Below the pieces are notes generated by a model that saw only the letters and a list, made by a program, of their open reading frames with translations, searched no databases and was not told the DNA's origin. The translations under genes were made by a program, and so were the position numbers. DNA of 64,000 nt from Meridianimarinicoccus roseus (GTDB taxonomy: Bacteria > Pseudomonadota > Alphaproteobacteria > Rhodobacterales > Rhodobacteraceae): positions 124,001-188,000 of the forward strand of contig NZ_QGKU01000038.1 of assembly GCF_003172915.1 (NCBI RefSeq), read 5' to 3'. This document shows positions 1-64,000 of this stretch, piece after piece. How positions within the stretch are numbered: the stretch's first letter is position 1; the number at the start of each line of letters is the position of its first letter.

Positions 1-1
1 G

Positions 2-565
2 CAGGATCCGAAGATCGCCTGGAAGGCGGAGGCCGAGAACGAGTTGCTGGTCGCCTTGCGGGACGGCGATCTCATCGCGCAGGGCCGCTACACCGAGGAT
101 CGGCCGAACGGCTGGGGCTACGGCGCGAGCAGCGGGTTCGGCCTGCATTCGGGCTACCACACCAGCATCCGACCCGAGCAGTGGCGGGAGGGTCAGTGCC
201 ATCTGGGGCGCCTGGCCGCGCGGGACTGGGAGTTCATCGACATCCGCATGCCGCGCTTTCTCGTGAAGGCGATCTGGCCGGACTACGTTCCCGAGGTCGT
301 CAGCCCTGCAGAGGGTGCGGGCGCGGCACCGTACACCACACCCTATCTCGAGCTGATGCAGGCGGCGATCGCGAAGTTCGGGATCACGGCCGAGACGCAG
401 GGCAAGAAGGACTGCCTCGTCGACTGGTTCCTCGAGCAGCAGATCGAGGGCGAGCCCGTGTCGAACAAGCTCGCCGATGCCATGGCCACGCTGATCCGGC
501 TGCCGTCGGCGCAGCGCGGCGGGGCCAAGCGGGTAATGGGCCCGGATCTGCGGCAGACCGGCTGA
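2..565 (+). CDS. Hypothetical protein, 5' end outside window
   Basis: The reading frame is open to the first bases of the window, so this is the C-terminal part (about 187 residues) of a longer protein. I do not recognise a domain. It is soluble-looking and rich in Trp, Tyr and acidic residues, with no membrane segment or signal peptide. It ends about 20 bases before the parDE promoter. Codon use matches the high-GC neighbours. The internal TTG at 44 is not needed as a start because the frame continues upstream. Confidence 0.6.
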   Translation, partial: QDPKIAWKAEAENELLVALRDGDLIAQGRYTEDRPNGWGYGASSGFGLHSGYHTSIRPEQWREGQCHLGRLAARDWEFIDIRMPRFLVKAIWPDYVPEVVSPAEGAGAAPYTTPYLELMQAAIAKFGITAETQGKKDCLVDWFLEQQIEGEPVSNKLADAMATLIRLPSAQRGGAKRVMGPDLRQTG

Positions 566-584
566 CGCGCGCCGCCTCCGCTGG

Positions 585-617
585 TCGACATCGCGCAGTG
601 ACTGGCATATATTGCCA
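585..617 (+). promoter_or_regulatory. parDE promoter with operator palindrome
   Basis: A -35-like TCGACA (585-590) is followed after 17 bases by a -10-like TATATT (608-613). The -10 box lies inside the palindrome TGGCATATATTGCCA (603-617). A palindrome over the -10 box just upstream of an antitoxin gene is the usual layout for autorepression by ParD or ParDE. This was read by eye; no transcription start has been mapped. Confidence 0.6.
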
Positions 618-638
618 ATGCGCTCGAGGGAGATGCTG

Positions 639-896
639 ATGCCGACCCGCAATGTCGTCCTGACCGACAGCCAGACCGACCTGATCGACCGACTGATTGC
701 CGATGGCCGCTACCAGAATGCGTCGGAGGCGCTGCGCGCCGGGCTTCGTCTGCTGGAGCGCGAGGAGGCGGAGATGACCGCCTTGCGTGACCGGCTCGCC
801 GCGGGGCTGGAGGAGGCACGCTCGGGTGTGCTCGCCGAGGGCTCCGGTGAGGACGCGATCCGCAGGGCCTTTGCCGCCACGCGCACCGCGTCCTGA
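639..896 (+). CDS. parD: ParD-type antitoxin
   Basis: The product is an 85-residue ribbon-helix-helix protein. Its N-terminal strand (PTRNVVLTDSQ) and the helix pair around GRYQNASEALRAGLRLLE are typical of ParD/CopG antitoxins. The acidic C-terminal tail would wrap the toxin. The start at 639 was chosen because GAGGGAG (625-631) sits about 8 bases upstream; starts at 612 or 618 would overlap the promoter palindrome. The stop codon overlaps the start of parE by one base, so the two are translationally coupled. Confidence 0.85.
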   Translation: MPTRNVVLTDSQTDLIDRLIADGRYQNASEALRAGLRLLEREEAEMTALRDRLAAGLEEARSGVLAEGSGEDAIRRAFAATRTAS

Positions 897-1240
897 TGCC
901 GAAGCCGTGGCGGCTGACGCGGCAGGCGGAACGGTCGCTCGTCGAGATTGCCCGCTGGACGCTGGAGACCTTCGGGCCGCGCCAGGCCGAGGCATACGAG
1001 GCAGACCTCATCGCGCGCTGCGCCGCGATCGCGTCCGGTGAAGCACCCTCGCAGGACTGCCGCCGACTCATCGATCCTGACCTGCCGGAGGATCTGCGCG
1101 TCACGCGGGCGGGGCAGCATTTCATCGTGTTCGTCGAGATGCCGGAGCAGGTGATCGTCGTCGACGTGCTCCACAGCCGCTCTGACCTCTCGCGACGGCT
1201 GGCGGCATTGGGTCCGCCGAAGGATCCGGAACAGCCCTGA
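896..1240 (+). CDS. parE: ParE/RelE-family toxin
   Basis: The 114-residue basic protein matches the ParE-type fold: an N-terminal helical pair (RQAERSLVEIARWTLETFG), a central acidic/basic helix, and a C-terminal strand pair ending VIVVDVLHSRSDLSRRL, where the family carries its conserved basic residues. Characterised ParE toxins poison DNA gyrase; RelE relatives cleave mRNA. Which applies here cannot be read from sequence. The start overlaps the parD stop. The pair probably stabilises the surrounding mobile DNA. Confidence 0.85.
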   Translation: MPKPWRLTRQAERSLVEIARWTLETFGPRQAEAYEADLIARCAAIASGEAPSQDCRRLIDPDLPEDLRVTRAGQHFIVFVEMPEQVIVVDVLHSRSDLSRRLAALGPPKDPEQP

Positions 1241-1254
1241 CAGTGGCCAACTCC

Positions 1255-1442
1255 AAGGGGTGAGCCCACGGCATCGGCTTCCCGATGAAGGGCGGAACCG
1301 TTCACCCTGTTCGCGCGGACGAGGGATCACCCCTCTGATCGGGCACCGCTGCCAGGGGCGCTCTGGACCGGTCATTTGGCCCTTGGGCTCCACCCATGAA
1401 CTGATGTGATTTCAATATCTTGCTTGAAGGGGTCACCCCTTT
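1255..1442 (+). repeat. Cluster of TCACCCC half-sites and palindromes in a 400-base gap
   Basis: The stretch 1241-1639 has no convincing gene. It holds AAGGGGTGA (1255-1263), the palindrome GAGGGATCACCCCTC (1321-1335), the perfect palindrome AAGGGGTCACCCCTT (1428-1442), and a looser TCACCCT near 1306. These share a TCACCCC half-site in both orientations. The location directly upstream of a replication protein suggests operators or iterons, which is inference. Confidence 0.45.
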
Positions 1443-1639
1443 CCGGCGCGATGGCTTGCGGCCGGGCGGACCGGTTCCGACGTCGCGAGAGCGCTCTGAT
1501 GCGCGGCAGAACCGAGGGCAACGACGCCCTTCAACCGGTTCCGCAGCCCCGTGTCCGCCCGTCTCCGCAACTTCTTGCGCCATGCCGCATCGGCCAATCG
1601 GCCCACCGGTGTGCGTGCTCCCGTTCCGCGGGGGCGGCG

Positions 1640-4600
1640 ATGAGCGGGTGGGACTGGCGGGCCTTCGATGCCGAGCTGCGCGCGCGCGTGCCGGAGCTCG
1701 CGGTGGAGCTTCTGGGCAAGCCCACCTTCCGCGCGGGCCAGGAGTGGCGCTGGGGGCGCAAGGGCAGCCTGTCGGTCGTCGTCGGTGGCGCGCGGGCGGG
1801 GATGTGGTTCGATCACGAGGAAGGCCGGGGCGGCTGGTTTTCGGATCTCGTCGGCCGCGACCTCGGCATGGCGCGCGAGGATGCCACCGACTGGATTGCC
1901 GACCGGATCGGCATGGCGGCGCTGCCCCGGCCGGCTCGTCAGCGGTCGGCACCGGGAGCAACGCCCGCAAACGATCCGGGCGAGCCGCCCACGGCACCGG
2001 CCACGGCGCCGCGCGAGACTCCTCCCGATGACGACACCGCGCCCGCGCCGAACCGCGCGGATGAGGCCGCCGCACGCGCGGCCCGGATCTGGGACAGCGC
2101 CCGGCCCGCCCCGGAGGACCATCCCTATCTTGTCGCCAAGCAGGCCGCGCCGCTCGCCCTGCGCATGGACGCCGGCCGCCGGCTCGTCGTGCCGTTGCAG
2201 GACATCGACGGTCGGATCCACAGTCTCGAGACCATCGCGCCGGACGGGGCCAAGCGTTTCCTGGCTGGTGGCGCGAAGAAGGGGCACTTCGCCGTGGTGG
2301 CCGCGGAGCCGGGGCCGCTCGGGGAGCCCGCAGGCCCTGTCCTGGTCTGCGAGGGCTGGGCGACCGGCGCCAGCCTGCACATGGCGACCGGCCATACCGT
2401 GATCGTGGCCATGGACGCGGGCAACCTGATGCCGGTCGCCAAGGCGCTGCGCGCCCGGTTCCCAGACGCCGACCTCGTCGTCGTCGCCGACAACGACCTC
2501 AAGCCCGACCGCGACAGCAACGCCGGCGTCGATGCAGCCCGCAAGGTCGCGCTCGCGGTTGACGGCCGTCTGGCCGTGCCGGACAGCCCGGGTGATGCCA
2601 ACGACCTCTTTTGCGCCGAGGGACCGGACGCCGTCGCGGCGCTCGTGGCAGGTGCCGCCCGGATTCCGCCGCCCCCGCCGACCTATCCCGCACCGGTCCT
2701 CACGCCGGACGAGGCCCGCGCGAGCCTCGCCGAGGCGATCGACCGATTCATGGCCGCGATCCCGGACTATTGGGCGGCCGTCGAGGCCGCACAGGAGGAG
2801 GCGACGAACCCTGACGCCAATCGCGACCCGCTGGATTTCAACGTGGTGGCGCGCGCGGCGCTGCCGCCGCTTCTCGGCCTGCCGGTCGATGTGGGTCTCG
2901 GCAAGACCTCGAACGCGCGCACCGCCATCGCCGAGCTGATCGGCTCGGGCGGGATCGGCACGCGCAAGGTCGTCTATGCCGTCCCGCGCCACGATCTCGG
3001 CGCGGAGCAGGTCGCGGAGCTCAAAGCACTCGGCCTCAACGCCATGCTCTGGAAAGGCCGCACCGCGCCCGATCCGACCGACGACAATCCCGACCAGCTC
3101 ATGTGCCTCGACACCGAGGCGACCTTCGACGCGCTCGAGATCGAGCATCCGGTCGAGCAGAGCTGCTGCAAGGTCAAGAACGGGGCGGAACTGCTGCTCT
3201 GCCCGTGGTTCCACGACTGCGGCTACCAGCGCCAGAAGCCGCTGGCGCAGGCGGCGCAGGTCATCGTCTGCGCCCATGACAGCCTCTTCCACATGAAGCC
3301 GCAGGCCATCGGCGAAGTCGGGCTGCTCGTCATCGACGAGGGCTTCTGGCAGTCGGGCCTGCGCGGTCTCGACGGCAAGGCGACGCTCACGCAGGACGGG
3401 CTGGAGCCCGGCCGCACCTCGCTTACCTGCTACAATGGCAAGGGCAAGATGGACGTCGGCGCCACGGCCGACCTCATCGCCGCGCGCGAGCGGCTCTGCA
3501 AGGCGCTGCGGGTCACGGAGCCGGGTCCGCTGCGTCTGGGTCTCCTCGAAGCCGTCGGTCTCACCCCGGAGGACTGCCGCCATGCCGCGACGCTGGAACG
3601 TCGCCGGATGCGCGATGCGGGCCTGCGTCCGGGCATGTCGCCGGTCGAGCGGCGCAAGCGGATCGAGGCGGTCCTGCCGCCGGCGGGCGAGCCGTGGGCG
3701 CCGACGGGGCGTTGCGCCACGCTCTGGCTGATCCTCGCCGAGGCGCTGGAGAACGGCCATGACGCGGCCGGCGCGGAGCTCGTGCACGAGATGACCGAGG
3801 CGGGCTCCGTCCGCGCGCTCCGCCTGCGCTGGCGCAGCACCATGAGGAAAGGCTGGGCGGTCCAGGCGCCGATCCTGCATCTCGACGCGACGCTGCGCCC
3901 GGAACTGGTGCAGACCTACCTGCCACGGATCGACATCGGCGCGCCCGTCGCCGCGCGCCAGCCCCATGTCCGCATCCGCCAGGTGACCGGCAGCCCGACC
4001 TCGGCCCGCGCCCTGACGCCCGCCGACAATGCGCCCGAGCGCGACCGCAAGGCCGCGGCGACCCGGCTGCGCGACCTCCGCGCCTGGATCGACCTCCGGG
4101 CCCGGCAGTGCCATCGCCCCGGCCAGGCGGTCGATCTGCTCGTCATCGGACAGAAGGCCGCCATCGACGCCCTGCGATCGGCCGGCCTGCCGCCGCGGGT
4201 CGAGGCGGTGCATTTCAACGCGCTGAGCGGGCTCGACCGCTGGGGCGGGATCGGCGGCATGGTGATCCTCGGTCGCACGCTACCTGCGCCACGAACGGTC
4301 GAACTCAATGCCATGGCGCTGACCGGTCGCGAGCCCGCGCCCAACCCGGCGGACGCGGGCTGGTGGTATCCGACGGTCGAGCGCCGCGTGCGGCTCGCCG
4401 GCGACCGGACCGCGCCGCTCGCGATGGAGGAACACGCCGATCCGATCGTCGAGTCGGTGCGCTGGAGCATCTGCGAGGGCGAGCTGATCCAGGCGATGGG
4501 CCGCGGGCGCGGCGTCAATCGCACCGCCGCCACACCGCTCGAGATCGACCTGCTCACGGACGTGGTCCTGCCGGTGACCGTCGACGCGCTGGTGCCGTGG

Positions 4601-5131
4601 GCCGACCTCCGCCCGACCCGGCGTGACCTGATGGCGCTCACTGGCATCGTGCTCGAGAACGCGGCCGACATGGCCGCATGCTTCCCGGAGCTCTGGCCGA
4701 CCCGCGAGGCCGCGAAGAAGGACGGCCAGAGGAAGGGGACAAATGACTATTATAGAGACCTCCATAATAGCAGAATGTCCCCATCCTCGGCGGAGGTGAC
4801 CTATCGCCCGGAAGGTCCCGGCCATCGTGCCCGCACCGCCCGCGTCGATCTCTCCCGCATCCCCGACCCGGAAGCCTGGCTCACCAACCGGCTCGGGCCG
4901 CTCGCCAGCTTCGAAATCTGTCACAGCGTGGGCGCCGACCTCGACGCGCCCGATCCCGCCGACGCTGCGCATCTCGACGCTCTCGCATCCCGCCTGACCG
5001 CCAGCATGCAGGCCGTTCTTGCCGCGCGCCGTGCGGCCCTCGACGCGCTGTCCACACGGCTGGAGGCCGCAAAGCCCGCTGCCCAGCGACACGCGCACCA
5101 CCCCCAACCAGAAAAGGAGACCGAGGCATGA
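1640..5131 (+). CDS. Toprim primase-helicase, phage/plasmid replication protein
   Basis: This 1163-residue protein joins a primase half to a helicase half. Near residues 35-80 is a primase-like N-terminal region; a Toprim core follows with VLVCEGWATGAS near 234 and the acidic VVVADND near 280. The helicase half has a Walker A-like VGLGKT near 417, a Walker B LLVIDEGF near 562 and GRGRGVNRT just after residue 948. The architecture recalls P4 alpha and N15 RepA. The ATG at 1640 follows a G-rich stretch and begins the conserved domain; the frame is open back to 1406. A 48-bp palindrome lies in the coding sequence at 4735-4782. The stop overlaps the next start (ATGA). Confidence 0.75.
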   Translation: MSGWDWRAFDAELRARVPELAVELLGKPTFRAGQEWRWGRKGSLSVVVGGARAGMWFDHEEGRGGWFSDLVGRDLGMAREDATDWIADRIGMAALPRPARQRSAPGATPANDPGEPPTAPATAPRETPPDDDTAPAPNRADEAAARAARIWDSARPAPEDHPYLVAKQAAPLALRMDAGRRLVVPLQDIDGRIHSLETIAPDGAKRFLAGGAKKGHFAVVAAEPGPLGEPAGPVLVCEGWATGASLHMATGHTVIVAMDAGNLMPVAKALRARFPDADLVVVADNDLKPDRDSNAGVDAARKVALAVDGRLAVPDSPGDANDLFCAEGPDAVAALVAGAARIPPPPPTYPAPVLTPDEARASLAEAIDRFMAAIPDYWAAVEAAQEEATNPDANRDPLDFNVVARAALPPLLGLPVDVGLGKTSNARTAIAELIGSGGIGTRKVVYAVPRHDLGAEQVAELKALGLNAMLWKGRTAPDPTDDNPDQLMCLDTEATFDALEIEHPVEQSCCKVKNGAELLLCPWFHDCGYQRQKPLAQAAQVIVCAHDSLFHMKPQAIGEVGLLVIDEGFWQSGLRGLDGKATLTQDGLEPGRTSLTCYNGKGKMDVGATADLIAARERLCKALRVTEPGPLRLGLLEAVGLTPEDCRHAATLERRRMRDAGLRPGMSPVERRKRIEAVLPPAGEPWAPTGRCATLWLILAEALENGHDAAGAELVHEMTEAGSVRALRLRWRSTMRKGWAVQAPILHLDATLRPELVQTYLPRIDIGAPVAARQPHVRIRQVTGSPTSARALTPADNAPERDRKAAATRLRDLRAWIDLRARQCHRPGQAVDLLVIGQKAAIDALRSAGLPPRVEAVHFNALSGLDRWGGIGGMVILGRTLPAPRTVELNAMALTGREPAPNPADAGWWYPTVERRVRLAGDRTAPLAMEEHADPIVESVRWSICEGELIQAMGRGRGVNRTAATPLEIDLLTDVVLPVTVDALVPWADLRPTRRDLMALTGIVLENAADMAACFPELWPTREAAKKDGQRKGTNDYYRDLHNSRMSPSSAEVTYRPEGPGHRARTARVDLSRIPDPEAWLTNRLGPLASFEICHSVGADLDAPDPADAAHLDALASRLTASMQAVLAARRAALDALSTRLEAAKPAAQRHAHHPQPEKETEA
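4735..4782. repeat. AT-rich palindrome inside the primase-helicase gene
   Basis: The outer arms GGGGACA (4735-4741) and TGTCCCC (4776-4782) enclose inner arms CTATTAT (4747-4753) and ATAATAG (4764-4770) around a 10-base loop. The block is far more AT-rich than the gene around it and is translated in frame. It starts 84 residues after the GELIQAMGRGRG motif. A different palindrome occupies the matching place in the second primase-helicase at 59492-59544. Confidence 0.85.
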
Positions 5132-5655
5132 GCTACGACAGATTGCGCCTCTACGACGCCGGCCGCTTCCACGACACGGACCTGCCCGACTGGTACCGCG
5201 AGGCTGAAAGATTGAGCGAGACCGAGCATGGCGATTTCCACCGGGCCTTCGACCGCGTGCTCGACTGCGAGCACACGCTCCTGACCGAGGAGGGCCTGCT
5301 GGGCGGCGCGCTCGAGATCCGGTTCTGGCCGAGCGAGATCCACGGCGTCTTCGTGCTGATCGAGACGCCGCTCTCCTTCGTGGAGCATGTCATCGTCCCG
5401 AACCCGGCCGACTGGCTGCCCTTCCTCTCCCGACACCTCGCCCCGCTCATCGGGGTCGCCAACCAGAGCTCCCTGATCGCGCTCCACGGCAGGATCGGCA
5501 ACGCCTTCATCGCCTGGGCGCGCCACGGCAAGGGCAGCCATATCGGTCGCGAAACGGGCGAGAGCCGGATCGACCTCGACAACGACCGCGACCGTCGCCG
5601 GGCCCAGCAGGCCCGCGCGGCCATGGAGCGGGCCAGGCAGGAGGGCCGGACATGA
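5128..5655 (+). CDS. Hypothetical protein in the primase operon
   Basis: The product has 175 residues and no family that I recognise. It is soluble, with aromatic-rich stretches (YREAERL, EIRFWPSEIHGVFVLIE) and a highly charged basic C-terminal helix. It starts at an ATGA overlap with the primase-helicase stop and has a good AAAGGAG site just upstream. It ends in another ATGA overlap with the next gene, so these genes are one translationally coupled operon. A role in replication of the element is only suggested by position. Confidence 0.7.
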   Translation: MSYDRLRLYDAGRFHDTDLPDWYREAERLSETEHGDFHRAFDRVLDCEHTLLTEEGLLGGALEIRFWPSEIHGVFVLIETPLSFVEHVIVPNPADWLPFLSRHLAPLIGVANQSSLIALHGRIGNAFIAWARHGKGSHIGRETGESRIDLDNDRDRRRAQQARAAMERARQEGRT

Positions 5656-6083
5656 GCCAGCATCGCCATATCGGTCTCGAACGCTTGGACGGTGAGGACA
5701 TCGGCCGGGATCCTCGCACCATGTCTGCCCACGAGCTGGAGTTTCTGGGCCACGCCCGTGTCTCGCCGCTGCGCGCCCTGCGGCTGAAATGCCTCGATTG
5801 CTGCAACGGCTCGGCGAAGGAGGTGCGGCTCTGCACGGCCGTGGATTGCCCCAGCTGGCCGTTCCGGATGGGAAAGAACCCGTGGCGCAGACCTCTCGGC
5901 GGCGAAGAACGCGCCAAGCGCCAGGCGCGGTTCGCAGGCAAGATCACCGTAGCGCCGTCGGACGCCCAGAAAACTGGGGGCGAATTCGGCGCCCCGCATC
6001 TGGGTAGGGCGAGAGACCCGGACGCGCCGACTTCGGCTTTTCCTGCCAGCGTGCTGGACGGAAACACGGGAGGTGCATCATGA
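5652..6083 (+). CDS. Small Cys-motif (putative zinc-binding) protein
   Basis: This 143-residue protein contains a compact cysteine cluster, CLDCCNGSAKEVRLC with a further Cys in AVDCPSWPF, which could bind zinc. The motif is followed by FRMGKNPWR and a basic region, suggesting nucleic acid contact. Proteins with this pattern are, to my knowledge, frequent in alphaproteobacterial prophages and lack an assigned function. It is coupled by ATGA overlaps on both sides. Confidence 0.65.
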   Translation: MSQHRHIGLERLDGEDIGRDPRTMSAHELEFLGHARVSPLRALRLKCLDCCNGSAKEVRLCTAVDCPSWPFRMGKNPWRRPLGGEERAKRQARFAGKITVAPSDAQKTGGEFGAPHLGRARDPDAPTSAFPASVLDGNTGGAS

Positions 6084-6331
6084 AGACCATGCGCTGGCAT
6101 CCTCCGGGCTATGGCGGCGAGCGCCGCGACGCGGACCGCGTCAAACGCGACGGCTGGCGGGGTGAGGCGGGACCGTGGCCCCAGTGGGGCCGCGTAAGCC
6201 CGCCGAACGGCGTGCTGGCCATCTCCATCGACGACGAGCGTCTCAGCTGGCCAGAGCGGGAACTGATCCGACAGCTGGGTGAGAAGTTGTATGGGCCGAG
6301 AAACCGCGAGGCCGATGCGCCCCAGCCGTGA
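6080..6331 (+). CDS. Small hypothetical protein, last gene of the primase operon
   Basis: The 83-residue product is rich in Trp, Arg and Gly at its N-terminus and has a short acidic segment (ISIDDERLSWPERELIRQLGE). No domain is recognised. It starts at an ATGA overlap with the preceding gene, which supports it being real despite its size. It closes a run of four overlapping genes that begins with the primase-helicase. Confidence 0.55.
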   Translation: MKTMRWHPPGYGGERRDADRVKRDGWRGEAGPWPQWGRVSPPNGVLAISIDDERLSWPERELIRQLGEKLYGPRNREADAPQP

Positions 6332-6678
6332 CCGGACTCCCTCTGGACCCTGGAATCCACACCGGGGTCCAGTCGGGGTCCACCCCGCCAACCCGTTGAA
6401 GTTTCTGGTTCCTTCTGGGCCAACACGTATACGGGAGGGCGCAGCGCGCAATATCGCCAGCGACAGGGTCGTTTTTTTGGGAAGCCACCCCGGAATCCGG
6501 TGTCCGGCGGATGCCCGGAAAGCGCAATGATCGTTGGAGGTCGAGAGGCTTGCGTGGTGGACTCCGCGGTGGATCCGGAATCCACGTGGTATCCAATGGA
6601 GTCCATCAACGGAAAGCAATCAGGATCGCTCACAATTCCAGCATGCGCTAGGATTTGCAATGTGGAGGTTTGCACGAG
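6332..6678. other. Intergenic stretch with nested inverted repeats
   Basis: No gene is supported in these 347 bases. It holds an 8-bp hairpin, CTGGACCC (6343-6350) with GGGTCCAG (6365-6372), and a longer dyad, TGGACTCC (6558-6565) with GGAGTCCA (6598-6605), enclosing GTGGATCCGGAATCCAC. Both parts carry GGACTCC and GGAATCCAC, so they look like diverged direct copies. They could be regulatory sites for the flanking genes or remnants of a mobile repeat. Confidence 0.4.
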
Positions 6679-7308
6679 ATGACTGGCGGACAGAAACACT
6701 GGGACGACGTCTACGGCGCGAGGTCGGAAGACGAACTGACCTGGTTCGAGGCCACGCCCGCTCTGTCGCTCGAACTCGTCCGTGCGCATCTGCATCCGGG
6801 CGATCCGTTCATCGACATCGGCGCCGGCGCATCGCGTCTCGTCGATGTCCTGCTCGGGGAGGGGTTTGGCCCTCTCACCGTGCTGGACTTGTCGGGCGCC
6901 GCACTGGCGGTCAGCAGACAGCGTCTCGGCGCTCGGGGCGAGAGCATCGCATGGATCGAGGCGGACATCACGACGTGGGAGCCGGACCGGACCTACGCCG
7001 TCTGGCACGACCGTGCGGTATTCCACTTTCTGACCGCGGCAGAAGACCGTGCCGGTTACGCTCGCACGCTGTCGGCTGCCCTGCGCCCGGGTGGGATCGC
7101 GATCATCGCGACCTTCGCGGACGACGGACCGGAGAAATGCTCGGGCCTGCCCGTTGTGCGCTATGCGCCCGAGGCGCTGGCGCAGGAACTCGACAGGCTG
7201 CTGCCGGGCCGGTACGAGACGCTCGACGCACGACGCCACATGCACATCACGCCGAAGGGCAACCGGCAAAGCTTCCAGTACAGCGTCTTCCGGAAGACAG
7301 ATCGGTGA
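6679..7308 (+). CDS. Class I SAM-dependent methyltransferase
   Basis: The 209-residue protein has the SAM-binding motif I FIDIGAGASRLVD near residues 36-48, followed by the acidic LTVLDLSGAAL and a motif IV region AVWHDRAVFHFL. The fold matches small class I methyltransferases acting on small molecules; HWDDVYG at the start is typical of the family. The substrate cannot be inferred. The ATG at 6679 was preferred because TGGAGGT lies about 10 bases upstream. It faces the minus-strand DUF3489 gene. Confidence 0.8.
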   Translation: MTGGQKHWDDVYGARSEDELTWFEATPALSLELVRAHLHPGDPFIDIGAGASRLVDVLLGEGFGPLTVLDLSGAALAVSRQRLGARGESIAWIEADITTWEPDRTYAVWHDRAVFHFLTAAEDRAGYARTLSAALRPGGIAIIATFADDGPEKCSGLPVVRYAPEALAQELDRLLPGRYETLDARRHMHITPKGNRQSFQYSVFRKTDR

Positions 7309-7366
7309 GACGGGAGCCGCCGCCCCATGCGGGACGGCGGCATTGGGACCGACGTGACGTGCGGCG

Positions 7367-7954
7367 TCAGTCGCGCGGCAGGCTGTAGACCCGCCCGCGG
7401 CCCTCGACCTTCTCGGAGGTCACTTCGAGCCCGAGCTTCTTCTTGAGCGCGCCGGCGAACGCGCCTCGGACCGTGTGCGGCTGCCACCCTGTTTCGGCGA
7501 CGATCTCGTCGATGGTCGCGCCGCCCTCGGCGCGGAGCATCTCGATCAGCTTCGCCTGCTTCGTGCCCGTGCGCGGGGTGCGCGCCTTGGGCGCGGGATC
7601 GGCCTCGGTGGGAGCGTCCTGCGGGGCCTCCGCATAAGGCGCCTCGTCGGCGCCCATGGGCGCGCTGTCGCCGCTCTCCGGCTCGACGCCGATGGCGCCG
7701 AGGCCCGCATTCGTGATGTGCAGGAGGATGGCGTTGCCGTCCTCGTCGTTGCGCCAGATGCGGTTGAGGGCGGCGTCCGCCTTGGTCTGGCTGTCCATCG
7801 TCGTCTCCGCGATCAGCCCGCGCTTCAGCAGCGCGCCCACCACCTTGGCGGCGGCGCCGCCGCGGAGCGAGCCGGGAAGTGGCAGGACGTTGCGGTCCTC
7901 GCGCTGCGCGGCGGCGCTGAGGATGATCGCTTGCGTGTCGGAAAGCTTGGTCAT
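7367..7954 (-). CDS. DUF3489 domain protein
   Basis: The 195-residue protein starts MTKLSDTQAIILSAAAQRE, typical of DUF3489 proteins, and ends in a winged-helix-like block (KLIEMLRAEGGATIDEIVAETGWQPHTVRG) joined by an acidic Pro/Ala-rich linker. The C-terminal helices suggest DNA binding. Such genes often travel with DUF2924 and a serine recombinase in alphaproteobacterial phage-like elements. Here that partner set is about 46 kb away. The start at 7954 has a GGAG upstream. Confidence 0.75.
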   Translation of the reverse strand: MTKLSDTQAIILSAAAQREDRNVLPLPGSLRGGAAAKVVGALLKRGLIAETTMDSQTKADAALNRIWRNDEDGNAILLHITNAGLGAIGVEPESGDSAPMGADEAPYAEAPQDAPTEADPAPKARTPRTGTKQAKLIEMLRAEGGATIDEIVAETGWQPHTVRGAFAGALKKKLGLEVTSEKVEGRGRVYSLPRD

Positions 7955-8049
7955 CTGGGGTCTCCGTGTTCGAGGTCCGCGACATGCGGCGCCTTCTACG
8001 ACCCCGAGCCGCGCAGGGCGCGCGGCGGGAGTTCCGGCGGTGCCGGAGA

Positions 8050-8322
8050 TCAGTCGGCGTGTTCGCCCTCTCCGAAGGCGCTGTCGGTGATGCGCTTCAG
8101 GAGGCTGGCGTAGTGTTCGAGGGTGCCGACTTGGCCCCAGTTCACTTCGTCGGGGTGGGCGTTGAAGTGGTCGGCGCTGAGCGCCTGCAGGCGGGCGAGC
8201 ATCTCGTCGATCTCGGCCTTCTTGCCGATGAAGGCGGCCAATGCGGCTTCCCTGTTCCGGCGCGCCTTCTCGGCGCGGAGTTCGTGTCGCGGGCTGGTGA
8301 TCGGATTCAGGCGCGTGCTCAT
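8050..8322 (-). CDS. Small hypothetical protein next to DUF3489
   Basis: The 90-residue product is mostly helical and charged (RHELRAEKARRNREAALAAFIGKKAEIDEML) with a second short helical part containing WGQVGTLEHYASLLKRI. No catalytic motif is seen. It lies about 95 bases upstream of the DUF3489 gene on the same strand and may share its transcript. I do not assign a function. Confidence 0.55.
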   Translation of the reverse strand: MSTRLNPITSPRHELRAEKARRNREAALAAFIGKKAEIDEMLARLQALSADHFNAHPDEVNWGQVGTLEHYASLLKRITDSAFGEGEHAD

Positions 8323-8433
8323 CGTTGTGGCTCCGGGTGAGTTGCATCGTCCTCGTGGGAATGACGTTCGCTCTGTCCGCGAGGCTTATCAACGATATAA
8401 GCACCTGACTTTGAATGATAATCGGGGCTGGCG

Positions 8434-8625
8434 ATGCAGGGAATGAGCGAGCGCCAGTATGCCGCCCATGTCGGGCTGTCGCGCGGCGTGATGCGAGATG
8501 AGTCCAGGGCTCGGCGGAGAGTGGAAGGGCGCCGTCTGTACGGCCGTCGGGCCGAACGGCAGGCTGGTCATGTACCAGATTGGCAGAAGCGATGCGGAGG
8601 CAGGTTGTTGTCGCTCTCGCAAGAA
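8434..8625 (+). pseudogene. Remnant of a phage 'external origin' HTH gene
   Basis: The frame opens with GMSERQYAAHVGLSRG, which I recognise as the conserved N-terminus of a small phage protein found near terminase genes in Rhodobacterales. After about 25 codons the match is lost. A later piece in another frame (GRLVMY, then DNA resembling the usual DGSIDAEAS region) shows it has suffered frameshifts and a small insertion. The copper island begins just beyond, so this may be one edge of its insertion. The rest of 8626-8937 holds only a hairpin. Confidence 0.5.
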
Positions 8626-8853
8626 TCTGCTCAGCGATTGGCGACGGTCACTTCTAGTCCTCTTGGGAAAGGAGTCCGTCGACTGGTTGTCGAGCACAGC
8701 CGGCTTTTCCAGGGCAAGAGGCCGTGAGATTGGCGTTGCCAAGGGCAAAGCTGGCAATCGAGTCGATACCAAAGGATTATGTCGGGGTGCGAGATCGGCT
8801 CTGCGGTGTCAGCGGCAAAGGCGCTTCTTGGGACCCGGCATATGCATGGCAGT

Positions 8854-8877
8854 GCGCCTGCGGTTTTCCGCAGGCGC
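8854..8877. terminator. Strong hairpin downstream of the copper operon
   Basis: GCGCCTGCGG (8854-8863) and CCGCAGGCGC (8868-8877) form a perfect 10-bp stem with a TTTT loop. It lies about 60 bases beyond the stop of the minus-strand DUF411 gene. There is no U-tract on either side, so it may stabilise the 3' end or act with Rho. Confidence 0.4.
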
Positions 8878-8937
8878 CGTCGGTTCATTCGCTCCGAACG
8901 ACCTCGCTGTCCCGCCGCGGGGGCTTTGGGCTAACCC

Positions 8938-9399
8938 TTATGCGTGCCGCTCGAAGACCTCCGTCGCGCCGTTACGCAGCACCAGAAGGGTATCGAATGC
9001 TTCGCGCTGATTGCCCATTTCCATGCCGGGCGAACCGATCGGCATTCCCGGCACCGTCAGGCCAAGCGCGTCCGGGCGCTCGGTCAGCAACCGCTGCACA
9101 TCGCCGGCCGGCACGTGACCTTCGACGAAGTAGCCGTCGACGAACGCGGTGTGGCACGAACTCAGTTCCGGTGTGACGCCTGCGAGGGCTTTCATCGACC
9201 AGAGCGTCTCATGATCGACGTCGCGCGCCAGGGCATCGAAGCCTGCTCTGAGCATGTGGTCGACCCAGGCCGAACAGCAGCCGCAAGTCGGCGATTTGAA
9301 GACCTCCATTTGACCGGGCGTTGCCAGTGCCGGGCGGGCGAGCGTCGCCGCGCCCAAACCCGACGCGATACCGGTGAGGATGAAGTTTCTGCGGTTCAT
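8938..9399 (-). CDS. DUF411 copper-related periplasmic protein
   Basis: This 153-residue protein has an RR-containing leader (NRRNFILTGIASG) ending near PALA, so it is probably exported. The mature part opens with the DUF411 signature MEVFKSPTCGCCSAWVDHM, a CxCC metal-ligand candidate, and later has SCHTAFVDGYFVEGHVPAGD. DUF411 proteins are known from metal-resistance clusters and are thought to bind copper. It is the last gene of the minus-strand block, 40 bases after the oxidase. The ATG at 9399 starts the leader; an upstream extension is open but unlikely. Confidence 0.8.
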   Translation of the reverse strand: MNRRNFILTGIASGLGAATLARPALATPGQMEVFKSPTCGCCSAWVDHMLRAGFDALARDVDHETLWSMKALAGVTPELSSCHTAFVDGYFVEGHVPAGDVQRLLTERPDALGLTVPGMPIGSPGMEMGNQREAFDTLLVLRNGATEVFERHA

Positions 9400-9439
9400 G
9401 TGCTGTGTCTCCCTGTTCGAGTTTCGCTCGGACCGCGCG

Positions 9440-10816
9440 TCACGCGACACGCAGCCAGGTCATCATTCCGCCGGCAGAGTGCTCAAGCATGTGGCAATGC
9501 AGAAGCCAGTCACCGGGATTGTCGGCGACGAAGGCGATCTCGACGGTTTCGCCGCGGTTCACAAGAAGCGTGTCGCGCAGCGGGCCCACGGTCCCGTTCG
9601 TACGGATGTGCCGGAAGTGGTGCCCGTGCAGATGCATCCCGTGCGGCCAGGCGGTGTCGTTGATCAGGACGATCCGTGCGGTCTCGCCGCGGTGCAGGTC
9701 GATGAGCGGCGTGTCGTCCATCTCCAGCTTGCCATTGAAGGCCCAGACCCTGCCCGCCGAGACCATCCCGCGCATGCCCATCATGCCACCTGCCATCATC
9801 GCGCTCATCGCGCCGCCTTCCATCTTCAGGTCGGCCCGTCTCGCGCGGTCGAGGGGTCCGAGGGCCGGGACCGGGTTCGGCGGCAGGGCGTCGGGGGCGG
9901 GCAAGGCGGCCGGCCGGGCGATGCCTTCGACCGGAAAGGCGGCGAGCACGTAGGCGCCGTTGCGTTCGAGGCTCAGGAGGACAGCCTCCTCACCCTCATT
10001 GGCCACCACGTCGACGATCAGGTCGGCTCGCTGCGCCGGTGCAAGCGCGAGTTCGGCGAGCGGCAGGGGGGCTTCGAGCGGCATCCCGTCGAGCGCCACG
10101 ACCCGGCCTTCGACCCCTTGCGCGGCGAGCGTGAAGATCCGCGCGTTCGCCGTGTTCACGAGGCGGAGCCGCAGACGGGCGAGCCTCGGCACCGCGCGCG
10201 ACCAGGCAGCGTCGCCATTGACCGTGATCCAGTTGCCGATCCGCCCGGCATGCGCCCGGTCGTGCATATTGCCAAAGCCGCCGGCGATCTGAGCCTCGTC
10301 CGTGAGGCGCCAGTCGTCGAGTAGGAGCACCTCGTCCAGATCGACCTCGGGCGCGCCGGTGCTCTCCTCGACGATCAGCGCCCCGTAGAGGCCGCGCGCC
10401 AACTGCTCGTAGGTGCGGTTGTGGGGATGATACCAGTAGGTGCCCGCATCGGGCAGAGTGAACTCGTAGAGAAATTCCTCCCCTGGTTCCACGGCGGCTT
10501 GCGTCAGGCCCGCAACACCATCCATGCCGTTCGCCACCCGGATGCCATGCCAGTGCACCGAGGACGGTTGGGGAAGCCCGTTCCGTAACAGGCGGGTCAT
10601 CCGTTCGCCCTGGCGTGCCCTGAGGACGGGGCCCGGGACGGTGCCGTCATAGCCCCAGATCCGCGTTTCGGGATAGTCGGCCGGGGCGAGCTGCGCTCTG
10701 CCCTGCCGCGCGTGGAGCACCGGAGCGGCCTCGGCCCGGAGCGTGCCGGGCAGCGTCGCGGCGGCTGCGGCGGCGAGCGCCGCGCCATGGAAGTGCCTGC
10801 GGGTCAGTCGTGTCAC
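9440..10816 (-). CDS. Multicopper oxidase, CopA/SufI type (first copy)
   Basis: The 458-residue protein has a twin-arginine leader (TRRHFHGAALAAAAAA) and all four copper motifs: HWHG, WYHPH, HGMHLHG and LHCHMLEH with a distal Met. It should be exported folded and oxidise Cu(I) to less permeable Cu(II) in the periplasm. A Met cluster (MSAMMAGGMMGMRGM) may be a cuprous-ion site. The GTG at 10816 has AGGAG upstream and overlaps the copD stop as GTGA. A diverged paralogue lies at 33147-34541. Confidence 0.9.
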   Translation of the reverse strand: MTRLTRRHFHGAALAAAAAATLPGTLRAEAAPVLHARQGRAQLAPADYPETRIWGYDGTVPGPVLRARQGERMTRLLRNGLPQPSSVHWHGIRVANGMDGVAGLTQAAVEPGEEFLYEFTLPDAGTYWYHPHNRTYEQLARGLYGALIVEESTGAPEVDLDEVLLLDDWRLTDEAQIAGGFGNMHDRAHAGRIGNWITVNGDAAWSRAVPRLARLRLRLVNTANARIFTLAAQGVEGRVVALDGMPLEAPLPLAELALAPAQRADLIVDVVANEGEEAVLLSLERNGAYVLAAFPVEGIARPAALPAPDALPPNPVPALGPLDRARRADLKMEGGAMSAMMAGGMMGMRGMVSAGRVWAFNGKLEMDDTPLIDLHRGETARIVLINDTAWPHGMHLHGHHFRHIRTNGTVGPLRDTLLVNRGETVEIAFVADNPGDWLLHCHMLEHSAGGMMTWLRVA

Positions 10817-11772
10817 GACGCATCTCCTGTCATGTCCTGAACTTGCCCGATTACGGGCGGAACGAGCGCGGCCATCTGGTCCTCGCCCGGGCCGGGCGGG
10901 GACGAGACTGTTGTAAGCGCCGCCGTGACGAGAAGGACGCCCGCTATGAGGGCGGCCTCGGCGCGGATGGAGCGGCGCATGCGCGCGCTGGCGTCCGGCC
11001 GGGCGGCGAGGAGCGCAGGGGTGAGCGTCAGCCTGTTCAGCGCGGCCATGGCGAGAACACCCGCGACAAGGAGAAGCTTGAGCGCGAACATCTGGCCATA
11101 GGGGCTCGCGAGGGCCGATGGCCGCGCCGCGCCCAGGAGCGCAAGCGCGATCGCGCCGCCGAGCAGCACCACCCCGACCGCCCAGACCGCCTGCCGGCCG
11201 AAGGCCTCCGCCAGTGCGCCGGCCAAGGCCGGTGGCTCGGTGCGCAGCGACCGCAGAAGCGGGGCCAGTCCGCCGATCCAGAAGGCGAGGCAGAGAATGT
11301 GCAGCGTCACCAGCGTGCCGAGGATGGCCTGCGGCTCGGACAGGGCATGGCCGCGAAAGGCGAAAGAGGCGGAGGCCAGAAGCGCACCCGGTACCGCGAA
11401 CCAGAGCCCGGTGCGCCCTCGCCAGAGCACGCAGAGAATGAGGGCGAGCCCCGCGAGCCGCAGCGCGGCGCTCGTCCCGAGCGGGCTTTCGGCCACCATG
11501 CCGAGGATCGCGGGGTCCATGGCGCCATCCCACATGCCGCCCATGAGAAAGCTCGCCCGCAGGGGCAGCCGCAGGACCGTAAAGAGGGAAGCGGCGAGCG
11601 CCGACAGGGCTGCTGTCCGACGCAAGGCGTCCCGCCCGCCCGCGCCGAGGCCGGGCAACAGGGCCAGCACCAGCACGCTGCCAACGGCGCTCAACGTTGC
11701 CGCATAGGCGAGCGCCTTCGCGACGATCGAGAGCCAGGTCACGGCATCGGCTTGGGTGAGCGCGGCCAGCAT
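10813..11772 (-). CDS. copD: CopD family copper resistance membrane protein
   Basis: The 319-residue protein has about eight hydrophobic segments. Residues such as the His in HALSEPQAILGTLVTLHILCLAFW fit the CopD family, which works with periplasmic CopC in copper handling at the inner membrane. It lies directly downstream of copC and overlaps the oxidase start by 4 bases. That order (copC, copD, oxidase) supports one transcript. Confidence 0.88.
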   Translation of the reverse strand: MLAALTQADAVTWLSIVAKALAYAATLSAVGSVLVLALLPGLGAGGRDALRRTAALSALAASLFTVLRLPLRASFLMGGMWDGAMDPAILGMVAESPLGTSAALRLAGLALILCVLWRGRTGLWFAVPGALLASASFAFRGHALSEPQAILGTLVTLHILCLAFWIGGLAPLLRSLRTEPPALAGALAEAFGRQAVWAVGVVLLGGAIALALLGAARPSALASPYGQMFALKLLLVAGVLAMAALNRLTLTPALLAARPDASARMRRSIRAEAALIAGVLLVTAALTTVSSPPGPGEDQMAALVPPVIGQVQDMTGDAS

Positions 11773-11778
11773 CGCGCG

Positions 11779-12135
11779 TCAGTCGGTCAACTCGAAGGAG
11801 AAGCTGCCCTGCATGGGGTGCCCGTCAGAGGCCAGCCCGCGCCACTCCACCCTGTAGCGGCCAGGCGCCAGCGGCTCGGGCTCGGCATGGAATTCGAGCG
11901 ACGGCTCGAGGCCGGTCTCCCGTTCGAGCGGCATCTGGGCGCCATCCGCGTTCACCAGCCGCACCATGGTGATCCGCATCGGGTCGTCGAAGACCATATG
12001 GATCATCTCCGGCGTCTCGGTCAGTTGCGCGCCGTCGGCCGGCGTGGTGCCTTCCTTCTCGGAATGGGCCAGAAGCGGGGTGCCCGCGAGCATCAGCGCG
12101 GCAGCACCCGGAAGGAACATCTTGTTTCTCGTCAT
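11779..12135 (-). CDS. copC: CopC periplasmic copper-binding protein
   Basis: The 118-residue protein has a signal peptide ending near LLAHS. The mature N-terminus keeps the CopC His (HSEKEGTTPADGA) that contributes to Cu(II) binding. The C-terminal half, YRVEWRGLASDGHPMQGSFSFEL, is the conserved CopC/YobA strand pair with its second His. The ATG at 12135 gives a proper leader; an upstream open extension is not needed. It is followed by copD after 6 bases. Confidence 0.88.
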   Translation of the reverse strand: MTRNKMFLPGAAALMLAGTPLLAHSEKEGTTPADGAQLTETPEMIHMVFDDPMRITMVRLVNADGAQMPLERETGLEPSLEFHAEPEPLAPGRYRVEWRGLASDGHPMQGSFSFELTD

Positions 12136-12200
12136 GTCGTCTCGCGTCTCCTTGCGGAGCGGGCGACCGGTGCATTGCAGCCGGTCGCCGCGCAATCGTC

Positions 12201-12542
12201 TCAGTTCGGCATCATTGCGCCGATTGCATACATCCCGTCCGCGCCCTTCACGAGCATGATCGTGACCTGATCGCCCGCCGAGATGTCGCCCATCATCTCG
12301 GCGCTGTCGAGAAGGGGCAGATCCATCGTCATGGCGGGCCAGCCGATCTCGGGGATCGGATCGTGGGTCACGTTGGCCATGCCCTCGCCGATCGAGTTGA
12401 CGACGGCGTTCGCGTGGACGGCGTCCTCCATCTGCTCGTCGGACATCGGCATGTTCGAATGATCCATGCCATGGTCCATCTGCGCAAGCGCCGGGGCGCA
12501 GGACAGGGCCAGGAGGCCGAGGGTTGCGGTCAGTGTCTTCAT
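12201..12542 (-). CDS. cusF: CusF-like periplasmic copper chaperone
   Basis: The 113-residue protein has a signal peptide ending at ALA, a Met/His-rich segment (MDHGMDHSNMPM) and a CusF-type OB-fold core. The copper ligands of CusF (His, Trp, Met, Met) are all present in THDPIPEIGWPAMTMDL. CusF hands Cu(I)/Ag(I) to the CusB adaptor. The gene lies 35 bases after cusA. Four related domains are also fused to CusB in this cluster. Confidence 0.88.
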   Translation of the reverse strand: MKTLTATLGLLALSCAPALAQMDHGMDHSNMPMSDEQMEDAVHANAVVNSIGEGMANVTHDPIPEIGWPAMTMDLPLLDSAEMMGDISAGDQVTIMLVKGADGMYAIGAMMPN

Positions 12543-12576
12543 GGGAAGCTCCAATCCTTGCTTGCTTCGGGGGTCA

Positions 12577-15500
12577 TCATTCGGCCGGCATGGGATCGTC
12601 CGGCCGAAGGAGGGGGGGCGCGATCTCGCGGTTCACGCGTCGCAGCGCGAGGCGTTTCCAGATCACGAAGACCGAGGGGATGACGAAGAGCGTCAGAAGG
12701 GTCGCCGTGACCATGCCGCCGATCATCGGCGCGGCGATCCTCTGCATGATTTCGGAGCCGGTGCCGGTGCCGTACATGATCGGGATCAGCGCCGCGAAGA
12801 TCGTCGCCACCGTCATGATCTTCGGCCGCACGCGCAGCACCGCGCCCTCGAAAACGGCCTCTTCGATGTCGTCCCGTGTCAGCGCACGCCTCTCGGATTG
12901 CGCGAGGCCGCGCCGTTTCTCCCATGCGAGGTTGAGGTAGAGCAGCATGACGATGGCCGTCTCGACGGCGACGCCAGCGAGCGCGATGAAGCCCACCAGC
13001 ACCGCCACAGAGATGTCGAAGGCGAGATACCACAGGAACCAGACGCCGCCCGCCAGCGCCAGGGGCAAGGCCGCAAGGATGATGCCCACCTCGATCACGC
13101 GATTGAACGCCATGAAGAGCATCAGCGTGATGATCAGGAGCGTGGCGGGCGCCACGATCATGAGGCGCTCCTGCATGCGTTCGATGTATTCGTACTGCCC
13201 CGACCAGGTCAGAGAGTAGCCCGGCGGCAGGTCGACCACTTCTGCCACGATGTCCCTCGCTTCGGCCACGTATCCGCCGAGGTCTCGCCCGGCGATATCG
13301 ATGAAGACGAAACCGGTGCGGCGCGCGTTTTCCGAGCGGATCATCCCCGGCCCGTCGACGATGCGGATATCGGCCAGCGCCGCGAGCGGCACATGCGCGC
13401 CCGAGGGCGTGACGACCGGCAGCCCTTCGAGCCGTTCGGGGCTGTCGCGCCATTCCTGCGGATACCGCAGGTTGATCGGAAAGCGCTCGAGGCCCTCGAC
13501 CGATTCCGAGACTTGCGTGCCGCCAATGGCCATCTGGACCACGTCCTGCACATCCCGCACGCTCATCAGGTAGCGCGCGGCAGCCTCCCGGTTGACGTCG
13601 ATCTCGATGAACCGGCCGCCGACCGGTCTCTCGGCATAGGCGGACGCGGTGCCCTCGATCTCCGCTACAGCGCGCTCGACCTCGATCCCGATCCGGGCGA
13701 TCACGTCGAGATCCGGACCGGAAATCTTGACCCCGACCGGTGTCCGGATACCGGTCGCCAGCATGTCGATGCGATTCTTGATCGGCTGGATCCAGACGTT
13801 GGTGACACCGGGCACCTGCACGATCCGGTCAAGCTCGTCCCGGATGCCTTCCATCGTCATGCCCGGGCGCCACTCCTCCTCCGGCCTGAGCTGGATGGTC
13901 GTCTCGATCATCGTGAGCGGCGCCGGGTCGGTCGCCGTCTCCGCGCGTCCGGCCTTGCCGTGGACGGTCAGCACCTCCGGCACGGTCGCGATCAGGCGGT
14001 TGGTCTGCTGCAGGACCTCGCGTGCCTCGCCGATCGACACGCCGGGATAGAGCGTCGGCATGTAGAGGAAATCGCCCTCGTTCAGTTCGGGCATGAACTC
14101 GGAGCCGAGGCGCTGGAGCGGATACCACATCGAGGCGACGACGGCGGCGGCCAGCAATGTCGTCGCCCAAGGCCAGGCGATGGCCGCGTCGAGGAACGGG
14201 CGGTACATCCAGACCACGATGCGGTTCAGCGGGTTCTTCCGCTCCGGCAATATGCGGCCGCGCACGAAATATCCCATCAGCACCGGCACCAGCGTGATCG
14301 ACAGGATCGCGGCGGCGGCCATGGCGTAGGTCTTGGTATAGGCGAGGGGCTGGAACAGGCGCCCCTCCTGGTTCTCCAGCACGAAGACGGGCAGGAAGCT
14401 TACGGTGATGATCGCAAGCGAATAGAAGAGCGCGGGCCCGACTTCGGAGGCGCAGTCCTGCACGATCCGCCAGCGGTTTTCTGCCGTCAGCCGTTCCTTC
14501 TCGAGTCGTCGGTGCATCGCCTCGATCATCACGATGGACGCGTCGACCATCGCGCCGATCGCAATGGCTATGCCACCCAGTGACATGATGTTGGCGTTCA
14601 CGCCCTGTGCCTTCATCAGTATGAAGGCCGCGAAGATGCCCAGGGGGAGCGACAGCAGGATCACCAGCGACGAACGCAGGTGAAGCAGGAAGGCGGCGCA
14701 GACCAGCACGACCACGACAAATTCCTGCGTCAGCTTCTTCTGCAGGTTGTCGATGGCGCGCTCGATGACGCCGGAGCGGTCGTAGGTCGTGACGATCTCG
14801 ACGCCTTCGGGCAGGTTCAGGCGCAACTCCTCGATCCGAGCCTCCACCGCGCGGATCGTGGCCAGCGCGTTGCCGCCCCAGCGCATGATCACGACACCGC
14901 CCACCGCGTCGCCGAGCCCGTCGAACTCGCCCACGCCTCGCCGCATCTCGGGTCCCAGCCTGATTTCGGCCACGTCGCCAAGAGTGAGCGCTGCACCGCG
15001 CTCGTTCACCATCAGCGGCGCGCTCGCGAGATCGGACAACTCGTCGATATAGCCCGACGAGCGGACCATGAACTCCGCCTCGCCCATCTCGATGACGCTG
15101 CCGCCGGTTTCGCGGTTCGCCGTCTGGATCGCGCTGCGCAGCTGCGCCAGCGTGATGTCATAGGCCCTGAGCCGGTTGGGATCGACGACCACCTGGTATT
15201 GCCGGACCATGCCGCCGATGGTGGCGACCTCGGACACGCCGTCCACCGCCTGCAATTCGTAGCGCAGGAACCAGTCCTGAAGCGTGCGGAGTTGCGACAG
15301 GTCGTGGTTTCCGGTGCGGTCGATCAGGGCATACTGGTATATCCAGCCTACGCCCGTCGCGTCGGGGCCCAGCTGCGGCGACACGCCTTCGGGCAGGCTT
15401 CCTGACACCTGGCCGAGATATTCCAGAACCCGCGAGCGCGCCCAGTAGAGATCCGTTCCATCCTCGAAGACCACGTAGACGAAGCTGTCCCCGAAGAACG

Positions 15501-15756
15501 AGAAGCCGCGCACGTCCTGCGCGCCGGGCACCGCGAGCATCGCCGTGGCGAGCGGATAGGTGATCTGGTTCTCAACGACCTGCGGCGCCTGACCCGGATA
15601 GGGCGTGCGCACGATCACCTGCACGTCCGAGAGATCCGGGATCGCGTCGACCGGCGTTTCGCGAAGCGCCCAGATGCCGGCAACCGCCATCATGCAGGCG
15701 AGCGCCACGATGACGAACCGGTTCGCGATCGAGGTGCGTATGATGGCGGGGATCAT
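12577..15756 (-). CDS. cusA: CusA/CzcA heavy-metal RND efflux permease
   Basis: The 1059-residue inner-membrane pump has the RND layout of 12 membrane segments and two large periplasmic loops. The start (MIPAIIRTSIANRFVIV) and the HME motif DLSDVQVIVRTPYPGQAPQ are typical of CusA. The proton-relay Asp is in GAMVDASIVMIEAMHRRLE. It should drive Cu(I)/Ag(I) out with CusB and an outer membrane channel; no CusC/TolC gene is in the window. The start overlaps the cusB stop by ATGA. Confidence 0.92.
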   Translation of the reverse strand: MIPAIIRTSIANRFVIVALACMMAVAGIWALRETPVDAIPDLSDVQVIVRTPYPGQAPQVVENQITYPLATAMLAVPGAQDVRGFSFFGDSFVYVVFEDGTDLYWARSRVLEYLGQVSGSLPEGVSPQLGPDATGVGWIYQYALIDRTGNHDLSQLRTLQDWFLRYELQAVDGVSEVATIGGMVRQYQVVVDPNRLRAYDITLAQLRSAIQTANRETGGSVIEMGEAEFMVRSSGYIDELSDLASAPLMVNERGAALTLGDVAEIRLGPEMRRGVGEFDGLGDAVGGVVIMRWGGNALATIRAVEARIEELRLNLPEGVEIVTTYDRSGVIERAIDNLQKKLTQEFVVVVLVCAAFLLHLRSSLVILLSLPLGIFAAFILMKAQGVNANIMSLGGIAIAIGAMVDASIVMIEAMHRRLEKERLTAENRWRIVQDCASEVGPALFYSLAIITVSFLPVFVLENQEGRLFQPLAYTKTYAMAAAAILSITLVPVLMGYFVRGRILPERKNPLNRIVVWMYRPFLDAAIAWPWATTLLAAAVVASMWYPLQRLGSEFMPELNEGDFLYMPTLYPGVSIGEAREVLQQTNRLIATVPEVLTVHGKAGRAETATDPAPLTMIETTIQLRPEEEWRPGMTMEGIRDELDRIVQVPGVTNVWIQPIKNRIDMLATGIRTPVGVKISGPDLDVIARIGIEVERAVAEIEGTASAYAERPVGGRFIEIDVNREAAARYLMSVRDVQDVVQMAIGGTQVSESVEGLERFPINLRYPQEWRDSPERLEGLPVVTPSGAHVPLAALADIRIVDGPGMIRSENARRTGFVFIDIAGRDLGGYVAEARDIVAEVVDLPPGYSLTWSGQYEYIERMQERLMIVAPATLLIITLMLFMAFNRVIEVGIILAALPLALAGGVWFLWYLAFDISVAVLVGFIALAGVAVETAIVMLLYLNLAWEKRRGLAQSERRALTRDDIEEAVFEGAVLRVRPKIMTVATIFAALIPIMYGTGTGSEIMQRIAAPMIGGMVTATLLTLFVIPSVFVIWKRLALRRVNREIAPPLLRPDDPMPAE

Positions 15757-17945
15757 TGCGACACGCTCCGCGGGGCAGCGGTGCCGACGAGGGTCATTGA
15801 AAGGTCGGGATTGCGTCGCAGGAGCAGCGTCAGGTCCTCGCCCGTGGCCAGGGAGGCCGGGTCGATGGAGTCGCCGATGGCGAAATCCATGGTCATGCCG
15901 GGCATGCCGATCTCGATCATCGGCCCATGGGTGACGTTCGCCGTGCGAGCCTCGGTATCCACCGCGTTGATCGTGCCCGTTACCTCCATCGGCGGCTCCA
16001 CGGCTTCGGCCTCCGCCAGCAGCATGGTCATCCCGTCGGGCCGCGCGAAGGTGAGCGTCATCTCGCGGCCGGTTTCCAGGGCGGCGAGATCGAGCGCGGA
16101 ATCGATCGCGAAGTCCATCGTCATGCCGGGCATGCCGATCTCCGCGATCGGTCCGTGGGTGATCGTCGCCTGGCGGGTCGCCGGATCGACGGCGTCGATC
16201 GTTCCGGAAACGACAATCGGCGGCGCGGACGGAGGCGCTTCGTCCACGGTCTGCACCGGCGACGCGTCTTCGCCCTCGGCGCGCACGGCGATGATCGAGA
16301 ACATCCCGCCCTCACCCCGCGCCAGATCGAATTCGATGGGCGTGTCTAGCGGAACCTCGGCCGGATCGATGCCCGCCACGTCGAGGTCCATCCGCATGGC
16401 CGGCCAGCCGAGGTCCGGAATCGGGCCATGATCGAGCGTCAGCCTGCCCTCGGGCGTCACGCCGAGGGCGATGCCGGTTCCCGTCGCCGCGACACCGTCG
16501 TCGGGTCCGAGCTCGATCAGTCCGATGAGACCGTCGGCGCCCCGCGCGGCCCGGAACGCGACCTCCTCTCCTCCGTGCAGGCGGTCGAGCGCCACGTCCG
16601 CACGTACCGGGAACTCGGACGTCATGGCCGGCCAGTCGAGGCTCTCGAGCACGTCGTGCCGGAGCGTGGCGATCCGTCGGTCCCGGTCGAGCGAGACGAG
16701 CGTGCCCGTCCCGCGCGCGGGCTCCTCGTCGGTGGGCGCCATGCGCGTGAAACCGGCGTTCAGGGCGCTTTCGCTGTCGATCAGGAACTGCGCCGAGGCG
16801 ACCACCTCTTCGCCCGGGGCAAGTCCCTGCAGGATCTCGGTCCGGCCGCCTTCGCCGAAGCTGTCGCGCAGCCCCGTAGTGACGAGCCGTGGGCGGAATG
16901 TGCCTTCTCCCGTCCTGAGGATGACCCGTTCCGCGGCACCGGTGCGGATCACCGCCTCGGAGGGCACTGTCAGCACCTCACGGCGCGTTTGGGGTTCGAG
17001 GCTCACGGTGCCGAACATGCCGGGCCGGAGCAGACCGTCGGAATTGTCGAAGCGCAGGCGCACGGGGAGAGTGCGGGTGCGCGGGTCGAGCTCGGGATAG
17101 ATGTAGTCGATCCGGCCTTCGAAGACGCGGCCGGGGAGGTGCTCGAACCGGGCGGTGGCGGTCATGTCTTCGGACAGGCGGGCCATGTCGCGCTCGAAGA
17201 CATCTACGATCAGCCAGACCCGGCTCAGGTCCGCGATGGAGAAGGCGCGGGTGCCGGGCTGCAGGTACATGCCGTCGGCGGCGTCGAGCGCGATGACGAC
17301 GCCATCCTGGGGCGCCTCGATCTCCACGTTGCGCGCGAGCTGACCCGTGGCCTCGATCTCGGCGATCTGGCGCGTGGACATGCCATGGCTCAGAAGCTTG
17401 TTGCGCGCCGCGTCGAGAATGCGCGGGTCGCCATCCTCGACCGCCCGGATGAGGTCGCCCGTCGCGGCGGCCACGAGCGGCGAGAAGAGATCGAACAGGA
17501 CCTGTCCCCGTTCGACCCTGTCACCGACCGCGCGCACGTCCAGCCGTTCGATCCAGCCTTCGACGCGGGTATGCACGTGGCTCGTGCGGTGCTCGTCGTA
17601 GCCGACGAAGCCCACAGTCTCGATCCGCGGCGCCACGTCGGTCACCCGCGCCAGCGCGGTGCGCACGCCGATCGCGTTGATCTCGGCCGCGCTCAGCGAG
17701 ACCTCGACGGGATCGCCGGAGGGCTCCTGACCGGCATAGACCGGGATCAGATCCATGCCCATGGGCGACTTTCCCGGTCCTGGCTGCCGGAAGTTCGGGT
17801 CCATCGGGGCCACCCAGTAAAGGATCTCCGGCCCTTCCGACGCAATCCTGTTCGCCGGATTGAGGTAGAACCTCTCAAGGGTGATGCCGCCTGCCGTCCC
17901 GCCCGCCAAGGCAAGGATCGCGAGAGCCGTGTAGCGTCCACGCAT
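15753..17945 (-). CDS. cusB: CusB adaptor fused to four CusF-like domains
   Basis: The 730-residue protein is about twice the usual CusB length. Residues 1-400 form a normal adaptor with a membrane anchor, the YWVAPMDPNF...GKSPMGMDLIP block, a barrel-sandwich hairpin and a beta-barrel. Residues about 412-730 are four tandem CusF-like domains. Domain 2 keeps His-Trp-Met-Met; domain 1 has lost the last Met (WPAMTSEF); domains 3 and 4 replace Trp by Met (HGPIAEIGMPGMTM, HGPMIEIGMPGMTM). The ATG at 17945 has AGGAGGT upstream and starts the anchor. It overlaps cusA. Confidence 0.9.
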   Translation of the reverse strand: MRGRYTALAILALAGGTAGGITLERFYLNPANRIASEGPEILYWVAPMDPNFRQPGPGKSPMGMDLIPVYAGQEPSGDPVEVSLSAAEINAIGVRTALARVTDVAPRIETVGFVGYDEHRTSHVHTRVEGWIERLDVRAVGDRVERGQVLFDLFSPLVAAATGDLIRAVEDGDPRILDAARNKLLSHGMSTRQIAEIEATGQLARNVEIEAPQDGVVIALDAADGMYLQPGTRAFSIADLSRVWLIVDVFERDMARLSEDMTATARFEHLPGRVFEGRIDYIYPELDPRTRTLPVRLRFDNSDGLLRPGMFGTVSLEPQTRREVLTVPSEAVIRTGAAERVILRTGEGTFRPRLVTTGLRDSFGEGGRTEILQGLAPGEEVVASAQFLIDSESALNAGFTRMAPTDEEPARGTGTLVSLDRDRRIATLRHDVLESLDWPAMTSEFPVRADVALDRLHGGEEVAFRAARGADGLIGLIELGPDDGVAATGTGIALGVTPEGRLTLDHGPIPDLGWPAMRMDLDVAGIDPAEVPLDTPIEFDLARGEGGMFSIIAVRAEGEDASPVQTVDEAPPSAPPIVVSGTIDAVDPATRQATITHGPIAEIGMPGMTMDFAIDSALDLAALETGREMTLTFARPDGMTMLLAEAEAVEPPMEVTGTINAVDTEARTANVTHGPMIEIGMPGMTMDFAIGDSIDPASLATGEDLTLLLRRNPDLSMTLVGTAAPRSVSQ

Positions 17946-18034
17946 CGCAACCTCCTGACGACCAGTCCGTGGGGACCGGCCCAAAATTCAAGATGGACCC
18001 GAGCCGCTCGAGGGCTCGGATCCGCAAGAACCTG

Positions 18035-18430
18035 TCAGGAAAGTCGGGGAGGTCGTTCAGGGAGAGGCGTCTGGATCGAAGGTCCGACTATCTGTGCCGA
18101 GGCCTGAGCACAGGCGCTCCGGCCCTGCCTCGTGGATGCCAAGAGGCCGGAGTAATCCAACTCCGATAGACAACAAGCCAAGACATGGCAGTTCGACGCC
18201 GCCGTGGTCTCGGGCTCGCAGCACTCTTCGCTGGCGTCTCCCGGAGGCATGTGGTGCGCCGCGTGCCCCATCGATGCGGGATCGGATGCGGCCCACGCCA
18301 TGCTTCCACTGCTTTGGTGCGCAGGATGCTCCTTCGCGACAGCTCCGAGGATGCCAGTCATCATGAGCGCGAGGGACATGCCCAGCACCATGATACTTTT
18401 CGCCCAGAAACTGTGTGAAGACTTCTTCAT
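18035..18430 (-). CDS. His/Cys-rich exported protein of the copper cluster
   Basis: The 131-residue protein has a long hydrophobic leader (IMVLGMSLALMMTGILGAV) followed by a segment rich in His, Met and Cys (HPAHQ, MGHAAHHMPPG, EECCEPE, NCHVLACC). These are likely metal ligands in the periplasm. I know no family name. It lies 89 bases upstream of cusB on the same strand and ends in a Pro-rich tail, as many small copper-regulon proteins do. Confidence 0.6.
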   Translation of the reverse strand: MKKSSHSFWAKSIMVLGMSLALMMTGILGAVAKEHPAHQSSGSMAWAASDPASMGHAAHHMPPGDASEECCEPETTAASNCHVLACCLSELDYSGLLASTRQGRSACAQASAQIVGPSIQTPLPERPPRLS

Positions 18431-18562
18431 GATTCCGAGATAGGTGCGGCAGCGCGTCCAGGCAACAGAATTTAGGCTGCCGGTGCGCGGGAGTCAGGAA
18501 TACCGATTCCAATCCTTTTCGGCGTCAGCGGGCACTTGCGCCGCACTTGCACCTCGGGTTCA

Positions 18563-18757
18563 TCAAGCCGGAGTGGCAGGGTAGCCGGCTTTCGTCATGG
18601 CTGCCTGCAATGCAGCGGCATCCTTGCCGGACGCAATCGTGACGGTCTTCGACGTCAGGTCGGTATCGACCTTGGCAGCCGGATCGACCGCCTTGAGCGC
18701 CTTGTCGATGGCGGCCGTGCAGTGGCCGCAGCTCATGTCCGGGACGTGAAACTTCAT
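18563..18757 (-). CDS. copZ: CopZ-like copper chaperone (HMA domain)
   Basis: The 64-residue protein is a single heavy-metal-associated domain with the metal site MSCGHCTAAIDKAL near residues 8-21. Such chaperones carry Cu(I) in the cytoplasm to CopA ATPases or to CueR. It follows the copA ATPase on the same strand after about 150 bases. The ATPase itself lacks HMA domains, so CopZ may supply this function in trans. Confidence 0.9.
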   Translation of the reverse strand: MKFHVPDMSCGHCTAAIDKALKAVDPAAKVDTDLTSKTVTIASGKDAAALQAAMTKAGYPATPA

Positions 18758-18907
18758 TTCGGGTTCTCCTTGTCGTGTTGAGTCTTAGGGGCTGGGCTTC
18801 GGGAGGCAAGCAGAGGTCCGGATTGCCGCCCCGAACAAAATATCCGTCCGCCCCGGTCCCTGGTTCCGTTTATTTGCGCGCGAGGCCCGGCTTGCATGTC
18901 GTGTCTC

Positions 18908-21241
<2,334 letters not shown>

Positions 21242-21263
21242 CGGGATTCCCCTTTCGGGACTC

Positions 21264-21294
21264 AATGTGGGGCTTCCAACGGTTGGAAGGTCAA
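21264..21294 (-). promoter_or_regulatory. CueR-type promoter of the first copA
   Basis: Read on the minus strand, TTGACC (21294-21289) is followed by the dyad CTTCCAACCGTTGGAAG across the spacer and a weak -10 (CACATT, 21269-21264). The spacer is 19 bases, the long spacing typical of MerR-family activation. The -35 box overlaps the last codons of the upstream APC permease gene. A second such site is at 37841-37871. Confidence 0.75.
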
Positions 21295-22637
21295 GGGGAT
21301 GATTTCTCTGTTTCAATAGTGCCTGCGGGCACGTGGTCATGATCGCCGTCCATGGGCGGGTTGAGCTTCAGGAAGACATGCTCGAACGCGAAGACGGCTA
21401 CCATGGCGGCCAGCGCGATCAGAACGATCGTCGGGTCGCTTTGCCATTTCATCACGGTGAAGGCCCCGAGCACGACGGCGTCGAGCCCGATGGCGGTGAG
21501 GAGGATCCACCCTCGCGCGCCGATCTCTTCCCTCAGGTGACGCCAGACGCCCCAATGGATCAGCATGTCCATCACGAGGTAGAAGAAAGCTCCGAGCGAC
21601 GCGATGCGGCTGAGGTCGAAGAAGACGGTGAGAACGCCTGCGATCACGACCGTGTAGACAAGAGTGTGATCCCGGATCGTGCCCGGCATCCCGAAATGAC
21701 TGTGCGGGATCATCTTCATGTCGGTCAGCATGGCGAGCATGCGGGACACCGCGAAAATGCTTGCGATCACGCCCGAGGCCGTCGCGACAAGCGCCAGCGC
21801 CACCGTCAGGTAGAACCCGATCCGGCCGAGCGCCGGCTCGGCCGCTTCGGCAAGCGCGTAGTCTTTCACGGCAACGATCCGGTCGAGCGGCAGGCTCGAG
21901 CCCACGGCGAAGGCCACCAGCAGGTAGACCACCACGCAGATCGCGATGGAGATGACGATGGCGCGGCCGACGTTGCGGTGCGGGTCCGTGATCTCGGCGC
22001 CGGAATTGGTGATCGTCGTGAAGCCCTTGAAGGCCAGGATCGCAAGGGCAAGCGATGCGACGAAACCGGCGGCGCCCGTTTCCGTCTCGCCTGTCGCCTC
22101 GAAGGAGATGCCGCCCGCCCAGAGTGCCGCTATGCCGAAGAGCGCGATCCCTCCGACCTTGAGGACCGCCATGACCTGCGACAGGAGCCCGACCGATCTG
22201 TTGCCGGAGGCATTCACGAGATAGGCGAAGACAATGAGGCAGACACCGATGGTCGGAACAAGCCAGCCGCCCGGCTCCAGCCCCAGCCCACGCATCAGGT
22301 AGGTGCCGAAGGTCCGTGCAACCAGGCTTTCGTTGATGACCATCGAAAGGGCCATCAGGAGTGCCGCGCCAGCGGCAACCGTTGTCGGCCCATAGGCCTT
22401 CTTGAGGATCATGCCGATGCCGCCGGCGGACGGCCAGGCATTCGACATCTTGATGTAGGTGTAGGCGCTGAATGCGGTCACGACGGCGCCCGCGACGAAC
22501 GCCAATGGGAACAACGGGCCCGCCAGTTCGGCAATCTGCCCGGTCAGGGCAAGAATACCGGCGCCGATCATCACGCCCGTTCCCATCGCGACGGCGTCGG
22601 GCAGGCTGAGGCTGTTCTCCTTGTAGTTGGAACTCAT
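21291..22637 (-). CDS. APC-family amino acid permease
   Basis: The 448-residue protein has about 12 membrane segments and the APC start region [23 protein letters not shown], where the GxGI-like motif binds substrate. It ends in a His/Asp tail (DGDHDH). Substrate is unknown; amino acids or amines are likely. Its place between the copper ATPase and a VTT protein suggests a stress role. The ATG at 22637 has GGAGG about 10 bases upstream and overlaps the VTT stop by 4 bases. Confidence 0.8.
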
Positions 22638-23365
22638 GATCGACTGGCCTCCGTAGCGTCCTTCTTTGGTCTGTCTTTTTTCGAAGCGGCACCCCGCCGA
22701 AGCGCAACCAGCAGGAGGGGAAGGCCCGTCATGAGGCCCAGACCGAGCGCGATCCACTCCGCGCTGCCGAAGGTGCCTTCCATCGCAGCGCTGCCGAAAT
22801 GCGCGAGCACGAAACTCGCGGGCAGGATGCCGGCCATCGTGGCCAGAGCGAAACGCCAGAAGTGCAGCCGACTGAACCCGGCGGCATAGCTCATCGCGTC
22901 GAAAGAGACGAAGGGCAGGAGACGGCTCGCGAAAACCGTGAGCGTCAACGCGTTCTGCGACCCCAGCAGACCGTAGTCGGCCCTTTCGCCAAGAAGACGC
23001 TCGACCGGTCCACGCCCCAAACCTCGGGCGATGAGGAAGGCCGCCAGTGCGCCGATCTCGGACCCGAGGGCCACGTATAGAGTGCCGGCGTAGTGGCCAT
23101 ACGCGGCCCCCGAGGCCAGCGCGATCGGTGCGCTGGGAATTGGGCTGGCAACGACCGCGACCGTCATGAGGGAGACGACCGCGAGCGGCCCCAAAGGTCC
23201 GGCGCGCGCGACCCACGTCTCGACTGTCGCCCGGTCCAGGTCGAAGGACCACCATCCTGCGGCCCAGCCAACGAGGCCCAGCCCAAGAACGGCGCCGACG
23301 AAAAGGGCGGCACCCTTGACGAGGGACGGGTAGCTATTGCTCTTCGAGGCGCTCTCTTCGGGCAC
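22634..23365 (-). CDS. VTT (TVP38/TMEM64, DedA-like) membrane protein
   Basis: The 243-residue membrane protein carries the VTT signature: SPIPSAPIALASGAAYG, then FLIARGLGRGPVERLLG and ASRLLPFVSFDAMSYAAGFS. Proteins of this type act in lipid transport or envelope homeostasis. The GTG at 23365 starts directly after the rhodanese stop and was preferred to an open upstream extension. It overlaps the APC permease start. Confidence 0.78.
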   Translation of the reverse strand: MPEESASKSNSYPSLVKGAALFVGAVLGLGLVGWAAGWWSFDLDRATVETWVARAGPLGPLAVVSLMTVAVVASPIPSAPIALASGAAYGHYAGTLYVALGSEIGALAAFLIARGLGRGPVERLLGERADYGLLGSQNALTLTVFASRLLPFVSFDAMSYAAGFSRLHFWRFALATMAGILPASFVLAHFGSAAMEGTFGSAEWIALGLGLMTGLPLLLVALRRGAASKKDRPKKDATEASRS

Positions 23366-23366
23366 G

Positions 23367-23840
23367 TCAGGCAAGTTCCTCCGGCATCGAAGCAAGCGCT
23401 GCATCCAGCGGAACCACGGGCAGACCGGCAGCAAGCCAGCCGGGGCCCTGGCGAGATCCCAGCATTCCCTCGGAGATGTCCACGTAGCCATCGTATCGAG
23501 CCTGCCGGAGCGCACGAAGCAGGGACGCCGAACGCCCCCCGGTCGCGCAGATCAGGCCGACGTCTCGGGATCCGGCCAGCGCCTTCGCCGCGAAGAGGCG
23601 ATCCGGAAAACGGTCCTCGTGCATGCTGATCGGCCAGACCCCGGCTCCAACACCGGTTTCCAGCCATTCCTCGCGCGACCTCACATCGATCACGCGCGCG
23701 CTGTCTCCCAGAAGCGCGTCATAGGCCTCGTCCGCCGACCAGACAGTCCGCTCCTGCGCGTTCAGGGAAGACGTGATGAGGGCGAAAGGTGCTGCCGCCA
23801 GCCCAAGGACCAAGGCGCGCCGACCGTGAGCCATTGTCAT
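23367..23840 (-). CDS. Exported rhodanese-like sulfurtransferase
   Basis: The 157-residue protein has a signal peptide (RRALVLGLAAAPFALITSSLNA) and one rhodanese domain. The loop CATGGRSASLLRAL contains the catalytic Cys, and VIDVRSREEW is the typical CH2 motif. It may handle sulfane sulfur or thiols in the periplasm, which would fit copper detoxification. A GGAGG site precedes the ATG at 23840. It is in line with DUF302 upstream and VTT downstream. Confidence 0.82.
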   Translation of the reverse strand: MTMAHGRRALVLGLAAAPFALITSSLNAQERTVWSADEAYDALLGDSARVIDVRSREEWLETGVGAGVWPISMHEDRFPDRLFAAKALAGSRDVGLICATGGRSASLLRALRQARYDGYVDISEGMLGSRQGPGWLAAGLPVVPLDAALASMPEELA

Positions 23841-23852
23841 CGGTTGCCTCCT

Positions 23853-24239
23853 TCAGGCCGCATCCACAGCGCGCACGAGCATGTCGCGGACCTGCCCGGC
23901 GACCGCGTGCAGTTCCTGGTTGTCGACAGCCGCCATCGAGGCGACCGGATCGACCGCGCTCACCTCGGTCCCGCCATCGACGCTGCGAAGGATGACGTTG
24001 CACGGCAGCATTGCGCCGATCCGCGGCTCGAGACCGATGGCCTCCCAGGCCATTTTCGGGTTGCAGGCGCCGAGGATCAGATAGCCGTCCATGTCGGCGT
24101 CGATCTTCTTCTTCATGGTGGCCTTCACGTCGATCTCGGTCAGGACGCCGAAGCCTTCGGCCGTCAGCGCCTCGCGCACGCGCCGATCCGCTTCCTCGAT
24201 GCTGGTGTCGGCGAGCAGGCGATCATGAGTGTAGGGCAT
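23853..24239 (-). CDS. DUF302 domain protein
   Basis: The 128-residue protein is a clear DUF302 member: SIEEADRRVREALTAEGFGVLTEIDVKATMKKKI followed by GYLILGACNPKMAWEAI and IGAMLPCNVILR. Conserved Cys residues occur in ACNP and LPCNV. Function is unknown, but the family is common near rhodanese and thiol-redox genes. A strong GGAGG precedes the start. It is 12 bases upstream of the rhodanese gene and cotranscribed. Confidence 0.85.
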   Translation of the reverse strand: MPYTHDRLLADTSIEEADRRVREALTAEGFGVLTEIDVKATMKKKIDADMDGYLILGACNPKMAWEAIGLEPRIGAMLPCNVILRSVDGGTEVSAVDPVASMAAVDNQELHAVAGQVRDMLVRAVDAA

Positions 24240-24322
24240 CTCGGGGTTCCTCCTTCTTCTTCAATGGGTATGGGCCGGAGATTCGCTCCGGCCCTCATTC
24301 TCGACAACGCGTGATGAGACCG

Positions 24323-24988
24323 TCAGTTGCCCTGCATGCGCGGGCCGCCTTCGTCCATCATGCGTCCCTGACCGGGCATCATCTGGCCCGGAGCATATCC
24401 ACCTTCGTTCATCATCCGCTCTCGCAGGCCTTGCATGCGTTGCATCTGCGCGGCAGGTGCCTGCATCTCTTCCGCGGTGATCCGGCCGTCGCCGTCCGCG
24501 TCGAGATGCTGGAACCGGTCGACCATCGTCTCGCGGATGAGCGCGCCGTGCAGCGTCTCGAACTCTGCGATGGAGAGTGTGCCATCGCCGTCCGCATCGT
24601 ACTCCGAGAGGAGACTGCCGAGCCCGGACTGCGCCTCTTCCGGCGTCACCACACCGTCGCCGTCCGCATCGAGATCCGCCATCATGCCCATGCCGGGCAA
24701 AGCTGTCATGCCGCCCATCATGGGTCCGCCGGGGCCCATCATGCCCATGCCGCCAGGCATGCCCATCATCCCCATGCCCATCTGGCCGCCCATCATCCCC
24801 ATGCCCGGCATCGCGCCATCAACGCCCATCATGCCGTGCATGCGCATCATCATCTCCATCATGTCTTGCTCGCCGCCCATGCCCGCGCCGCGCGCATCCC
24901 CATGATGCGGCCCGCTGTCCGCCATTGCCGCTCCTGCCGCCAACAGGACCGTCACCGCGGAAGCTGCCATCTTTCCACGCAACGTCAT
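24323..24988 (-). CDS. Exported Met-rich protein with three EF-hands
   Basis: The 221-residue protein has a signal peptide ending in AMA. Residues about 30-95 form an extreme Met/Gly tract with repeated GMGMMG-like units, the kind of sequence that binds Cu(I). Three EF-hand loops follow (DLDADGDGVVTPEE, EYDADGDGTLSIAEF, HLDADGDGRITAEE), so it should also bind calcium. The ATG at 24988 follows GGAGG. It is divergent from the response regulator and shares its GATACAAA region. Confidence 0.8.
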   Translation of the reverse strand: MTLRGKMAASAVTVLLAAGAAMADSGPHHGDARGAGMGGEQDMMEMMMRMHGMMGVDGAMPGMGMMGGQMGMGMMGMPGGMGMMGPGGPMMGGMTALPGMGMMADLDADGDGVVTPEEAQSGLGSLLSEYDADGDGTLSIAEFETLHGALIRETMVDRFQHLDADGDGRITAEEMQAPAAQMQRMQGLRERMMNEGGYAPGQMMPGQGRMMDEGGPRMQGN

Positions 24989-25065
24989 TCGAATATCCTC
25001 CGTTTTGCCTTGCACGCCTCATGTCGGTAGTCACAGCGCAAATCGGAACGGGCGTCATTCAGGGA

Positions 25066-25114
25066 TTTGTATCCGCGTGTCGCAGGCAGCCGATCTGATA
25101 CAAATGGAGACAAA
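25066..25114. promoter_or_regulatory. GATACAAA operator between EF-hand gene and two-component system
   Basis: TTTGTATC (25066-25073) faces GATACAAA (25097-25104), and a second GAGACAAA begins exactly 10 bases later (25107). Direct repeats 10 bp apart are the normal binding pattern of OmpR-family regulators. The same motif, also as a 10-bp tandem, occurs at 30597-30614. The divergent gene layout suggests autoregulation and control of the EF-hand gene. Confidence 0.6.
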
Positions 25115-25155
25115 ACAGCCTCTGACCGTGGAAAGCCCGTTCGGTAAACAAGAAA

Positions 25156-25881
25156 ATGATGTCGAGCAGCCCTCATATCCTGGTCGTGGATGACCACAGG
25201 CAGATCCGGGAGTCGGTCACCCGGTTCCTGGAAAAGAACGGCATGCGCGCAACCGCAGCCAAGGACGCGGTCGAAATGGACGCCCAGTTGGCCTCTGGCC
25301 ATTACGATCTGCTGGTGCTGGATGTGATGATGCCGGGAGAGGACGGTCTTTCCGTCTGCCGAAGGCTCGCGAGACAATCGAGCCTCCCGATCATCATGTT
25401 GACCGCGCTCGGCAAGGAGACGGACCGGATTGTAGGCCTGGAACTCGGTGCGGACGACTACCTGCCGAAGCCCTTCAACCCCCGTGAGCTGCTGGCGCGC
25501 ATCAAGGCCGTGTTGCGCAGGAGTTCATCCGCCGAGAACCACGCCGGGGAACTCGCAGGAAAACGCGTTCGCTTCGCCGGCATGACGCTCGACACGGATG
25601 GACAGGCGATCGAAACGTCTGGCGGGGAACGTCTGTTGCTGACGACCGCGGACTTTCGCCTGCTGACGGTCCTCCTTGAGCGCCCCCGGAAGGTCCTCAG
25701 CCGGGATCAGTTGCTCGACCTGACCTCGGGCCGGGCTGCGGGACCCATGGACCGGACGATCGACAACCAGATCAGCAGGCTCCGGCGCAAGATCGAGCCC
25801 GATCCCCTGCGGCCGAGGATCATCACGACTGTCCGAAACGGGGGCTACTGCCTCGCGACGGATGTCGAGGTCGTCGAATGA
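25156..25881 (+). CDS. OmpR-family response regulator
   Basis: The 241-residue protein has a receiver domain with ILVVDDH, the phosphorylated Asp in LLVLDVMMPGEDG and the Lys in LPKPFNP. A winged-helix DNA-binding domain follows (FRLLTVLLERPRKVLSRDQLLDL...RRKIEPDP). It is coupled to the histidine kinase by an ATGA overlap. Setting and neighbours suggest it answers copper or envelope thiol stress and binds the nearby GATACAAA repeats; this is inference. Confidence 0.88.
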   Translation: MMSSSPHILVVDDHRQIRESVTRFLEKNGMRATAAKDAVEMDAQLASGHYDLLVLDVMMPGEDGLSVCRRLARQSSLPIIMLTALGKETDRIVGLELGADDYLPKPFNPRELLARIKAVLRRSSSAENHAGELAGKRVRFAGMTLDTDGQAIETSGGERLLLTTADFRLLTVLLERPRKVLSRDQLLDLTSGRAAGPMDRTIDNQISRLRRKIEPDPLRPRIITTVRNGGYCLATDVEVVE

Positions 25882-27389
25882 GACGGCCCTTCCGAAATCT
25901 CAGATCGCAACTCGTCGTCCTCATCGTGGCCGCGCTGGCGGTCGCGCAGGCAATCAGCCTGTGGCTCTTCGTGGACGAGCGCAGCCTGGCTATCCGGGCC
26001 GCACTCGGCTTTGAGGCCGCCGGCCGGGCCGCCAACGTCGCGCGGCTCCTGGAAGAAGCGCCACCCGACCTTCAGACGTCGATCCTGCGTGCCGCGAACT
26101 CGCCGCTCGTGCGTTTCGAACTGTCCGACGCGCCAAGCGTGACGGAACCGGACCACCACCATGCGGCGCCCGTGGAAGCCCGCGTGCGGGCCCTTCTTGG
26201 AGACAGCTACAGCCGCGATATCCGTGTCCAACTGGATGATATCGAGACGCCGGTCCTGCCGTTGCCGAACCTCTCGCCAGAGATGGCGGAGATGCACCGC
26301 TCGATGATGCGCGGCGAAATGGCGGCACTGGAACTGACCCTCTCAATCGCGCTGAGCGGTGGACAGTGGCTGAACGTCAGCACGCGCTTCGAGCGGCCGC
26401 CCCTGCAATGGCCCCTGTTCTCCACCTTCACCTTCGCGCTGACGGCGGCGCTCATCCTCGTCACGGTCTGCTGGTTCCTGGTCACGCGCCTGACCGGGCC
26501 ATTGCGCAAGCTCGCTGGCGCGGCGGAACGGCTCGGTCGTGGTGAGGACGCGGTCCCGTTGCCATTGGTCGGCCCTGCGGAGGTCGAAGACCTGACGCGG
26601 GCTTTCAACCTGATGCAGGAACGCCTGACCAGATACGTCGCCGACAGGACGCGTGTTCTTGCCGCCGTGGGCCATGACCTGCGCTCGCCGCTCACGGCGC
26701 TCAGGGTGCGCGCCGAGATGGTGGACGACGACGAGACCCGTGAAAGCCTGATCGAGTCGATCGAGGAAATGCAGACCATGGCGGAGGCCACCTTGAGCTT
26801 CGCCGAGGACCTGACTGGCACCGAAGAGGCGCGAGAGCTCGATGTGGGCACGTTTCTTCGTGACCTGGTATCCGACATGCCGGATCCGCCGAATATCCTC
26901 GGAGGCCCCGGCGTCCAAGCCCGCCTGCGCCCGGTCTCCTTCCGCCGCGCCGTGCGAAACCTCGCGGAGAACGCTGTCCGCTATGGAAGAAACGCCGAGA
27001 TCGCGTGGCGGTCCGAGCACGATACCCTGGTCATCGAAATCCGCGACGAAGGCCCGGGCATCCCGTCCGAAAAGCTCGAGCAGGTCTTCGACCCGTTCTT
27101 CCGTCTCGAGGGCTCGCGCTCCCTCGAGACCGGCGGGCATGGTCTGGGACTTTCCATCGCCCGATCCATCGTCCGGGCGCATGGCGGCGAGATCCATCTC
27201 GCGAACCGGAATGGTGGCGGACTGGTGGCGAGCATCGCCGTGCCGCTTGCAGACAAGGGGTCTCACAAGACGTCATCGACAAGCGCGGAGTGGGAGAATG
27301 CAGAGATCGATAGCGACAATGGCTCCGTTCGGGATGTTCCCGACGGCGGTGGCCGCCGATCCGCCGGCGGATTGGCAGGGGAGGTATGA
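25878..27389 (+). CDS. Sensor histidine kinase
   Basis: The 503-residue protein has two membrane segments (about 12-32 and 182-205) around a periplasmic domain containing DHHHAA and a Met-containing stretch (MAEMHRSMMRGEM), both possible metal ligands. HAMP follows, then the phospho-acceptor His in VGHDLRSPLTAL, the N box NLAENAVRYG and the G boxes DEGPGIP and GGHGLGLSI. Its C-terminal tail of about 45 residues after the ATPase domain is atypical. It overlaps the regulator start-stop. Confidence 0.88.
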   Translation: MRRPFRNLRSQLVVLIVAALAVAQAISLWLFVDERSLAIRAALGFEAAGRAANVARLLEEAPPDLQTSILRAANSPLVRFELSDAPSVTEPDHHHAAPVEARVRALLGDSYSRDIRVQLDDIETPVLPLPNLSPEMAEMHRSMMRGEMAALELTLSIALSGGQWLNVSTRFERPPLQWPLFSTFTFALTAALILVTVCWFLVTRLTGPLRKLAGAAERLGRGEDAVPLPLVGPAEVEDLTRAFNLMQERLTRYVADRTRVLAAVGHDLRSPLTALRVRAEMVDDDETRESLIESIEEMQTMAEATLSFAEDLTGTEEARELDVGTFLRDLVSDMPDPPNILGGPGVQARLRPVSFRRAVRNLAENAVRYGRNAEIAWRSEHDTLVIEIRDEGPGIPSEKLEQVFDPFFRLEGSRSLETGGHGLGLSIARSIVRAHGGEIHLANRNGGGLVASIAVPLADKGSHKTSSTSAEWENAEIDSDNGSVRDVPDGGGRRSAGGLAGEV

Positions 27390-27393
27390 TTAC

Positions 27394-27618
27394 ATGATGT
27401 GGGGTAATGGCTACGGCATGATCGGCGGCCTGATGATGATCCTGTTCTGGGGTGTCATCATAGTCTTGATTGTTCTCGCCGTGAAATGGTTCACCGACAA
27501 CCGGGCCGGCGGAAATCGTGGAAGGCGCGACGCGATCGACATCCTGCGCGAACGCTTCGCCGCGGGCGAGATCGATGAAGAGGAATTCGAACGTCGAAAA
27601 AAGGCGCTGGAGCGCTGA
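27394..27618 (+). CDS. SHOCT-domain small membrane protein
   Basis: The 74-residue protein has one hydrophobic segment (IGGLMMILFWGVIIVLIVLAV) preceded by a Met/Gly-rich start and followed by a SHOCT motif (DILRERFAAGEIDEEEFERRKKAL). SHOCT proteins of this size are frequent in copper and envelope stress clusters. GAGGT lies 9 bases before the ATG at 27394, five bases after the kinase stop, so it belongs to the same transcript. Confidence 0.8.
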   Translation: MMWGNGYGMIGGLMMILFWGVIIVLIVLAVKWFTDNRAGGNRGRRDAIDILRERFAAGEIDEEEFERRKKALER

Positions 27619-27631
27619 CGCGTCACCCCGT

Positions 27632-27651
27632 CGGACCGGTCACTCGGTCCG
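27632..27651. terminator. Hairpin between convergent genes
   Basis: CGGACCG (27632-27638) and CGGTCCG (27645-27651) form a 7-bp stem with a 6-base loop between the converging SHOCT and scsB genes. It slightly overlaps the scsB end. No U-tract follows, so a bidirectional terminator is only possible. Confidence 0.35.
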
Positions 27652-29781
27652 GCTCAGTTCGCGGCGGGTTCCGGCCCGATCGAGGGCGTCCATGACTGCG
27701 TCGGCTGTCAGCAGTTCCGGCAGAACGATACCCTCCGGCACACCCGGCCCATAAACGACGTTGAACGGGATGCCGAAGCGGCCGAAGCCCTCGAGATAGC
27801 GGGAAATCGCCTCGTCCGGGCGGGTCCAGTCGGCCTGCATCGCTACGACCCCGGGAGAGCCCAACGAAGCCGCGACCGGGTCTCGGTCCAGCACAAGCGC
27901 CTTGTTGGCCTTGCAGGTCAGGCACCAGTCCGCAGTCACGTCGACGAAGACGACTTCCCCCATGGAGATGCGTCGGGCGATTTCGCCCCGTTCAAACGGG
28001 AGCCACGCAATTCCACCTGACTCGGATGCAATCGTTCCCCGCGACGAAAGGCCATCGGACAGGGTTCCGGTGGCGAACAGCATCACGACGGCGAGAGCGG
28101 CTGCGGTCACACTCCGCGCCGTACCGCTCACACCGCGCATGCTGAGAACCCCGACGATAACTGCTGTCATTGCAACGGACGCGAGGGTCGCGATCGGTCC
28201 CGCAACGCCAATCATGACCCAAACCAGCCAAAGAGCGGTCCCGCCGAGAAGGAGACCGAGACCCGCGCGTAACACGCCCATCCACCTCCCCGGTTTGGGG
28301 AGGCGTCGGACCAACCCGGGCCGCGCGGCGATGACCAGGTACGGGGATGCCAGTCCGAGACCGAGGAACGTGAAGACAACCGCGATGTCGATGCCGCGAC
28401 CGCCCAGTGCGAAGGCAACGGCCGTACCGAGGAAGGGGGCCGAACACGGGGTCGCGAGGACGGCCGCGAACGCCCCCGCCGCGAAGTCCCCGAACAGACC
28501 TGGCGTGGAGCCGGCATGCGCCAGCCGCGTCTGCAGGCGAGACGGCAGCGCGATCTCGAACGCGCCCACGAGGTTGGCCGCAAAGACCCCAAGGACCAGC
28601 ACCGTCAGGGACAGGAAGATCGGGTTCTGGAATTGAAGGCCCCATCCCACCGTGACGCCGATCTCCCGCAGCATGAAAAGAACGGCAGCGAGGCCCCACA
28701 CGAATGCCATCACGCCGGCGGCCGAAGCGAGGAACCCCCGTCGGACCGCAATCCTGCCGTCGCCACCCAGCCGCATGGCGGTAGCGAGCTTGATCGAAAG
28801 CACGGGAAGGACGCAGGGCATCGCGTTGAGAACGAGCCCTCCAAGAAACGCGGTGGCAGCGATCCAGATCAGCGCCGCGATGTCTACGCCTGAAGTCGCG
28901 AAAGCAAAGGGCGGTTCAGGAGGTTCCGAGACTGCTCGCGGTGCGGCGGTCGCAGCGAAACCGCTGGAGTCCGTCACCGTCACCGAGAGGTCCTGCAAGG
29001 GGCCATCCACTGCAGAGAGGATCGGAACCCGGGCCCACAGGAGATGCCCATCGTCCCCCAGCCGGGTGTCTGGACGGCCGAGGGAGGTAAACGGCCCTAG
29101 CTCGGCAAAGACGTCGGGGACCACGAAGGGTGCTTCGCGGCGCATCGAGATAACCACCGCGCGCATGTCCGGATCGACATGTGCGGAAACGTCGGTGATC
29201 CCTGCCGCCGAGGCATCGAGCGGAACGCGGTCGGCGAATGCCGTGATGCGCGCGGCACTTTCCTCGTCGATCCCGACACCGCTCGGAAGATCGAGGGACA
29301 TGACGAAGTCCTGTGGAACGCAGATGTCCGAGCATGTGAGCAGCGTCACGTCCGCAGAAAGCCGAACCGGCGCTCCCGGTTCCTCCAGCGTTATGCGGAT
29401 CGGAAAGACAACCTCGTCGTGATAGCCGAAGTTCTCGATGCCGAATGCGGTGAAGCGCTCCGGCGCCGGCCACTGGAAATCCATCGACGCAATATTCTGC
29501 GATCCTGACCAGTCGATCTCCGGCGGAAAGCCAACCTCTCCGGGCGTGCGCCAATAGGTCTTCCAGCCCTCGGCGAGATCCAGCGCCAACCCGGCCGAAA
29601 GTGTGCCGGCCCCGGGCGCTATCCCGTTCTCGACGGTCAGCAGCTGCGCGGTCACTGCCGGTGTCGTGACGGGATCCGAACTGGCGGCGCCGACTTGGGA
29701 CGAGGCGGCGGAAAAGAAGATGGCCGCGAGCATGGCGCCCGCCAGAATGCGGGGACAATCTGCCTTGAAACGGGTCAGCAT
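27640..29781 (-). CDS. scsB: ScsB/DsbD-like thiol-disulfide reductase
   Basis: The 713-residue protein has a signal peptide and a periplasmic domain with a Cys pair (LTCSDICVPQD). A membrane core of about eight segments follows, with Cys in NAMPCVLPVLSIK and TPCSAPFLG. A C-terminal thioredoxin domain has the active site ADWCLTCKANK. This is the ScsB layout, known from the suppressor-of-copper-sensitivity system, which passes electrons across the membrane to periplasmic partners. The DsbA-like gene upstream overlaps its start by 7 bases. Confidence 0.87.
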   Translation of the reverse strand: MLTRFKADCPRILAGAMLAAIFFSAASSQVGAASSDPVTTPAVTAQLLTVENGIAPGAGTLSAGLALDLAEGWKTYWRTPGEVGFPPEIDWSGSQNIASMDFQWPAPERFTAFGIENFGYHDEVVFPIRITLEEPGAPVRLSADVTLLTCSDICVPQDFVMSLDLPSGVGIDEESAARITAFADRVPLDASAAGITDVSAHVDPDMRAVVISMRREAPFVVPDVFAELGPFTSLGRPDTRLGDDGHLLWARVPILSAVDGPLQDLSVTVTDSSGFAATAAPRAVSEPPEPPFAFATSGVDIAALIWIAATAFLGGLVLNAMPCVLPVLSIKLATAMRLGGDGRIAVRRGFLASAAGVMAFVWGLAAVLFMLREIGVTVGWGLQFQNPIFLSLTVLVLGVFAANLVGAFEIALPSRLQTRLAHAGSTPGLFGDFAAGAFAAVLATPCSAPFLGTAVAFALGGRGIDIAVVFTFLGLGLASPYLVIAARPGLVRRLPKPGRWMGVLRAGLGLLLGGTALWLVWVMIGVAGPIATLASVAMTAVIVGVLSMRGVSGTARSVTAAALAVVMLFATGTLSDGLSSRGTIASESGGIAWLPFERGEIARRISMGEVVFVDVTADWCLTCKANKALVLDRDPVAASLGSPGVVAMQADWTRPDEAISRYLEGFGRFGIPFNVVYGPGVPEGIVLPELLTADAVMDALDRAGTRRELSRTE

Positions 29782-30539
29782 ACCGAGGACCAGCCTTCCT
29801 CTCGCTCCAGGCTGATGATCCGGCGCAAGGTTCGATCCGAGATCTCTCCCTGAATCACGGTCCGACCGACCACCATTGCGGGCGTCCCCACGAAAGCGAA
29901 CAGGCGCGAGAGCGCGGCACTGATTTCAAGCTCGCGAGAGACGCTTTCGCTCTCCATGTCTGCGATCAATCGAGTATGGTCCACGCCAATCCGCTCGGAC
30001 AGCAGGGATAGATACTCCGCATTCGCGCGGAACGGGCTTGTCAGAAGGCTCTCGTGAAACGCTACGTAGGCGTCCTGGCGCTTTGCGGCGAGCGCAGCGC
30101 GCGCTGCAAGGATCGAGGTTTCGCCCAGAAGCGGCAGCTCATGCCACTCGATGGCGACCTCTGAGCCAAGGTCGGACGCGAGGTCTGACAGCCGCTTGGT
30201 CTGCACCCTGCAATAGGGACAGTAATAGTCGGCGAAAGACGCAATCGGGACCACGCCTTCGGATCTCGCCGCAGTCCCGAAGAGATGCGAGCACAGATCT
30301 GCGCGGAGGCTGTCGGGGGTCACTCGCGCCGGTGTTTCCTCTGATCCGCCGACGCTCAGACCCACAAACGGATTGAAGCCCGAAGAGACGGATCCGCCAG
30401 CGACCCGTCGAAATCCCGGCGGGTCATCAAGGGGTTCAAAATCGGGCAAGCCTTCGACCAGGGAAGGCAGCACGCGAAAGCCGCCGACCACGGCGCCGCC
30501 TGCAACAAGCATCAAGAGAAGTGTGCGCCTGTCGGCCAT
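29775..30539 (-). CDS. DsbA-like thioredoxin-fold protein (ScsC-like)
   Basis: The 254-residue protein has an N-terminal hydrophobic anchor (RRTLLLMLVAGGAVVGG), then a DsbA-type fold with the redox site YYCPYCRVQT and the cis-Pro loop VGTPAMVVG. It is the expected partner of ScsB, which it precedes. The ATG at 30539 begins the anchor; the frame also runs up to 30620, but that would overlap the GATACA repeats. The ribosome site is weak, so the start is uncertain. Confidence 0.8.
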   Translation of the reverse strand: MADRRTLLLMLVAGGAVVGGFRVLPSLVEGLPDFEPLDDPPGFRRVAGGSVSSGFNPFVGLSVGGSEETPARVTPDSLRADLCSHLFGTAARSEGVVPIASFADYYCPYCRVQTKRLSDLASDLGSEVAIEWHELPLLGETSILAARAALAAKRQDAYVAFHESLLTSPFRANAEYLSLLSERIGVDHTRLIADMESESVSRELEISAALSRLFAFVGTPAMVVGRTVIQGEISDRTLRRIISLEREEGWSSVC

Positions 30540-30596
30540 CAAACCGTTCCCGAACTGTCGAAGCCATTTGCAGTCCATCACCGCCGGTAGGTCAAG

Positions 30597-30614
30597 GATA
30601 CATACCGATACAAA
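30597..30614. promoter_or_regulatory. Tandem GATACA operator between divergent redox genes
   Basis: GATACATACC is followed directly by GATACAAA, two copies 10 bp apart. The site lies between the DsbA-like/scsB genes and the plus-strand cytochrome operon. It matches the tandem at 25097-25114 next to the two-component genes, so both flanking operons may belong to that regulon. Confidence 0.6.
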
Positions 30615-30705
30615 AATCATCGCCTTGTCAGGTTGATGGATGGCGCGAAGCGGGTAAGAAATTCATGGGCGCCAAACCGAGCACACGACAAGATGTGAGA
30701 GCAGA

Positions 30706-31161
30706 ATGAATTCAAAGACTGTCACGGTCGCGATCGCATTCATTGCGGTTTCCGTCGGAGTTGGCTGGTGGCTATTCGCGCCGGGCGGCAGCGAGCAGAG
30801 TCCAGCGGCTGCCTCGGACGCAGTGGCGGTCGCACAAGGCTCGCCCATGGTCGAGGTGCAGGTTCCGGACACACTCTCGGAACAGGCGCAGATCGGGCAA
30901 CGCGGGTTCGAGGGTCTGTGCGCCCAGTGTCATGGCGAGAACGCGGCCGGACGTCAGGGGATCGGACCGCCGCTCGTGCACCGCATCTATGAACCCAGCC
31001 ACCACGCAGATGCCGCGTTTCTTCTGGCCGCCCAGAACGGCGTGAGGGCGCATCACTGGAACTTCGGGAACATGCCGCCGGTCGAAGGCGTTACGCGCGC
31101 CGATGTCATGGCCATCACAGCGTATGTCCGTGAACTTCAGCGTGCGAACGGGATCGATTGA
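30706..31161 (+). CDS. Membrane-anchored cytochrome c (first)
   Basis: The 151-residue protein has an N-terminal anchor (VAIAFIAVSVGVGWWLFA) and one haem site, CAQCHGENAAGRQGIGPPL, with a later Met (NMPP) as likely axial ligand. It resembles small class I cytochromes that pass electrons in periplasmic redox chains. It opens a plus-strand operon with three more cytochromes and a copper oxidase, and its stop overlaps the next start by one base. Confidence 0.88.
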   Translation: MNSKTVTVAIAFIAVSVGVGWWLFAPGGSEQSPAAASDAVAVAQGSPMVEVQVPDTLSEQAQIGQRGFEGLCAQCHGENAAGRQGIGPPLVHRIYEPSHHADAAFLLAAQNGVRAHHWNFGNMPPVEGVTRADVMAITAYVRELQRANGID

Positions 31162-31511
31162 TGCGAAGCGGGCATCGCACCTTGGCCAAAGCTGTGCTCA
31201 TCGTCTGCGTCATGTTGTCGATGGCCCTCTCGTCCTTGCCCGAAACCGCTGAGGCTACGGGCGGAGTGTTCGAGCCAGTACACCTGCACGACCATGCGGA
31301 CGCTCATCCGGGCCATGCCGAGGATGAAAACGCAGCGGTGGACCGGCATTGTCATCCGGGGCTCGATTGCAAGACCGTATCCCTGTTTCTGAATAATCCC
31401 CGGTTCGAAATCCAAATTGCGGAATTCGGGCATCGCTTTGCTTTGGCAAGAAGCGATGGCCAAAGCGTGACGATACCTTTTGATCTACCGCCTCCGCGAA
31501 ATGGGTCGTGA
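31161..31511 (+). CDS. Small His-rich exported protein
   Basis: The 116-residue protein has a hydrophobic leader (AVLIVCVMLSMALSS), then a His-dense segment (HLHDHADAHPGHAEDENAAVDRHCHPG) and the pair CHPGLDC. These are plausible copper or zinc ligands in the periplasm. I do not recognise the family. The C-terminus ends in a Pro-rich stretch like the 131-residue protein at 18035-18430. It overlaps the cytochrome stop. Confidence 0.6.
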   Translation: MRSGHRTLAKAVLIVCVMLSMALSSLPETAEATGGVFEPVHLHDHADAHPGHAEDENAAVDRHCHPGLDCKTVSLFLNNPRFEIQIAEFGHRFALARSDGQSVTIPFDLPPPRNGS

Positions 31512-31552
31512 GCCTTGCTAGAATTTCGACCCATAAGACGAGGAGAAACCCA

Positions 31553-32152
31553 ATGAACATCAGGCTGACAAGCATTGCTCTTGCGAGTGTCATCGCCGGT
31601 GCGGCGGCGCTGGCGCACACGGGCGCCACCGGCGTCGTTCTGGAGCGCATGGAAGGCATGAAGGCCATGGGCGATGCGGTACAGGCCGTCGCACCCATGA
31701 TGCGCGGCGAACGCGAATACGATGCAGATGCCTTGAGGCGCGCGGCGGAAACCATCGAGGCGCATTCCGGCAACGCCATGACGGACCTGTTCCCCGAAGG
31801 CAGCAACGGCGATCCTTCCGAGGCCCGCGACCGCATCTGGACGGATTGGGACTCCTTCGTCTCTCTGGCCGAGCAGTTGGAGGTCGCGGCACGCGGCCTG
31901 GCGACAGCCGCAGACAACGGCCTCGCTCATGAGCAAGGTGGGATGTCTACCGGCACCATGATGGGCGGCAGCAGCATGATGGGTGGGCCCGGCAACGCCA
32001 TGATGGGCAGTGGCAACGGCATGATGGGCGGCGGCATGCCGGATGCAATGACGGCCGAGGATATTGGCGCCATGCCCGCCGATGCGGCATTCGCAATGAC
32101 GAGCCAGGTCTGTTCGGCCTGTCACACCCGGTTTCGCGCCGAGGACGAGTGA
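31553..32152 (+). CDS. Cytochrome c'-like protein with Met-rich insert
   Basis: The 199-residue protein has a signal peptide ending LAHT and a helical body. A single C-terminal haem site, VCSACHTRFRAEDE, is placed as in class II cytochromes c'. Between residues about 130 and 165 it has a Met/Gly-rich insert with four MMGG- or MMGS-like repeats. That insert is not part of the usual cytochrome c' and may bind Cu(I). AGGAGA precedes the ATG at 31553. It overlaps the next start (GTGA). Confidence 0.8.
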   Translation: MNIRLTSIALASVIAGAAALAHTGATGVVLERMEGMKAMGDAVQAVAPMMRGEREYDADALRRAAETIEAHSGNAMTDLFPEGSNGDPSEARDRIWTDWDSFVSLAEQLEVAARGLATAADNGLAHEQGGMSTGTMMGGSSMMGGPGNAMMGSGNGMMGGGMPDAMTAEDIGAMPADAAFAMTSQVCSACHTRFRAEDE

Positions 32153-33102
32153 CGATGCGCCCGGTCCTGAAATTCGGCGCAGCGGCTGCGGTGCTTGGTA
32201 TAGCCACCGTCGCTGCGCTGTCTGCATGGCCGGTTGGGGTGGAGCCGGAACCGATCGAACTGGTCGGAGATATCGAGCGCGGGGCCTATCTGGCCCGCGC
32301 CAGCGGCTGCATCGCCTGCCACACGAACTTCGAGGACGGAGGAGCGCCGCTTTCCGGCGGTGCGCCGCTTCCCACCGACTTTGGCACGTTCTATCCTCCG
32401 AACATCACTACGGATCCCGACTTTGGCATCGGAGCGTGGACTGTCGAGGACTTCGCGCGCGCGGTGCGGCAAGGCATCGGGCCGGATGGCGCGCCCTACT
32501 ATCCGACATTCACCTATCCGTTTTACGCCGATTTTTCCGACCAGGACATCGCCGACCTCTGGGCCGCATTCCAGACGGTTCCTCCGGTGGCCGAAAATGC
32601 GCCCTCGCATGACGTGGTGTTCCCTTTCGATCAGCGCTGGGGTCTGAAGCTCTGGCGGGCGGCCTATCTCGATGATCCGGCGACGGAGCCGCTCGATGGG
32701 AAGAGCGACGTGTGGAACCGCGGGCGGGAACTGGTTCGGGGCGCGACACACTGCGGCGCCTGCCATACGGAGCGGAACCTTGCGGGTGCGCGCGTGCTTG
32801 ACGCCGTCTTCGCCGGCAACGATGCGCTTCCCGGCGGCAACGATGCTCCGTCGATCAGATCCCCCGACCTGATTGCGGGCGGCTGGACCGTCTCCAACCT
32901 CGCCTACGCTCTCAGAACGGGCATCACGCCCTCCGGCGACGCTTTCGGAGGCTCGATGGGAGAGGTCGTCATGTACGGGACGAGCTTTCTAACGCCGTCA
33001 GACCTCGAAGCGATGGCGATATACCTGCTCGACAGCGACGTGGCCGGGATCGAGATGGCAGATGCTGCAATTCCGCATGCGACGGAAGGCGAGGCCGACT
33101 GA
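32149..33102 (+). CDS. Di-haem cytochrome c
   Basis: The 317-residue protein has an N-terminal anchor and two haem sites, GCIACHTNF near residue 54 and HCGACHTER near residue 203. The repeated fold and the NITTDPDFGIGAWTVEDF segment match the diheme cytochromes that serve as electron-accepting subunits of periplasmic dehydrogenases. The true start may be GTG 32149, overlapping the preceding stop, or ATG 32155. Confidence 0.87.
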   Translation: MTMRPVLKFGAAAAVLGIATVAALSAWPVGVEPEPIELVGDIERGAYLARASGCIACHTNFEDGGAPLSGGAPLPTDFGTFYPPNITTDPDFGIGAWTVEDFARAVRQGIGPDGAPYYPTFTYPFYADFSDQDIADLWAAFQTVPPVAENAPSHDVVFPFDQRWGLKLWRAAYLDDPATEPLDGKSDVWNRGRELVRGATHCGACHTERNLAGARVLDAVFAGNDALPGGNDAPSIRSPDLIAGGWTVSNLAYALRTGITPSGDAFGGSMGEVVMYGTSFLTPSDLEAMAIYLLDSDVAGIEMADAAIPHATEGEAD

Positions 33103-33146
33103 GATGGCGCGATCCAATCCTGGCGTGCGCCCCCGAGGAAGATGAC

Positions 33147-34541
33147 ATGACCTACTCAAGACGCGATATCCTGAAGATCGGTGCGGCCGCGGGGCTCGCC
33201 TCGGCTGCGCCGTCCCATCTGCTCGCACAGAGCAGCTCGGGCGTGGCGCTGACGGCCCGCGAAGCCAGCCTGCAACTGGCGCCGCCGGACTATCCTCAGA
33301 CCTCCATCTGGGGCTTTGACGGGTCCATGCCGGGGCCGATGATCCGGGTCCGGCAGGGCGGTCGGGTCACGCGCCGGCTGGTCAACGAATTGCCTCAGGC
33401 CACGTCGGTCCACTGGCACGGCGTCCGGATCGTCAACGCCATGGACGGGGTCGCGGGCCTGACGCAGGAGGCCGTCGCGCCGGCTGCGTCCTTCGACATC
33501 GATTTCGTCGCGCCCGATGCCGGCACCTACTGGTACCACGCGCACAACCGCTCCGTGGAACAGGTCGCGCGCGGTCTCTACGGCGCGCTCGTGGTCGAAG
33601 AACCGGAGGGGCCCGACGTGGATCGCGACGAGGTCCTGATCCTCGACGACTGGCTCCTCAACCCCGAAACCGCGCAGATCGATCCGGACTTCACCTCTCG
33701 CCACGATCGCAGCCACGCAGGCCGGGTCGGGAACTTCATAGCGACGAACGGGCAGTACGGGCACAGCCTCGATGTGCGCCGCCATGAGCGGCTGCGGCTT
33801 CGCCTTGTGAACGCGGCGAACGCCCGGATCTTCGAGCTGGCGCTAGCCGGCCTCGAGGGCTGGGTGATGGCGCTCGACGGCATGCCGCTGGACGCGCCGC
33901 AGCCCATGTCCGAGACGATTTTGCTCGGACCGGGGCAGCGGGCCGATCTGCTTGTCGACGTCGTGGCGGAGCAAGGGGAGACGGCCTATCTGGTGCGTGT
34001 CGACAATGGCGAAGGGTTCGTTCAGTCGGCCTTCCCGGTGATCGCGGCATCGTCCGGCGCGCGAAGGGATGCCCCCGAGGCCTTGCCCCCGAACGCCAAC
34101 ATGGCTCCTCCGGATTTATCACAAGCCCGGCGTGTGCGCCTTCACATGGGGGGAGGCGCGATGGGCCGCCTGCAATCTGCCCAGTTGAACGGGGAGCGGA
34201 GGACGTTTCGGCAACTGGTCGATGCCAACCAGTTCTGGGCCTTCAATGACGTCGTCGGTATGACAGATGATCCACTGGCCGATCTGGCACTTGATGAGCC
34301 GGTCCGTCTCGAAATCGTCAATGACACCTCCTTTCCGCATGCCATGCACCTGCACGGCATGCACTTCCGCGAGATCGCGGCAGACGGCACGCTGGGGCCG
34401 CTCCGGGATACCGTCCTGACATTCGGTGGCGAGACGCGCGAGATCGTGTTCTCGGCGCATAACCCCGGCGACTGGCTGTTTCACTGCCACATGCTTTCCC
34501 ATGCCGCGTCAGGGATGATGACTTGGGTCAGGGTGACTTGA
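33147..34541 (+). CDS. Multicopper oxidase, CopA/SufI type (second copy)
   Basis: The 464-residue protein has a twin-arginine leader (SRRDILKIGAAAGLAS) and all copper motifs: HWHGVR, WYHAHNR, HAMHLHGMHF and FHCHMLSH. It is a clear paralogue of the oxidase at 9440-10816, but the Met cluster there is replaced by a shorter GGGAMGRLQ region. Lying among cytochromes, it may pass electrons from copper or another donor. The stop overlaps the next gene by one base. Confidence 0.9.
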   Translation: MTYSRRDILKIGAAAGLASAAPSHLLAQSSSGVALTAREASLQLAPPDYPQTSIWGFDGSMPGPMIRVRQGGRVTRRLVNELPQATSVHWHGVRIVNAMDGVAGLTQEAVAPAASFDIDFVAPDAGTYWYHAHNRSVEQVARGLYGALVVEEPEGPDVDRDEVLILDDWLLNPETAQIDPDFTSRHDRSHAGRVGNFIATNGQYGHSLDVRRHERLRLRLVNAANARIFELALAGLEGWVMALDGMPLDAPQPMSETILLGPGQRADLLVDVVAEQGETAYLVRVDNGEGFVQSAFPVIAASSGARRDAPEALPPNANMAPPDLSQARRVRLHMGGGAMGRLQSAQLNGERRTFRQLVDANQFWAFNDVVGMTDDPLADLALDEPVRLEIVNDTSFPHAMHLHGMHFREIAADGTLGPLRDTVLTFGGETREIVFSAHNPGDWLFHCHMLSHAASGMMTWVRVT

Positions 34542-35029
34542 TGCGGAAGGGTGCCATCGCAGTAGCTGCCGCCGTCATTTTCTCCGTAGCACTGGCTGCT
34601 TTCTGGTGGATGGAGGCACGATCGGGGGCGGAAGCTGCACTGGTCATGCCAGAAGGTCTCGACCTGGCACAAGGTGAGGTGCTCTACGGCGAGTATTGCG
34701 CGTCCTGTCATGGCGCAAACCTTGAAGGGCAGCCCGACTGGCAAAGCCCGGGGCCCGACGGGCGGTTGCCGGCGCCCCCTCATGACGAGACCGGGCATAC
34801 ATGGCACCACCCCGACAGCGTCCTGTTTCAATACACGATGCTTGGCGGCCGTGAGGCGCTGGCCTTGCAGGGCGTCGAGTTCGACAGTGGCATGCCCGGC
34901 TTCGAGGGGCAGCTGAGCGATCAGGAAATCTGGACCATTCTCGCCTACATCCGATCGACGTGGCCGGAGCGCGCGCGTGCCGCGCAGGCCGCCCGTACGG
35001 AGGCGAGCCTCGCCAATGAAGGGGGCTGA
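34541..35029 (+). CDS. Membrane-anchored cytochrome c (second)
   Basis: The 162-residue protein has an N-terminal anchor (GAIAVAAAVIFSVALAAFWW) and one haem site, EYCASCHGANLEG. A later Met in DSGMPGFEG is the likely sixth ligand. The Trp/His-rich part (GHTWHHPDSV) is typical of small oxidase-linked cytochromes. The ATG at 34541 overlaps the oxidase stop by one base, so it is probably its redox partner. Confidence 0.87.
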   Translation: MRKGAIAVAAAVIFSVALAAFWWMEARSGAEAALVMPEGLDLAQGEVLYGEYCASCHGANLEGQPDWQSPGPDGRLPAPPHDETGHTWHHPDSVLFQYTMLGGREALALQGVEFDSGMPGFEGQLSDQEIWTILAYIRSTWPERARAAQAARTEASLANEGG

Positions 35030-35033
35030 CCCA

Positions 35034-35762
35034 ATGATGAAATCCATTCTCTCCGCCGCGGCTTTGGCTGTTTTTCTGCCGATCGCTGCGTTCGCGGACG
35101 ACCTGTCGGAGGATCGGGTGCGCGAGCTGGTCCTGGAGACCATACGCGAGAACCCGCAAATCGTGATGGAAGCCGTCGCCATCCTGCAACGTCAGGAGGC
35201 CGACGCACAGGCCCAGGCACAAGCGCAGGTTCTGGAGGACGAGCGCGATCTTCTCGAGCGGGATCCGAACGCGCCCGTACTCGGAAATCCGGACGGCGAC
35301 GTCACCATCGTCGAGTTCTTCGACTACAACTGCCCCTACTGCAGGCGGGTAAAACCGGAGATCGAGGCCCTGTTGGCCGCCGATCCAAACGTTCGGCTCG
35401 TCTATCGCGAGTGGCCCATTCTGGGCGAGGGATCTGTTTTTGCCGCGCGGGCCGCACTCGCCGCGCGCGAACAGGGCCTCTACGAGGAATTCCACTGGGC
35501 TCTGATGGGGATGAACGGCCGGGCGGAGGAGGCAGCCGTCATGCGGGTGGCCGAAGAAGTCGGGCTCGATCTCGTGCAGCTTCGTCGGGACATGGCGGCG
35601 CCCGAGATCGAAGAGCATATCGCAACCTCCATGCGCCTTAGCCAGGCTCTGGGGTTCAACGGCACTCCGTCCTTCGTGATCGGTGAGGTGCTCGTTCCGG
35701 GTCTCGTCGAACAGGAGCAGTTGCAGGCCTTGGTCGCGCAGGTGCGTGACGGGTCCGAATGA
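35034..35762 (+). CDS. DsbA-family thiol oxidoreductase (Com1/DsbA-like)
   Basis: The 242-residue protein has a signal peptide ending FADD, a short coiled-coil stretch (EADAQAQAQAQVLEDERD), then a DsbA domain with active site DYNCPYCRRVK and cis-Pro loop FNGTPSFVIG. The N-terminal helical extension is like the disulfide-isomerase type with dimerising helices. It could keep cysteines of the cytochromes and copper proteins in shape. GGGGG lies about 9 bases before the ATG. Confidence 0.87.
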   Translation: MMKSILSAAALAVFLPIAAFADDLSEDRVRELVLETIRENPQIVMEAVAILQRQEADAQAQAQAQVLEDERDLLERDPNAPVLGNPDGDVTIVEFFDYNCPYCRRVKPEIEALLAADPNVRLVYREWPILGEGSVFAARAALAAREQGLYEEFHWALMGMNGRAEEAAVMRVAEEVGLDLVQLRRDMAAPEIEEHIATSMRLSQALGFNGTPSFVIGEVLVPGLVEQEQLQALVAQVRDGSE

Positions 35763-35799
35763 CCGCAAGCCTGCGATCGAATGACCGGAGTTACGCGCG

Positions 35800-36465
35800 A
35801 TGCTGACCCGCCGCCATTTCATCGCTTCTACGGCCGCTTTGTTCTTGCCGCCCATCACCGGTCCGCTGGTTGCCAGCACCTGGCCGAGCGAGGCACAGAA
35901 AGCCGAATGGGATGCGCAGGTCACGCCTGCGAACTACGATCCGGCGGCGTCGAACCCTTGGGGCCGTCATCCGCGCTTCCTGCCAACCCGGGTGATCGCA
36001 AACGATGGTCTGAGACCGGGCGACATCCATGTCGACGCGGTCGCGCGCTGCCTCTACCACATCTAAGAAGGCGGAACGGCCATGCGCTATGGAGTGGCTA
36101 TCGGGCGCGGCGACCTTTATGAGCCTGGCACCTACACGATCCGCCGCAAGGTCCGCTGGCCGCACTGGACGCCCACCCGTTCCATGATCGAGCGCGAGCC
36201 CGATCTTTATGCGCAGTACGAAGACGGGATGGAGCCCGGACCGAGCAACGCTTTGGGATCTCGCGCGCTGTATCTCTATGTGGGTGAACGGGACACATAT
36301 CTTCGTATCCATGGTACGCCGTATCCAAGATCGATCGGATCGAGAGCCAGCTCGGGCTGCGTCCGCATGGTCATGGCCCATATCAACCGGCTTTTCGATC
36401 GTGTCGAAATCGGTGTGACCGCGCGTCTCTACCCGGCCGAGAATTCCCTCGGCTCAAGGACCTGA
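35800..36465 (+). pseudogene. L,D-transpeptidase interrupted by one in-frame stop
   Basis: The two parts are in the same frame. The first 88 codons (TRRHFIASTAALF leader, GDIHVDAVARCLYHI) end at TAA 36064-36066. The second part reads GGTAMRYGVAIGRG and carries the catalytic SRASSGCVRMVM. Homologues continue through this point with an acidic residue, so a single G-to-T change (GAA to TAA) would explain it. It may be a dead gene or sequencing error; readthrough or restart at 36082 would lack the leader. Confidence 0.75.
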
Positions 36466-36531
36466 AGTGCTTGGCGCCCGAGGGATACGAACGGACGTGA
36501 GCCCGTTCAGCCGCGCCGTCGCCAACTTGAT

Positions 36532-36819
36532 TTAGCCGGAAACTGCTGGGCTGGATGCTGTGCAGATCGGGCGACCCTCCACTGTTCGAAGTGGCAGAAG
36601 AGTCGTTTCAACGGGCCCCGAATGGAGATACCAGTAGCATCCGTCTTCCGTACGAAGGCGGGCGGTCGCGAGATCCTGGTAAGGGGCCGCGATCTGGATG
36701 ACGGCTTCGGGCACCGGCGCTTCGGCCCGTTCAGTTCCGCGGCCTCCCTGATCGAACGAAGGCGAACATCCGCCAAGGACCAATACCAGACTTCCTTGCG
36801 CCAGATGTCTCGACTTCAC
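36532..36819 (-). CDS. Putative small lipoprotein
   Basis: The 95-residue product starts at a GTG with AGAGGG about 8 bases upstream. A lipobox, LVLVLGGC, gives a lipidated Cys around residue 17. A short acidic part and a compact domain with DGCYWYLHSGPVETTLLPLRTVEG follow, ending with PICT. The domain is like those seen in small Rhodobacterales lipoproteins. It lies on the strand opposite the redox operon. I do not assign a function. Confidence 0.5.
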   Translation of the reverse strand: MKSRHLAQGSLVLVLGGCSPSFDQGGRGTERAEAPVPEAVIQIAAPYQDLATARLRTEDGCYWYLHSGPVETTLLPLRTVEGRPICTASSPAVSG

Positions 36820-36947
36820 GCGTACTGCCCTCTGCCAGTAGCCTTTTGCTGTTCCCAGAGTGAACAATCTGACCACGGGTAGCAACGACGGCGGCATGAA
36901 TTTTGCGTTATGCTTGCCCCGATCCTCTACCGGGCTGCGTCGTTTCA

Positions 36948-37595
36948 TCAGCTGGATGATTGAAGCGCAGACAGGAAATAGGCGATACCAGTCAAAAGCA
37001 AAACGACTGCACCGAAGAGCGCGAGCGACAAGAACACAGCAATTCCGCGAGAACGTCGGTGTGCAAATGATCGGCCCTGCGCGAGCCAACCCTCGATCAC
37101 GGAGACATAGAGGGGAATTGCGCTGACCAGCGTCGCGTAGAGATAGACTCCAGAGATATTCTCGAAGAAAGCCGAACGCGCGAGGGTTGGCGCCACAACG
37201 CGAACCGCCGTTGCGCGACTTCCTCCGAAAGACCCGAACCAGTCAGCGGAAAGCACGTAGATCAAGATGTGCAGCACGATGAAGGCAACGAGCCTTGCGG
37301 CGACGTCAAGGAACAGGACCAAGCCTGGCCGTCGCTCAAGGTTTCCGCGCGCGTTTGTCGAGGCGTAGAGGAAGAACGCGAGATAATTCACAACCAAGAC
37401 GACCGGCAGCCCGTTGGTGACAACCTGGCGCAGGAACCGCTCGAGCGCCTGTTCGTTCTCGGACAACGCGGCCGCGAAGCCTGGCGTCAGCGCGACGAAG
37501 ATCGCAAGGAGCGGCAGCAGCCCTGCGATGCTGACAAGCATGGTGTTCCATGCAAAGCGCCAGAACGGCATCTCGAGTGAAAAGAAGCGTTGCAT
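36948..37595 (-). CDS. Four-helix membrane protein of unknown function
   Basis: The 215-residue protein has about four membrane helices (TMLVSIAGLLPLLAIFVALT, VVLVVNYLAFFLYAS, AARLVAFIVLHILIYVLSA, FLSLALFGAVVLLLTGIAYFL) and a hydrophobic stretch near VYLYATLVSAIPLYVSV. I do not recognise the family. The ATG at 37595 begins the conserved-looking region. It is divergent from the second copA, and 37596-37909 contains only its promoter. Confidence 0.6.
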   Translation of the reverse strand: MQRFFSLEMPFWRFAWNTMLVSIAGLLPLLAIFVALTPGFAAALSENEQALERFLRQVVTNGLPVVLVVNYLAFFLYASTNARGNLERRPGLVLFLDVAARLVAFIVLHILIYVLSADWFGSFGGSRATAVRVVAPTLARSAFFENISGVYLYATLVSAIPLYVSVIEGWLAQGRSFAHRRSRGIAVFLSLALFGAVVLLLTGIAYFLSALQSSS

Positions 37596-37840
37596 CCCTG
37601 TTTTTCGTAGCCTGCTACTTGATCGCTGATAAGGCCATCCCCGCAAAGACTACCGTTTTGCCTTGGCTTGCCGCCCCGGCGTCTGCCGTCTCGGACAGAG
37701 TTGCCTGACCTTGCCGAAGAAACGCGGCCGGAAAGCGGATCGCTCCGATCGCTCTCGTCCAACGGGCCGGTCGCTTCGACGAGGCCGGATCAGCAGGCCT
37801 GCCGATCGAGCGTTTCGACACCCTATTGCGTGTGCAGCGC

Positions 37841-37871
37841 TTGACCTTCCAATCGTTGGAACCCTTATCTC
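37841..37871 (+). promoter_or_regulatory. CueR-type promoter of the second copA
   Basis: TTGACC (37841-37846) and TATCTC (37866-37871) are separated by exactly 19 bases holding the dyad CTTCCAATCGTTGGAA. The long spacer and the dyad are the hallmarks of CueR-activated copper promoters. The copA start is 39 bases beyond, and cueR is at the end of the same gene set. Confidence 0.85.
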
Positions 37872-37909
37872 GGTATGTGAGCACTGATTCGAACGGGAAA
37901 GGACAAGCC

Positions 37910-40438
37910 ATGACTGCTCACGCCAAGATACCTCCGAGGACGCCGGAGACGGTGCAGATCTCGATTGAGGGCATGACCTGCGCCTCCTGCGTTGGGCGGG
38001 TGGAGAAAGCCCTCCTGTCTGTCCCAGGCGTGCTGTCGGCCAGCGTCAATCTCGCCACCGAACGGGCCGACGTCCACGTTTCCGACCCTTCCATCGGTCC
38101 CGACCTGATCGCGGCCGTCGAGGCCACGGGCTACGCGGTTCCGGGCCGGACGGTGGCTCTGGCCGTCGAGGGCATGACCTGTGCGTCCTGCGTCGGCCGC
38201 GTCGAGCGAGCTCTTCTGGCCGTTCCCGGCGTCACTGCCGCAAACGTGAACCTTGCGACCGAACACGCGACCGTCGAGGGCACGGCAGACGTTTCGGTGC
38301 TGATCGCCGCGGTGGCCGAGACCGGATACACGGCGCGGGAGGTCTCGCGGGAGACCGGCGCGGAGGAAGCCAAGGCCGCTCGCAAGGATGCCGAGCAGGC
38401 GCTTCTGAAGCGCGATCTGGGGCTTGCCGCCGCCTTCGCCCTGCCGGTCTTCGTGCTAGAGATGGGCAGCCACCTGATCCCCGGCATGCACGCCCTGATC
38501 GGATCGACCATCGGGCATCAGGCCAGCTGGCTCCTGCAGTTCGCGCTGACGACGTTCGTCCTCGCCGTGCCCGGGATGCGTTTCTACACCAAGGGCATCC
38601 CTGCGCTCCTGCGCGGCGCACCCGACATGAACAGCCTCGTCGCAGTCGGCACGCTGGCTGCCTATCTCTACTCGGTCGTGGCAACCTTTGCTCCGGGCGT
38701 GCTGCCCGCGGGCACGGTCAACGTCTACTACGAGGCCGCGGCGGTGATCGTCACGCTCATCCTGCTGGGTCGCTACCTGGAGGCGCGCGCCAAGGGTCGA
38801 ACCTCCGAAGCGATCAAGCGGCTCGTCGGGCTCCAGGCCAAAACGGCCCGCGTGCGCCGCGAGGGCACTGTCGTGGAGATTCCGGTGGCCGATGTCACCG
38901 CGGGCGACATTGTCGAAGTCCGACCGGGCGACCGGCTGCCTGTCGATGGCGAGGTTGTCGACGGTGAAAGCTTCGTCGACGAGTCGATGATCACGGGCGA
39001 GCCGGTCCCCGTTGCCAAGAGCGCCGGGGCGCAGGTTGTCGGTGGCACGGTCAACCAGAACGGCGCCTTGGCCTTCCGCGCGACCGCGGTAGGCGGAGAC
39101 ACGATGCTGTCACAAATCATCCGGATGGTCGAGGCGGCCCAAGGCTCCAAGCTGCCGATCCAGGCGCTGGTCGACCGCGTGACGATGTGGTTCGTCCCGG
39201 CCGTGATGACGCTGGCCGCCCTGACCTTCGGCGTCTGGCTGATGTGGGGGCCGGACCCAGCGTTGACCTTCGGCCTCGTGAATGCCGTGGCGGTGCTGAT
39301 TATTGCGTGCCCCTGCGCCATGGGCCTCGCAACGCCGACCTCGATCATGGTGGGGACGGGCCGCGGCGCCGAGATGGGCGTGCTCTTCCGCAAGGGCGAG
39401 GCGCTGCAACTTCTCAAGGAGACCCGGGTCGTCGCGCTCGACAAGACCGGTACGCTGACCGAGGGCAAGCCCGCACTGACCGACCTCGAACTGGCCGGCG
39501 GGTTTGACCGGGCCGATTTCCTGGCGCACGTCGCGGCGGTCGAGGTGCGGTCTGAGCACCCGATCGCCCGCGCCATCGTCGCGGCGGCGGAGGCCGATGG
39601 GCTGGAGCCGCTCACCGCCGAGGACTTCACCTCGGTGACCGGCTACGGCGTCGAGGCAACGGTTGCGGGCGTGCGCGTCCAGATCGGCGCCGACCGGTTC
39701 ATGCGCAAGCTGGGCCTCGATCCTGCCGCGTTCGCCCAGACGGCCGACCGGCTTGGCGATGAAGGCAAGGCGCCGATTTATGTCGCCATTGACGGCAAGC
39801 TGGCCGCCATCATCGCTGTGGCCGACCCGATCAAGGACACGACGCCCGAAGCCATCGCGGCCCTGCACGATCTGGGCCTGAAGGTCGCGATGATCACCGG
39901 CGACAACGCACGCACCGCGCAGGCCATCGCACGGCGGCTGGGGATCGACGAGGTCGTGTCCGAGGTGCTGCCGGACGGCAAGGTCGATGCGGTCAAGCGG
40001 CTGAAGGCGCTGGGACGGCTGGCCTATGTCGGCGACGGCATCAACGACGCACCGGCGCTCGCCGAGGCGGATGTGGGCCTTGCCATCGGCACCGGCACGG
40101 ACGTGGCCATCGAGGCCGCCGACGTGGTGCTGATGTCCGGCAGTCTGCAGGGCATCCCCAACGCAATCGCACTCAGCCAGGCGACCATCGGCAACATCCG
40201 GCAGAACCTGTTCTGGGCCTTCGCCTACAACACGGCACTGATCCCGGTCGCGGCGGGCGTGCTCTACCCGGCCTTCGGCATCCTGCTGTCGCCGGTCTTC
40301 GCGGCCGGGGCCATGGCGCTCTCCAGCGTCTTCGTTCTGGGCAACGCGCTCCGGCTCAAGCGGTTCGCGGCGCCTGCGCCAGGCCATGCGCCCACCGCCC
40401 GCCAGGCCGCCGCTCCCGCCGCCATTCCGGCGGAATGA
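37910..40438 (+). CDS. copA: CopA Cu(I) P-type ATPase with two HMA domains
   Basis: The 842-residue ATPase has two N-terminal heavy-metal-associated domains, each with [12 protein letters not shown] (near residues 21 and 88). The membrane site is [10 protein letters not shown], the phosphorylated Asp is in [10 protein letters not shown], and [10 protein letters not shown] is present. It is the standard bacterial CopA exporting Cu(I). The ATG at 37910 has AAAGGA upstream; the frame open back to 37826 would include the promoter. It differs from the YHS-bearing ATPase at 18908-21241. Confidence 0.95.
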
Positions 40439-40447
40439 GCACACGCG

Positions 40448-40471
40448 CCCCGGGCCGTCCATGGCCCGGGG
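40448..40471 (+). terminator. GC-rich hairpin after the second copA
   Basis: CCCCGGGCC (40448-40456) and GGCCCGGGG (40463-40471) form a perfect 9-bp stem with a 6-base loop, 10 bases after the copA stop. There is no U-tract, so it may reduce rather than end transcription into the glutaredoxin and cueR. Confidence 0.4.
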
Positions 40472-40503
40472 AACACCCAAAGGCAGAATGAAGGACAGAA
40501 CCG

Positions 40504-40782
40504 ATGCAACCGCAAACGCAGACTGCCACCCACGTCACCCTCTACACCACGCCCACCTGTCCCGATTGCCGCCAGCTCAAGGCATGGCTGGACCGCATGG
40601 GCATCGCGTATCAGGAGCGCGACCTGAGCGACCCGACCGTCATGGGGGAAGCCAAGGCCAGATACGGCGTGCGCGTCGCGCCGATCACAGTGATCGGGGA
40701 CTGGTTCGCCTACGGCACCTTCGCCGATCAGAAGCCGCGCATCGAAGAGGCCCTGACCCTGCGCGCGGAGGTTCGGACATGA
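40504..40782 (+). CDS. Glutaredoxin-like protein
   Basis: The 92-residue protein is a thioredoxin-fold glutaredoxin with the active site TTPTCPDCRQLKAWL near residues 16-30 and the cis-Pro loop VRVAPITVIGDWF. The CPDC site is like mycoredoxin/NrdH-type proteins. It could reduce copper-modified thiols or recycle CopZ-like sites. It sits between copA and cueR and overlaps the cueR start by ATGA, so it shares their regulation. Confidence 0.85.
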   Translation: MQPQTQTATHVTLYTTPTCPDCRQLKAWLDRMGIAYQERDLSDPTVMGEAKARYGVRVAPITVIGDWFAYGTFADQKPRIEEALTLRAEVRT

Positions 40783-41243
40783 ATATCGGAGAAGCGGCAA
40801 AGCGATCCGGCGTCTCGGCCAAGATGATCCGCTACTACGAGCAGACCGGGCTCATCCCGCCCGCTCAGCGGACGGAGTCGGGCTATCGCGACTACGGCGA
40901 CAAGGAAGTTCACATGCTGGGCTTCATCCGGCGCGCCCGTGATCTCGGATTCTCGGTCGAGGTGATCGGAGAACTGCTGGGACTATGGACCGACCAGTCC
41001 CGTCGCAGCGCTGATGTCCGGCAGATTGCGCAAGGTCATCTCAGCAACTTGCGCCGCAAGATCGAAGAGCTCGAGGCCATGTCGCAGACGCTGGAGTCGC
41101 TGATCGACGCCTGCCACGGCGACCACCGCCCGGACTGCCCGATCATCGCGGATCTCGAGACGAGCGACCCGCAACCCGATCCTCAAACTCCCAAACCCCG
41201 CACCGGCGCAATCGATGCAAATCACGCCGTGGCCAAACGCTGA
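40779..41243 (+). CDS. cueR: CueR-type copper-responsive MerR regulator
   Basis: The 154-residue protein begins with the MerR helix-turn-helix MNIGEAAKRSGVSAKMIRYYE. The effector loop has two Cys with seven residues between them in ACHGDHRPDCPI, the spacing of the Cu(I) site of E. coli CueR. A Pro-rich C-terminal tail is longer than in E. coli. Predicted targets are the CueR-type promoters at 21264-21294 and 37841-37871. It is coupled to the glutaredoxin. Confidence 0.92.
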   Translation: MNIGEAAKRSGVSAKMIRYYEQTGLIPPAQRTESGYRDYGDKEVHMLGFIRRARDLGFSVEVIGELLGLWTDQSRRSADVRQIAQGHLSNLRRKIEELEAMSQTLESLIDACHGDHRPDCPIIADLETSDPQPDPQTPKPRTGAIDANHAVAKR

Positions 41244-41308
41244 CCGCTCGGCCGGACCACCGGCCTCGCCAGCGTCGCTTCCGGCAAACGCATCATGGGA
41301 GACAGACA

Positions 41309-42229
41309 ATGGACCATGGGCATTCAGGGCATCTGCCAAGCCGTGGGCGCGCGCTGACCGTCTCGGCCTGGCTAACCGGCCTCTACTTCGTCGTGGAGCT
41401 CGCGATCGGCCTCTGGACCGGCTCGATCGCCGTGATCTCGGATGCGTTTCACACCTTTTCCGCCGTCGGCGGCGTCCTCGTCGCCATCATTGCGGCGCGG
41501 ATAGCACGACGTCCCGCCGACAACGACCGCAGCTTTGGCTGGTACCGGGCGGAAGTAGTCGGTGCCGCGATCAACGGCGCGTTTCTGCTCGCCATGGCGC
41601 TGTTCGCCATCGGCATGGCCGCGATGCGCCTGTCCGCGCCGATCGACCTGCCGACGGGGCCTATGCTCTGGGCCGCTGCGGGCGGTTTGGTCACGGAGCT
41701 GATCTCGCTCGGCTTGATCTGGAAGGAGGGACGCGGCGATCTGAACACGCGCGGGGCCGTCTGGCACATCGTCCAGACGTTCGTAGGCAGTCTGCTCATC
41801 ATCGTCACGGCGCTTGTCATCCGCTTTACTGGTTTCCTTTTGATTGACCCGCTCCTTGGCATGGCCTTCGGCTTTGTGCTTGTCTGGGCAAGCTGGGGCA
41901 TCCTCAGGGAGTCGATCCACATGCTGATGGAGGGCACGCCGGAAGACGTGGATCTCGGAGAGGTCACGGATGCGCTCGAACGTCTCGAAGGCGTAAATGA
42001 TGTGCATCATGTCCACGCCTGGACCCTGACCAGCGGCAAGAACGTCTTTTCGGGACATTTGCGAAAGTCAACCAGCACCGACTCCGCCGACGTATTGTCC
42101 GCTGCGCATGCACTATTGAGAGAAGAATTCGGCTTCCTCCTCGTTACGCTTCAGGTGGAAGACAAATGCCTTGACGAGGCCGGAGCGGAGGACATTGACG
42201 TCACGCCCGCGCACGACACAACGCATTGA
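41309..42229 (+). CDS. CDF-family metal transporter with altered metal site
   Basis: The 306-residue protein has six membrane segments and a C-terminal cytoplasmic domain, as in CDF exporters (CzcD/ZitB). The usual pairs of metal ligands, H-x3-D in helices 2 and 5, are here H48-x3-A52 (SDAFHTFSAV) and H153-x3-T157 (WHIVQTFVG); both Asp are missing and both His kept. N- and C-termini carry HGHSGH and AHDTTH. It lies downstream of cueR, so copper or another soft metal is possible. Confidence 0.85.
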   Translation: MDHGHSGHLPSRGRALTVSAWLTGLYFVVELAIGLWTGSIAVISDAFHTFSAVGGVLVAIIAARIARRPADNDRSFGWYRAEVVGAAINGAFLLAMALFAIGMAAMRLSAPIDLPTGPMLWAAAGGLVTELISLGLIWKEGRGDLNTRGAVWHIVQTFVGSLLIIVTALVIRFTGFLLIDPLLGMAFGFVLVWASWGILRESIHMLMEGTPEDVDLGEVTDALERLEGVNDVHHVHAWTLTSGKNVFSGHLRKSTSTDSADVLSAAHALLREEFGFLLVTLQVEDKCLDEAGAEDIDVTPAHDTTH

Positions 42230-42256
42230 GCGTGAAGCGGAGCGTTGACGGCGTGA

Positions 42257-42290
42257 TCAGGGTTCTTCGCCGAAATCCCTGAGGGGTTTT
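42257..42290 (+). terminator. Terminator after the CDF gene
   Basis: TCAGGG (42257-42262) pairs with CCCTGA (42277-42282), with extra pairing of TTC and GAA inside, followed by GGGGTTTT. It lies about 30 bases after the CDF stop, so it probably ends the copA-cueR-CDF transcript. Confidence 0.5.
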
Positions 42291-42388
42291 CCTAAATAAC
42301 GGCTACTTATCAATAATTTACAGGGCGGAGAACGTTGGATCCCAGGCCCATCCCCTCCGCCACTGGCCCTCGCGAAAGCGTTCTCCCG

Positions 42389-42410
42389 ATCCGGCCGCGG
42401 CCGGATTTTT
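42389..42410 (+). terminator. Strong Rho-independent terminator in the island-edge gap
   Basis: ATCCGGCC (42389-42396) and GGCCGGAT (42399-42406) form a stem followed by a T run (42406-42410). The gap 42230-42988 has no supported gene; its GC content falls toward the right. CCCTCCGCCA at 42353-42362 resembles a tRNA end, but no arm can be folded. Confidence 0.6.
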
Positions 42411-42988
42411 CCGTTGTTTTCGAGGGTTATGTGGGCGGGGCTGAGCACCGGCGCCGGTGCCAGGCTGCTCGGAGGCGGTCTCTCAGCGCCAATATTCTCC
42501 GCACCTCATGACTGCGTGGATTTGGTGAATAGCTGGCAAGCTTCTGAAATTGTTTCATTTTTCAAGCGCTCGTGCACTGTGCTTCGACGTGGGTGGCGTT
42601 TGTGAAACGGAACCCTAGTCGAACTCTGCTCCCAAGTGGGCGATACTTGCGACCTGAGGCTGCAACAGCACGAAACTAGGGTTTCTCAGCCGAAGATGGC
42701 ACCTGTACACCGGGCCCGCGAGAGCTCCGTTGAGTTGGCTCCGCTACAATCTGCGGACAAAGGGACCGCGCCTTACACAAGATGTTGCTGAGGGGAGCGC
42801 CGATGTGCCATGTTGAAAGCGGCTCAGCCTCACGTTGATACGTAGCGGCCGGGCAGAAAAATCAGCTATCGGCTTAGCCAGCAGTAAATGGTAATGTGCT
42901 TGCATTGCGAAAGAGTAAGTAGCCACAAAGAAAACATTCCCCAAGCAAGGGGATCAATGAAAAACAAGAGCAGGGAGAGCGTCCATAA

Positions 42989-44032
42989 ATGTCATTCCGC
43001 TACATCGGCTCGAAGGCTCGGATTGTCGACGGCATCATAGAACTGATTGGGCCACCTGATGGCGGGGTATTTGTTGACGCATTCTCTGGAACTGGCGCAG
43101 TGGCAGAAGCCGCTTCCAAGGCTGGCTGGAAAGTTCATGTAAACGACCATCTTAGTTCGTCGGCAATCATGTCATTCGCAAGACTGGTGTCTCAGGCCGA
43201 TGTGGCCTTCTCTAGGCTTGGCGGTTACGCCAGGACCATTGAGACGCTAAATTATCTCACGCCACAGCGGGGTTTCATCTGGCGTGAATACAGTCCGGCG
43301 TCTTCGCAACATTCCTCTGTGTCTCGCATGTACTTTACAGAATGCAATGCTCAGAAGATCGATGCGATCCGTAATCAGATCCGCGAATGGCGCGCTCGAG
43401 AAGACATAAACGAAAGTGAAGAGCGAGTCCTGATCGCAGACCTTATGCGGGCTGCCAATCGTGTCGCAAATACAGCTGGAACCTATGGCTGCTTTCTCTC
43501 CAAATGGCAGCGCCAATCCTTAGATGGCTTAGTCCTCGAGCCCGCACCATTGCGAGAATCCGCGCCACGCGCATCGATGTCTGCGGTCGACGTTGCGACC
43601 GTATCCTGTTCACCTGACGACACCGTTTATCTCGATCCGCCTTACACAAAGCGCCAGTACGCTGCATACTACCACATCCTTGAGACAATCGCTTTGGGCG
43701 ACGAGCCTCAAGTCGATGGCGTTTGTGGAATTCGTCCTTGGCGAGAAAAGGCCTCGGATTTTTGCTACAAGACTCGCGCAGCGACAGCTATCGAAAGCCT
43801 CATAGACGCACTCCCGGCTCGGCGCATCTTTCTGTCCTACAGCACCGAGGGACATGTTCCGATTTCGGTTCTCAGTGAAGCCTTGTCCAATTTAGGTGTG
43901 GTCGAGCTTCATCGTCTGCGGAATATCGGACGCTACCGCCCCAACCGGGCAGCCAGCGAAGCCGCATCGGATGTTGGAGAAATCTTGTTCTCAATCGAGA
44001 AGACCATTCAAAGAAGCGAAGTGGCCGCGTGA
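42989..44032 (+). CDS. D12-class (Dam-like) adenine-N6 DNA methyltransferase
   Basis: The 347-residue protein starts MSFRYIGSKARIVDGI, typical of D12 methyltransferases, and has motif I (FVDAFSGTGAVAEAA) and the catalytic DPPYTKRQY near residue 217. Family members methylate adenine at N6. It opens a five-gene operon with a second methyltransferase, an unknown protein, and McrB- and McrC-like proteins. Codon use is more AT-rich than in the copper island, suggesting separate origin. The stop overlaps the next start by one base. Confidence 0.85.
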   Translation: MSFRYIGSKARIVDGIIELIGPPDGGVFVDAFSGTGAVAEAASKAGWKVHVNDHLSSSAIMSFARLVSQADVAFSRLGGYARTIETLNYLTPQRGFIWREYSPASSQHSSVSRMYFTECNAQKIDAIRNQIREWRAREDINESEERVLIADLMRAANRVANTAGTYGCFLSKWQRQSLDGLVLEPAPLRESAPRASMSAVDVATVSCSPDDTVYLDPPYTKRQYAAYYHILETIALGDEPQVDGVCGIRPWREKASDFCYKTRAATAIESLIDALPARRIFLSYSTEGHVPISVLSEALSNLGVVELHRLRNIGRYRPNRAASEAASDVGEILFSIEKTIQRSEVAA

Positions 44033-46257
44033 TGCCTACTACCACTCTCGAAATCCAGCGTCTGAAAAAGGCTGAAGCCTACATCTCCGAGTGTCTAGCA
44101 GGCTTCGATACAGACACACACGAAATGAGATTTCAGCTACTGGAAGCGGCTTCATCTAGAATCGGCGGATTCGATTTTTGTGCTTTCCGTACGCATTGGA
44201 AAATCGAGGACATTTTACCTCCGGAGCATCTGCTCGACGCTGCCAAGACACTAGTGCAATTACTTGATGCGAGCGGCATCCATCCGGCTCTGTGCCTGAG
44301 CGCCCTTGCACGCGAAGCTCTTGATGATGCTTCGCAGCGACATAGCGGTGCTTACCATACCGATTTTCGGCTCGCCCTCCACCTTGCCCGCAGCTTGGAG
44401 CCGCATCTGTGCGAGGGTATCAAGGTTATCGATCCGGCCTGCGGTGCCGGAATGCTCCTGACAGCGGTTTCGATTGTTGCCTGCGGACCTGATCGAATTT
44501 TATCCAGCGAATGGCTCCGTCACTCGGTATTTGCGGCCGACCTGTCACCGCAGGCTTTGCGCGGTACGCGCATCGCCCTTGCGGCGCTAACGGATAACCT
44601 TGAGGCCATCATTGCCATGGATGCGCATTGGCGTGTTCATGACAGTCTTCTCGCACCCGATACGCGCTGGCAGGAGCTGTCCAAAGATGGCTTCGACGTC
44701 GTTGTCGCCAATCCTCCGTGGGAAAAGGTAAAGCTTACGCGGCATGAATACGCCAAGGCCAATGGCCAGGCCCGCGACTACGGTACCAGCTACCAGCTCG
44801 CCTCACTCGCAGGTTACGAAGCTGCCAAGAACCGGAGGTCTGCCCTCGCAGAATCGCTTGTCGAGCGATATCCCCTCTTGGCCAAAGGTGAGCCAGACCT
44901 CTACGTGGCTTTCACGGAATTGCTCTACAAGATTACGAGGCCCGGCGGGCATGGAGCGTTGCTAGTTCCGGCAGGATTGATCCGCTCTCTGAGTACTGAA
45001 GCACTGCGCCGAGCCCTCGTAGGCGGCACCGATGAACTTACCTTCACCGTCATGGAAAACCGGGCGCGCCACTTTGCCATAGATACGCGTTTCAAATTCC
45101 TCCATGTCAACTACACGCGAAAAGCCGAAGATTCGCATTCGCTTCGCACGATTAAGATAGCTCACGCGTGTGCGGACAATGCAGGCGTCATGGTTTCAGA
45201 CCCGGTTCCCCTTGCGCTCAAGGACCTTTATCGGCTCCGACCCGATCTGACGCTGCCTGAAGTCCGTTCGGACAAGGAATGGCAGCTCTTCAAGAAGATG
45301 CAGGCCAAAGGAGTCGCACCCGATAAGGACGACTCACCGTGGCGTGCCGTGTTCTGCCGCGAAGTAGATATGACGCATGGTCGCCGCCACTTTGTGAAGA
45401 AGGCCGAAGAAGGCTGCCTGCCAGTCATTGAAGGAAGGATGGTCCAGCCTCACCGTCTTGGGTGTAAAGCCTACGTCTCTGGTGAGGGCCGCAGCGCGCA
45501 GTGGCGAACTCTTGCGCCAGGCCTGAGCCGCATCACACCGCAGTTTTGGCTCCCCACAAAAGCCGCTTCTTCGGAGGCTCGGCGGCGTTCCGGCATGGTG
45601 CGCGCCGGGTTTTGCGACATAACCGGCCAGACAAACGAACGCTCCATGATGGCGACCATCGTTCCTTCCGGTGTGATCTGCGGCAACAAGGTTCCGACAA
45701 TCACCTTCCCGAATGATCCATCAGAAGATCGGCTATACCTCTGGCTTGCCATCGTTAATTCTCTACCCTTTGACTGGCTGATGAGACGGGTCGTTACAAC
45801 GACTGTGAACTATTTTGTATTGCTGTCCTTGCGCTTGCCCGATCTCGATAAGGACTCGCTCCCGGGGCGTAGACTGATTGCGTTAGCCCGCAAGCTTCGT
45901 GATCTAGATACGGCCGGAAACACGGGGATCGATCAGGCATGGCGAATCGCGAGCCTTAGGGCTGAGGCGGATTTTCTCGTGGCAAGGGCCTATGGTTGCT
46001 CAAAAGACGACGTGAAGCTGATGCTACAGGATTTCCCGCTTCTTGATCGCGGACAACCGGCTCTTGCCAGGGATGAAGCTTCTACCATCACCGCTGATCT
46101 TCTCCTGTCCATGTGGGCGAGAGCAAATGACAGCGACGTTTCGGCCTTTAAGCGTGTTGAGCAAGCACGCGCGAGCGGAGCGGTTGCATATGTCAGCTCC
46201 GAGTTCTCACAGTGCATCACGACTGATCGACAGGAGGTCAGAAGTGAGTGGAAGTGA
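44032..46257 (+). CDS. N6-adenine DNA methyltransferase, Eco57I/TaqI-like
   Basis: The 741-residue protein has motif I in VIDPACGAGMLLTAV near residue 135 and the catalytic NPPWEKVK near 229. A long C-terminal region (FWLPTKAASSEARRR, then TITFPNDPSEDRLYLWL and TTTVNYFVLLSLRLPD) resembles the target-recognition domain of TaqI/Eco57I proteins. No nuclease motif is seen, so cutting is left to the McrB/McrC-like partners. The start could be GTG 44029 or ATG 44032. Confidence 0.82.
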   Translation: MPTTTLEIQRLKKAEAYISECLAGFDTDTHEMRFQLLEAASSRIGGFDFCAFRTHWKIEDILPPEHLLDAAKTLVQLLDASGIHPALCLSALAREALDDASQRHSGAYHTDFRLALHLARSLEPHLCEGIKVIDPACGAGMLLTAVSIVACGPDRILSSEWLRHSVFAADLSPQALRGTRIALAALTDNLEAIIAMDAHWRVHDSLLAPDTRWQELSKDGFDVVVANPPWEKVKLTRHEYAKANGQARDYGTSYQLASLAGYEAAKNRRSALAESLVERYPLLAKGEPDLYVAFTELLYKITRPGGHGALLVPAGLIRSLSTEALRRALVGGTDELTFTVMENRARHFAIDTRFKFLHVNYTRKAEDSHSLRTIKIAHACADNAGVMVSDPVPLALKDLYRLRPDLTLPEVRSDKEWQLFKKMQAKGVAPDKDDSPWRAVFCREVDMTHGRRHFVKKAEEGCLPVIEGRMVQPHRLGCKAYVSGEGRSAQWRTLAPGLSRITPQFWLPTKAASSEARRRSGMVRAGFCDITGQTNERSMMATIVPSGVICGNKVPTITFPNDPSEDRLYLWLAIVNSLPFDWLMRRVVTTTVNYFVLLSLRLPDLDKDSLPGRRLIALARKLRDLDTAGNTGIDQAWRIASLRAEADFLVARAYGCSKDDVKLMLQDFPLLDRGQPALARDEASTITADLLLSMWARANDSDVSAFKRVEQARASGAVAYVSSEFSQCITTDRQEVRSEWK

Positions 46258-46780
46258 GAATAGGATTGTTCGTATAGTTATGCAGCGGGTTGACGCGGGA
46301 GATCTGAGAAAAGCGAAAGCCGAATCGAATGATGCAACGACGGGCGGTGGCGCAAGGGATCTTCGCTTCAATCCGCAAGAGAAATTCTTTCCGTTTTTTC
46401 AACGTATGTTCAAAGGCAGAAGCATTCAGCGGCACAAGACAGTTTGCACCGGTATCGTGAATTGGAGCGACGGAAATTCCGACAGGAGTGCGGAGTTGGC
46501 AGTCTGGCCGCCATATCCATCTCGTCCCTTCGAGTGCAAAATAGGCCGTGTAGCGAGTCTCAATATTGACGGACTCATAAGAAGCGATCCCAAGGGGGGA
46601 CGATCCGTTATCCTGATATTCGAGCAAGCTGATGGGACAATAAGGATGTATTTCACAACGGAAACAAGCCTACGAGAGGATGGTTGGGATCCCAGAGTCG
46701 AATCATTTGCAAGGCACTGGCTCGACAGTGGGCGCAAGTCCGCATTTCTTGATCTCGAAATCGGAGAGCAGTATCCATAA
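46244..46780 (+). CDS. Unknown protein between methyltransferase and McrB-like ATPase
   Basis: The 178-residue protein starts at a GTG with AGGAGGT 6-12 bases upstream and overlaps the methyltransferase end by 14 bases. It is basic and mixed alpha/beta (RMFKGRSIQRHKTVC, ELAVWPPYPSRPFECKIGR, GGRSVILIFEQADG, RMYFTTET). No known motif is found. Because the next ATPase lacks the N-terminal DNA-reading domain of McrB, this protein may supply that part. It touches the ATPase start. Confidence 0.6.
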   Translation: MSGSENRIVRIVMQRVDAGDLRKAKAESNDATTGGGARDLRFNPQEKFFPFFQRMFKGRSIQRHKTVCTGIVNWSDGNSDRSAELAVWPPYPSRPFECKIGRVASLNIDGLIRSDPKGGRSVILIFEQADGTIRMYFTTETSLREDGWDPRVESFARHWLDSGRKSAFLDLEIGEQYP

Positions 46781-47898
46781 TGGGCGATCCAAAGGATATC
46801 CTGAGGCTCTTGGAGGCGAGACGCAATGTGTTGTTGGCCGGACCTCCTGGAACAGGGAAGTCAGTGTTGTTAAGCAGAGTTGCCAAGCTGTTCGAAGAGC
46901 GCGGACATGCAAGTGTGCCAGCCTATAATCCTAAAGCACCCGTACCCATACCACCGTCGCCAATTTCCAGCCTTCCTGGTGACATGGGTAAAGCCTCAAA
47001 GCGCAAGGTCTTCCGGTGCGTCCTTCACCAGTCAAGCAAGCATCGTGATTTCCTCACCGGGATGATGCCCGATGTTCGCTCGGGTAAGCTGCCAGGATCA
47101 TTCAGGATTACAGAGGGTATTCTGTATCGCGCGAGCGAATTCGCGCGGAAGGATGATCATGCTGCGCTTCTTATCATCGATGAAATCAACCGGGGTCCAA
47201 CCGTCCAGGTATTTGGTGGTGCCATTGTCGCCATGGAAGCCGACAAACGCCTTGGCGCTGATGGGAAGCCAACCGATGAGACACAGTACTTCGATCTTAT
47301 CGATCCTGCCAATGGCGAGCTAATCGAGTATGCGTTCCCATCGCGTCTCTACATCCTGGCCGCCATGAATCAGGCAGACGTCTCAGTTGAGCCTCTCGAC
47401 GTGGCCTTTCTTCGTCGTTGGGCGCCCTACAATCTGGAACCCGATACTTCTATCTTGCGTGATTACTTTGGCCTTGCGACCACGCCTGCTACCGCGCTTC
47501 CGGCTTCTCCAAGCACGGCAGATGACGTCAGCGAGGCGGCTATCCAGGCCTTCGAAGCCATTAATGCGCGTATCGCGCTTGGGCGGGGGCCAGAATTCAG
47601 GATTGGACACGGTGTGCTCATGGCAGGTGAGACAAAGCCAAAGGACGTGCCTGAAGCGCTCGATCACTTCGCTACAGCGTGGCGCACGATCAAGAACCAC
47701 ATTGACGAAGCGTTTTTTGGTGACGTTCGCGGCACCGCCATTATCCTGAATGCGGATCGCGGTATTGCCGAAAATCCCTACAGCCTTGAAGAAACCTCTT
47801 TCGGTGAGGCTCCCCGCGCCATGATCAAAGGGCCCGTGACCATCGACGCTTCGCAAATCTACGATCTCTTTCTGGCGCTTGCCAAGCAAGCGGACTAG
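46780..47898 (+). CDS. McrB-like AAA+ ATPase
   Basis: The 372-residue protein has Walker A GPPGTGKSVLL at residues 21-31, Walker B ALLIIDEINRGP, and the McrB-family sensor AAMNQADVSVEPLDVAFLRRW. Known McrB forms a GTP-driven hexamer that powers McrC. Here almost nothing precedes Walker A, so the usual N-terminal DNA-binding domain is missing. The neighbour at 46244-46780 may replace it. Lower GC than the copper island. Confidence 0.82.
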   Translation: MGDPKDILRLLEARRNVLLAGPPGTGKSVLLSRVAKLFEERGHASVPAYNPKAPVPIPPSPISSLPGDMGKASKRKVFRCVLHQSSKHRDFLTGMMPDVRSGKLPGSFRITEGILYRASEFARKDDHAALLIIDEINRGPTVQVFGGAIVAMEADKRLGADGKPTDETQYFDLIDPANGELIEYAFPSRLYILAAMNQADVSVEPLDVAFLRRWAPYNLEPDTSILRDYFGLATTPATALPASPSTADDVSEAAIQAFEAINARIALGRGPEFRIGHGVLMAGETKPKDVPEALDHFATAWRTIKNHIDEAFFGDVRGTAIILNADRGIAENPYSLEETSFGEAPRAMIKGPVTIDASQIYDLFLALAKQAD

Positions 47899-47904
47899 GC
47901 AAGG

Positions 47905-48169
47905 ATGCGTCCATGGCAGCGGTTCACGGCTATTGAATACGGCAAGCCAGCGTCCCTGCACGAAGAGATTGCGCGCAGCACCGATCTGTCTCCCACAAGA
48001 GCACAAGACCTTTTGCTCAGAGCAGGAGATCGTGTCCGGGCCATACTCGGCCTCGAGAGCGTACCTCTCGCGCTGAACGGCGAAAAGGTCCAGTTTCAGA
48101 ACGTTGCCGGTCTCCTGGTCCTCGCATCAGGACTTGAGCTTGAAATCGCACCGAAATTTCTGGGTAACG
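47905..48169 (+). pseudogene. McrC-like nuclease gene, 5' part (split by IS66)
   Basis: The piece encodes the first 88 residues (MRPWQRFTAIEYGKPASL...LELEIAPKFLGN) and ends with the 8-base target duplicate GGGTAACG (48162-48169). With the IS and one duplicate removed, the frame joins position 50671 exactly, giving 1290 bases and 429 residues. The intact protein would be the McrC partner of the ATPase. As it stands the gene is disrupted. Confidence 0.82.
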
Positions 48170-48197
48170 GTAAGCGGCGGCTGAGGCCCACGGGAAT

Positions 48198-49778
48198 TCA
48201 GCTTGACGGCTTGACGTTCCAGGGGAGCAGCTCGTCGATCCGGTTCTGGGGGTGGGCGTTCGCGATCGCCTCGAGGGTTGCCTTGAGATAGGCGAAAGGC
48301 TCGACGCCGTTGATCTTCGCGGTCTCGATCAGCGACGCGATGCGGCCCCATGCCTTGCCGCCTTCGTCATGCCCGGCGAACAATGCGTTTTTCCTGTTCA
48401 GGGCAATCGGGCGCACGAGATTTTCGACCGGGTTGGAGTCGATCTCGACGCGGCCATCATGAAGGAAGGTCTGCAGCCCGTCCCAGTGGCGATGGATGTA
48501 AGCGAGCTTTTCGCCGAGGCGCGACTTTGCCGAGACGCGCTTACGTTGCGCTTGCAGCCAGTCGCCGAAGGCCGCGACGAGGGGCGCAGTGCGCGCCTTT
48601 CGTGCTGACAGGCGCTGGCCCGGCGCGATGCCCCGAATGTCGGCCTCCACGGCGTAGAACTCGGCGATGCGCAGCAGGCCCTCTGCCGCGATCTCGGAGC
48701 CATCGCGGTCGAACACTTCCTTCAGCTTGCGCCGGGCATGCGCCCAGCAATGCGCGACGAGGATCGGATCGCCGCCCTTGCGGTCCGGGCGCGTCAGCCG
48801 GTTGTAGCCCTGGTAGCCGTCGAGTTGCAGGATGCCGTTGAACCCCTTGAGGAACTTCTCGGCGTTTTCGCCGCGGCGATCGGGAGCGTAGAAATAGACG
48901 ACCCCGGGTGGGTCATCGCCGCCCCATGCCCTGTCGTCCCGCGCCAAGGCCCAAAGGTAGCCAGTTTTTGTTTGGCCGCGGCCGGGATCGAGGACCGGGG
49001 CCGTAGTCTCGTCCATGAAGAGCTTGGTGGACGTCTTGAGGTGCTCGGCCAGCCGATCGACCACCGGCCCCAAGTGGAAGGCCGCCACACCGACCCAGTC
49101 GGCTAGCGTGGAACGGTGGATGTCGATGCCGGAGCGGGCCAGGATCTGGCTTTGGCGATATACCGGAAGGTGGTCTGCATACTTGCTGACCAGCACATGC
49201 GCGATGGCGCCTTCGGTGGGCAGCCCACCCTCGATCAGCCAGGGCGGCGTCGGCGCCTGGGTGACCCCATCCGTGCAGGTGCGGCAGGCGTATTTGGGGC
49301 GGACCGTCACGATCACGCGGCACTGGGCCGGCACGATATCGAGCCGCTCGCTGCGGTCCTCGCCGATCTTGTGCATCTGCCCGCAACCGCATGGGCAGTC
49401 CAGGCTGTCAGGCTCGATCACACGCTCGATGCGCGGCAGCCCCTCTGGCAGGTTGCCACGATTGCGCCTGGCGATCCTTTTGCGCTTGGGCGTGTCATCG
49501 CCGGGAGCCTCAGTCTGCTTTTGCTCGCGGGCCTCGGCGACGGCGGTCTCGAGATCCTCGAAGGCCAGCTGACGATCGTCTTCACTGAGCTTCTCGGACT
49601 TCTTGCCGTGGACCACCTGGTTCAGCTCGGCCACCAGATGCTCGAGGCGCTTGACGATCTCCTCCAGCTCCGCGGCTCGCGCGGCCGTCGCCTGCAAGGC
49701 CTCGAAGGCCGCGCGATAATCCGGTGGCAGGACGGACAGATCGAGGTCTTCGGCCGCGGCGGTCATGGCCGAAATCAT
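48198..49778 (-). CDS. tnpC: IS66 transposase TnpC
   Basis: The 526-residue protein has an N-terminal coiled coil, a zinc-binding block (DCPCGCGQMHKIG and CRTCTDG) and the DDE core: Asp in KLFMDETTAPV, Asp in LQLDGYQGYNR, Glu in SNPVENLVRP. Length and order are normal for IS66 TnpC. It is the catalytic transposase of the element. Confidence 0.95.
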   Translation of the reverse strand: MISAMTAAAEDLDLSVLPPDYRAAFEALQATAARAAELEEIVKRLEHLVAELNQVVHGKKSEKLSEDDRQLAFEDLETAVAEAREQKQTEAPGDDTPKRKRIARRNRGNLPEGLPRIERVIEPDSLDCPCGCGQMHKIGEDRSERLDIVPAQCRVIVTVRPKYACRTCTDGVTQAPTPPWLIEGGLPTEGAIAHVLVSKYADHLPVYRQSQILARSGIDIHRSTLADWVGVAAFHLGPVVDRLAEHLKTSTKLFMDETTAPVLDPGRGQTKTGYLWALARDDRAWGGDDPPGVVYFYAPDRRGENAEKFLKGFNGILQLDGYQGYNRLTRPDRKGGDPILVAHCWAHARRKLKEVFDRDGSEIAAEGLLRIAEFYAVEADIRGIAPGQRLSARKARTAPLVAAFGDWLQAQRKRVSAKSRLGEKLAYIHRHWDGLQTFLHDGRVEIDSNPVENLVRPIALNRKNALFAGHDEGGKAWGRIASLIETAKINGVEPFAYLKATLEAIANAHPQNRIDELLPWNVKPSS

Positions 49779-49822
49779 ACCCCCGGATCAAACCCATGAC
49801 CGCTGCATTCCACCGCCTTGAG

Positions 49823-50176
49823 TCACTCCGCCGCAGCCGGCGGCCGCGCTTCCAGAGCCTTGACCTTGCGCCAGTCCAGCCCGGAAAACAGCGCCTCGAA
49901 CTGCGCGTGGTTCAGCGCCATCATCCCGTCCGTGATCGCGGGCCAGGTGAAGGTCGTGTCCTCGAGGCGCTTGTAGGCCATCACGAGACCTGACCCGTCC
50001 CAGTAAAGCAGCTTCAGGCGATCCATGCGCTTGGCACGAAACACGAACACCGTCCCGGTGAACGGATCCTTGCGCAGCACGGTCTGTACCATGGCGGTCA
50101 GCCCGTCGTGACCCTTGCGAAAATCCACGGGCTGCGTCGCCACCAGAATGCGCACCCGGTTCGATGGAAAGATCAT
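49823..50176 (-). CDS. tnpB: IS66 accessory protein TnpB
   Basis: The 117-residue protein has the TnpB signature MIFPSNRVRILVATQPVDFRKGHDGL and VFRAKRMDRLKLLYWDGSGLVMAYKRLE. It is required together with TnpA for IS66 transposition, though its exact role is unclear. Its start overlaps the tnpA stop (ATGA). Confidence 0.95.
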   Translation of the reverse strand: MIFPSNRVRILVATQPVDFRKGHDGLTAMVQTVLRKDPFTGTVFVFRAKRMDRLKLLYWDGSGLVMAYKRLEDTTFTWPAITDGMMALNHAQFEALFSGLDWRKVKALEARPPAAAE

Positions 50177-50577
50177 GTGCCGCCGCCGAGCGCGCGCACG
50201 ATCTCGGCAATCCGGCCCGCAGGCGTGGCACCGTCCAGCCGGACAGCCACCGACCCGGCCATGATCTCGATCGCCGAGGGCGCCGGCTCCGCATCTTCCG
50301 CCGTCGGCCGGTTCTCGGCATCGAACACCACCAGCGGCGCGAACTCCGCCTCACCCTTCGGCGCCGGCAGAACGAGATCCCCGTCCTTGGCCATCCGCCG
50401 CCATGCCGAAAGCTGGTTCGGGCGCAGGTCATACTTGCGCGCCACGTCATTCACCGTCGTTCCAGGCACCAGCGTTTCCGCCACGACGCGCGCCTTCACA
50501 CGATCCGGCCATCGACGGCTCCCGGTCTGCGAGACCTCGACGCCCAGACGCGTGAGAAACTCGTTCGTAGTCTCCAT
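50173..50577 (-). CDS. tnpA: IS66 accessory protein TnpA
   Basis: The 134-residue protein has a helix-turn-helix of the IS3/IS66 Orf1 type (RRWPDRVKARVVAETLVPGTTVNDVARKYDLRPNQLSAWRR). It likely recognises the element ends. The ATG at 50577 is preferred to the GTG at 50589, which lies in the ribosome-binding sequence AGGAGGTGAG. Confidence 0.93.
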   Translation of the reverse strand: METTNEFLTRLGVEVSQTGSRRWPDRVKARVVAETLVPGTTVNDVARKYDLRPNQLSAWRRMAKDGDLVLPAPKGEAEFAPLVVFDAENRPTAEDAEPAPSAIEIMAGSVAVRLDGATPAGRIAEIVRALGGGT

Positions 50578-50662
50578 TGAGAAACTCACCTCCTGCTATC
50601 CAACAGGACGTGAGTCCCAGATCGCGGCCCTCAGCAGAAGGTGCCTGCCAGACGCCGCTTAC

Positions 50663-51695
50663 GGGTAACGTGCCTGGGTGGCGCGAAGATTTTTTCCTGC
50701 TGGCCACCCTGTCTCATCACGGCCGGCTACTTGATAGCGAAAATCTGAAGTCTTCAGCGCATACGAGCTCTGATCTGGCAACTCTGATTGGCCGGTCTTT
50801 GATCGAAATGTATTGGAGAAACCAGCGCAGGCCGCTAAGAACCTATCGCCGCCTGAAAATGCGAGAATTTGCAATTGAAGGCGATTTCGATCCGGAGGAC
50901 CTATCCCATCCCGCAGAGGAGGGGTTTCCGCAAGAAGTTACATCTTTCACGCGCCTCAACCCCTACAACGCCGTCATCCGTTCCGCAGCATTGCAACTTG
51001 CGCCCATCGTGCCGGACGTCGAAACGCGCGTTCGACTGGAGCGCCTTGCCCAGCATCTGCCTTACCAGCCAAGACCTCCACGTTTACATGATCGGCGATT
51101 GCCGAGTAGATCCCGATCCTGGCAACCCACATTTGACCTTTCGCTCGATATTCTCCGTGGTCTGGGAGGGGCCTATGACCCGAAAAATGCACTCGCCCCG
51201 GGCTACATCATGCAGACTTGGCAGGTCTGGGAACAGCTTATCTCTCTTTCCCTGCGGAGTGTTTTTTCACCAAAGAGCGTCGTGCTCCAGGCTCAGCACA
51301 AGCTAGGGACTCGCCGCGTTGGTCGTGCAGTTAAGGATCTTCATGTTTATCCCGATGCAATCGTCTCCGTAGGCACGGAAGGAGACCTACGCAAGATCAT
51401 TGTCGATGCGAAATACAAGGGTCATGTTGAGCGGGGAACCACTGGAATTTCCAATGCGGACATATATGAAGCCCTTGCCTTTTCTCGGGCGACTGGAATT
51501 TCTGATGCCGTTCTGGTCTATCCAAGGCCGGTTGATGGTGTGCCATCCGCGCTGGATGAAGTTGGTCACGCAAAGGAATTCGCAAGAGTAGTGGCAGATG
51601 GGGTCACCCTTCGTGCCGTCGAACTGGGTGTCTGTGGTATTTCTCGGCGTGGCGGCCTTAAACGATTTTCGGAAGCTTTTGCCGGTGCTCTTTAA
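50663..51695 (+). pseudogene. McrC-like nuclease gene, 3' part (split by IS66)
   Basis: After the second GGGTAACG, the frame continues VPGWREDFFLLATLSHHGRLL and encodes the remaining residues of the McrC-like protein. The nuclease motif is near DAIVSVGTEGDLRKIIVDAKYKG, matching the PD-(D/E)xK core of McrC. No start of its own is evident. The protein cannot be made whole while the IS is in place. Confidence 0.82.
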
Positions 51696-51831
51696 GCGAG
51701 TCGATTCGCATACAGTCTCCGTTTCAATTGCTCCGGCCGTCGTCGGAACAGGAAGTACGAATGATTGTGGTTGGCTCGCTTCAGGCAGTTGCGCTGAGTA
51801 ACCTGTAGTTGGGCGGTGTCTGCCCTGCACG

Positions 51832-52215
51832 TCAATTAAAGTGTAAAAACTGCGTTTCCCACTGCACAGGAAACGGCTCAAGTACCCTTGCCAGCGTCAC
51901 CTCCGTGCCCTGCTCCCCGTCCAGGATCGCGTTGACGATGCCGGGGGCGAGAAGGGTGAGGCGCAAGACCCGGGTCATGTACGATGGCGCGATCCCTTCA
52001 CGCTCGGCCAGTTCGGCGATGGTAGCGGACTCACCTGCCTCCAGCATCCGCTTCCAGCGGAACGCGCGGGCCAGCGCCTTGACCAGTGTGTTGTCCGTCC
52101 GCCGCGGCTGCGCGACGCCTTCCGGGAGCCGCATCTCCTTCCGCCCGCCGCGCTTCACGATACGGAACGGAACGTGGAGCGTCACCGTGTCGGGGGCCGG
52201 GGTCCCGCGGGTCAT
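51832..52215 (-). CDS. Small HTH protein downstream of serine recombinase
   Basis: The 127-residue protein has a ParB/HTH-like block (SATIAELAEREGIAPSYMTRVLRLTLLAP) and ends in VLEPFPVQWETQFLHFN. Its start overlaps the recombinase stop by ATGA. Such small proteins commonly follow this recombinase type in alphaproteobacteria and may act as a recombination-directionality factor or repressor. Confidence 0.7.
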   Translation of the reverse strand: MTRGTPAPDTVTLHVPFRIVKRGGRKEMRLPEGVAQPRRTDNTLVKALARAFRWKRMLEAGESATIAELAEREGIAPSYMTRVLRLTLLAPGIVNAILDGEQGTEVTLARVLEPFPVQWETQFLHFN

Positions 52216-53522
52216 GCCGCTGCTCCGAAGCTGCCAGACAGCATCTCGCGCGCGAGGCCGTCGAGCCCGTCCACCCTGAGCCGGACGTTCAATCCGCCTG
52301 TGCCGACGTCGACGCGCTCGACCAGCAGCGCCACGATGCGGGCCTGCTCTGCGGGGAAGAGTTCGTCCCACAGCCGGTCGAGCTCTTGCAGGGACGCCCG
52401 CGCGTCGGCCTCGGAGATGTCGTCGGAATTGGCGCGTGCCGCCTTCCAGGTCCCCGCAACAATCTCCGGCTGGCGGAACACGGCGCGGAGTTGGTCTATG
52501 ACGGCGCCCTCGATCTCGCCCGCGGGCACGCGGCCGACCGAGCAAGATCCGGCGCCATGCTTCAGCACGGTCTGGCTGACATAGTAGCGGTACAGCCGCC
52601 CGCCCTTGCGGGTGTGGGTCGGCGAGAACGCCGCGCCGTCGGGCCCGAACAGCAATCCCTTCAGCAGTGCGGGCGTCTCGGCCCGGGTGCGCGCGGCGCG
52701 CTTTCGCGGGCTCTCCTGCAGGATGGCGTGCACGCGATCCCACGTTTCGCGGTCGATGATCGCGTCGTGCTCGCCGGGATAGCTCTCGCCCTTGTGGACC
52801 GCCTCGCCGATGTAGGCGCGATTGTTCAGCACGCGGTAGAGGTACTTCTTGTCGATCCGGTTGCCGCGGGGCGTGCGGATGCCGCGCTTCGCGACCTCGC
52901 GCGCCAGTTCCGTGCCCGAGCCGATTTCGAGGAAGCGGGCGAAGATCCAGCGGACATGCGCGGCGGATTCTTCATCCACCACCAGCTTGCGGTTCTCGAC
53001 GCGGTAGCCGTAGGGCGGCACACCGCCCATCCAAATGCCCTTTCTGCGGCTGGCGGCGACCTTGTCGCGAATCCTCTCCGCCGTCACCTCGCGCTCGAAC
53101 TGGGCAAACGAGAGCAGGATGTTCAGCGTTAGCCGCCCCATGGAGGTGGTGGTATTGAACGACTGCGTGACTGAGACGAACGTCACACCGTTGCGGTCGA
53201 ACACCTCGACCAGCTTGGCGAAATCGGCGAGCGAACGGCTCAACCGGTCGATCTTGTAGACCACCACCACGTCGACCAGCCCGTCCTCGATGTCCTCCAG
53301 CAGCCGCTGCAGGCCGGGCCGTTCCAGCGTGCCACCGGAGATGCCACCGTCGTCGTATTGGTCGCGGACCAGTACCCAGCCCTCGGAGCGCTGGCTGGCG
53401 ATGAACGCCTCGCAAGCCTCCCGCTGGGCGTGGAGGCTATTGAACTCCTGCTCCAGCCCTTCCTCGGAGGACTTCCGGGTGTAGATGGCGCAGCGCTGCT
53501 TGCGCACGATGGGCTTGGTCAT
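52212..53522 (-). CDS. Large serine recombinase
   Basis: The 436-residue protein has the resolvase catalytic domain (CAIYTRKSSEEGLEQEFNSL with the active Ser, DGGISGG, YKIDRLSRS), a recombinase domain (YGYRVENRKLVVDEE, NNRAYIGEAVHKGE) and a C-terminal zinc-ribbon/coiled-coil region. Large serine recombinases integrate and excise phages and mobile elements, so it is a candidate integrase for region 4. No att site could be found by eye. The ATG at 53522 overlaps DUF2924. Confidence 0.88.
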   Translation of the reverse strand: MTKPIVRKQRCAIYTRKSSEEGLEQEFNSLHAQREACEAFIASQRSEGWVLVRDQYDDGGISGGTLERPGLQRLLEDIEDGLVDVVVVYKIDRLSRSLADFAKLVEVFDRNGVTFVSVTQSFNTTTSMGRLTLNILLSFAQFEREVTAERIRDKVAASRRKGIWMGGVPPYGYRVENRKLVVDEESAAHVRWIFARFLEIGSGTELAREVAKRGIRTPRGNRIDKKYLYRVLNNRAYIGEAVHKGESYPGEHDAIIDRETWDRVHAILQESPRKRAARTRAETPALLKGLLFGPDGAAFSPTHTRKGGRLYRYYVSQTVLKHGAGSCSVGRVPAGEIEGAVIDQLRAVFRQPEIVAGTWKAARANSDDISEADARASLQELDRLWDELFPAEQARIVALLVERVDVGTGGLNVRLRVDGLDGLAREMLSGSFGAAA

Positions 53523-53974
53523 GTCCGCGCCCTCCGGTTCTTCAGCCCGAAGAATACCCACCCATTCCACCGGGTGCCGGTGATGGCGCGGGCGATGGCG
53601 GACAGCGACTTGTAGGGCCTTCCCTGCCACTCGAAACCGTCTGCGGTGACGGTGACGGCGTACTCGACGCCCTGCCATTCGCGCAGGAGGCGCGTGCCGG
53701 TGATCGGGCGGTCGCGATCGGCGCGGAGGCCGCGCTTCCTCTTGTCGCCGCCATCCAGTTCCTCGCCCAGCCGTTCGAGGCGCCGGACGGTCTCGGGCTT
53801 CAGCCCGCCATAGGCGAGTTCTTGAATTCGGTATGCGAGGCGGCTTTCAAGATAACGGCGGTTGAACGGCGGCGGTTCGTTGTCGAACAGATCGCGCCAT
53901 TGCTGCTTCAGGTCTGGCGTCGATGTCGTCTTGAGCGCGGCTAGGCGCGCGGGGATCGGATCGTGGGTCGTCAT
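53519..53974 (-). CDS. DUF2924 domain protein
   Basis: The 151-residue protein matches DUF2924: WRDLFDNEPPPFNRRYLESRLAYRIQELAYGGL, then LREWQGVEYAVTVTADGFEWQGRPYKSLSAIARAITGTRWNGWVFFGL. The family travels with serine recombinases in this order. Its function is unknown; involvement in DNA rearrangement or its control is plausible. CAGGAG precedes the ATG; both ends overlap neighbours by 4 bases. Confidence 0.82.
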   Translation of the reverse strand: MTTHDPIPARLAALKTTSTPDLKQQWRDLFDNEPPPFNRRYLESRLAYRIQELAYGGLKPETVRRLERLGEELDGGDKRKRGLRADRDRPITGTRLLREWQGVEYAVTVTADGFEWQGRPYKSLSAIARAITGTRWNGWVFFGLKNRRART

Positions 53975-54177
53975 GCGGTTCTCCTGTGTGTCGGAGTTGT
54001 ATGACGGCATTGGCCGGGCGGAGAGTGTAGGGAACTTTCTCCAGTTTCGTCAGATACTTCGCTTGCATCATCCCGCAGCCTGAGCCGCACGAGGCCGAGC
54101 GCCAGCAGGCCGCACATCTCGGCCCGCCGTTCTGCGGGCGTCATTCGATCCGGGTGCAGGGCGTTCGGGCGTTTCAT
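53971..54177 (-). CDS. Small hypothetical protein at the head of the recombinase operon
   Basis: The 68-residue protein contains MTPAERRAEMCGLLALGLVRLRLR, a short helical stretch typical of the tiny protein that precedes DUF2924 in related elements. Its stop overlaps the DUF2924 start by ATGA. The remaining sequence is Ser/His/Thr-rich and without motif. Confidence 0.55.
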   Translation of the reverse strand: MKRPNALHPDRMTPAERRAEMCGLLALGLVRLRLRDDASEVSDETGESSLHSPPGQCRHTTPTHRRTA

Positions 54178-54456
54178 CAGAGACCACAATATTGCTGCAT
54201 CTGGCTGTAAAATGCCGATGACGTCGTTCGGTTGGGACGTCCCGCTGCAACTTTTCCCCTTTGCACTCCGAGGCGCCCAAATCCACGATGCACAACGGAG
54301 TGATGTGGCCTTTGCCGAGCATTTGCATGTGTGACAAAATCGGCGATCCTCGCTTGCACCGCCAGTTCTGCAAGCGTATCTTGTGAGTGTGTCGCTGGAG
54401 ATTCTCCTCAAACGAGCGGCACCTCACACTTTTTTTGCAAATGGAGGGCGGGTAGC

Positions 54457-54969
54457 GTGAAGGAAATCATTGATGATCTCATGGCCGAGCGCGAGGCTTT
54501 GCAAGCGAGACTGCAAAAGATCGATACAGCTATCGCAGATTACCAGCGTTGGGTTAGCTCGGTTGCTGACCTGGTCGGGGCCGACAAGGTGCCAGCGAGC
54601 GGCGAGCGCTTCAATGTAACTGCGACAGAGCAGCAAGCCACAATCTCGGAGTTCGAAGATGCCGTTATCGCGCTTTTCGATACAGCGCAAAAACCGCTCA
54701 AGAGAACAGAGGTTTTCGAGGAGCTCACGAAAGCCGGTTTGGTGGTTGGGGGCAAGGACCCGCTAAATACCGTCGCTTCGCGGCTCAGTCGCATGCAGGG
54801 GATCACGAATGTCAGGGGGCACGGCTACTGGGCAGCACACCGACCGTATCTGCCTGCGGGCCATGAGGGTGAGAGAGGTGATCCATCGGGAGGCACCGAG
54901 ACCGCAGACCAAGGTCAAGCTAGCGGGCTGTTTCCTGTTTCAGTCGACACCACAGGTGTCAACTCGTGA
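54457..54969 (+). CDS. Coiled-coil plus winged-helix-like protein
   Basis: The 170-residue protein has an N-terminal coiled coil (DDLMAEREALQARLQKIDTAI) and a later winged-helix-like block (EDAVIALFDTAQKPLKRTEVFEEL...GGKDPLNTVASRLSRM). I do not recognise it in full. The GTG at 54457 has GGAGGG about 8 bases upstream. It is translationally coupled to the zinc-ribbon gene by GTGA overlap and may be regulatory. Confidence 0.55.
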   Translation: MKEIIDDLMAEREALQARLQKIDTAIADYQRWVSSVADLVGADKVPASGERFNVTATEQQATISEFEDAVIALFDTAQKPLKRTEVFEELTKAGLVVGGKDPLNTVASRLSRMQGITNVRGHGYWAAHRPYLPAGHEGERGDPSGGTETADQGQASGLFPVSVDTTGVNS

Positions 54970-55196
54970 ATGATTGCCAGAAAAATCTGACGAGCAGTGC
55001 GGTGACGCCTGATGGAAGCAAGCAAGGGACCGAGTGGAACTGCTCTCAATGCGGCAAGCCCATCGGCGAACTGTACAGAAAGAAGGTGCACCTGCGTCCG
55101 CCTCGGAGCCACACGTACTACGCTGCGTATCCTGTTTCCGCGACCTGTTGCAGATGCGGCCAGCGCAACACGGTTGCGCGCTGCCAATCCTTTTAA
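54966..55196 (+). CDS. Small zinc-ribbon protein
   Basis: The 76-residue protein has two CxxC pairs: WNCSQCGKPIGELYRKKVHL and TCCRCGQRNT. The layout recalls the phage Mu Com protein, a small translational regulator, but the match is by pattern only. It starts at a GTG overlapping the preceding stop. Confidence 0.55.
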   Translation: MNDCQKNLTSSAVTPDGSKQGTEWNCSQCGKPIGELYRKKVHLRPPRSHTYYAAYPVSATCCRCGQRNTVARCQSF

Positions 55197-55304
55197 TGTG
55201 CCGGAGACGATACCTCTCCGACCACATTTTCAAGGCGTCTGACGCCAGCTAGGCCCATTTGGAGGCGCGCGACGCCCGGGCGAATAGAAACAAGGTCTCT
55301 GCGC

Positions 55305-56237
55305 TTGTCCGGATCATGGAACGCACTTCGAAAGCAACTTATTCATCAAGTCAGATCATCGGGGTTCCAACAGTGGTACTGGGAAATGCGCAGGTTGAAT
55401 GGCGTGTTGGAGCCCTTCCCCGACCCCATGTGCATGTTTGATTACCTGCGTGGGCCAAACGGAACACCCGCGGCAAAGAACCGTATCCTTCGATCCGTCA
55501 TGGCTTGCCGGAAAAGCTACCCGGAGACGGCGGGTGTCTTGCTGACGCTCGCGCTTTGGCCTGCACTTGAGAATGGCTACCGAAAATTGTGCAGAGGCTT
55601 CCCAGGTGACCCCGATGGCGTGGCAGCCGAGTTGTTGGGGGCTTTTTGCAAGACTGCGATGGAAGCGGATCTGCAGAAAGTCCACGTCGTCGCAGCTACG
55701 TTGACACGCAATGCGAAACGCGATGCGACGGTGGCGCTGTTAGCTCAAAAACATTCTGTTGCGAGCCTTGATCCGAAAATCGAGGGGCACGCCGATAGTT
55801 TTGATGGACCCTCCGCCGTCAAGCCGGGTTCCTCGGAAATGACAGATGCTGGCGAGCTAAGGGATCTCCTTTTGCGGGACTTCGGCTCCGACGGTGCGCT
55901 GGCGTTTGACGTGATTGTCAACAATGTCTCACAGCGTGACGCGGCAAGACGTAGAGCTGAGTCGTACGACGTGACGCGCAAACGCTATCAGCGGACTGTC
56001 AAACGCATTCGGGAGCAGCGCCCGGATTATCTTGTGCCTCGTGTCCCAATGCGAGCGCCCGATTGGCATTTATCTCAAGACGGCACCGGACAGGCCGGTG
56101 CCAAAGGAGATACTGCTATCGATGGCACGCAAGGATCAACACGAACGTCTGCCGGGGTATTACCTGGCGTGGGAACTTCCCGACATATTGCAGATCGGCG
56201 GCGAGTACCGGATCGAACCCGGGGCCGAAACAAGTGA
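55305..56237 (+). CDS. Unrecognised protein, weakly sigma-factor-like
   Basis: The 310-residue frame starts at TTG 55305 at earliest by usual codons, but is open further upstream, so the start is uncertain. The part around GAFCKTAMEADLQKVHVVAATLTRN and the basic helix RRRAESYDVTRKRYQRTVKRIREQRPDY recall sigma-type regulators. This is only a hint. The tail after residue 270 overlaps another frame and may not be part of the original protein. Lower GC than neighbours. Confidence 0.45.
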   Translation: MSGSWNALRKQLIHQVRSSGFQQWYWEMRRLNGVLEPFPDPMCMFDYLRGPNGTPAAKNRILRSVMACRKSYPETAGVLLTLALWPALENGYRKLCRGFPGDPDGVAAELLGAFCKTAMEADLQKVHVVAATLTRNAKRDATVALLAQKHSVASLDPKIEGHADSFDGPSAVKPGSSEMTDAGELRDLLLRDFGSDGALAFDVIVNNVSQRDAARRRAESYDVTRKRYQRTVKRIREQRPDYLVPRVPMRAPDWHLSQDGTGQAGAKGDTAIDGTQGSTRTSAGVLPGVGTSRHIADRRRVPDRTRGRNK

Positions 56238-56301
56238 CGGCTCGACGCTTGTTGCAGTTTTTCGGCGGGTCGCTGATCACGATAATCGGTCAAGCGAATG
56301 A
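56122..56301 (+). CDS. Possible small protein overlapping the preceding gene
   Basis: The 59-residue frame starts MARKDQHERLPGYYLAWELPD and has AAAGGAGA 11 bases upstream. It overlaps the end of 55305-56237 by 116 bases in another frame, so one of the two ends is probably not real. No family is recognised. Confidence 0.35.
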   Translation: MARKDQHERLPGYYLAWELPDILQIGGEYRIEPGAETSDGSTLVAVFRRVADHDNRSSE

Positions 56302-56416
56302 TGTTCGTTGCGCACAGCGCCAATGGCATGATGCCTTGGCTGACGTTTCGGCGTTTACACCGACACACTAGTGTGCGGCCGACAGCCAAGCGGTCTCAAT
56401 ACAGCAGGGCCGGTTC

Positions 56417-56632
56417 ATGACCGGAGAAGCTCCGGCCGGAAACTGTTCGCGGCGAGGTGATTGCGTTCTCACGCAGCGCGAGCTGGCGGCGCGTTGGCGG
56501 GTGAGCCCGCGGACGCTGGAGCGCTGGCGTGCGGAGGGGTACGGGCCTGCGTGGCTGACCATCGGCGGCTCGATCCGCTACCGGCTTGCGGACGTTCTGA
56601 CGTTCGAGCGCGCCCAGCGGCGCGACCCCTGA
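56417..56632 (+). CDS. Small helix-turn-helix protein (AlpA/excisionase-like)
   Basis: The 71-residue protein carries one MerR/AlpA-like helix-turn-helix: CVLTQRELAARWRVSPRTLERWRAEGYGPAW, followed by the strand pair SIRYRLADVLTFE. Such proteins act as excisionases or as regulators of phage replication genes. It lies 10 bases upstream of the PrimPol gene and may control it. Confidence 0.72.
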   Translation: MTGEAPAGNCSRRGDCVLTQRELAARWRVSPRTLERWRAEGYGPAWLTIGGSIRYRLADVLTFERAQRRDP

Positions 56633-56642
56633 GTAAGGGGCG

Positions 56643-59600
56643 GTGGTGCCGAAGGATCAGGCGCCGCCGGACAATCAGACAAACGCGCGGGGGGCTTCAG
56701 GCCGCCCCGTCGGTGCTGGGCATCCCATATTTGCGGATATCGCCGAGCAGCTGCACGACAATGGCTACGCCCCGCTTCCGATCCGGCCGGGCACGAAGGC
56801 CCCCGCGCCAAGCCGGTGGAGCAGCGTGACCATCGACCCGGCACAGGTCGCGCGCTGGTGCGAGGCGTATCCGCGGCTCGGTGTCGGCATGCGCACGGGC
56901 GAACTGGTCGGGCTGGACATCGACATTCTTGACCCGGACCAAGCCCACCACGTGCAGGCCGCGGCCCTCGCGCGTTTCGGCGAGACGCTGATCCGGGTGG
57001 GGCAATGGCCCAAGCGGTTGCTCCTGTACCGCACGGCCGAGCCCTTCGCGAAGATGTCCGTGCCCGGCATCGAGGTGCTGGGCGCGGGGCAGCAACTCGT
57101 GGCCTTTGGCATCCATCCCCGGACTTGCGCGCCCTATGCCTGGGTCACGGGAGAAACCCCGCTGGAGGTGCCGCTGGACGACCTGCCGGTCGTAGATGCA
57201 ACGGCGATGGCGGCATTCCTCGGCGAGATGGGCGCTGTGCAGCCGCCGCAGTTGTCGGGGTCCAAGCAGCGTCGCTCCGGTGACACGCTTGCGCAGAACC
57301 GGCCGACCAGAGACTCCGAAGGGCGCGTAATCGACGGACGCGACGGGTGGTTGTCGACGATCGCCTTCCACGCGGTGCACGATGCGGTGGACCGGAACGA
57401 CCCGCTCCAGCCCGACATTCTCGCATATGCCGTCTGGGCGCGCTTCGCGGCCACTGCTGATCTGGACCGTTCCCGCGACAACGGCCGCCCTTACACCCTG
57501 CAGGACGCCGCCCGGAAAGTGACAGACAAGCTGCGGCTGTTTGACGAGAGGCGCTTGCCGGACAGGGAGGCGCAGGTATCGCCCCCGAATCATACGCCTG
57601 CGACCGACAGCGTGGAGGCCGCACGGCTCAAGCTCGATGCCGCCATCGCGGATGCTTGCGACCGGATCTTGAACTGGCACGAAAGCGAGAAGACGGGTCC
57701 AGCACCGCGCATCGGGCTCAGGGCCACGGTGGGGCTGGGCAAGACGGCGGTGTCGCGCCGTCATGTTCTGGCCCTGCAGCGGGGCTTGCGGGAGAAGTGC
57801 CTTCCGGACAGGGTTATCGTGTTCACGCCGTCCCATGCTCTGGCCGAGGAAGCCGCGGCTGACTGGCAGGTGGACGGGGCGAAGGTTGCCGTGCTGCGCG
57901 GCTACGAGCGGGCGCATCCGGTCCACCAAACGCCCATGTGCAGCGACCTGCCAGCCGTGCGCGCCGCAGTGGCAGCGAAACTCCGTATTCACGAAACGGC
58001 CTGTCAGGACAAGCATGGCAACACGTGCCCTTATTTCCAAGGTTGCCTGAAGCAGGAGAACCGCAAGGAGGTCGCGGGAGCCGAGGTCGTCGTGGCGCCC
58101 TATGACGTACTTTTCACCGGGCTCGGCATTCCGCCCGACACGATCGCGCTCATTCTGGTGGACGAGGCCTGTTGGGCGCGGGCGGTGGGTCAGACCAAAG
58201 GCCTCCATGTGGAAACTCTCGACAGCGAGCCGCTTTCCGGGCTGGGCGGGGGCATGTTCCGGGCGGCGGATGCCGGACGGATGGCGGACCTGCAGGCATT
58301 GCGCGTCCTGCTGCGCGATGCACTTGTGGCGAATGGTCCCGGTCCGGTGCATGGTCACGTTCTGCGCGCGGTCGGACTCGACGCCGAGGCCTGCCGCAAT
58401 GCTGCAGACTTGGAGCAGCGACGTTGTCAGGACCCCGGACTGCGCCCCGGCCTGTCTCCGCAGGACCGCAAACGCGCCACAGCGGTCGCGCATGGAAATG
58501 CGCGGTCCGCGCTGAACCAGGAACTCTGGTCTGTGCTGGCGGTGCTGCTGGAGGCGGGGGTTGAATGCGACGGGCGGGTCCGGGTCGGGGCGCGCGATCC
58601 CGGGACCGGCCAGTCAGCTATCGTCATCAACAAGCTCGCAGCACTGCACCCAAACCTCGTGGGCAAACCGATCCTGCATCTCGACGCCACGATGGTGCCG
58701 AGGATCGCCGGAACCGTCTTGCCCGGGATCAGGGTGACCCAGATTGATGCCGCGGCCCCGCACATGCACATTACGCTGGTCGCGGGGCAGTTCGGCAAGT
58801 CGGCCCTCTGCAATGGTCCTCGCGCATCACCCGTCGAGCGTGCTCGACGCGAACGCAACCTGTCCGCTTGTGTCGATCATGTCTGCTGGCATGCCGCCCG
58901 CGTGATCCCGGGACGCACGCTGGTGGTCACCTACAAGGCAATAGAGGCCGCCTTCGGGGGCATCCCCGGCGTGGAGGTCGCGCATTTCAATGGGGTCGCG
59001 GGGCTCGATGGCTGGCGCAACGTGGCACAGATCATCGTGATCGGACGCCCGCTTCCGTGCGACACCGATTTGAATGACCTTGCTGCAGCGCTGTTCGGGC
59101 ACGACGCGTCGGCTGACCGCTATGCAAAGGATGCCGTCGGCGTCTGGATGCGCAATGGCTCACATCGCGGTGTGCAGGTGCTGCGCCATGGCGACCCGCT
59201 GGCCGAAGACATCCGTGCGGCCATCTGCGACGCCGAACTGATCCAGGCCATCGGCCGCGGGCGCGGCGTGAACCGCACGGCGGACAATCCGCTGGAGGTG
59301 CAGGTCTTGGCTGATGTCGCCCTACCGCTGGTGCATGACCGGATCACGACCTGGGACATGGAGGCACCCGACCTGATGCAGCGCATGCTGCTGGAGGGCA
59401 TCGCCACCGACAGCCCCGGCGATGCGGCCGTGTTGCATCCGGGAATGTTCTCGTCCGCCAACCAAGCGAAGCTCGCGCTCCAGCGATCGCTATTTAAGGG
59501 TCAAATCCCTATAAGAGATACCTATAAGGGTTTGACCCTTAAATCAGCCCGCTACCGACGCGCCGGCCGGGGGCGCGGTTGGCAGACTGCCTGGTGGATC

Positions 59601-59681
59601 GATGGCAACGCCGACGAGGTGCGTGCAACGCTGGAGAGCAAGCTGGGAGCGTTGGCGGGGTGGAAGCCAGGCGACGGGTAA
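56643..59681 (+). CDS. PrimPol primase-helicase, phage/plasmid replication protein
   Basis: The 1012-residue protein has an N-terminal archaeo-eukaryotic-type primase (IAEQLHDNGYAPLPIRPGTK, catalytic acids in ELVGLDIDILDPD near 85-97). The C-terminal helicase has VGLGKTAVSR near 362, LILVDEAC near 502 and ELIQAIGRGRGVNRT near 865. The helicase half matches that of the gene at 1640-5131, whose primase half is instead Toprim. A 53-bp palindrome lies in its coding sequence at 59492-59544. AAGGGG precedes the GTG start. Confidence 0.78.
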   Translation: MVPKDQAPPDNQTNARGASGRPVGAGHPIFADIAEQLHDNGYAPLPIRPGTKAPAPSRWSSVTIDPAQVARWCEAYPRLGVGMRTGELVGLDIDILDPDQAHHVQAAALARFGETLIRVGQWPKRLLLYRTAEPFAKMSVPGIEVLGAGQQLVAFGIHPRTCAPYAWVTGETPLEVPLDDLPVVDATAMAAFLGEMGAVQPPQLSGSKQRRSGDTLAQNRPTRDSEGRVIDGRDGWLSTIAFHAVHDAVDRNDPLQPDILAYAVWARFAATADLDRSRDNGRPYTLQDAARKVTDKLRLFDERRLPDREAQVSPPNHTPATDSVEAARLKLDAAIADACDRILNWHESEKTGPAPRIGLRATVGLGKTAVSRRHVLALQRGLREKCLPDRVIVFTPSHALAEEAAADWQVDGAKVAVLRGYERAHPVHQTPMCSDLPAVRAAVAAKLRIHETACQDKHGNTCPYFQGCLKQENRKEVAGAEVVVAPYDVLFTGLGIPPDTIALILVDEACWARAVGQTKGLHVETLDSEPLSGLGGGMFRAADAGRMADLQALRVLLRDALVANGPGPVHGHVLRAVGLDAEACRNAADLEQRRCQDPGLRPGLSPQDRKRATAVAHGNARSALNQELWSVLAVLLEAGVECDGRVRVGARDPGTGQSAIVINKLAALHPNLVGKPILHLDATMVPRIAGTVLPGIRVTQIDAAAPHMHITLVAGQFGKSALCNGPRASPVERARRERNLSACVDHVCWHAARVIPGRTLVVTYKAIEAAFGGIPGVEVAHFNGVAGLDGWRNVAQIIVIGRPLPCDTDLNDLAAALFGHDASADRYAKDAVGVWMRNGSHRGVQVLRHGDPLAEDIRAAICDAELIQAIGRGRGVNRTADNPLEVQVLADVALPLVHDRITTWDMEAPDLMQRMLLEGIATDSPGDAAVLHPGMFSSANQAKLALQRSLFKGQIPIRDTYKGLTLKSARYRRAGRGRGWQTAWWIDGNADEVRATLESKLGALAGWKPGDG
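59492..59544. repeat. AT-rich palindrome inside the PrimPol gene
   Basis: Perfect 14-base arms, ATTTAAGGGTCAAA (59492-59505) and TTTGACCCTTAAAT (59531-59544), enclose further paired sequence CCTATAAG/CCTATAAGGG. The block is AT-rich in a GC-rich gene and is translated in frame. It starts 85 residues after the ELIQAIGRGRG motif, as in the first primase-helicase (84 residues), and in the same codon phase, but with a different sequence. Confidence 0.9.
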
Positions 59682-59765
59682 CAGATGCGTAGAGTTGGTT
59701 GTTGCCAATCATGCGAAGGGCGGCAGAACGTGTAGCCCTTCGATCGTGAAACCGGTGAAAGATCC

Positions 59766-60272
59766 TCAACCAGCGAAGCGGGACAGCTCGTTCGTGCGCG
59801 CGTGAAAAGTTCCGTATACCCACCGCGCGCAATTCTCGCAGGGTGGGTTGTAGCTCACGCCGCCGACATCCTTCCGGAAAGGGATCAGAACATAGTTTCG
59901 CGGATCCGCGTTCTTGATGTGTTTGATATGAAAATAGACCTTGGGCTCGGCGCAGTTGACTGCGCCGCGCTGGTGTTTTGCGACGCCACGCTTCGTGATC
60001 TGGGACATCGTGAAGCCTCCGCCCTCGGTGGACGCGAGAAACCTGTTCAGTTGGCCATTGATGATGTCGCGCGCGGCATTCGCGCTGCCGCCGACCCGTT
60101 TGATCAGTGTTTCGTAGCCAACCTTGCCGGAGAAATACACAACGCTCGGATCGCCACTGATATGGATCGCTACCGCGCAAGTGGTATCCGGGCCGATGCC
60201 CTCCATGCTGTACATCGTTTCCGCAAGGTCTTGTGCCTGGGCCAATAGATGTGCCCCCGATCCGTTCGCCAT
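59766..60272 (-). CDS. Deaminase-fold protein, candidate toxin or editing enzyme
   Basis: The 168-residue protein carries the two zinc motifs of the cytidine-deaminase fold: CAE at residues 107-109 (GAVNCAEPKVYF) and PCxxC at 144-148 (NPPCENCARW). The spacing is as in bacterial toxin deaminases. The N-terminal half has no recognised family. The ATG at 60272 has GGGAG upstream; a longer frame reaches 60461. It is divergent from a nuclease gene. Substrate and immunity gene are unknown; 60273-60641 has no other gene. Confidence 0.6.
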   Translation of the reverse strand: MANGSGAHLLAQAQDLAETMYSMEGIGPDTTCAVAIHISGDPSVVYFSGKVGYETLIKRVGGSANAARDIINGQLNRFLASTEGGGFTMSQITKRGVAKHQRGAVNCAEPKVYFHIKHIKNADPRNYVLIPFRKDVGGVSYNPPCENCARWVYGTFHARTNELSRFAG

Positions 60273-60641
60273 TGAAGCTCCCATCCCCGCGCTTTTTCGA
60301 CGAGCAGAGTATTGCTGACCAAGGCCCGCACCAACTCCGGATTTCCAGTCTGGTTCGGCGAAAGGCTTGATGATCCGCGTCACTCTTCTGCACAAAGCGA
60401 ACACGGGCGGTACAGGTGGCCTTGTGCTGCCACCGCCAGCCGCGCCTTGCTTCGCGACCAATTGCAGTCGAGCTCAAAGTGAGCGTGGGACAGGATGCTT
60501 CTCGCGTGCATTTTTAGGGTGCGAGACACGCTTGTTGAGGGCGCGATGGACCATTGCCCGACCAAACTTGCAAGCAATTGCAAAAAGGGCAATAAATGAT
60601 CGAGAAAGCGAATTGCAGTTGTAGATTTTGAGGCGCGCGTT

Positions 60642-61247
60642 TTGGATGTTGTAGTACTGCTCATCTTGGTGGGCGCAGTTCTGGCCGCATTCGGAATGCG
60701 GCGAAAGGTTGATGAACCAAGAGGATCGGATCCAGCCCGAACGATCCTGCAGACATCTGGCAAGACCACGACGCCAGAGAGAACATACGATGCGCCCTCG
60801 ACGTTCGACGCCCAAACCGCCGAGAGTTTGAACGAACCGCGTGTTCTGACAGGGGCTGCCTACATCACAGACGGTGACACGATAACGATTCAGAAAACCC
60901 AGATCAGATTGTTTGGAATAGACGCGCCTGAGTTGAACCATCCCTATGGATCAAAGGCCAAATGGGCGTTGCACAAGCTGTGCAAAGGTCAGACCGTGCG
61001 CGCTGTGGTCATTGATGAAGATGATCACGGGCGAACGGTGGCACACTGCTACCTGCCAGACGGGCGCGACTTGTCGGCCGAGATGGTGCGGCAGGGTTTG
61101 GCGATCGATTGGCCAAAATTCTCCGGCGGCAAATACCGGCAGATGGAAACTCCCGACGCTCGCAAGAAGCTTTTTCTGGCCGACGCGCGACAAAAAGGGC
61201 GGATGCATGTCTGGGAGAAGTTCGAGGCGCGACAGCGCGAGCGCTGA
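60642..61247 (+). CDS. Membrane-anchored thermonuclease-like protein (SNase fold)
   Basis: The 201-residue protein begins with a hydrophobic segment (VVVLLILVGAVLAAFGM) and then has a staphylococcal-nuclease-like domain: VLTGAAYITDGDTITI, IRLFGIDAPELNHPYG with the catalytic Arg, DEDDHGRTVAHCYL and LAIDWPKFSGGKY. It likely sits in the envelope and degrades nucleic acid. The start is a TTG with no strong ribosome site, so it is not certain. It is divergent from the deaminase. Confidence 0.75.
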   Translation: MDVVVLLILVGAVLAAFGMRRKVDEPRGSDPARTILQTSGKTTTPERTYDAPSTFDAQTAESLNEPRVLTGAAYITDGDTITIQKTQIRLFGIDAPELNHPYGSKAKWALHKLCKGQTVRAVVIDEDDHGRTVAHCYLPDGRDLSAEMVRQGLAIDWPKFSGGKYRQMETPDARKKLFLADARQKGRMHVWEKFEARQRER

Positions 61248-61674
61248 GACCGTTGGCTGTATTGTGCGCTCAGATCGCTTTGGAAGTGGCTCCGCGATAG
61301 CAGATCGGTCGCCCCGAATAGCTCTCAACCCAGACAGCCTGCTGAACGAGGCCCTGAGCAGCCGACCCTTGGCATTTCGAAGACAATGATGCGGATGTTG
61401 CTGTTTCGGCGATCCGGTCCACGCGTCGACCTTTGCGTACGTAGCCCGAATTTGAACCGGGTATCGCAATCAACTGCGAGCAGCTTTAGCGCCCATTGTG
61501 GAATTGCACGCGAAGGCGGGGAATTGCCGCTGTAAGCTGCGCCAGCGTCTTGTCTTGCTGTTGTCGTCAATTGCGTATTGCTGCGTATTCGTGTCGATAA
61601 ATGTCATTCTTACAATGATTTAGGCGCTCCTGTATGCTTCGGGGAGAGGCAGCTACAGGGACGGGAATTGTCGG
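61248..61674. other. Gap between nuclease and ParB-methyltransferase genes
   Basis: No gene is firmly supported. A minus-strand frame at 61270-61473 (67 residues, with two Cys) has no recognisable motif or good ribosome site. The DNA is lower in GC than the genes to the right. The phage head-packaging region starts just beyond. Confidence 0.35.
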
Positions 61675-62949
61675 ATGGGGGCACAGCGCTGCGGGGCGGT
61701 GGGGCAGACGGACATCGAAGGCGCGCGGGCGATCGACCACCGGCCCGTGGCGGATCTGATCCCGTATGCGCGCAACGCCCGGACGCATTCCGAGCGCCAG
61801 GTCGCGCTGATCGCGGGGTCCATCCGGGAGTTCGGGTTCAACAACCCGGTGCTGGTGGACGGCGGAAACGGCATCATCGCGGGGCACGGCCGGGTGCTGG
61901 CGGCGCGGCAACTGGGGATGACCACGGTGCCGGTGATCGAACTGGCGCATCTGTCGGAGGCGGCGAAGCGGGCCTACGTGCTCGCGGACAACAAGCTGGC
62001 GGAGGCGGCGGGCTGGGATCGCGACCTGCTGGCGCTGGAGGTGGCGGACCTGTCGGCGCTCGGCATCGACTTGGCGGAGCTCGGCTTTGCGGGCGCGGAG
62101 CTGGACGCGCTGCTGGCCCATGACGCCCGGGATGCGAAGGAAGAGGAGACGCCAGAGCCGCCCGCCGACCCGGTGTCACGCCATGGCGATCTGTGGCGGC
62201 TTGGGAACCACCGGCTGATCTGCGGCAGCGCGACGGACGAGGCGGTGGTCGCGCGTGTGCTGGAGGGCGTGCGCCCGCACCTGATGGTGACCGATCCGCC
62301 CTACGGCGTGAACTACGACCCCGCCTGGCGCAACGAAACGGGCGCGGCGAAGACGAAGCGCACGGGCAAGGTGTTGAACGACGACCGGGCCGACTGGCGC
62401 GAGGCGTGGGACCTGTTTCCTGGCGATGTCGCCTATGTCTGGCACGGGGCGCTGCATGCGGGCACGGTGGCGGACAGCCTCAAGGCGTCGGGCTTCGCGA
62501 TCCGGTCGCAGATCGTCTGGGCCAAGGACCGGCTGGTGCTCTCGCGCGGGCATTACCACTGGCAGCACGAACCGGCCTGGTACTGCGTGCGCGGCAAGGG
62601 GCACTGGTCGGGGGACCGGACGCAATCGACGCTGTGGCAGATCCCGAACCGGGACCAGGACGCCGCCACGGTTCACGGCACGCAGAAGCCGGTGGAGTGC
62701 ATGCGCCGCCCGATCCTTAACAACTCGGCGCCGGGGCAGGCGGTGTACGAGCCGTTCAGCGGATCGGGCACCACGGTGATCGCGGCGCAGACGACCGGGC
62801 GGGCGTGCCACGCGGTGGAGCTCGACCCGGCCTATGTCGACGTCGCGGTGCAGCGCTGGCAGGCCTTCAGCGGCGAGGAGGCGGTGCTCGACGGCTGGGA
62901 TCGCAGTTTCGCCGAGATGGCCGAGACGCGTCAGGGGGCACCCGCATGA
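61675..62949 (+). CDS. ParB-domain DNA methyltransferase fusion (phage)
   Basis: The 424-residue protein has an N-terminal ParB/Spo0J-like nuclease domain (LIPYARNARTHSERQVALIAGSIREFGFNNPVLV, GIIAGHGRVLAARQLG). A C-terminal type N4/N6 methyltransferase has catalytic DPPYGVNYD near 207 and SAM site FSGSGTTVIAAQ. Such fusions are common just before terminase genes in alphaproteobacterial prophages and may protect phage DNA. The stop overlaps the next start by 4 bases. Confidence 0.9.
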   Translation: MGAQRCGAVGQTDIEGARAIDHRPVADLIPYARNARTHSERQVALIAGSIREFGFNNPVLVDGGNGIIAGHGRVLAARQLGMTTVPVIELAHLSEAAKRAYVLADNKLAEAAGWDRDLLALEVADLSALGIDLAELGFAGAELDALLAHDARDAKEEETPEPPADPVSRHGDLWRLGNHRLICGSATDEAVVARVLEGVRPHLMVTDPPYGVNYDPAWRNETGAAKTKRTGKVLNDDRADWREAWDLFPGDVAYVWHGALHAGTVADSLKASGFAIRSQIVWAKDRLVLSRGHYHWQHEPAWYCVRGKGHWSGDRTQSTLWQIPNRDQDAATVHGTQKPVECMRRPILNNSAPGQAVYEPFSGSGTTVIAAQTTGRACHAVELDPAYVDVAVQRWQAFSGEEAVLDGWDRSFAEMAETRQGAPA

Positions 62950-63209
62950 GCCGGTCGCGCGCCCTGTCGGCCATCGAGGCGGTCACCAATGTCGTCGTCG
63001 GTTACGGCGTTGCCGTGGCGGCGCAGCTGGTGTTTTTCCCGGCCATCGGGATCAGCGTGGCGCTGGCCGACAACCTGCGGCTGGGCGCGCTCTTCACCGG
63101 GTTGTCGCTGGTGCGCAGCTATGTGCTGCGGCGGCTCTTTGCGCGGATCGGCCGGAGGGCGCCGGGCGGAACAGGAGGCGGTCCATGCCGCGCAAGCCGA
63201 TCGAGCTGA
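62946..63209 (+). CDS. Small phage membrane protein (DUF7220-like)
   Basis: The 87-residue protein has two hydrophobic stretches (VVVGYGVAVAAQLVFFPAIGI and LGALFTGLSLVRSYVLRRLF). Its form and its place between ParB-methyltransferase and terminase genes match DUF7220, common in alphaproteobacterial phages. A holin-like role is possible but unproven. It overlaps the next gene by 25 bases. Confidence 0.7.
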   Translation: MSRSRALSAIEAVTNVVVGYGVAVAAQLVFFPAIGISVALADNLRLGALFTGLSLVRSYVLRRLFARIGRRAPGGTGGGPCRASRSS

Positions 63210-63646
63210 CCGAGGCGCAGCGGGCGGAGGTGGAGACCCTCGCGGCGCTGCTGAACCAGGACCAGATCGCGGATTACCTTGGCGTGTCGCGGCGGACCTT
63301 CCATGCAATTTGCGGCCGGGACGAAGACGTCGCCGCCCGGTATAAAAGGGGCAAGGCGAAGGCCATCGCCCATGTCGCCAACGGGCTGCTGCAGAAGGCC
63401 CGCGGCGGCGACACCACGTCGATGATCTTCTATCTGAAGACCCAGGCGGGCTGGCGCGAGACCGACCGGCTGGAGCACACCGGGGCCGAAGGCGGGCCGA
63501 TCGCGTTGACGGACGGCCGTTCGAAGCTCGTGCAGTATCTCGATGCGGTGGCCGAGCGCATCGCGGCAGGACCGGACCCGGCGATGCGCGCGCCAGCGCT
63601 GTCGACCGGGTCCTCGCCCGCAGCGCTGGCCGATGGGCGGGGCTGA
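63185..63646 (+). CDS. Phage HTH protein, terminase-small-subunit-like
   Basis: The 153-residue protein has an N-terminal helix-turn-helix (LTEAQRAEVETLAALLNQDQIADYLGVSRRTFHAI) and a middle helical part (IAHVANGLLQKARGGDTTSMIFYLKTQAGW). The pattern is typical of phage DNA-recognition proteins next to terminases. It lies directly before a P27-type terminase small subunit and may help packaging. Confidence 0.7.
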   Translation: MPRKPIELTEAQRAEVETLAALLNQDQIADYLGVSRRTFHAICGRDEDVAARYKRGKAKAIAHVANGLLQKARGGDTTSMIFYLKTQAGWRETDRLEHTGAEGGPIALTDGRSKLVQYLDAVAERIAAGPDPAMRAPALSTGSSPAALADGRG

Positions 63647-63647
63647 C

Positions 63648-64000
63648 ATGAGAGGCCGCAAGCCCCCCGCGCGCGCGCGCGACCACCCGGACGCCCCGGT
63701 GCTGGCCGAGGTGCTGCCGCGTTGCCCGCCGCATCTGTCCGCCGTCGCCCGCAAGGAGTGGCGGCGCCTGGCCACGCCGCTCTTCGAGGCCGGGGTTCTG
63801 ACGCTCGCCGACCGCGCCGCGCTGGCGGCCTATTGCCAGGCCTGGGGCCGCTGGGTCGAGGCGGAGGGAAAGCTGGCGGAGACCCCGGCGTTGCTGAAAA
63901 CGCCGTCGGGTTATGTGCAGCAATCACCGTGGCTGTCGATCGCCAACAAGCAGCTGGAGATCATGGGCCGCTACATGGCCGAGCTGGGCCTGACGCCGGT
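63648..64000 (+). CDS. Phage terminase small subunit, P27 family (3' end outside window)
   Basis: The frame is open at the window end (117 residues seen). PPHLSAVARKEWRRLATPLFEAGVLTLADRAALAAYCQAWGRWVEAE is a clear P27-family signature. This subunit binds phage DNA ends for the large terminase, which should lie beyond the window. It starts one base after the preceding stop. Confidence 0.85.
   Translation, partial: MRGRKPPARARDHPDAPVLAEVLPRCPPHLSAVARKEWRRLATPLFEAGVLTLADRAALAAYCQAWGRWVEAEGKLAETPALLKTPSGYVQQSPWLSIANKQLEIMGRYMAELGLTP

Follow-up and report, generated by a model that had tools for sequence, protein, structure and literature searches.

The analysed window, a 64-kb stretch of DNA, contains two genes encoding putative primase–helicase fusions, P0001 and P0002, each of which carries an AT-rich, nested palindrome within its coding sequence, about 90 codons 3' of the helicase motif that we take to be motif VI (QAMGRGRG in P0001, QAIGRGRG in P0002). 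The relevant features are:

1406–5131, plus strand: P0001, fusion of a TOPRIM primase (Toprim_3) with an SF2 helicase; longest open reading frame, the true start possibly lying later
4490–4513, plus strand: SF2 helicase motif VI of P0001, used as reference point
4697–4732, plus strand: probable recognition helix of P0001, PTREAAKKDGQR, assigned via alignment to P0002
4715–4720, plus strand: arm-tracking residues K75 and K76, within this helix
4729–4788, no strand: type A nested palindrome in P0001, outer arms GAGGA-A-GGGGACA/TGTCCCC-A-TCCTC
4747–4770: inner palindrome of the P0001 site, CTATTATAGAGACCTCCATAATAG
52215–53678, minus strand: large serine recombinase, probable integrase of the P0002 element
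53522–54010, minus strand: DUF2924 gene adjoining the serine recombinase
56643–59681, plus strand: P0002, fusion of a Prim-Pol primase with a DinG/XPD-like SF2 helicase
59244–59267, plus strand: SF2 helicase motif VI of P0002
59457–59486, plus strand: predicted recognition helix of P0002, model residues 619–628
59469–59474, plus strand: arm-tracking residues K623 and L624, within this helix
59492–59544, no strand: nested palindrome in P0002, outer arms ATTTAAGGGTCA/TGACCCTTAAAT, inner part CCCTATA...TATAAGGG
59541–59597, plus strand: wing-like pair of predicted β-strands 3' of the palindrome, model residues 647–665

The only Pfam matches of P0001 were Toprim_3 and a weak Toprim_4, and neither protein matched a Rep family (Pfam, NCBIfam) or the rolling-circle nicking domain PF02486 (Pfam). 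Both palindromes are present where a sequence-only reading had placed them. For the first, described there as spanning 4735–4782, the named arms GGGGACA/TGTCCCC (4735–4741/4776–4782) and CTATTAT/ATAATAG were recovered, but the true extent is larger, running from GAGGA to TCCTC. The second possesses 22-nt arms of 91% complementarity and is, among the matches listed, the longest separate-arm inverted repeat of the window. The two are alike in architecture, with outer arms, short spacers and an AT-rich inner palindrome, and, as had been noted, have no long sequence in common. None of 300 shuffles keeping protein and codon usage equalled the score of either palindrome. Each is single-copy in the 4.29-Mb genome, the second match of 59492–59544 being the self-match of the palindrome on the opposite strand. 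RNA folding yielded −28.3 and −25.4 kcal/mol (z −6.5 and −5.9), as expected of any long palindrome. The codon phase, claimed to be the same, is roughly so for this pair (centre phases 1.5 and 1.0); as a general property it was rejected, since sites of the family occupy all six half-base phases.

A palindrome at the matching place was found in 45 of 63 homologue clusters (70% identity) and in all 29 representatives of the supported clade containing both window genes, where sequences as well as codon phases differ. The expectation that most homologues would carry a varying palindrome here was thus borne out; homologues devoid of it, the case named as refuting, do occur in 13 of 56 representatives, all on outlying branches, but are absent from the inner clade. 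The palindrome of L068, missed by the scoring rule, counts as negative among the clusters and positive among the representatives, whereas the weak L063 and L230 lie outside the 13 negatives and count among the clusters as negative and positive, respectively. In the window genes' clade, site scores ranged from 13 to 26, with the weak members L041, L050 and L060 at 13 and L050 at 11 of 300 shuffles; GC-rich stretches elsewhere in homologue genes score 14–15, so that the palindrome score alone overlaps chance. The GC-rich chance matches L066, L071, L219, L237 and L270 were set aside for the in-stem mismatch, site-GC and P0001-clade counts. Among 79 testable genes (86 less seven lacking a recognisable motif; near-copies kept), 60 stood at no more than 5 of 300 synonymous shuffles and 53 at none, and the GC content was lower at the site than in the gene in 83 of 83 cases (0.42 versus 0.66). 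Near-copies are likewise contained in the gene sets used for mismatches, codon phase and the P0001-clade helix–arm association.

Pattern searches returned the site largely within its own gene family. Genome-wide, 13 of 17 matches to the type-B arm pattern lay at the matching place in a primase–helicase gene, the remaining four being unrelated, and all 16 viral contigs matching the inner pattern carry such a gene. Type-B arms recur in the distant relatives L052 and L081, and the 14-base arm pattern gave at least 120 matches in viral contigs. The C-terminal part of P0002 alone, used as query, matched 3 and 12 stretches with no relative among them; no relative was found in viral contigs searched with A4, nor one of L053 in phage records. 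Against phage records, only the primase end of P0002 matched among the matches listed (40 of 223).

Together with the shuffles and the clade-wide presence, matched changes and synonymous constraint indicate that this site inside coding sequence is conserved at the DNA level. Across 14 of the 17 P0002-clade sites (leaving out L246 and L250, of other length, and L248, identical to L060), 20 cells were changed on both sides of the arms compared with 7.0 in shuffles, and none of 500 shuffles was as high; a covariation measure of further pair types was weak, with 41 of 500 shuffles as high. The synonymous difference was 0.118 under the site versus 0.325 elsewhere, the lowest among 400 windows (23 genes). 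A–A pairs on the coding strand in the spacers accounted for 93 of 267 mismatched pairs. G–T wobbles and A–C mismatches numbered 47 and 50 overall, counts that include the five GC-rich chance matches, and 18 and 17 inside stems.

In the AlphaFold model of P0002, positions +75/+76 fall in helix 619–628 of a three-helix and two-strand arrangement, and the palindrome-encoded peptide (approximately residues 630–648) forms a loose loop right after this helix-turn-helix-like helix. The palindrome DNA would encode a loosely structured linker following the recognition helix, so that it could drift without harming the fold. Foldseek comparison of the helicase model returned DinG or XPD at ranks 1–6 (best 6fwr, E 4.3e-14; 13–14% identity and TM-scores below 0.5 for these six) and chains of TFIIH, repair or transcription complexes at ranks 7–12, showing that the modelled helicase fold is DinG/XPD-like. 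C113, C134 and C142 are invariant and C148 nearly so in A6; conserved cysteines are a feature of iron-sulfur helicases. The isolated C-terminal domain had no Foldseek match to solved structures at E ≤ 0.001, and the helix-turn-helix assignment is for this reason one of topology. Neither the helicase nor the C-terminal domain belongs to a named family in the libraries used.

Two residues of this helix track arm bases in both the P0001 and P0002 clades. An unbiased scan of 15 P0002-clade genes, without the lineage L060/L248, ranked +75 with arm base b8 2nd among 1360 tests, K/R going with G and Q/E/D with C in 15 of 15 genes, and +76 with b10 5th (14 of 15). When the scan was repeated on all 16 genes including this lineage, +75/b8 ranked 3rd when the left arm was read and 2nd with the right, and was the best column outside the palindrome in both cases, the columns outranking it being palindrome-encoded, while +70, +76 and +72 with b10 took ranks 5–7. 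The arms of L060/L248 disagree at b8 (T and G), so the rule holds in 16 of 16 genes by the right arm and 15 of 16 by the left; several of the rules (R, E, D, H, M) are based on one gene each. Within the P0001 clade, KK or RK accompanied GGA and RQ accompanied TGA in 36 of 36 genes, many of them near-copies, read from the left arm and with L266 (RQ, no register) outside the count. The sister pair L258/L267 shows a separate helix–arm switch, the right arm of L267 differing at b10. As the helix adjoins the arms, recombination of one block could explain the association in this clade. A universal helix–base code was rejected: applied to representatives outside the P0002 clade, the rules of this clade were right at b8 in 9 of 19 (permutation p 0.53) and at b10 in 8 of 9, where the predominance of A, the base in eight of the nine, leads to p 1.0, and a scan over 25–31 representatives did not single out +75/+76. 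The arm register rule assigned none in 13 of 81 genes; for L221 it gave ACACCA, used in the outside-clade test, where GGGACA is read by eye.

Because the palindrome is conserved and helix residues track its arm bases, it is very probable that the site in each gene is recognised by the protein encoded there. The original proposal of a site for the own protein, held at one place and diverged, accordingly looks correct from clade-wide presence and helix–arm co-variation. Beyond this probable binding, we infer an origin function, since the gene joins a primase to a DinG/XPD-like helicase and, in three plasmids, is the one initiator in evidence: no other recognisable initiator gene is listed for pCMU02, pNYY1_6 or Roseivivax unnamed5, and the arm string tested occurs there once per strand, at the site only. 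Each palindrome is thus probably the cis-acting replication origin of its own mobile element, or at any rate the site bound by the initiator, in whose gene it is situated. GC skew, a check proposed at the outset, gave a close fit in one of four plasmids, the detrended minimum of pNYY1_6 lying 188 bp from the site; in another it was 3.9 kb away, and in two the site is not at an extreme.

Mechanistically, the initiator would combine a TOPRIM or Prim-Pol primase with a DinG/XPD-like SF2 helicase, and its helix-turn-helix-like segment 3' of the helicase core would read the outer arms in double-stranded DNA, presumably as a dimer whose protomers each contact one arm. Between the arms, the AT-rich inner palindrome may then melt, allowing the helicase to load and the primase to prime. 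With helix and target within ~110 bp, a single recombination event could exchange the two together and create a new compatibility type. We lean, by a modest degree, towards regarding this unit as a self-addressed, swappable origin cassette, in which recognition helix and DNA target share one reading frame and new compatibility types arise by their joint change, either through recombination (type A/type B) or through paired point changes, which were observed several times in the P0002 clade. The palindrome would likewise have a part in plasmid incompatibility.

Among the alternatives, a protein-binding site that serves control, be it autoregulation, copy control or incompatibility, while replication starts at another place would fit the helix–arm co-variation, which argues for recognition rather than initiation, and the coincidence of GC skew with the palindrome in just one of four plasmids. 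Yet an operator would be unusual at such a place, ~90 codons past motif VI and close to the gene's 3' end, an AT-rich inner palindrome kept alongside the arms suits melting, and primase plus helicase is what one expects of an initiator; we thus consider this reading unlikely. Even less probable is a hairpin of single-stranded DNA or a structured RNA, acting within the mRNA or as a hairpin priming signal that the primase recognises. The strong RNA folds and the many A–A spacer mismatches speak for it, but arm bases track helix residues, and G–T wobbles are no commoner than A–C mismatches, unlike in a one-strand structure, a balance on which this candidate was rejected.

A recombinase site for telomere resolution, attachment or dimer resolution is brought to mind by the telRL palindrome of N15 with its similar core, by three carrier plasmid records labelled linear and by integrases or recombinases near the site-bearing genes. 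We regard it as very improbable, as the window genes have large serine recombinases for neighbours, the enclosing open reading frame stays intact and the arms vary in step with a helix of the helicase itself. The sequence-only reading had itself offered mobile REP-like insertions as its alternative, and AT-rich palindromes that sit in frame within mostly GC-rich genes and encode loops, as well as the type-B arms in distant relatives, are reminiscent of REP or RPE elements. Their single copy, fixed position and unlikeness between clades, together with genome-wide pattern matches that fall mostly on the primase–helicase gene and viral ones on contigs carrying it, render this scarcely credible, and a dispersed repeat was rejected as the genome holds no dispersed copies.

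If a self-encoded origin is correct, origin specificity becomes partly readable from sequence in a primase–helicase family whose helicase and C-terminal domain are unnamed, and a replication origin with its specificity determinant can be proposed, from sequence alone, for alphaproteobacterial plasmids and integrated elements that form a broad group as yet without a name. The many natural helix–arm pairs would permit direct tests of how initiator–origin specificity and plasmid incompatibility evolve, and the locus would provide a clear example of coding sequence bearing a second message at the DNA level.

Origins inside initiator genes are already known; neither this primase–helicase family nor its adjacent helix–target cassette was found in the open-licence papers searched. 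The replication origin of phage N15 lies within its own repA gene, and this parallel, drawn previously, holds in part. N15 RepA and P0001 are both TOPRIM parts fused to SF2 helicases and their TOPRIM regions align (27% over 162), but the helicase parts do not: N15 RepA matches Herpes_ori_bp and, weakly, Toprim_3. The best palindrome in N15 repA scores 10, below the range of the window genes' clade. Membership of P0001 in the N15 RepA family was rejected on both counts. The 56-bp telRL palindrome of N15 has a similar core, CCATTATA...TATAATGG.

RepC, the repABC initiator, is not known to have primase or helicase domains, and P0001 and P0002, lacking Rep-family matches, do not qualify as RepC initiators. 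Common to the two systems is that alphaproteobacterial initiators, putative for P0001 and P0002, carry an AT-rich site in their own coding sequence. In p42d of Rhizobium etli, oriV is AT-rich, cis-acting and inside repC, where silent changes abolish replication (PMC3155836); iterons were not found in that study, and the location of the AT-rich stretch is not constant (PMC3155836). The Rep of pT181 is a rolling-circle nicking initiator, whereas no nickase was seen for P0001 or P0002 (Pfam). The pT181-type origin lies inside the rep gene. A paper on pT181/pC221 describes a conserved and a plasmid-specific inverted repeat, the latter read by the C-terminal part of Rep, and cites a title on six-residue specificity of Rep (PMC4797284). 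In contrast to pT181/pC221, arms and AT core of the P0001 and P0002 sites are nested in one palindrome. The HSV-1 oriS is not known to lie inside the initiator gene, nor the origin-binding protein to have a primase fusion; lambda ori comprises iterons rather than one palindrome and O is not known to contain helicase or primase. Nevertheless, lambda ori lies within the initiator gene O (PMC7157519), and the HSV-1 origin-binding protein is an SF2 helicase that uses its C-terminal part to bind inverted boxes around the AT-rich oriS spacer (PMC12543377). P0001 and P0002, finally, are set apart from DinG/XPD helicases by the primase fused to them and by a helix-turn-helix-like domain at the C-terminus.

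The two primase-helicase genes of the window, P0001 and P0002, both contain a nested palindrome (4729–4788 and 59492–59544, respectively) about 90 codons past the sequence QA(M/I)GRGRG, which we take to be helicase motif VI. In both cases variable arms on the outside are joined by short spacers to an inner palindrome rich in AT, and none of 300 recodings keeping protein and codon usage matched the palindrome score of either gene, confirming the sequence-only reading that AT-rich palindromes occupy the matching site of both. The two proteins are 34% identical across P0001 residues 465–1169; for the helicase model, DinG and XPD were the best structural matches (6fwr, E 4.3e-14), and the helicase has conserved cysteines. 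Both genes have a large serine recombinase upstream and so probably belong to integrated elements. The features are as follows, L300 denoting the DNA reaching left of the window:

1406–5131: P0001, TOPRIM primase domain and SF2 helicase
56643–59681: P0002, Prim-Pol primase domain and a helicase related to that of P0001
52215–53678: large serine recombinase in the window, upstream of P0002
L300:9711–11126: large serine recombinase just left of the window, upstream of P0001
50577–51695 and 61675–62949: McrBC-like restriction component and N6/N4 DNA methylase, flanking the P0002 gene on either side
L300:1610–3145 and 6099–7028, both reverse strand: Clostridium_P47-type (PF06597) gene and DDE transposase, left of the window, upstream of the P0001 element

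Two short overlapping fragments (L020 and L021, G000:C50:12022–12512), 66–73% identical to parts of P0001 residues 184–347, are perhaps the remnant of another such primase gene.

The palindrome is a family trait of these genes. Among 79 testable genes, a count including near-copies, at most 5 of 300 synonymous shuffles matched the site in 60 and none in 53, and in 63 genes the site outscored everything else scanned in its own gene. Palindrome scores alone overlap the chance maxima of GC-rich genes, so that position, AT content and shuffles carry the weight; the GC content of the 60-bp site was below that of its own gene in 83/83 cases (means 0.42 vs. 0.66), with a mean of 0.33 for the inner part. 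Aligning homologues for a palindrome of varying sequence at this point, as had been proposed, yielded 45 of 63 clusters (70% identity) with a palindrome and 18 without; L068 counts falsely as negative, and neither L270 nor L237 contains the site. A tree of 56 representatives places both window genes in a clade of 29 rows (support 99/96), and the palindrome was present in 29/29 of these, with one member, L050, reaching only 11/300 in the shuffles. Homologues devoid of a palindrome, the case named against the earlier reading, do exist (13 representatives), all of them outside this clade, and the supported branches require at least three changes of presence or absence. Sixteen close relatives from viral contigs represent two natural allele types, A with arms GGGGACA...TGTCCCC (for example L017) and B with GTGTGACA...TGTCACAC (L004 with one arm mismatch), and distant relatives from plasmids and other genomes have palindromes of quite another sequence at roughly this position. 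Alpha proteobacterium BAL199 carries two near-identical type-B genes (L087, L093) on two contigs of one genome, indicating that same-type elements can co-occur, at least if integrated.

At the palindrome it is the DNA, rather than the peptide, that is kept. All six half-base centre phases occur among the families, so the reading frame differs and the peptide is not the conserved element; the same codon phase noted for the two window genes hence does not extend to the family. For the codons under the palindrome, the synonymous difference among 23 P0001 relatives was 0.118 vs. 0.325 elsewhere, the lowest of 400 windows. In the P0002 clade (14 sites), pairing is kept in 95.9% of arm cells, with 20 cells changed on both sides vs. 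7.0 expected (0/500 shuffles as high), 7 such pairs vs. 3.8 (4/500) and 12 further pair types vs. 9.5 (41/500).

Other explanations were weighed. A strong RNA fold is predicted, yet G-T mismatches are as frequent as A-C ones (47 vs. 50; within stems 18 vs. 17), a balance that does not speak for a one-strand hairpin. A-A is by far the commonest spacer mismatch (93/267), and the coding strand tends to be rich in A in both spacers, an asymmetry which symmetric binding does not account for. A mobile REP-like insertion, the alternative raised earlier, would be dispersed, and this is not what is seen: each window palindrome is a single copy in the 4.29-Mb genome, and the inner pattern occurred in 16 viral contigs, 15 previously found via the protein and the sixteenth likewise in the gene. 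A type-B arm pattern yielded 17 stretches in 84,980 genomes, 13 of them at the same place of a primase-helicase gene (Erythrobacter, Bradyrhizobium, Rhizobium, Asaia, Reyranella, Tateyamaria and others); the other four showed no homologue. Nonomuraea has unrelated spaced repeats, GAGTGTGACA...TGTCACACTC: Nonomuraea sp. G32 carries two (L084, L091), Nonomuraea sp. MG754425 a single one (L089).

The protein itself seems to read the arms. In 23 genes of the P0001 family, residues +71, +75, +76, +78 and +79 (counted from motif VI), all upstream of the palindrome, track the arm type without exception. For the P0002 clade, an unbiased scan ran 1360 column-base tests on 15 genes with a median identity of 53%, the lineage L060/L248 not being among them. 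It ranked +75 with arm base b8 second (K/R with G, Q/E/D with C, 15/15) and +76/b10 fifth (14/15, exception L245), the rest of the top five being codons of the palindrome itself. With L060/L248 included (16 genes), a lineage whose two arms disagree at b8, +75/b8 ranked third by the left arm (15/16) and second by the right (16/16), still ahead of every other column lying outside the palindrome; ranks 5 to 7 went to +70, +76 and +72, each with b10. Throughout the P0001 clade (36/36 genes), KK or RK accompanies GGA and RQ accompanies TGA, the sisters L258 and L267 displaying a separate helix-arm switch. An AlphaFold model that covers P0002 from position 321 onwards (pLDDT 89) places +75/+76 (model residues 623 and 624) inside helix 619–628, preceded by helices 591–597 and 605–611 and followed by two strands, with a less confident palindrome-encoded loop in between. 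The isolated C-terminal domain gave no significant match against the PDB. A universal helix-base code was rejected: outside the P0002 clade its rules were right for b8 in 9/19 (p 0.53) and for b10 in 8/9 (p 1.0, as nearly all b10 bases are A), and a global scan did not single out the +75/+76 columns. Two Bradyrhizobium genes (L052, L083) contain about 25 extra residues between recognition helix and palindrome, in which the peptide encoded by the palindrome is partly repeated. Of the proposal that each palindrome is the site of its own protein, diverged between elements, the divergence stands, and binding of the arms is strongly suggested by the helix-arm co-variation.

We infer that the palindrome is the replication origin. 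The initiator would bind both arms, melt the AT-rich inner palindrome and load itself as helicase and primase. GC skew gave a divided answer: the detrended minimum of pNYY1_6 lies 188 bp off the site and that of pAt2 3.9 kb off, while pCMU02 and p546-7 showed no agreement. Relatives are carried on plasmids, among them pCMU02, pNYY1_6 and Roseivivax unnamed5 of 18–40 kb. The gene tables of these three, incomplete and rich in hypothetical genes, listed no other recognisable initiator, and the tested arm string occurs in these once per strand, at the site; three further plasmids have a single exact copy because their arms are imperfect. The carrier plasmids of L050, L051 and L054 are recorded as linear (18.6, 24.4 and 114.9 kb), which may be an assembly label or reflect real linear plasmids.

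Origins within initiator genes are already established, as in pT181 and N15. A literature search by title, with subscription papers mostly outside its reach, returned nothing on a primase-helicase family with a nested palindrome. The oriV of repABC lies in repC (PMC3155836, PMC9040568) and the lambda ori in the O gene (PMC7157519). Rep proteins of the pT181 family read an inverted repeat specific to their own plasmid (PMC4797284), and HSV-1 OBP, likewise an SF2 helicase, binds inverted boxes that surround an AT-rich spacer (PMC12543377). None of repABC, lambda, pT181, N15 and HSV-1 is known to combine a primase-helicase of this kind with a single nested palindrome in a fixed position beside the helix that seems to read it.
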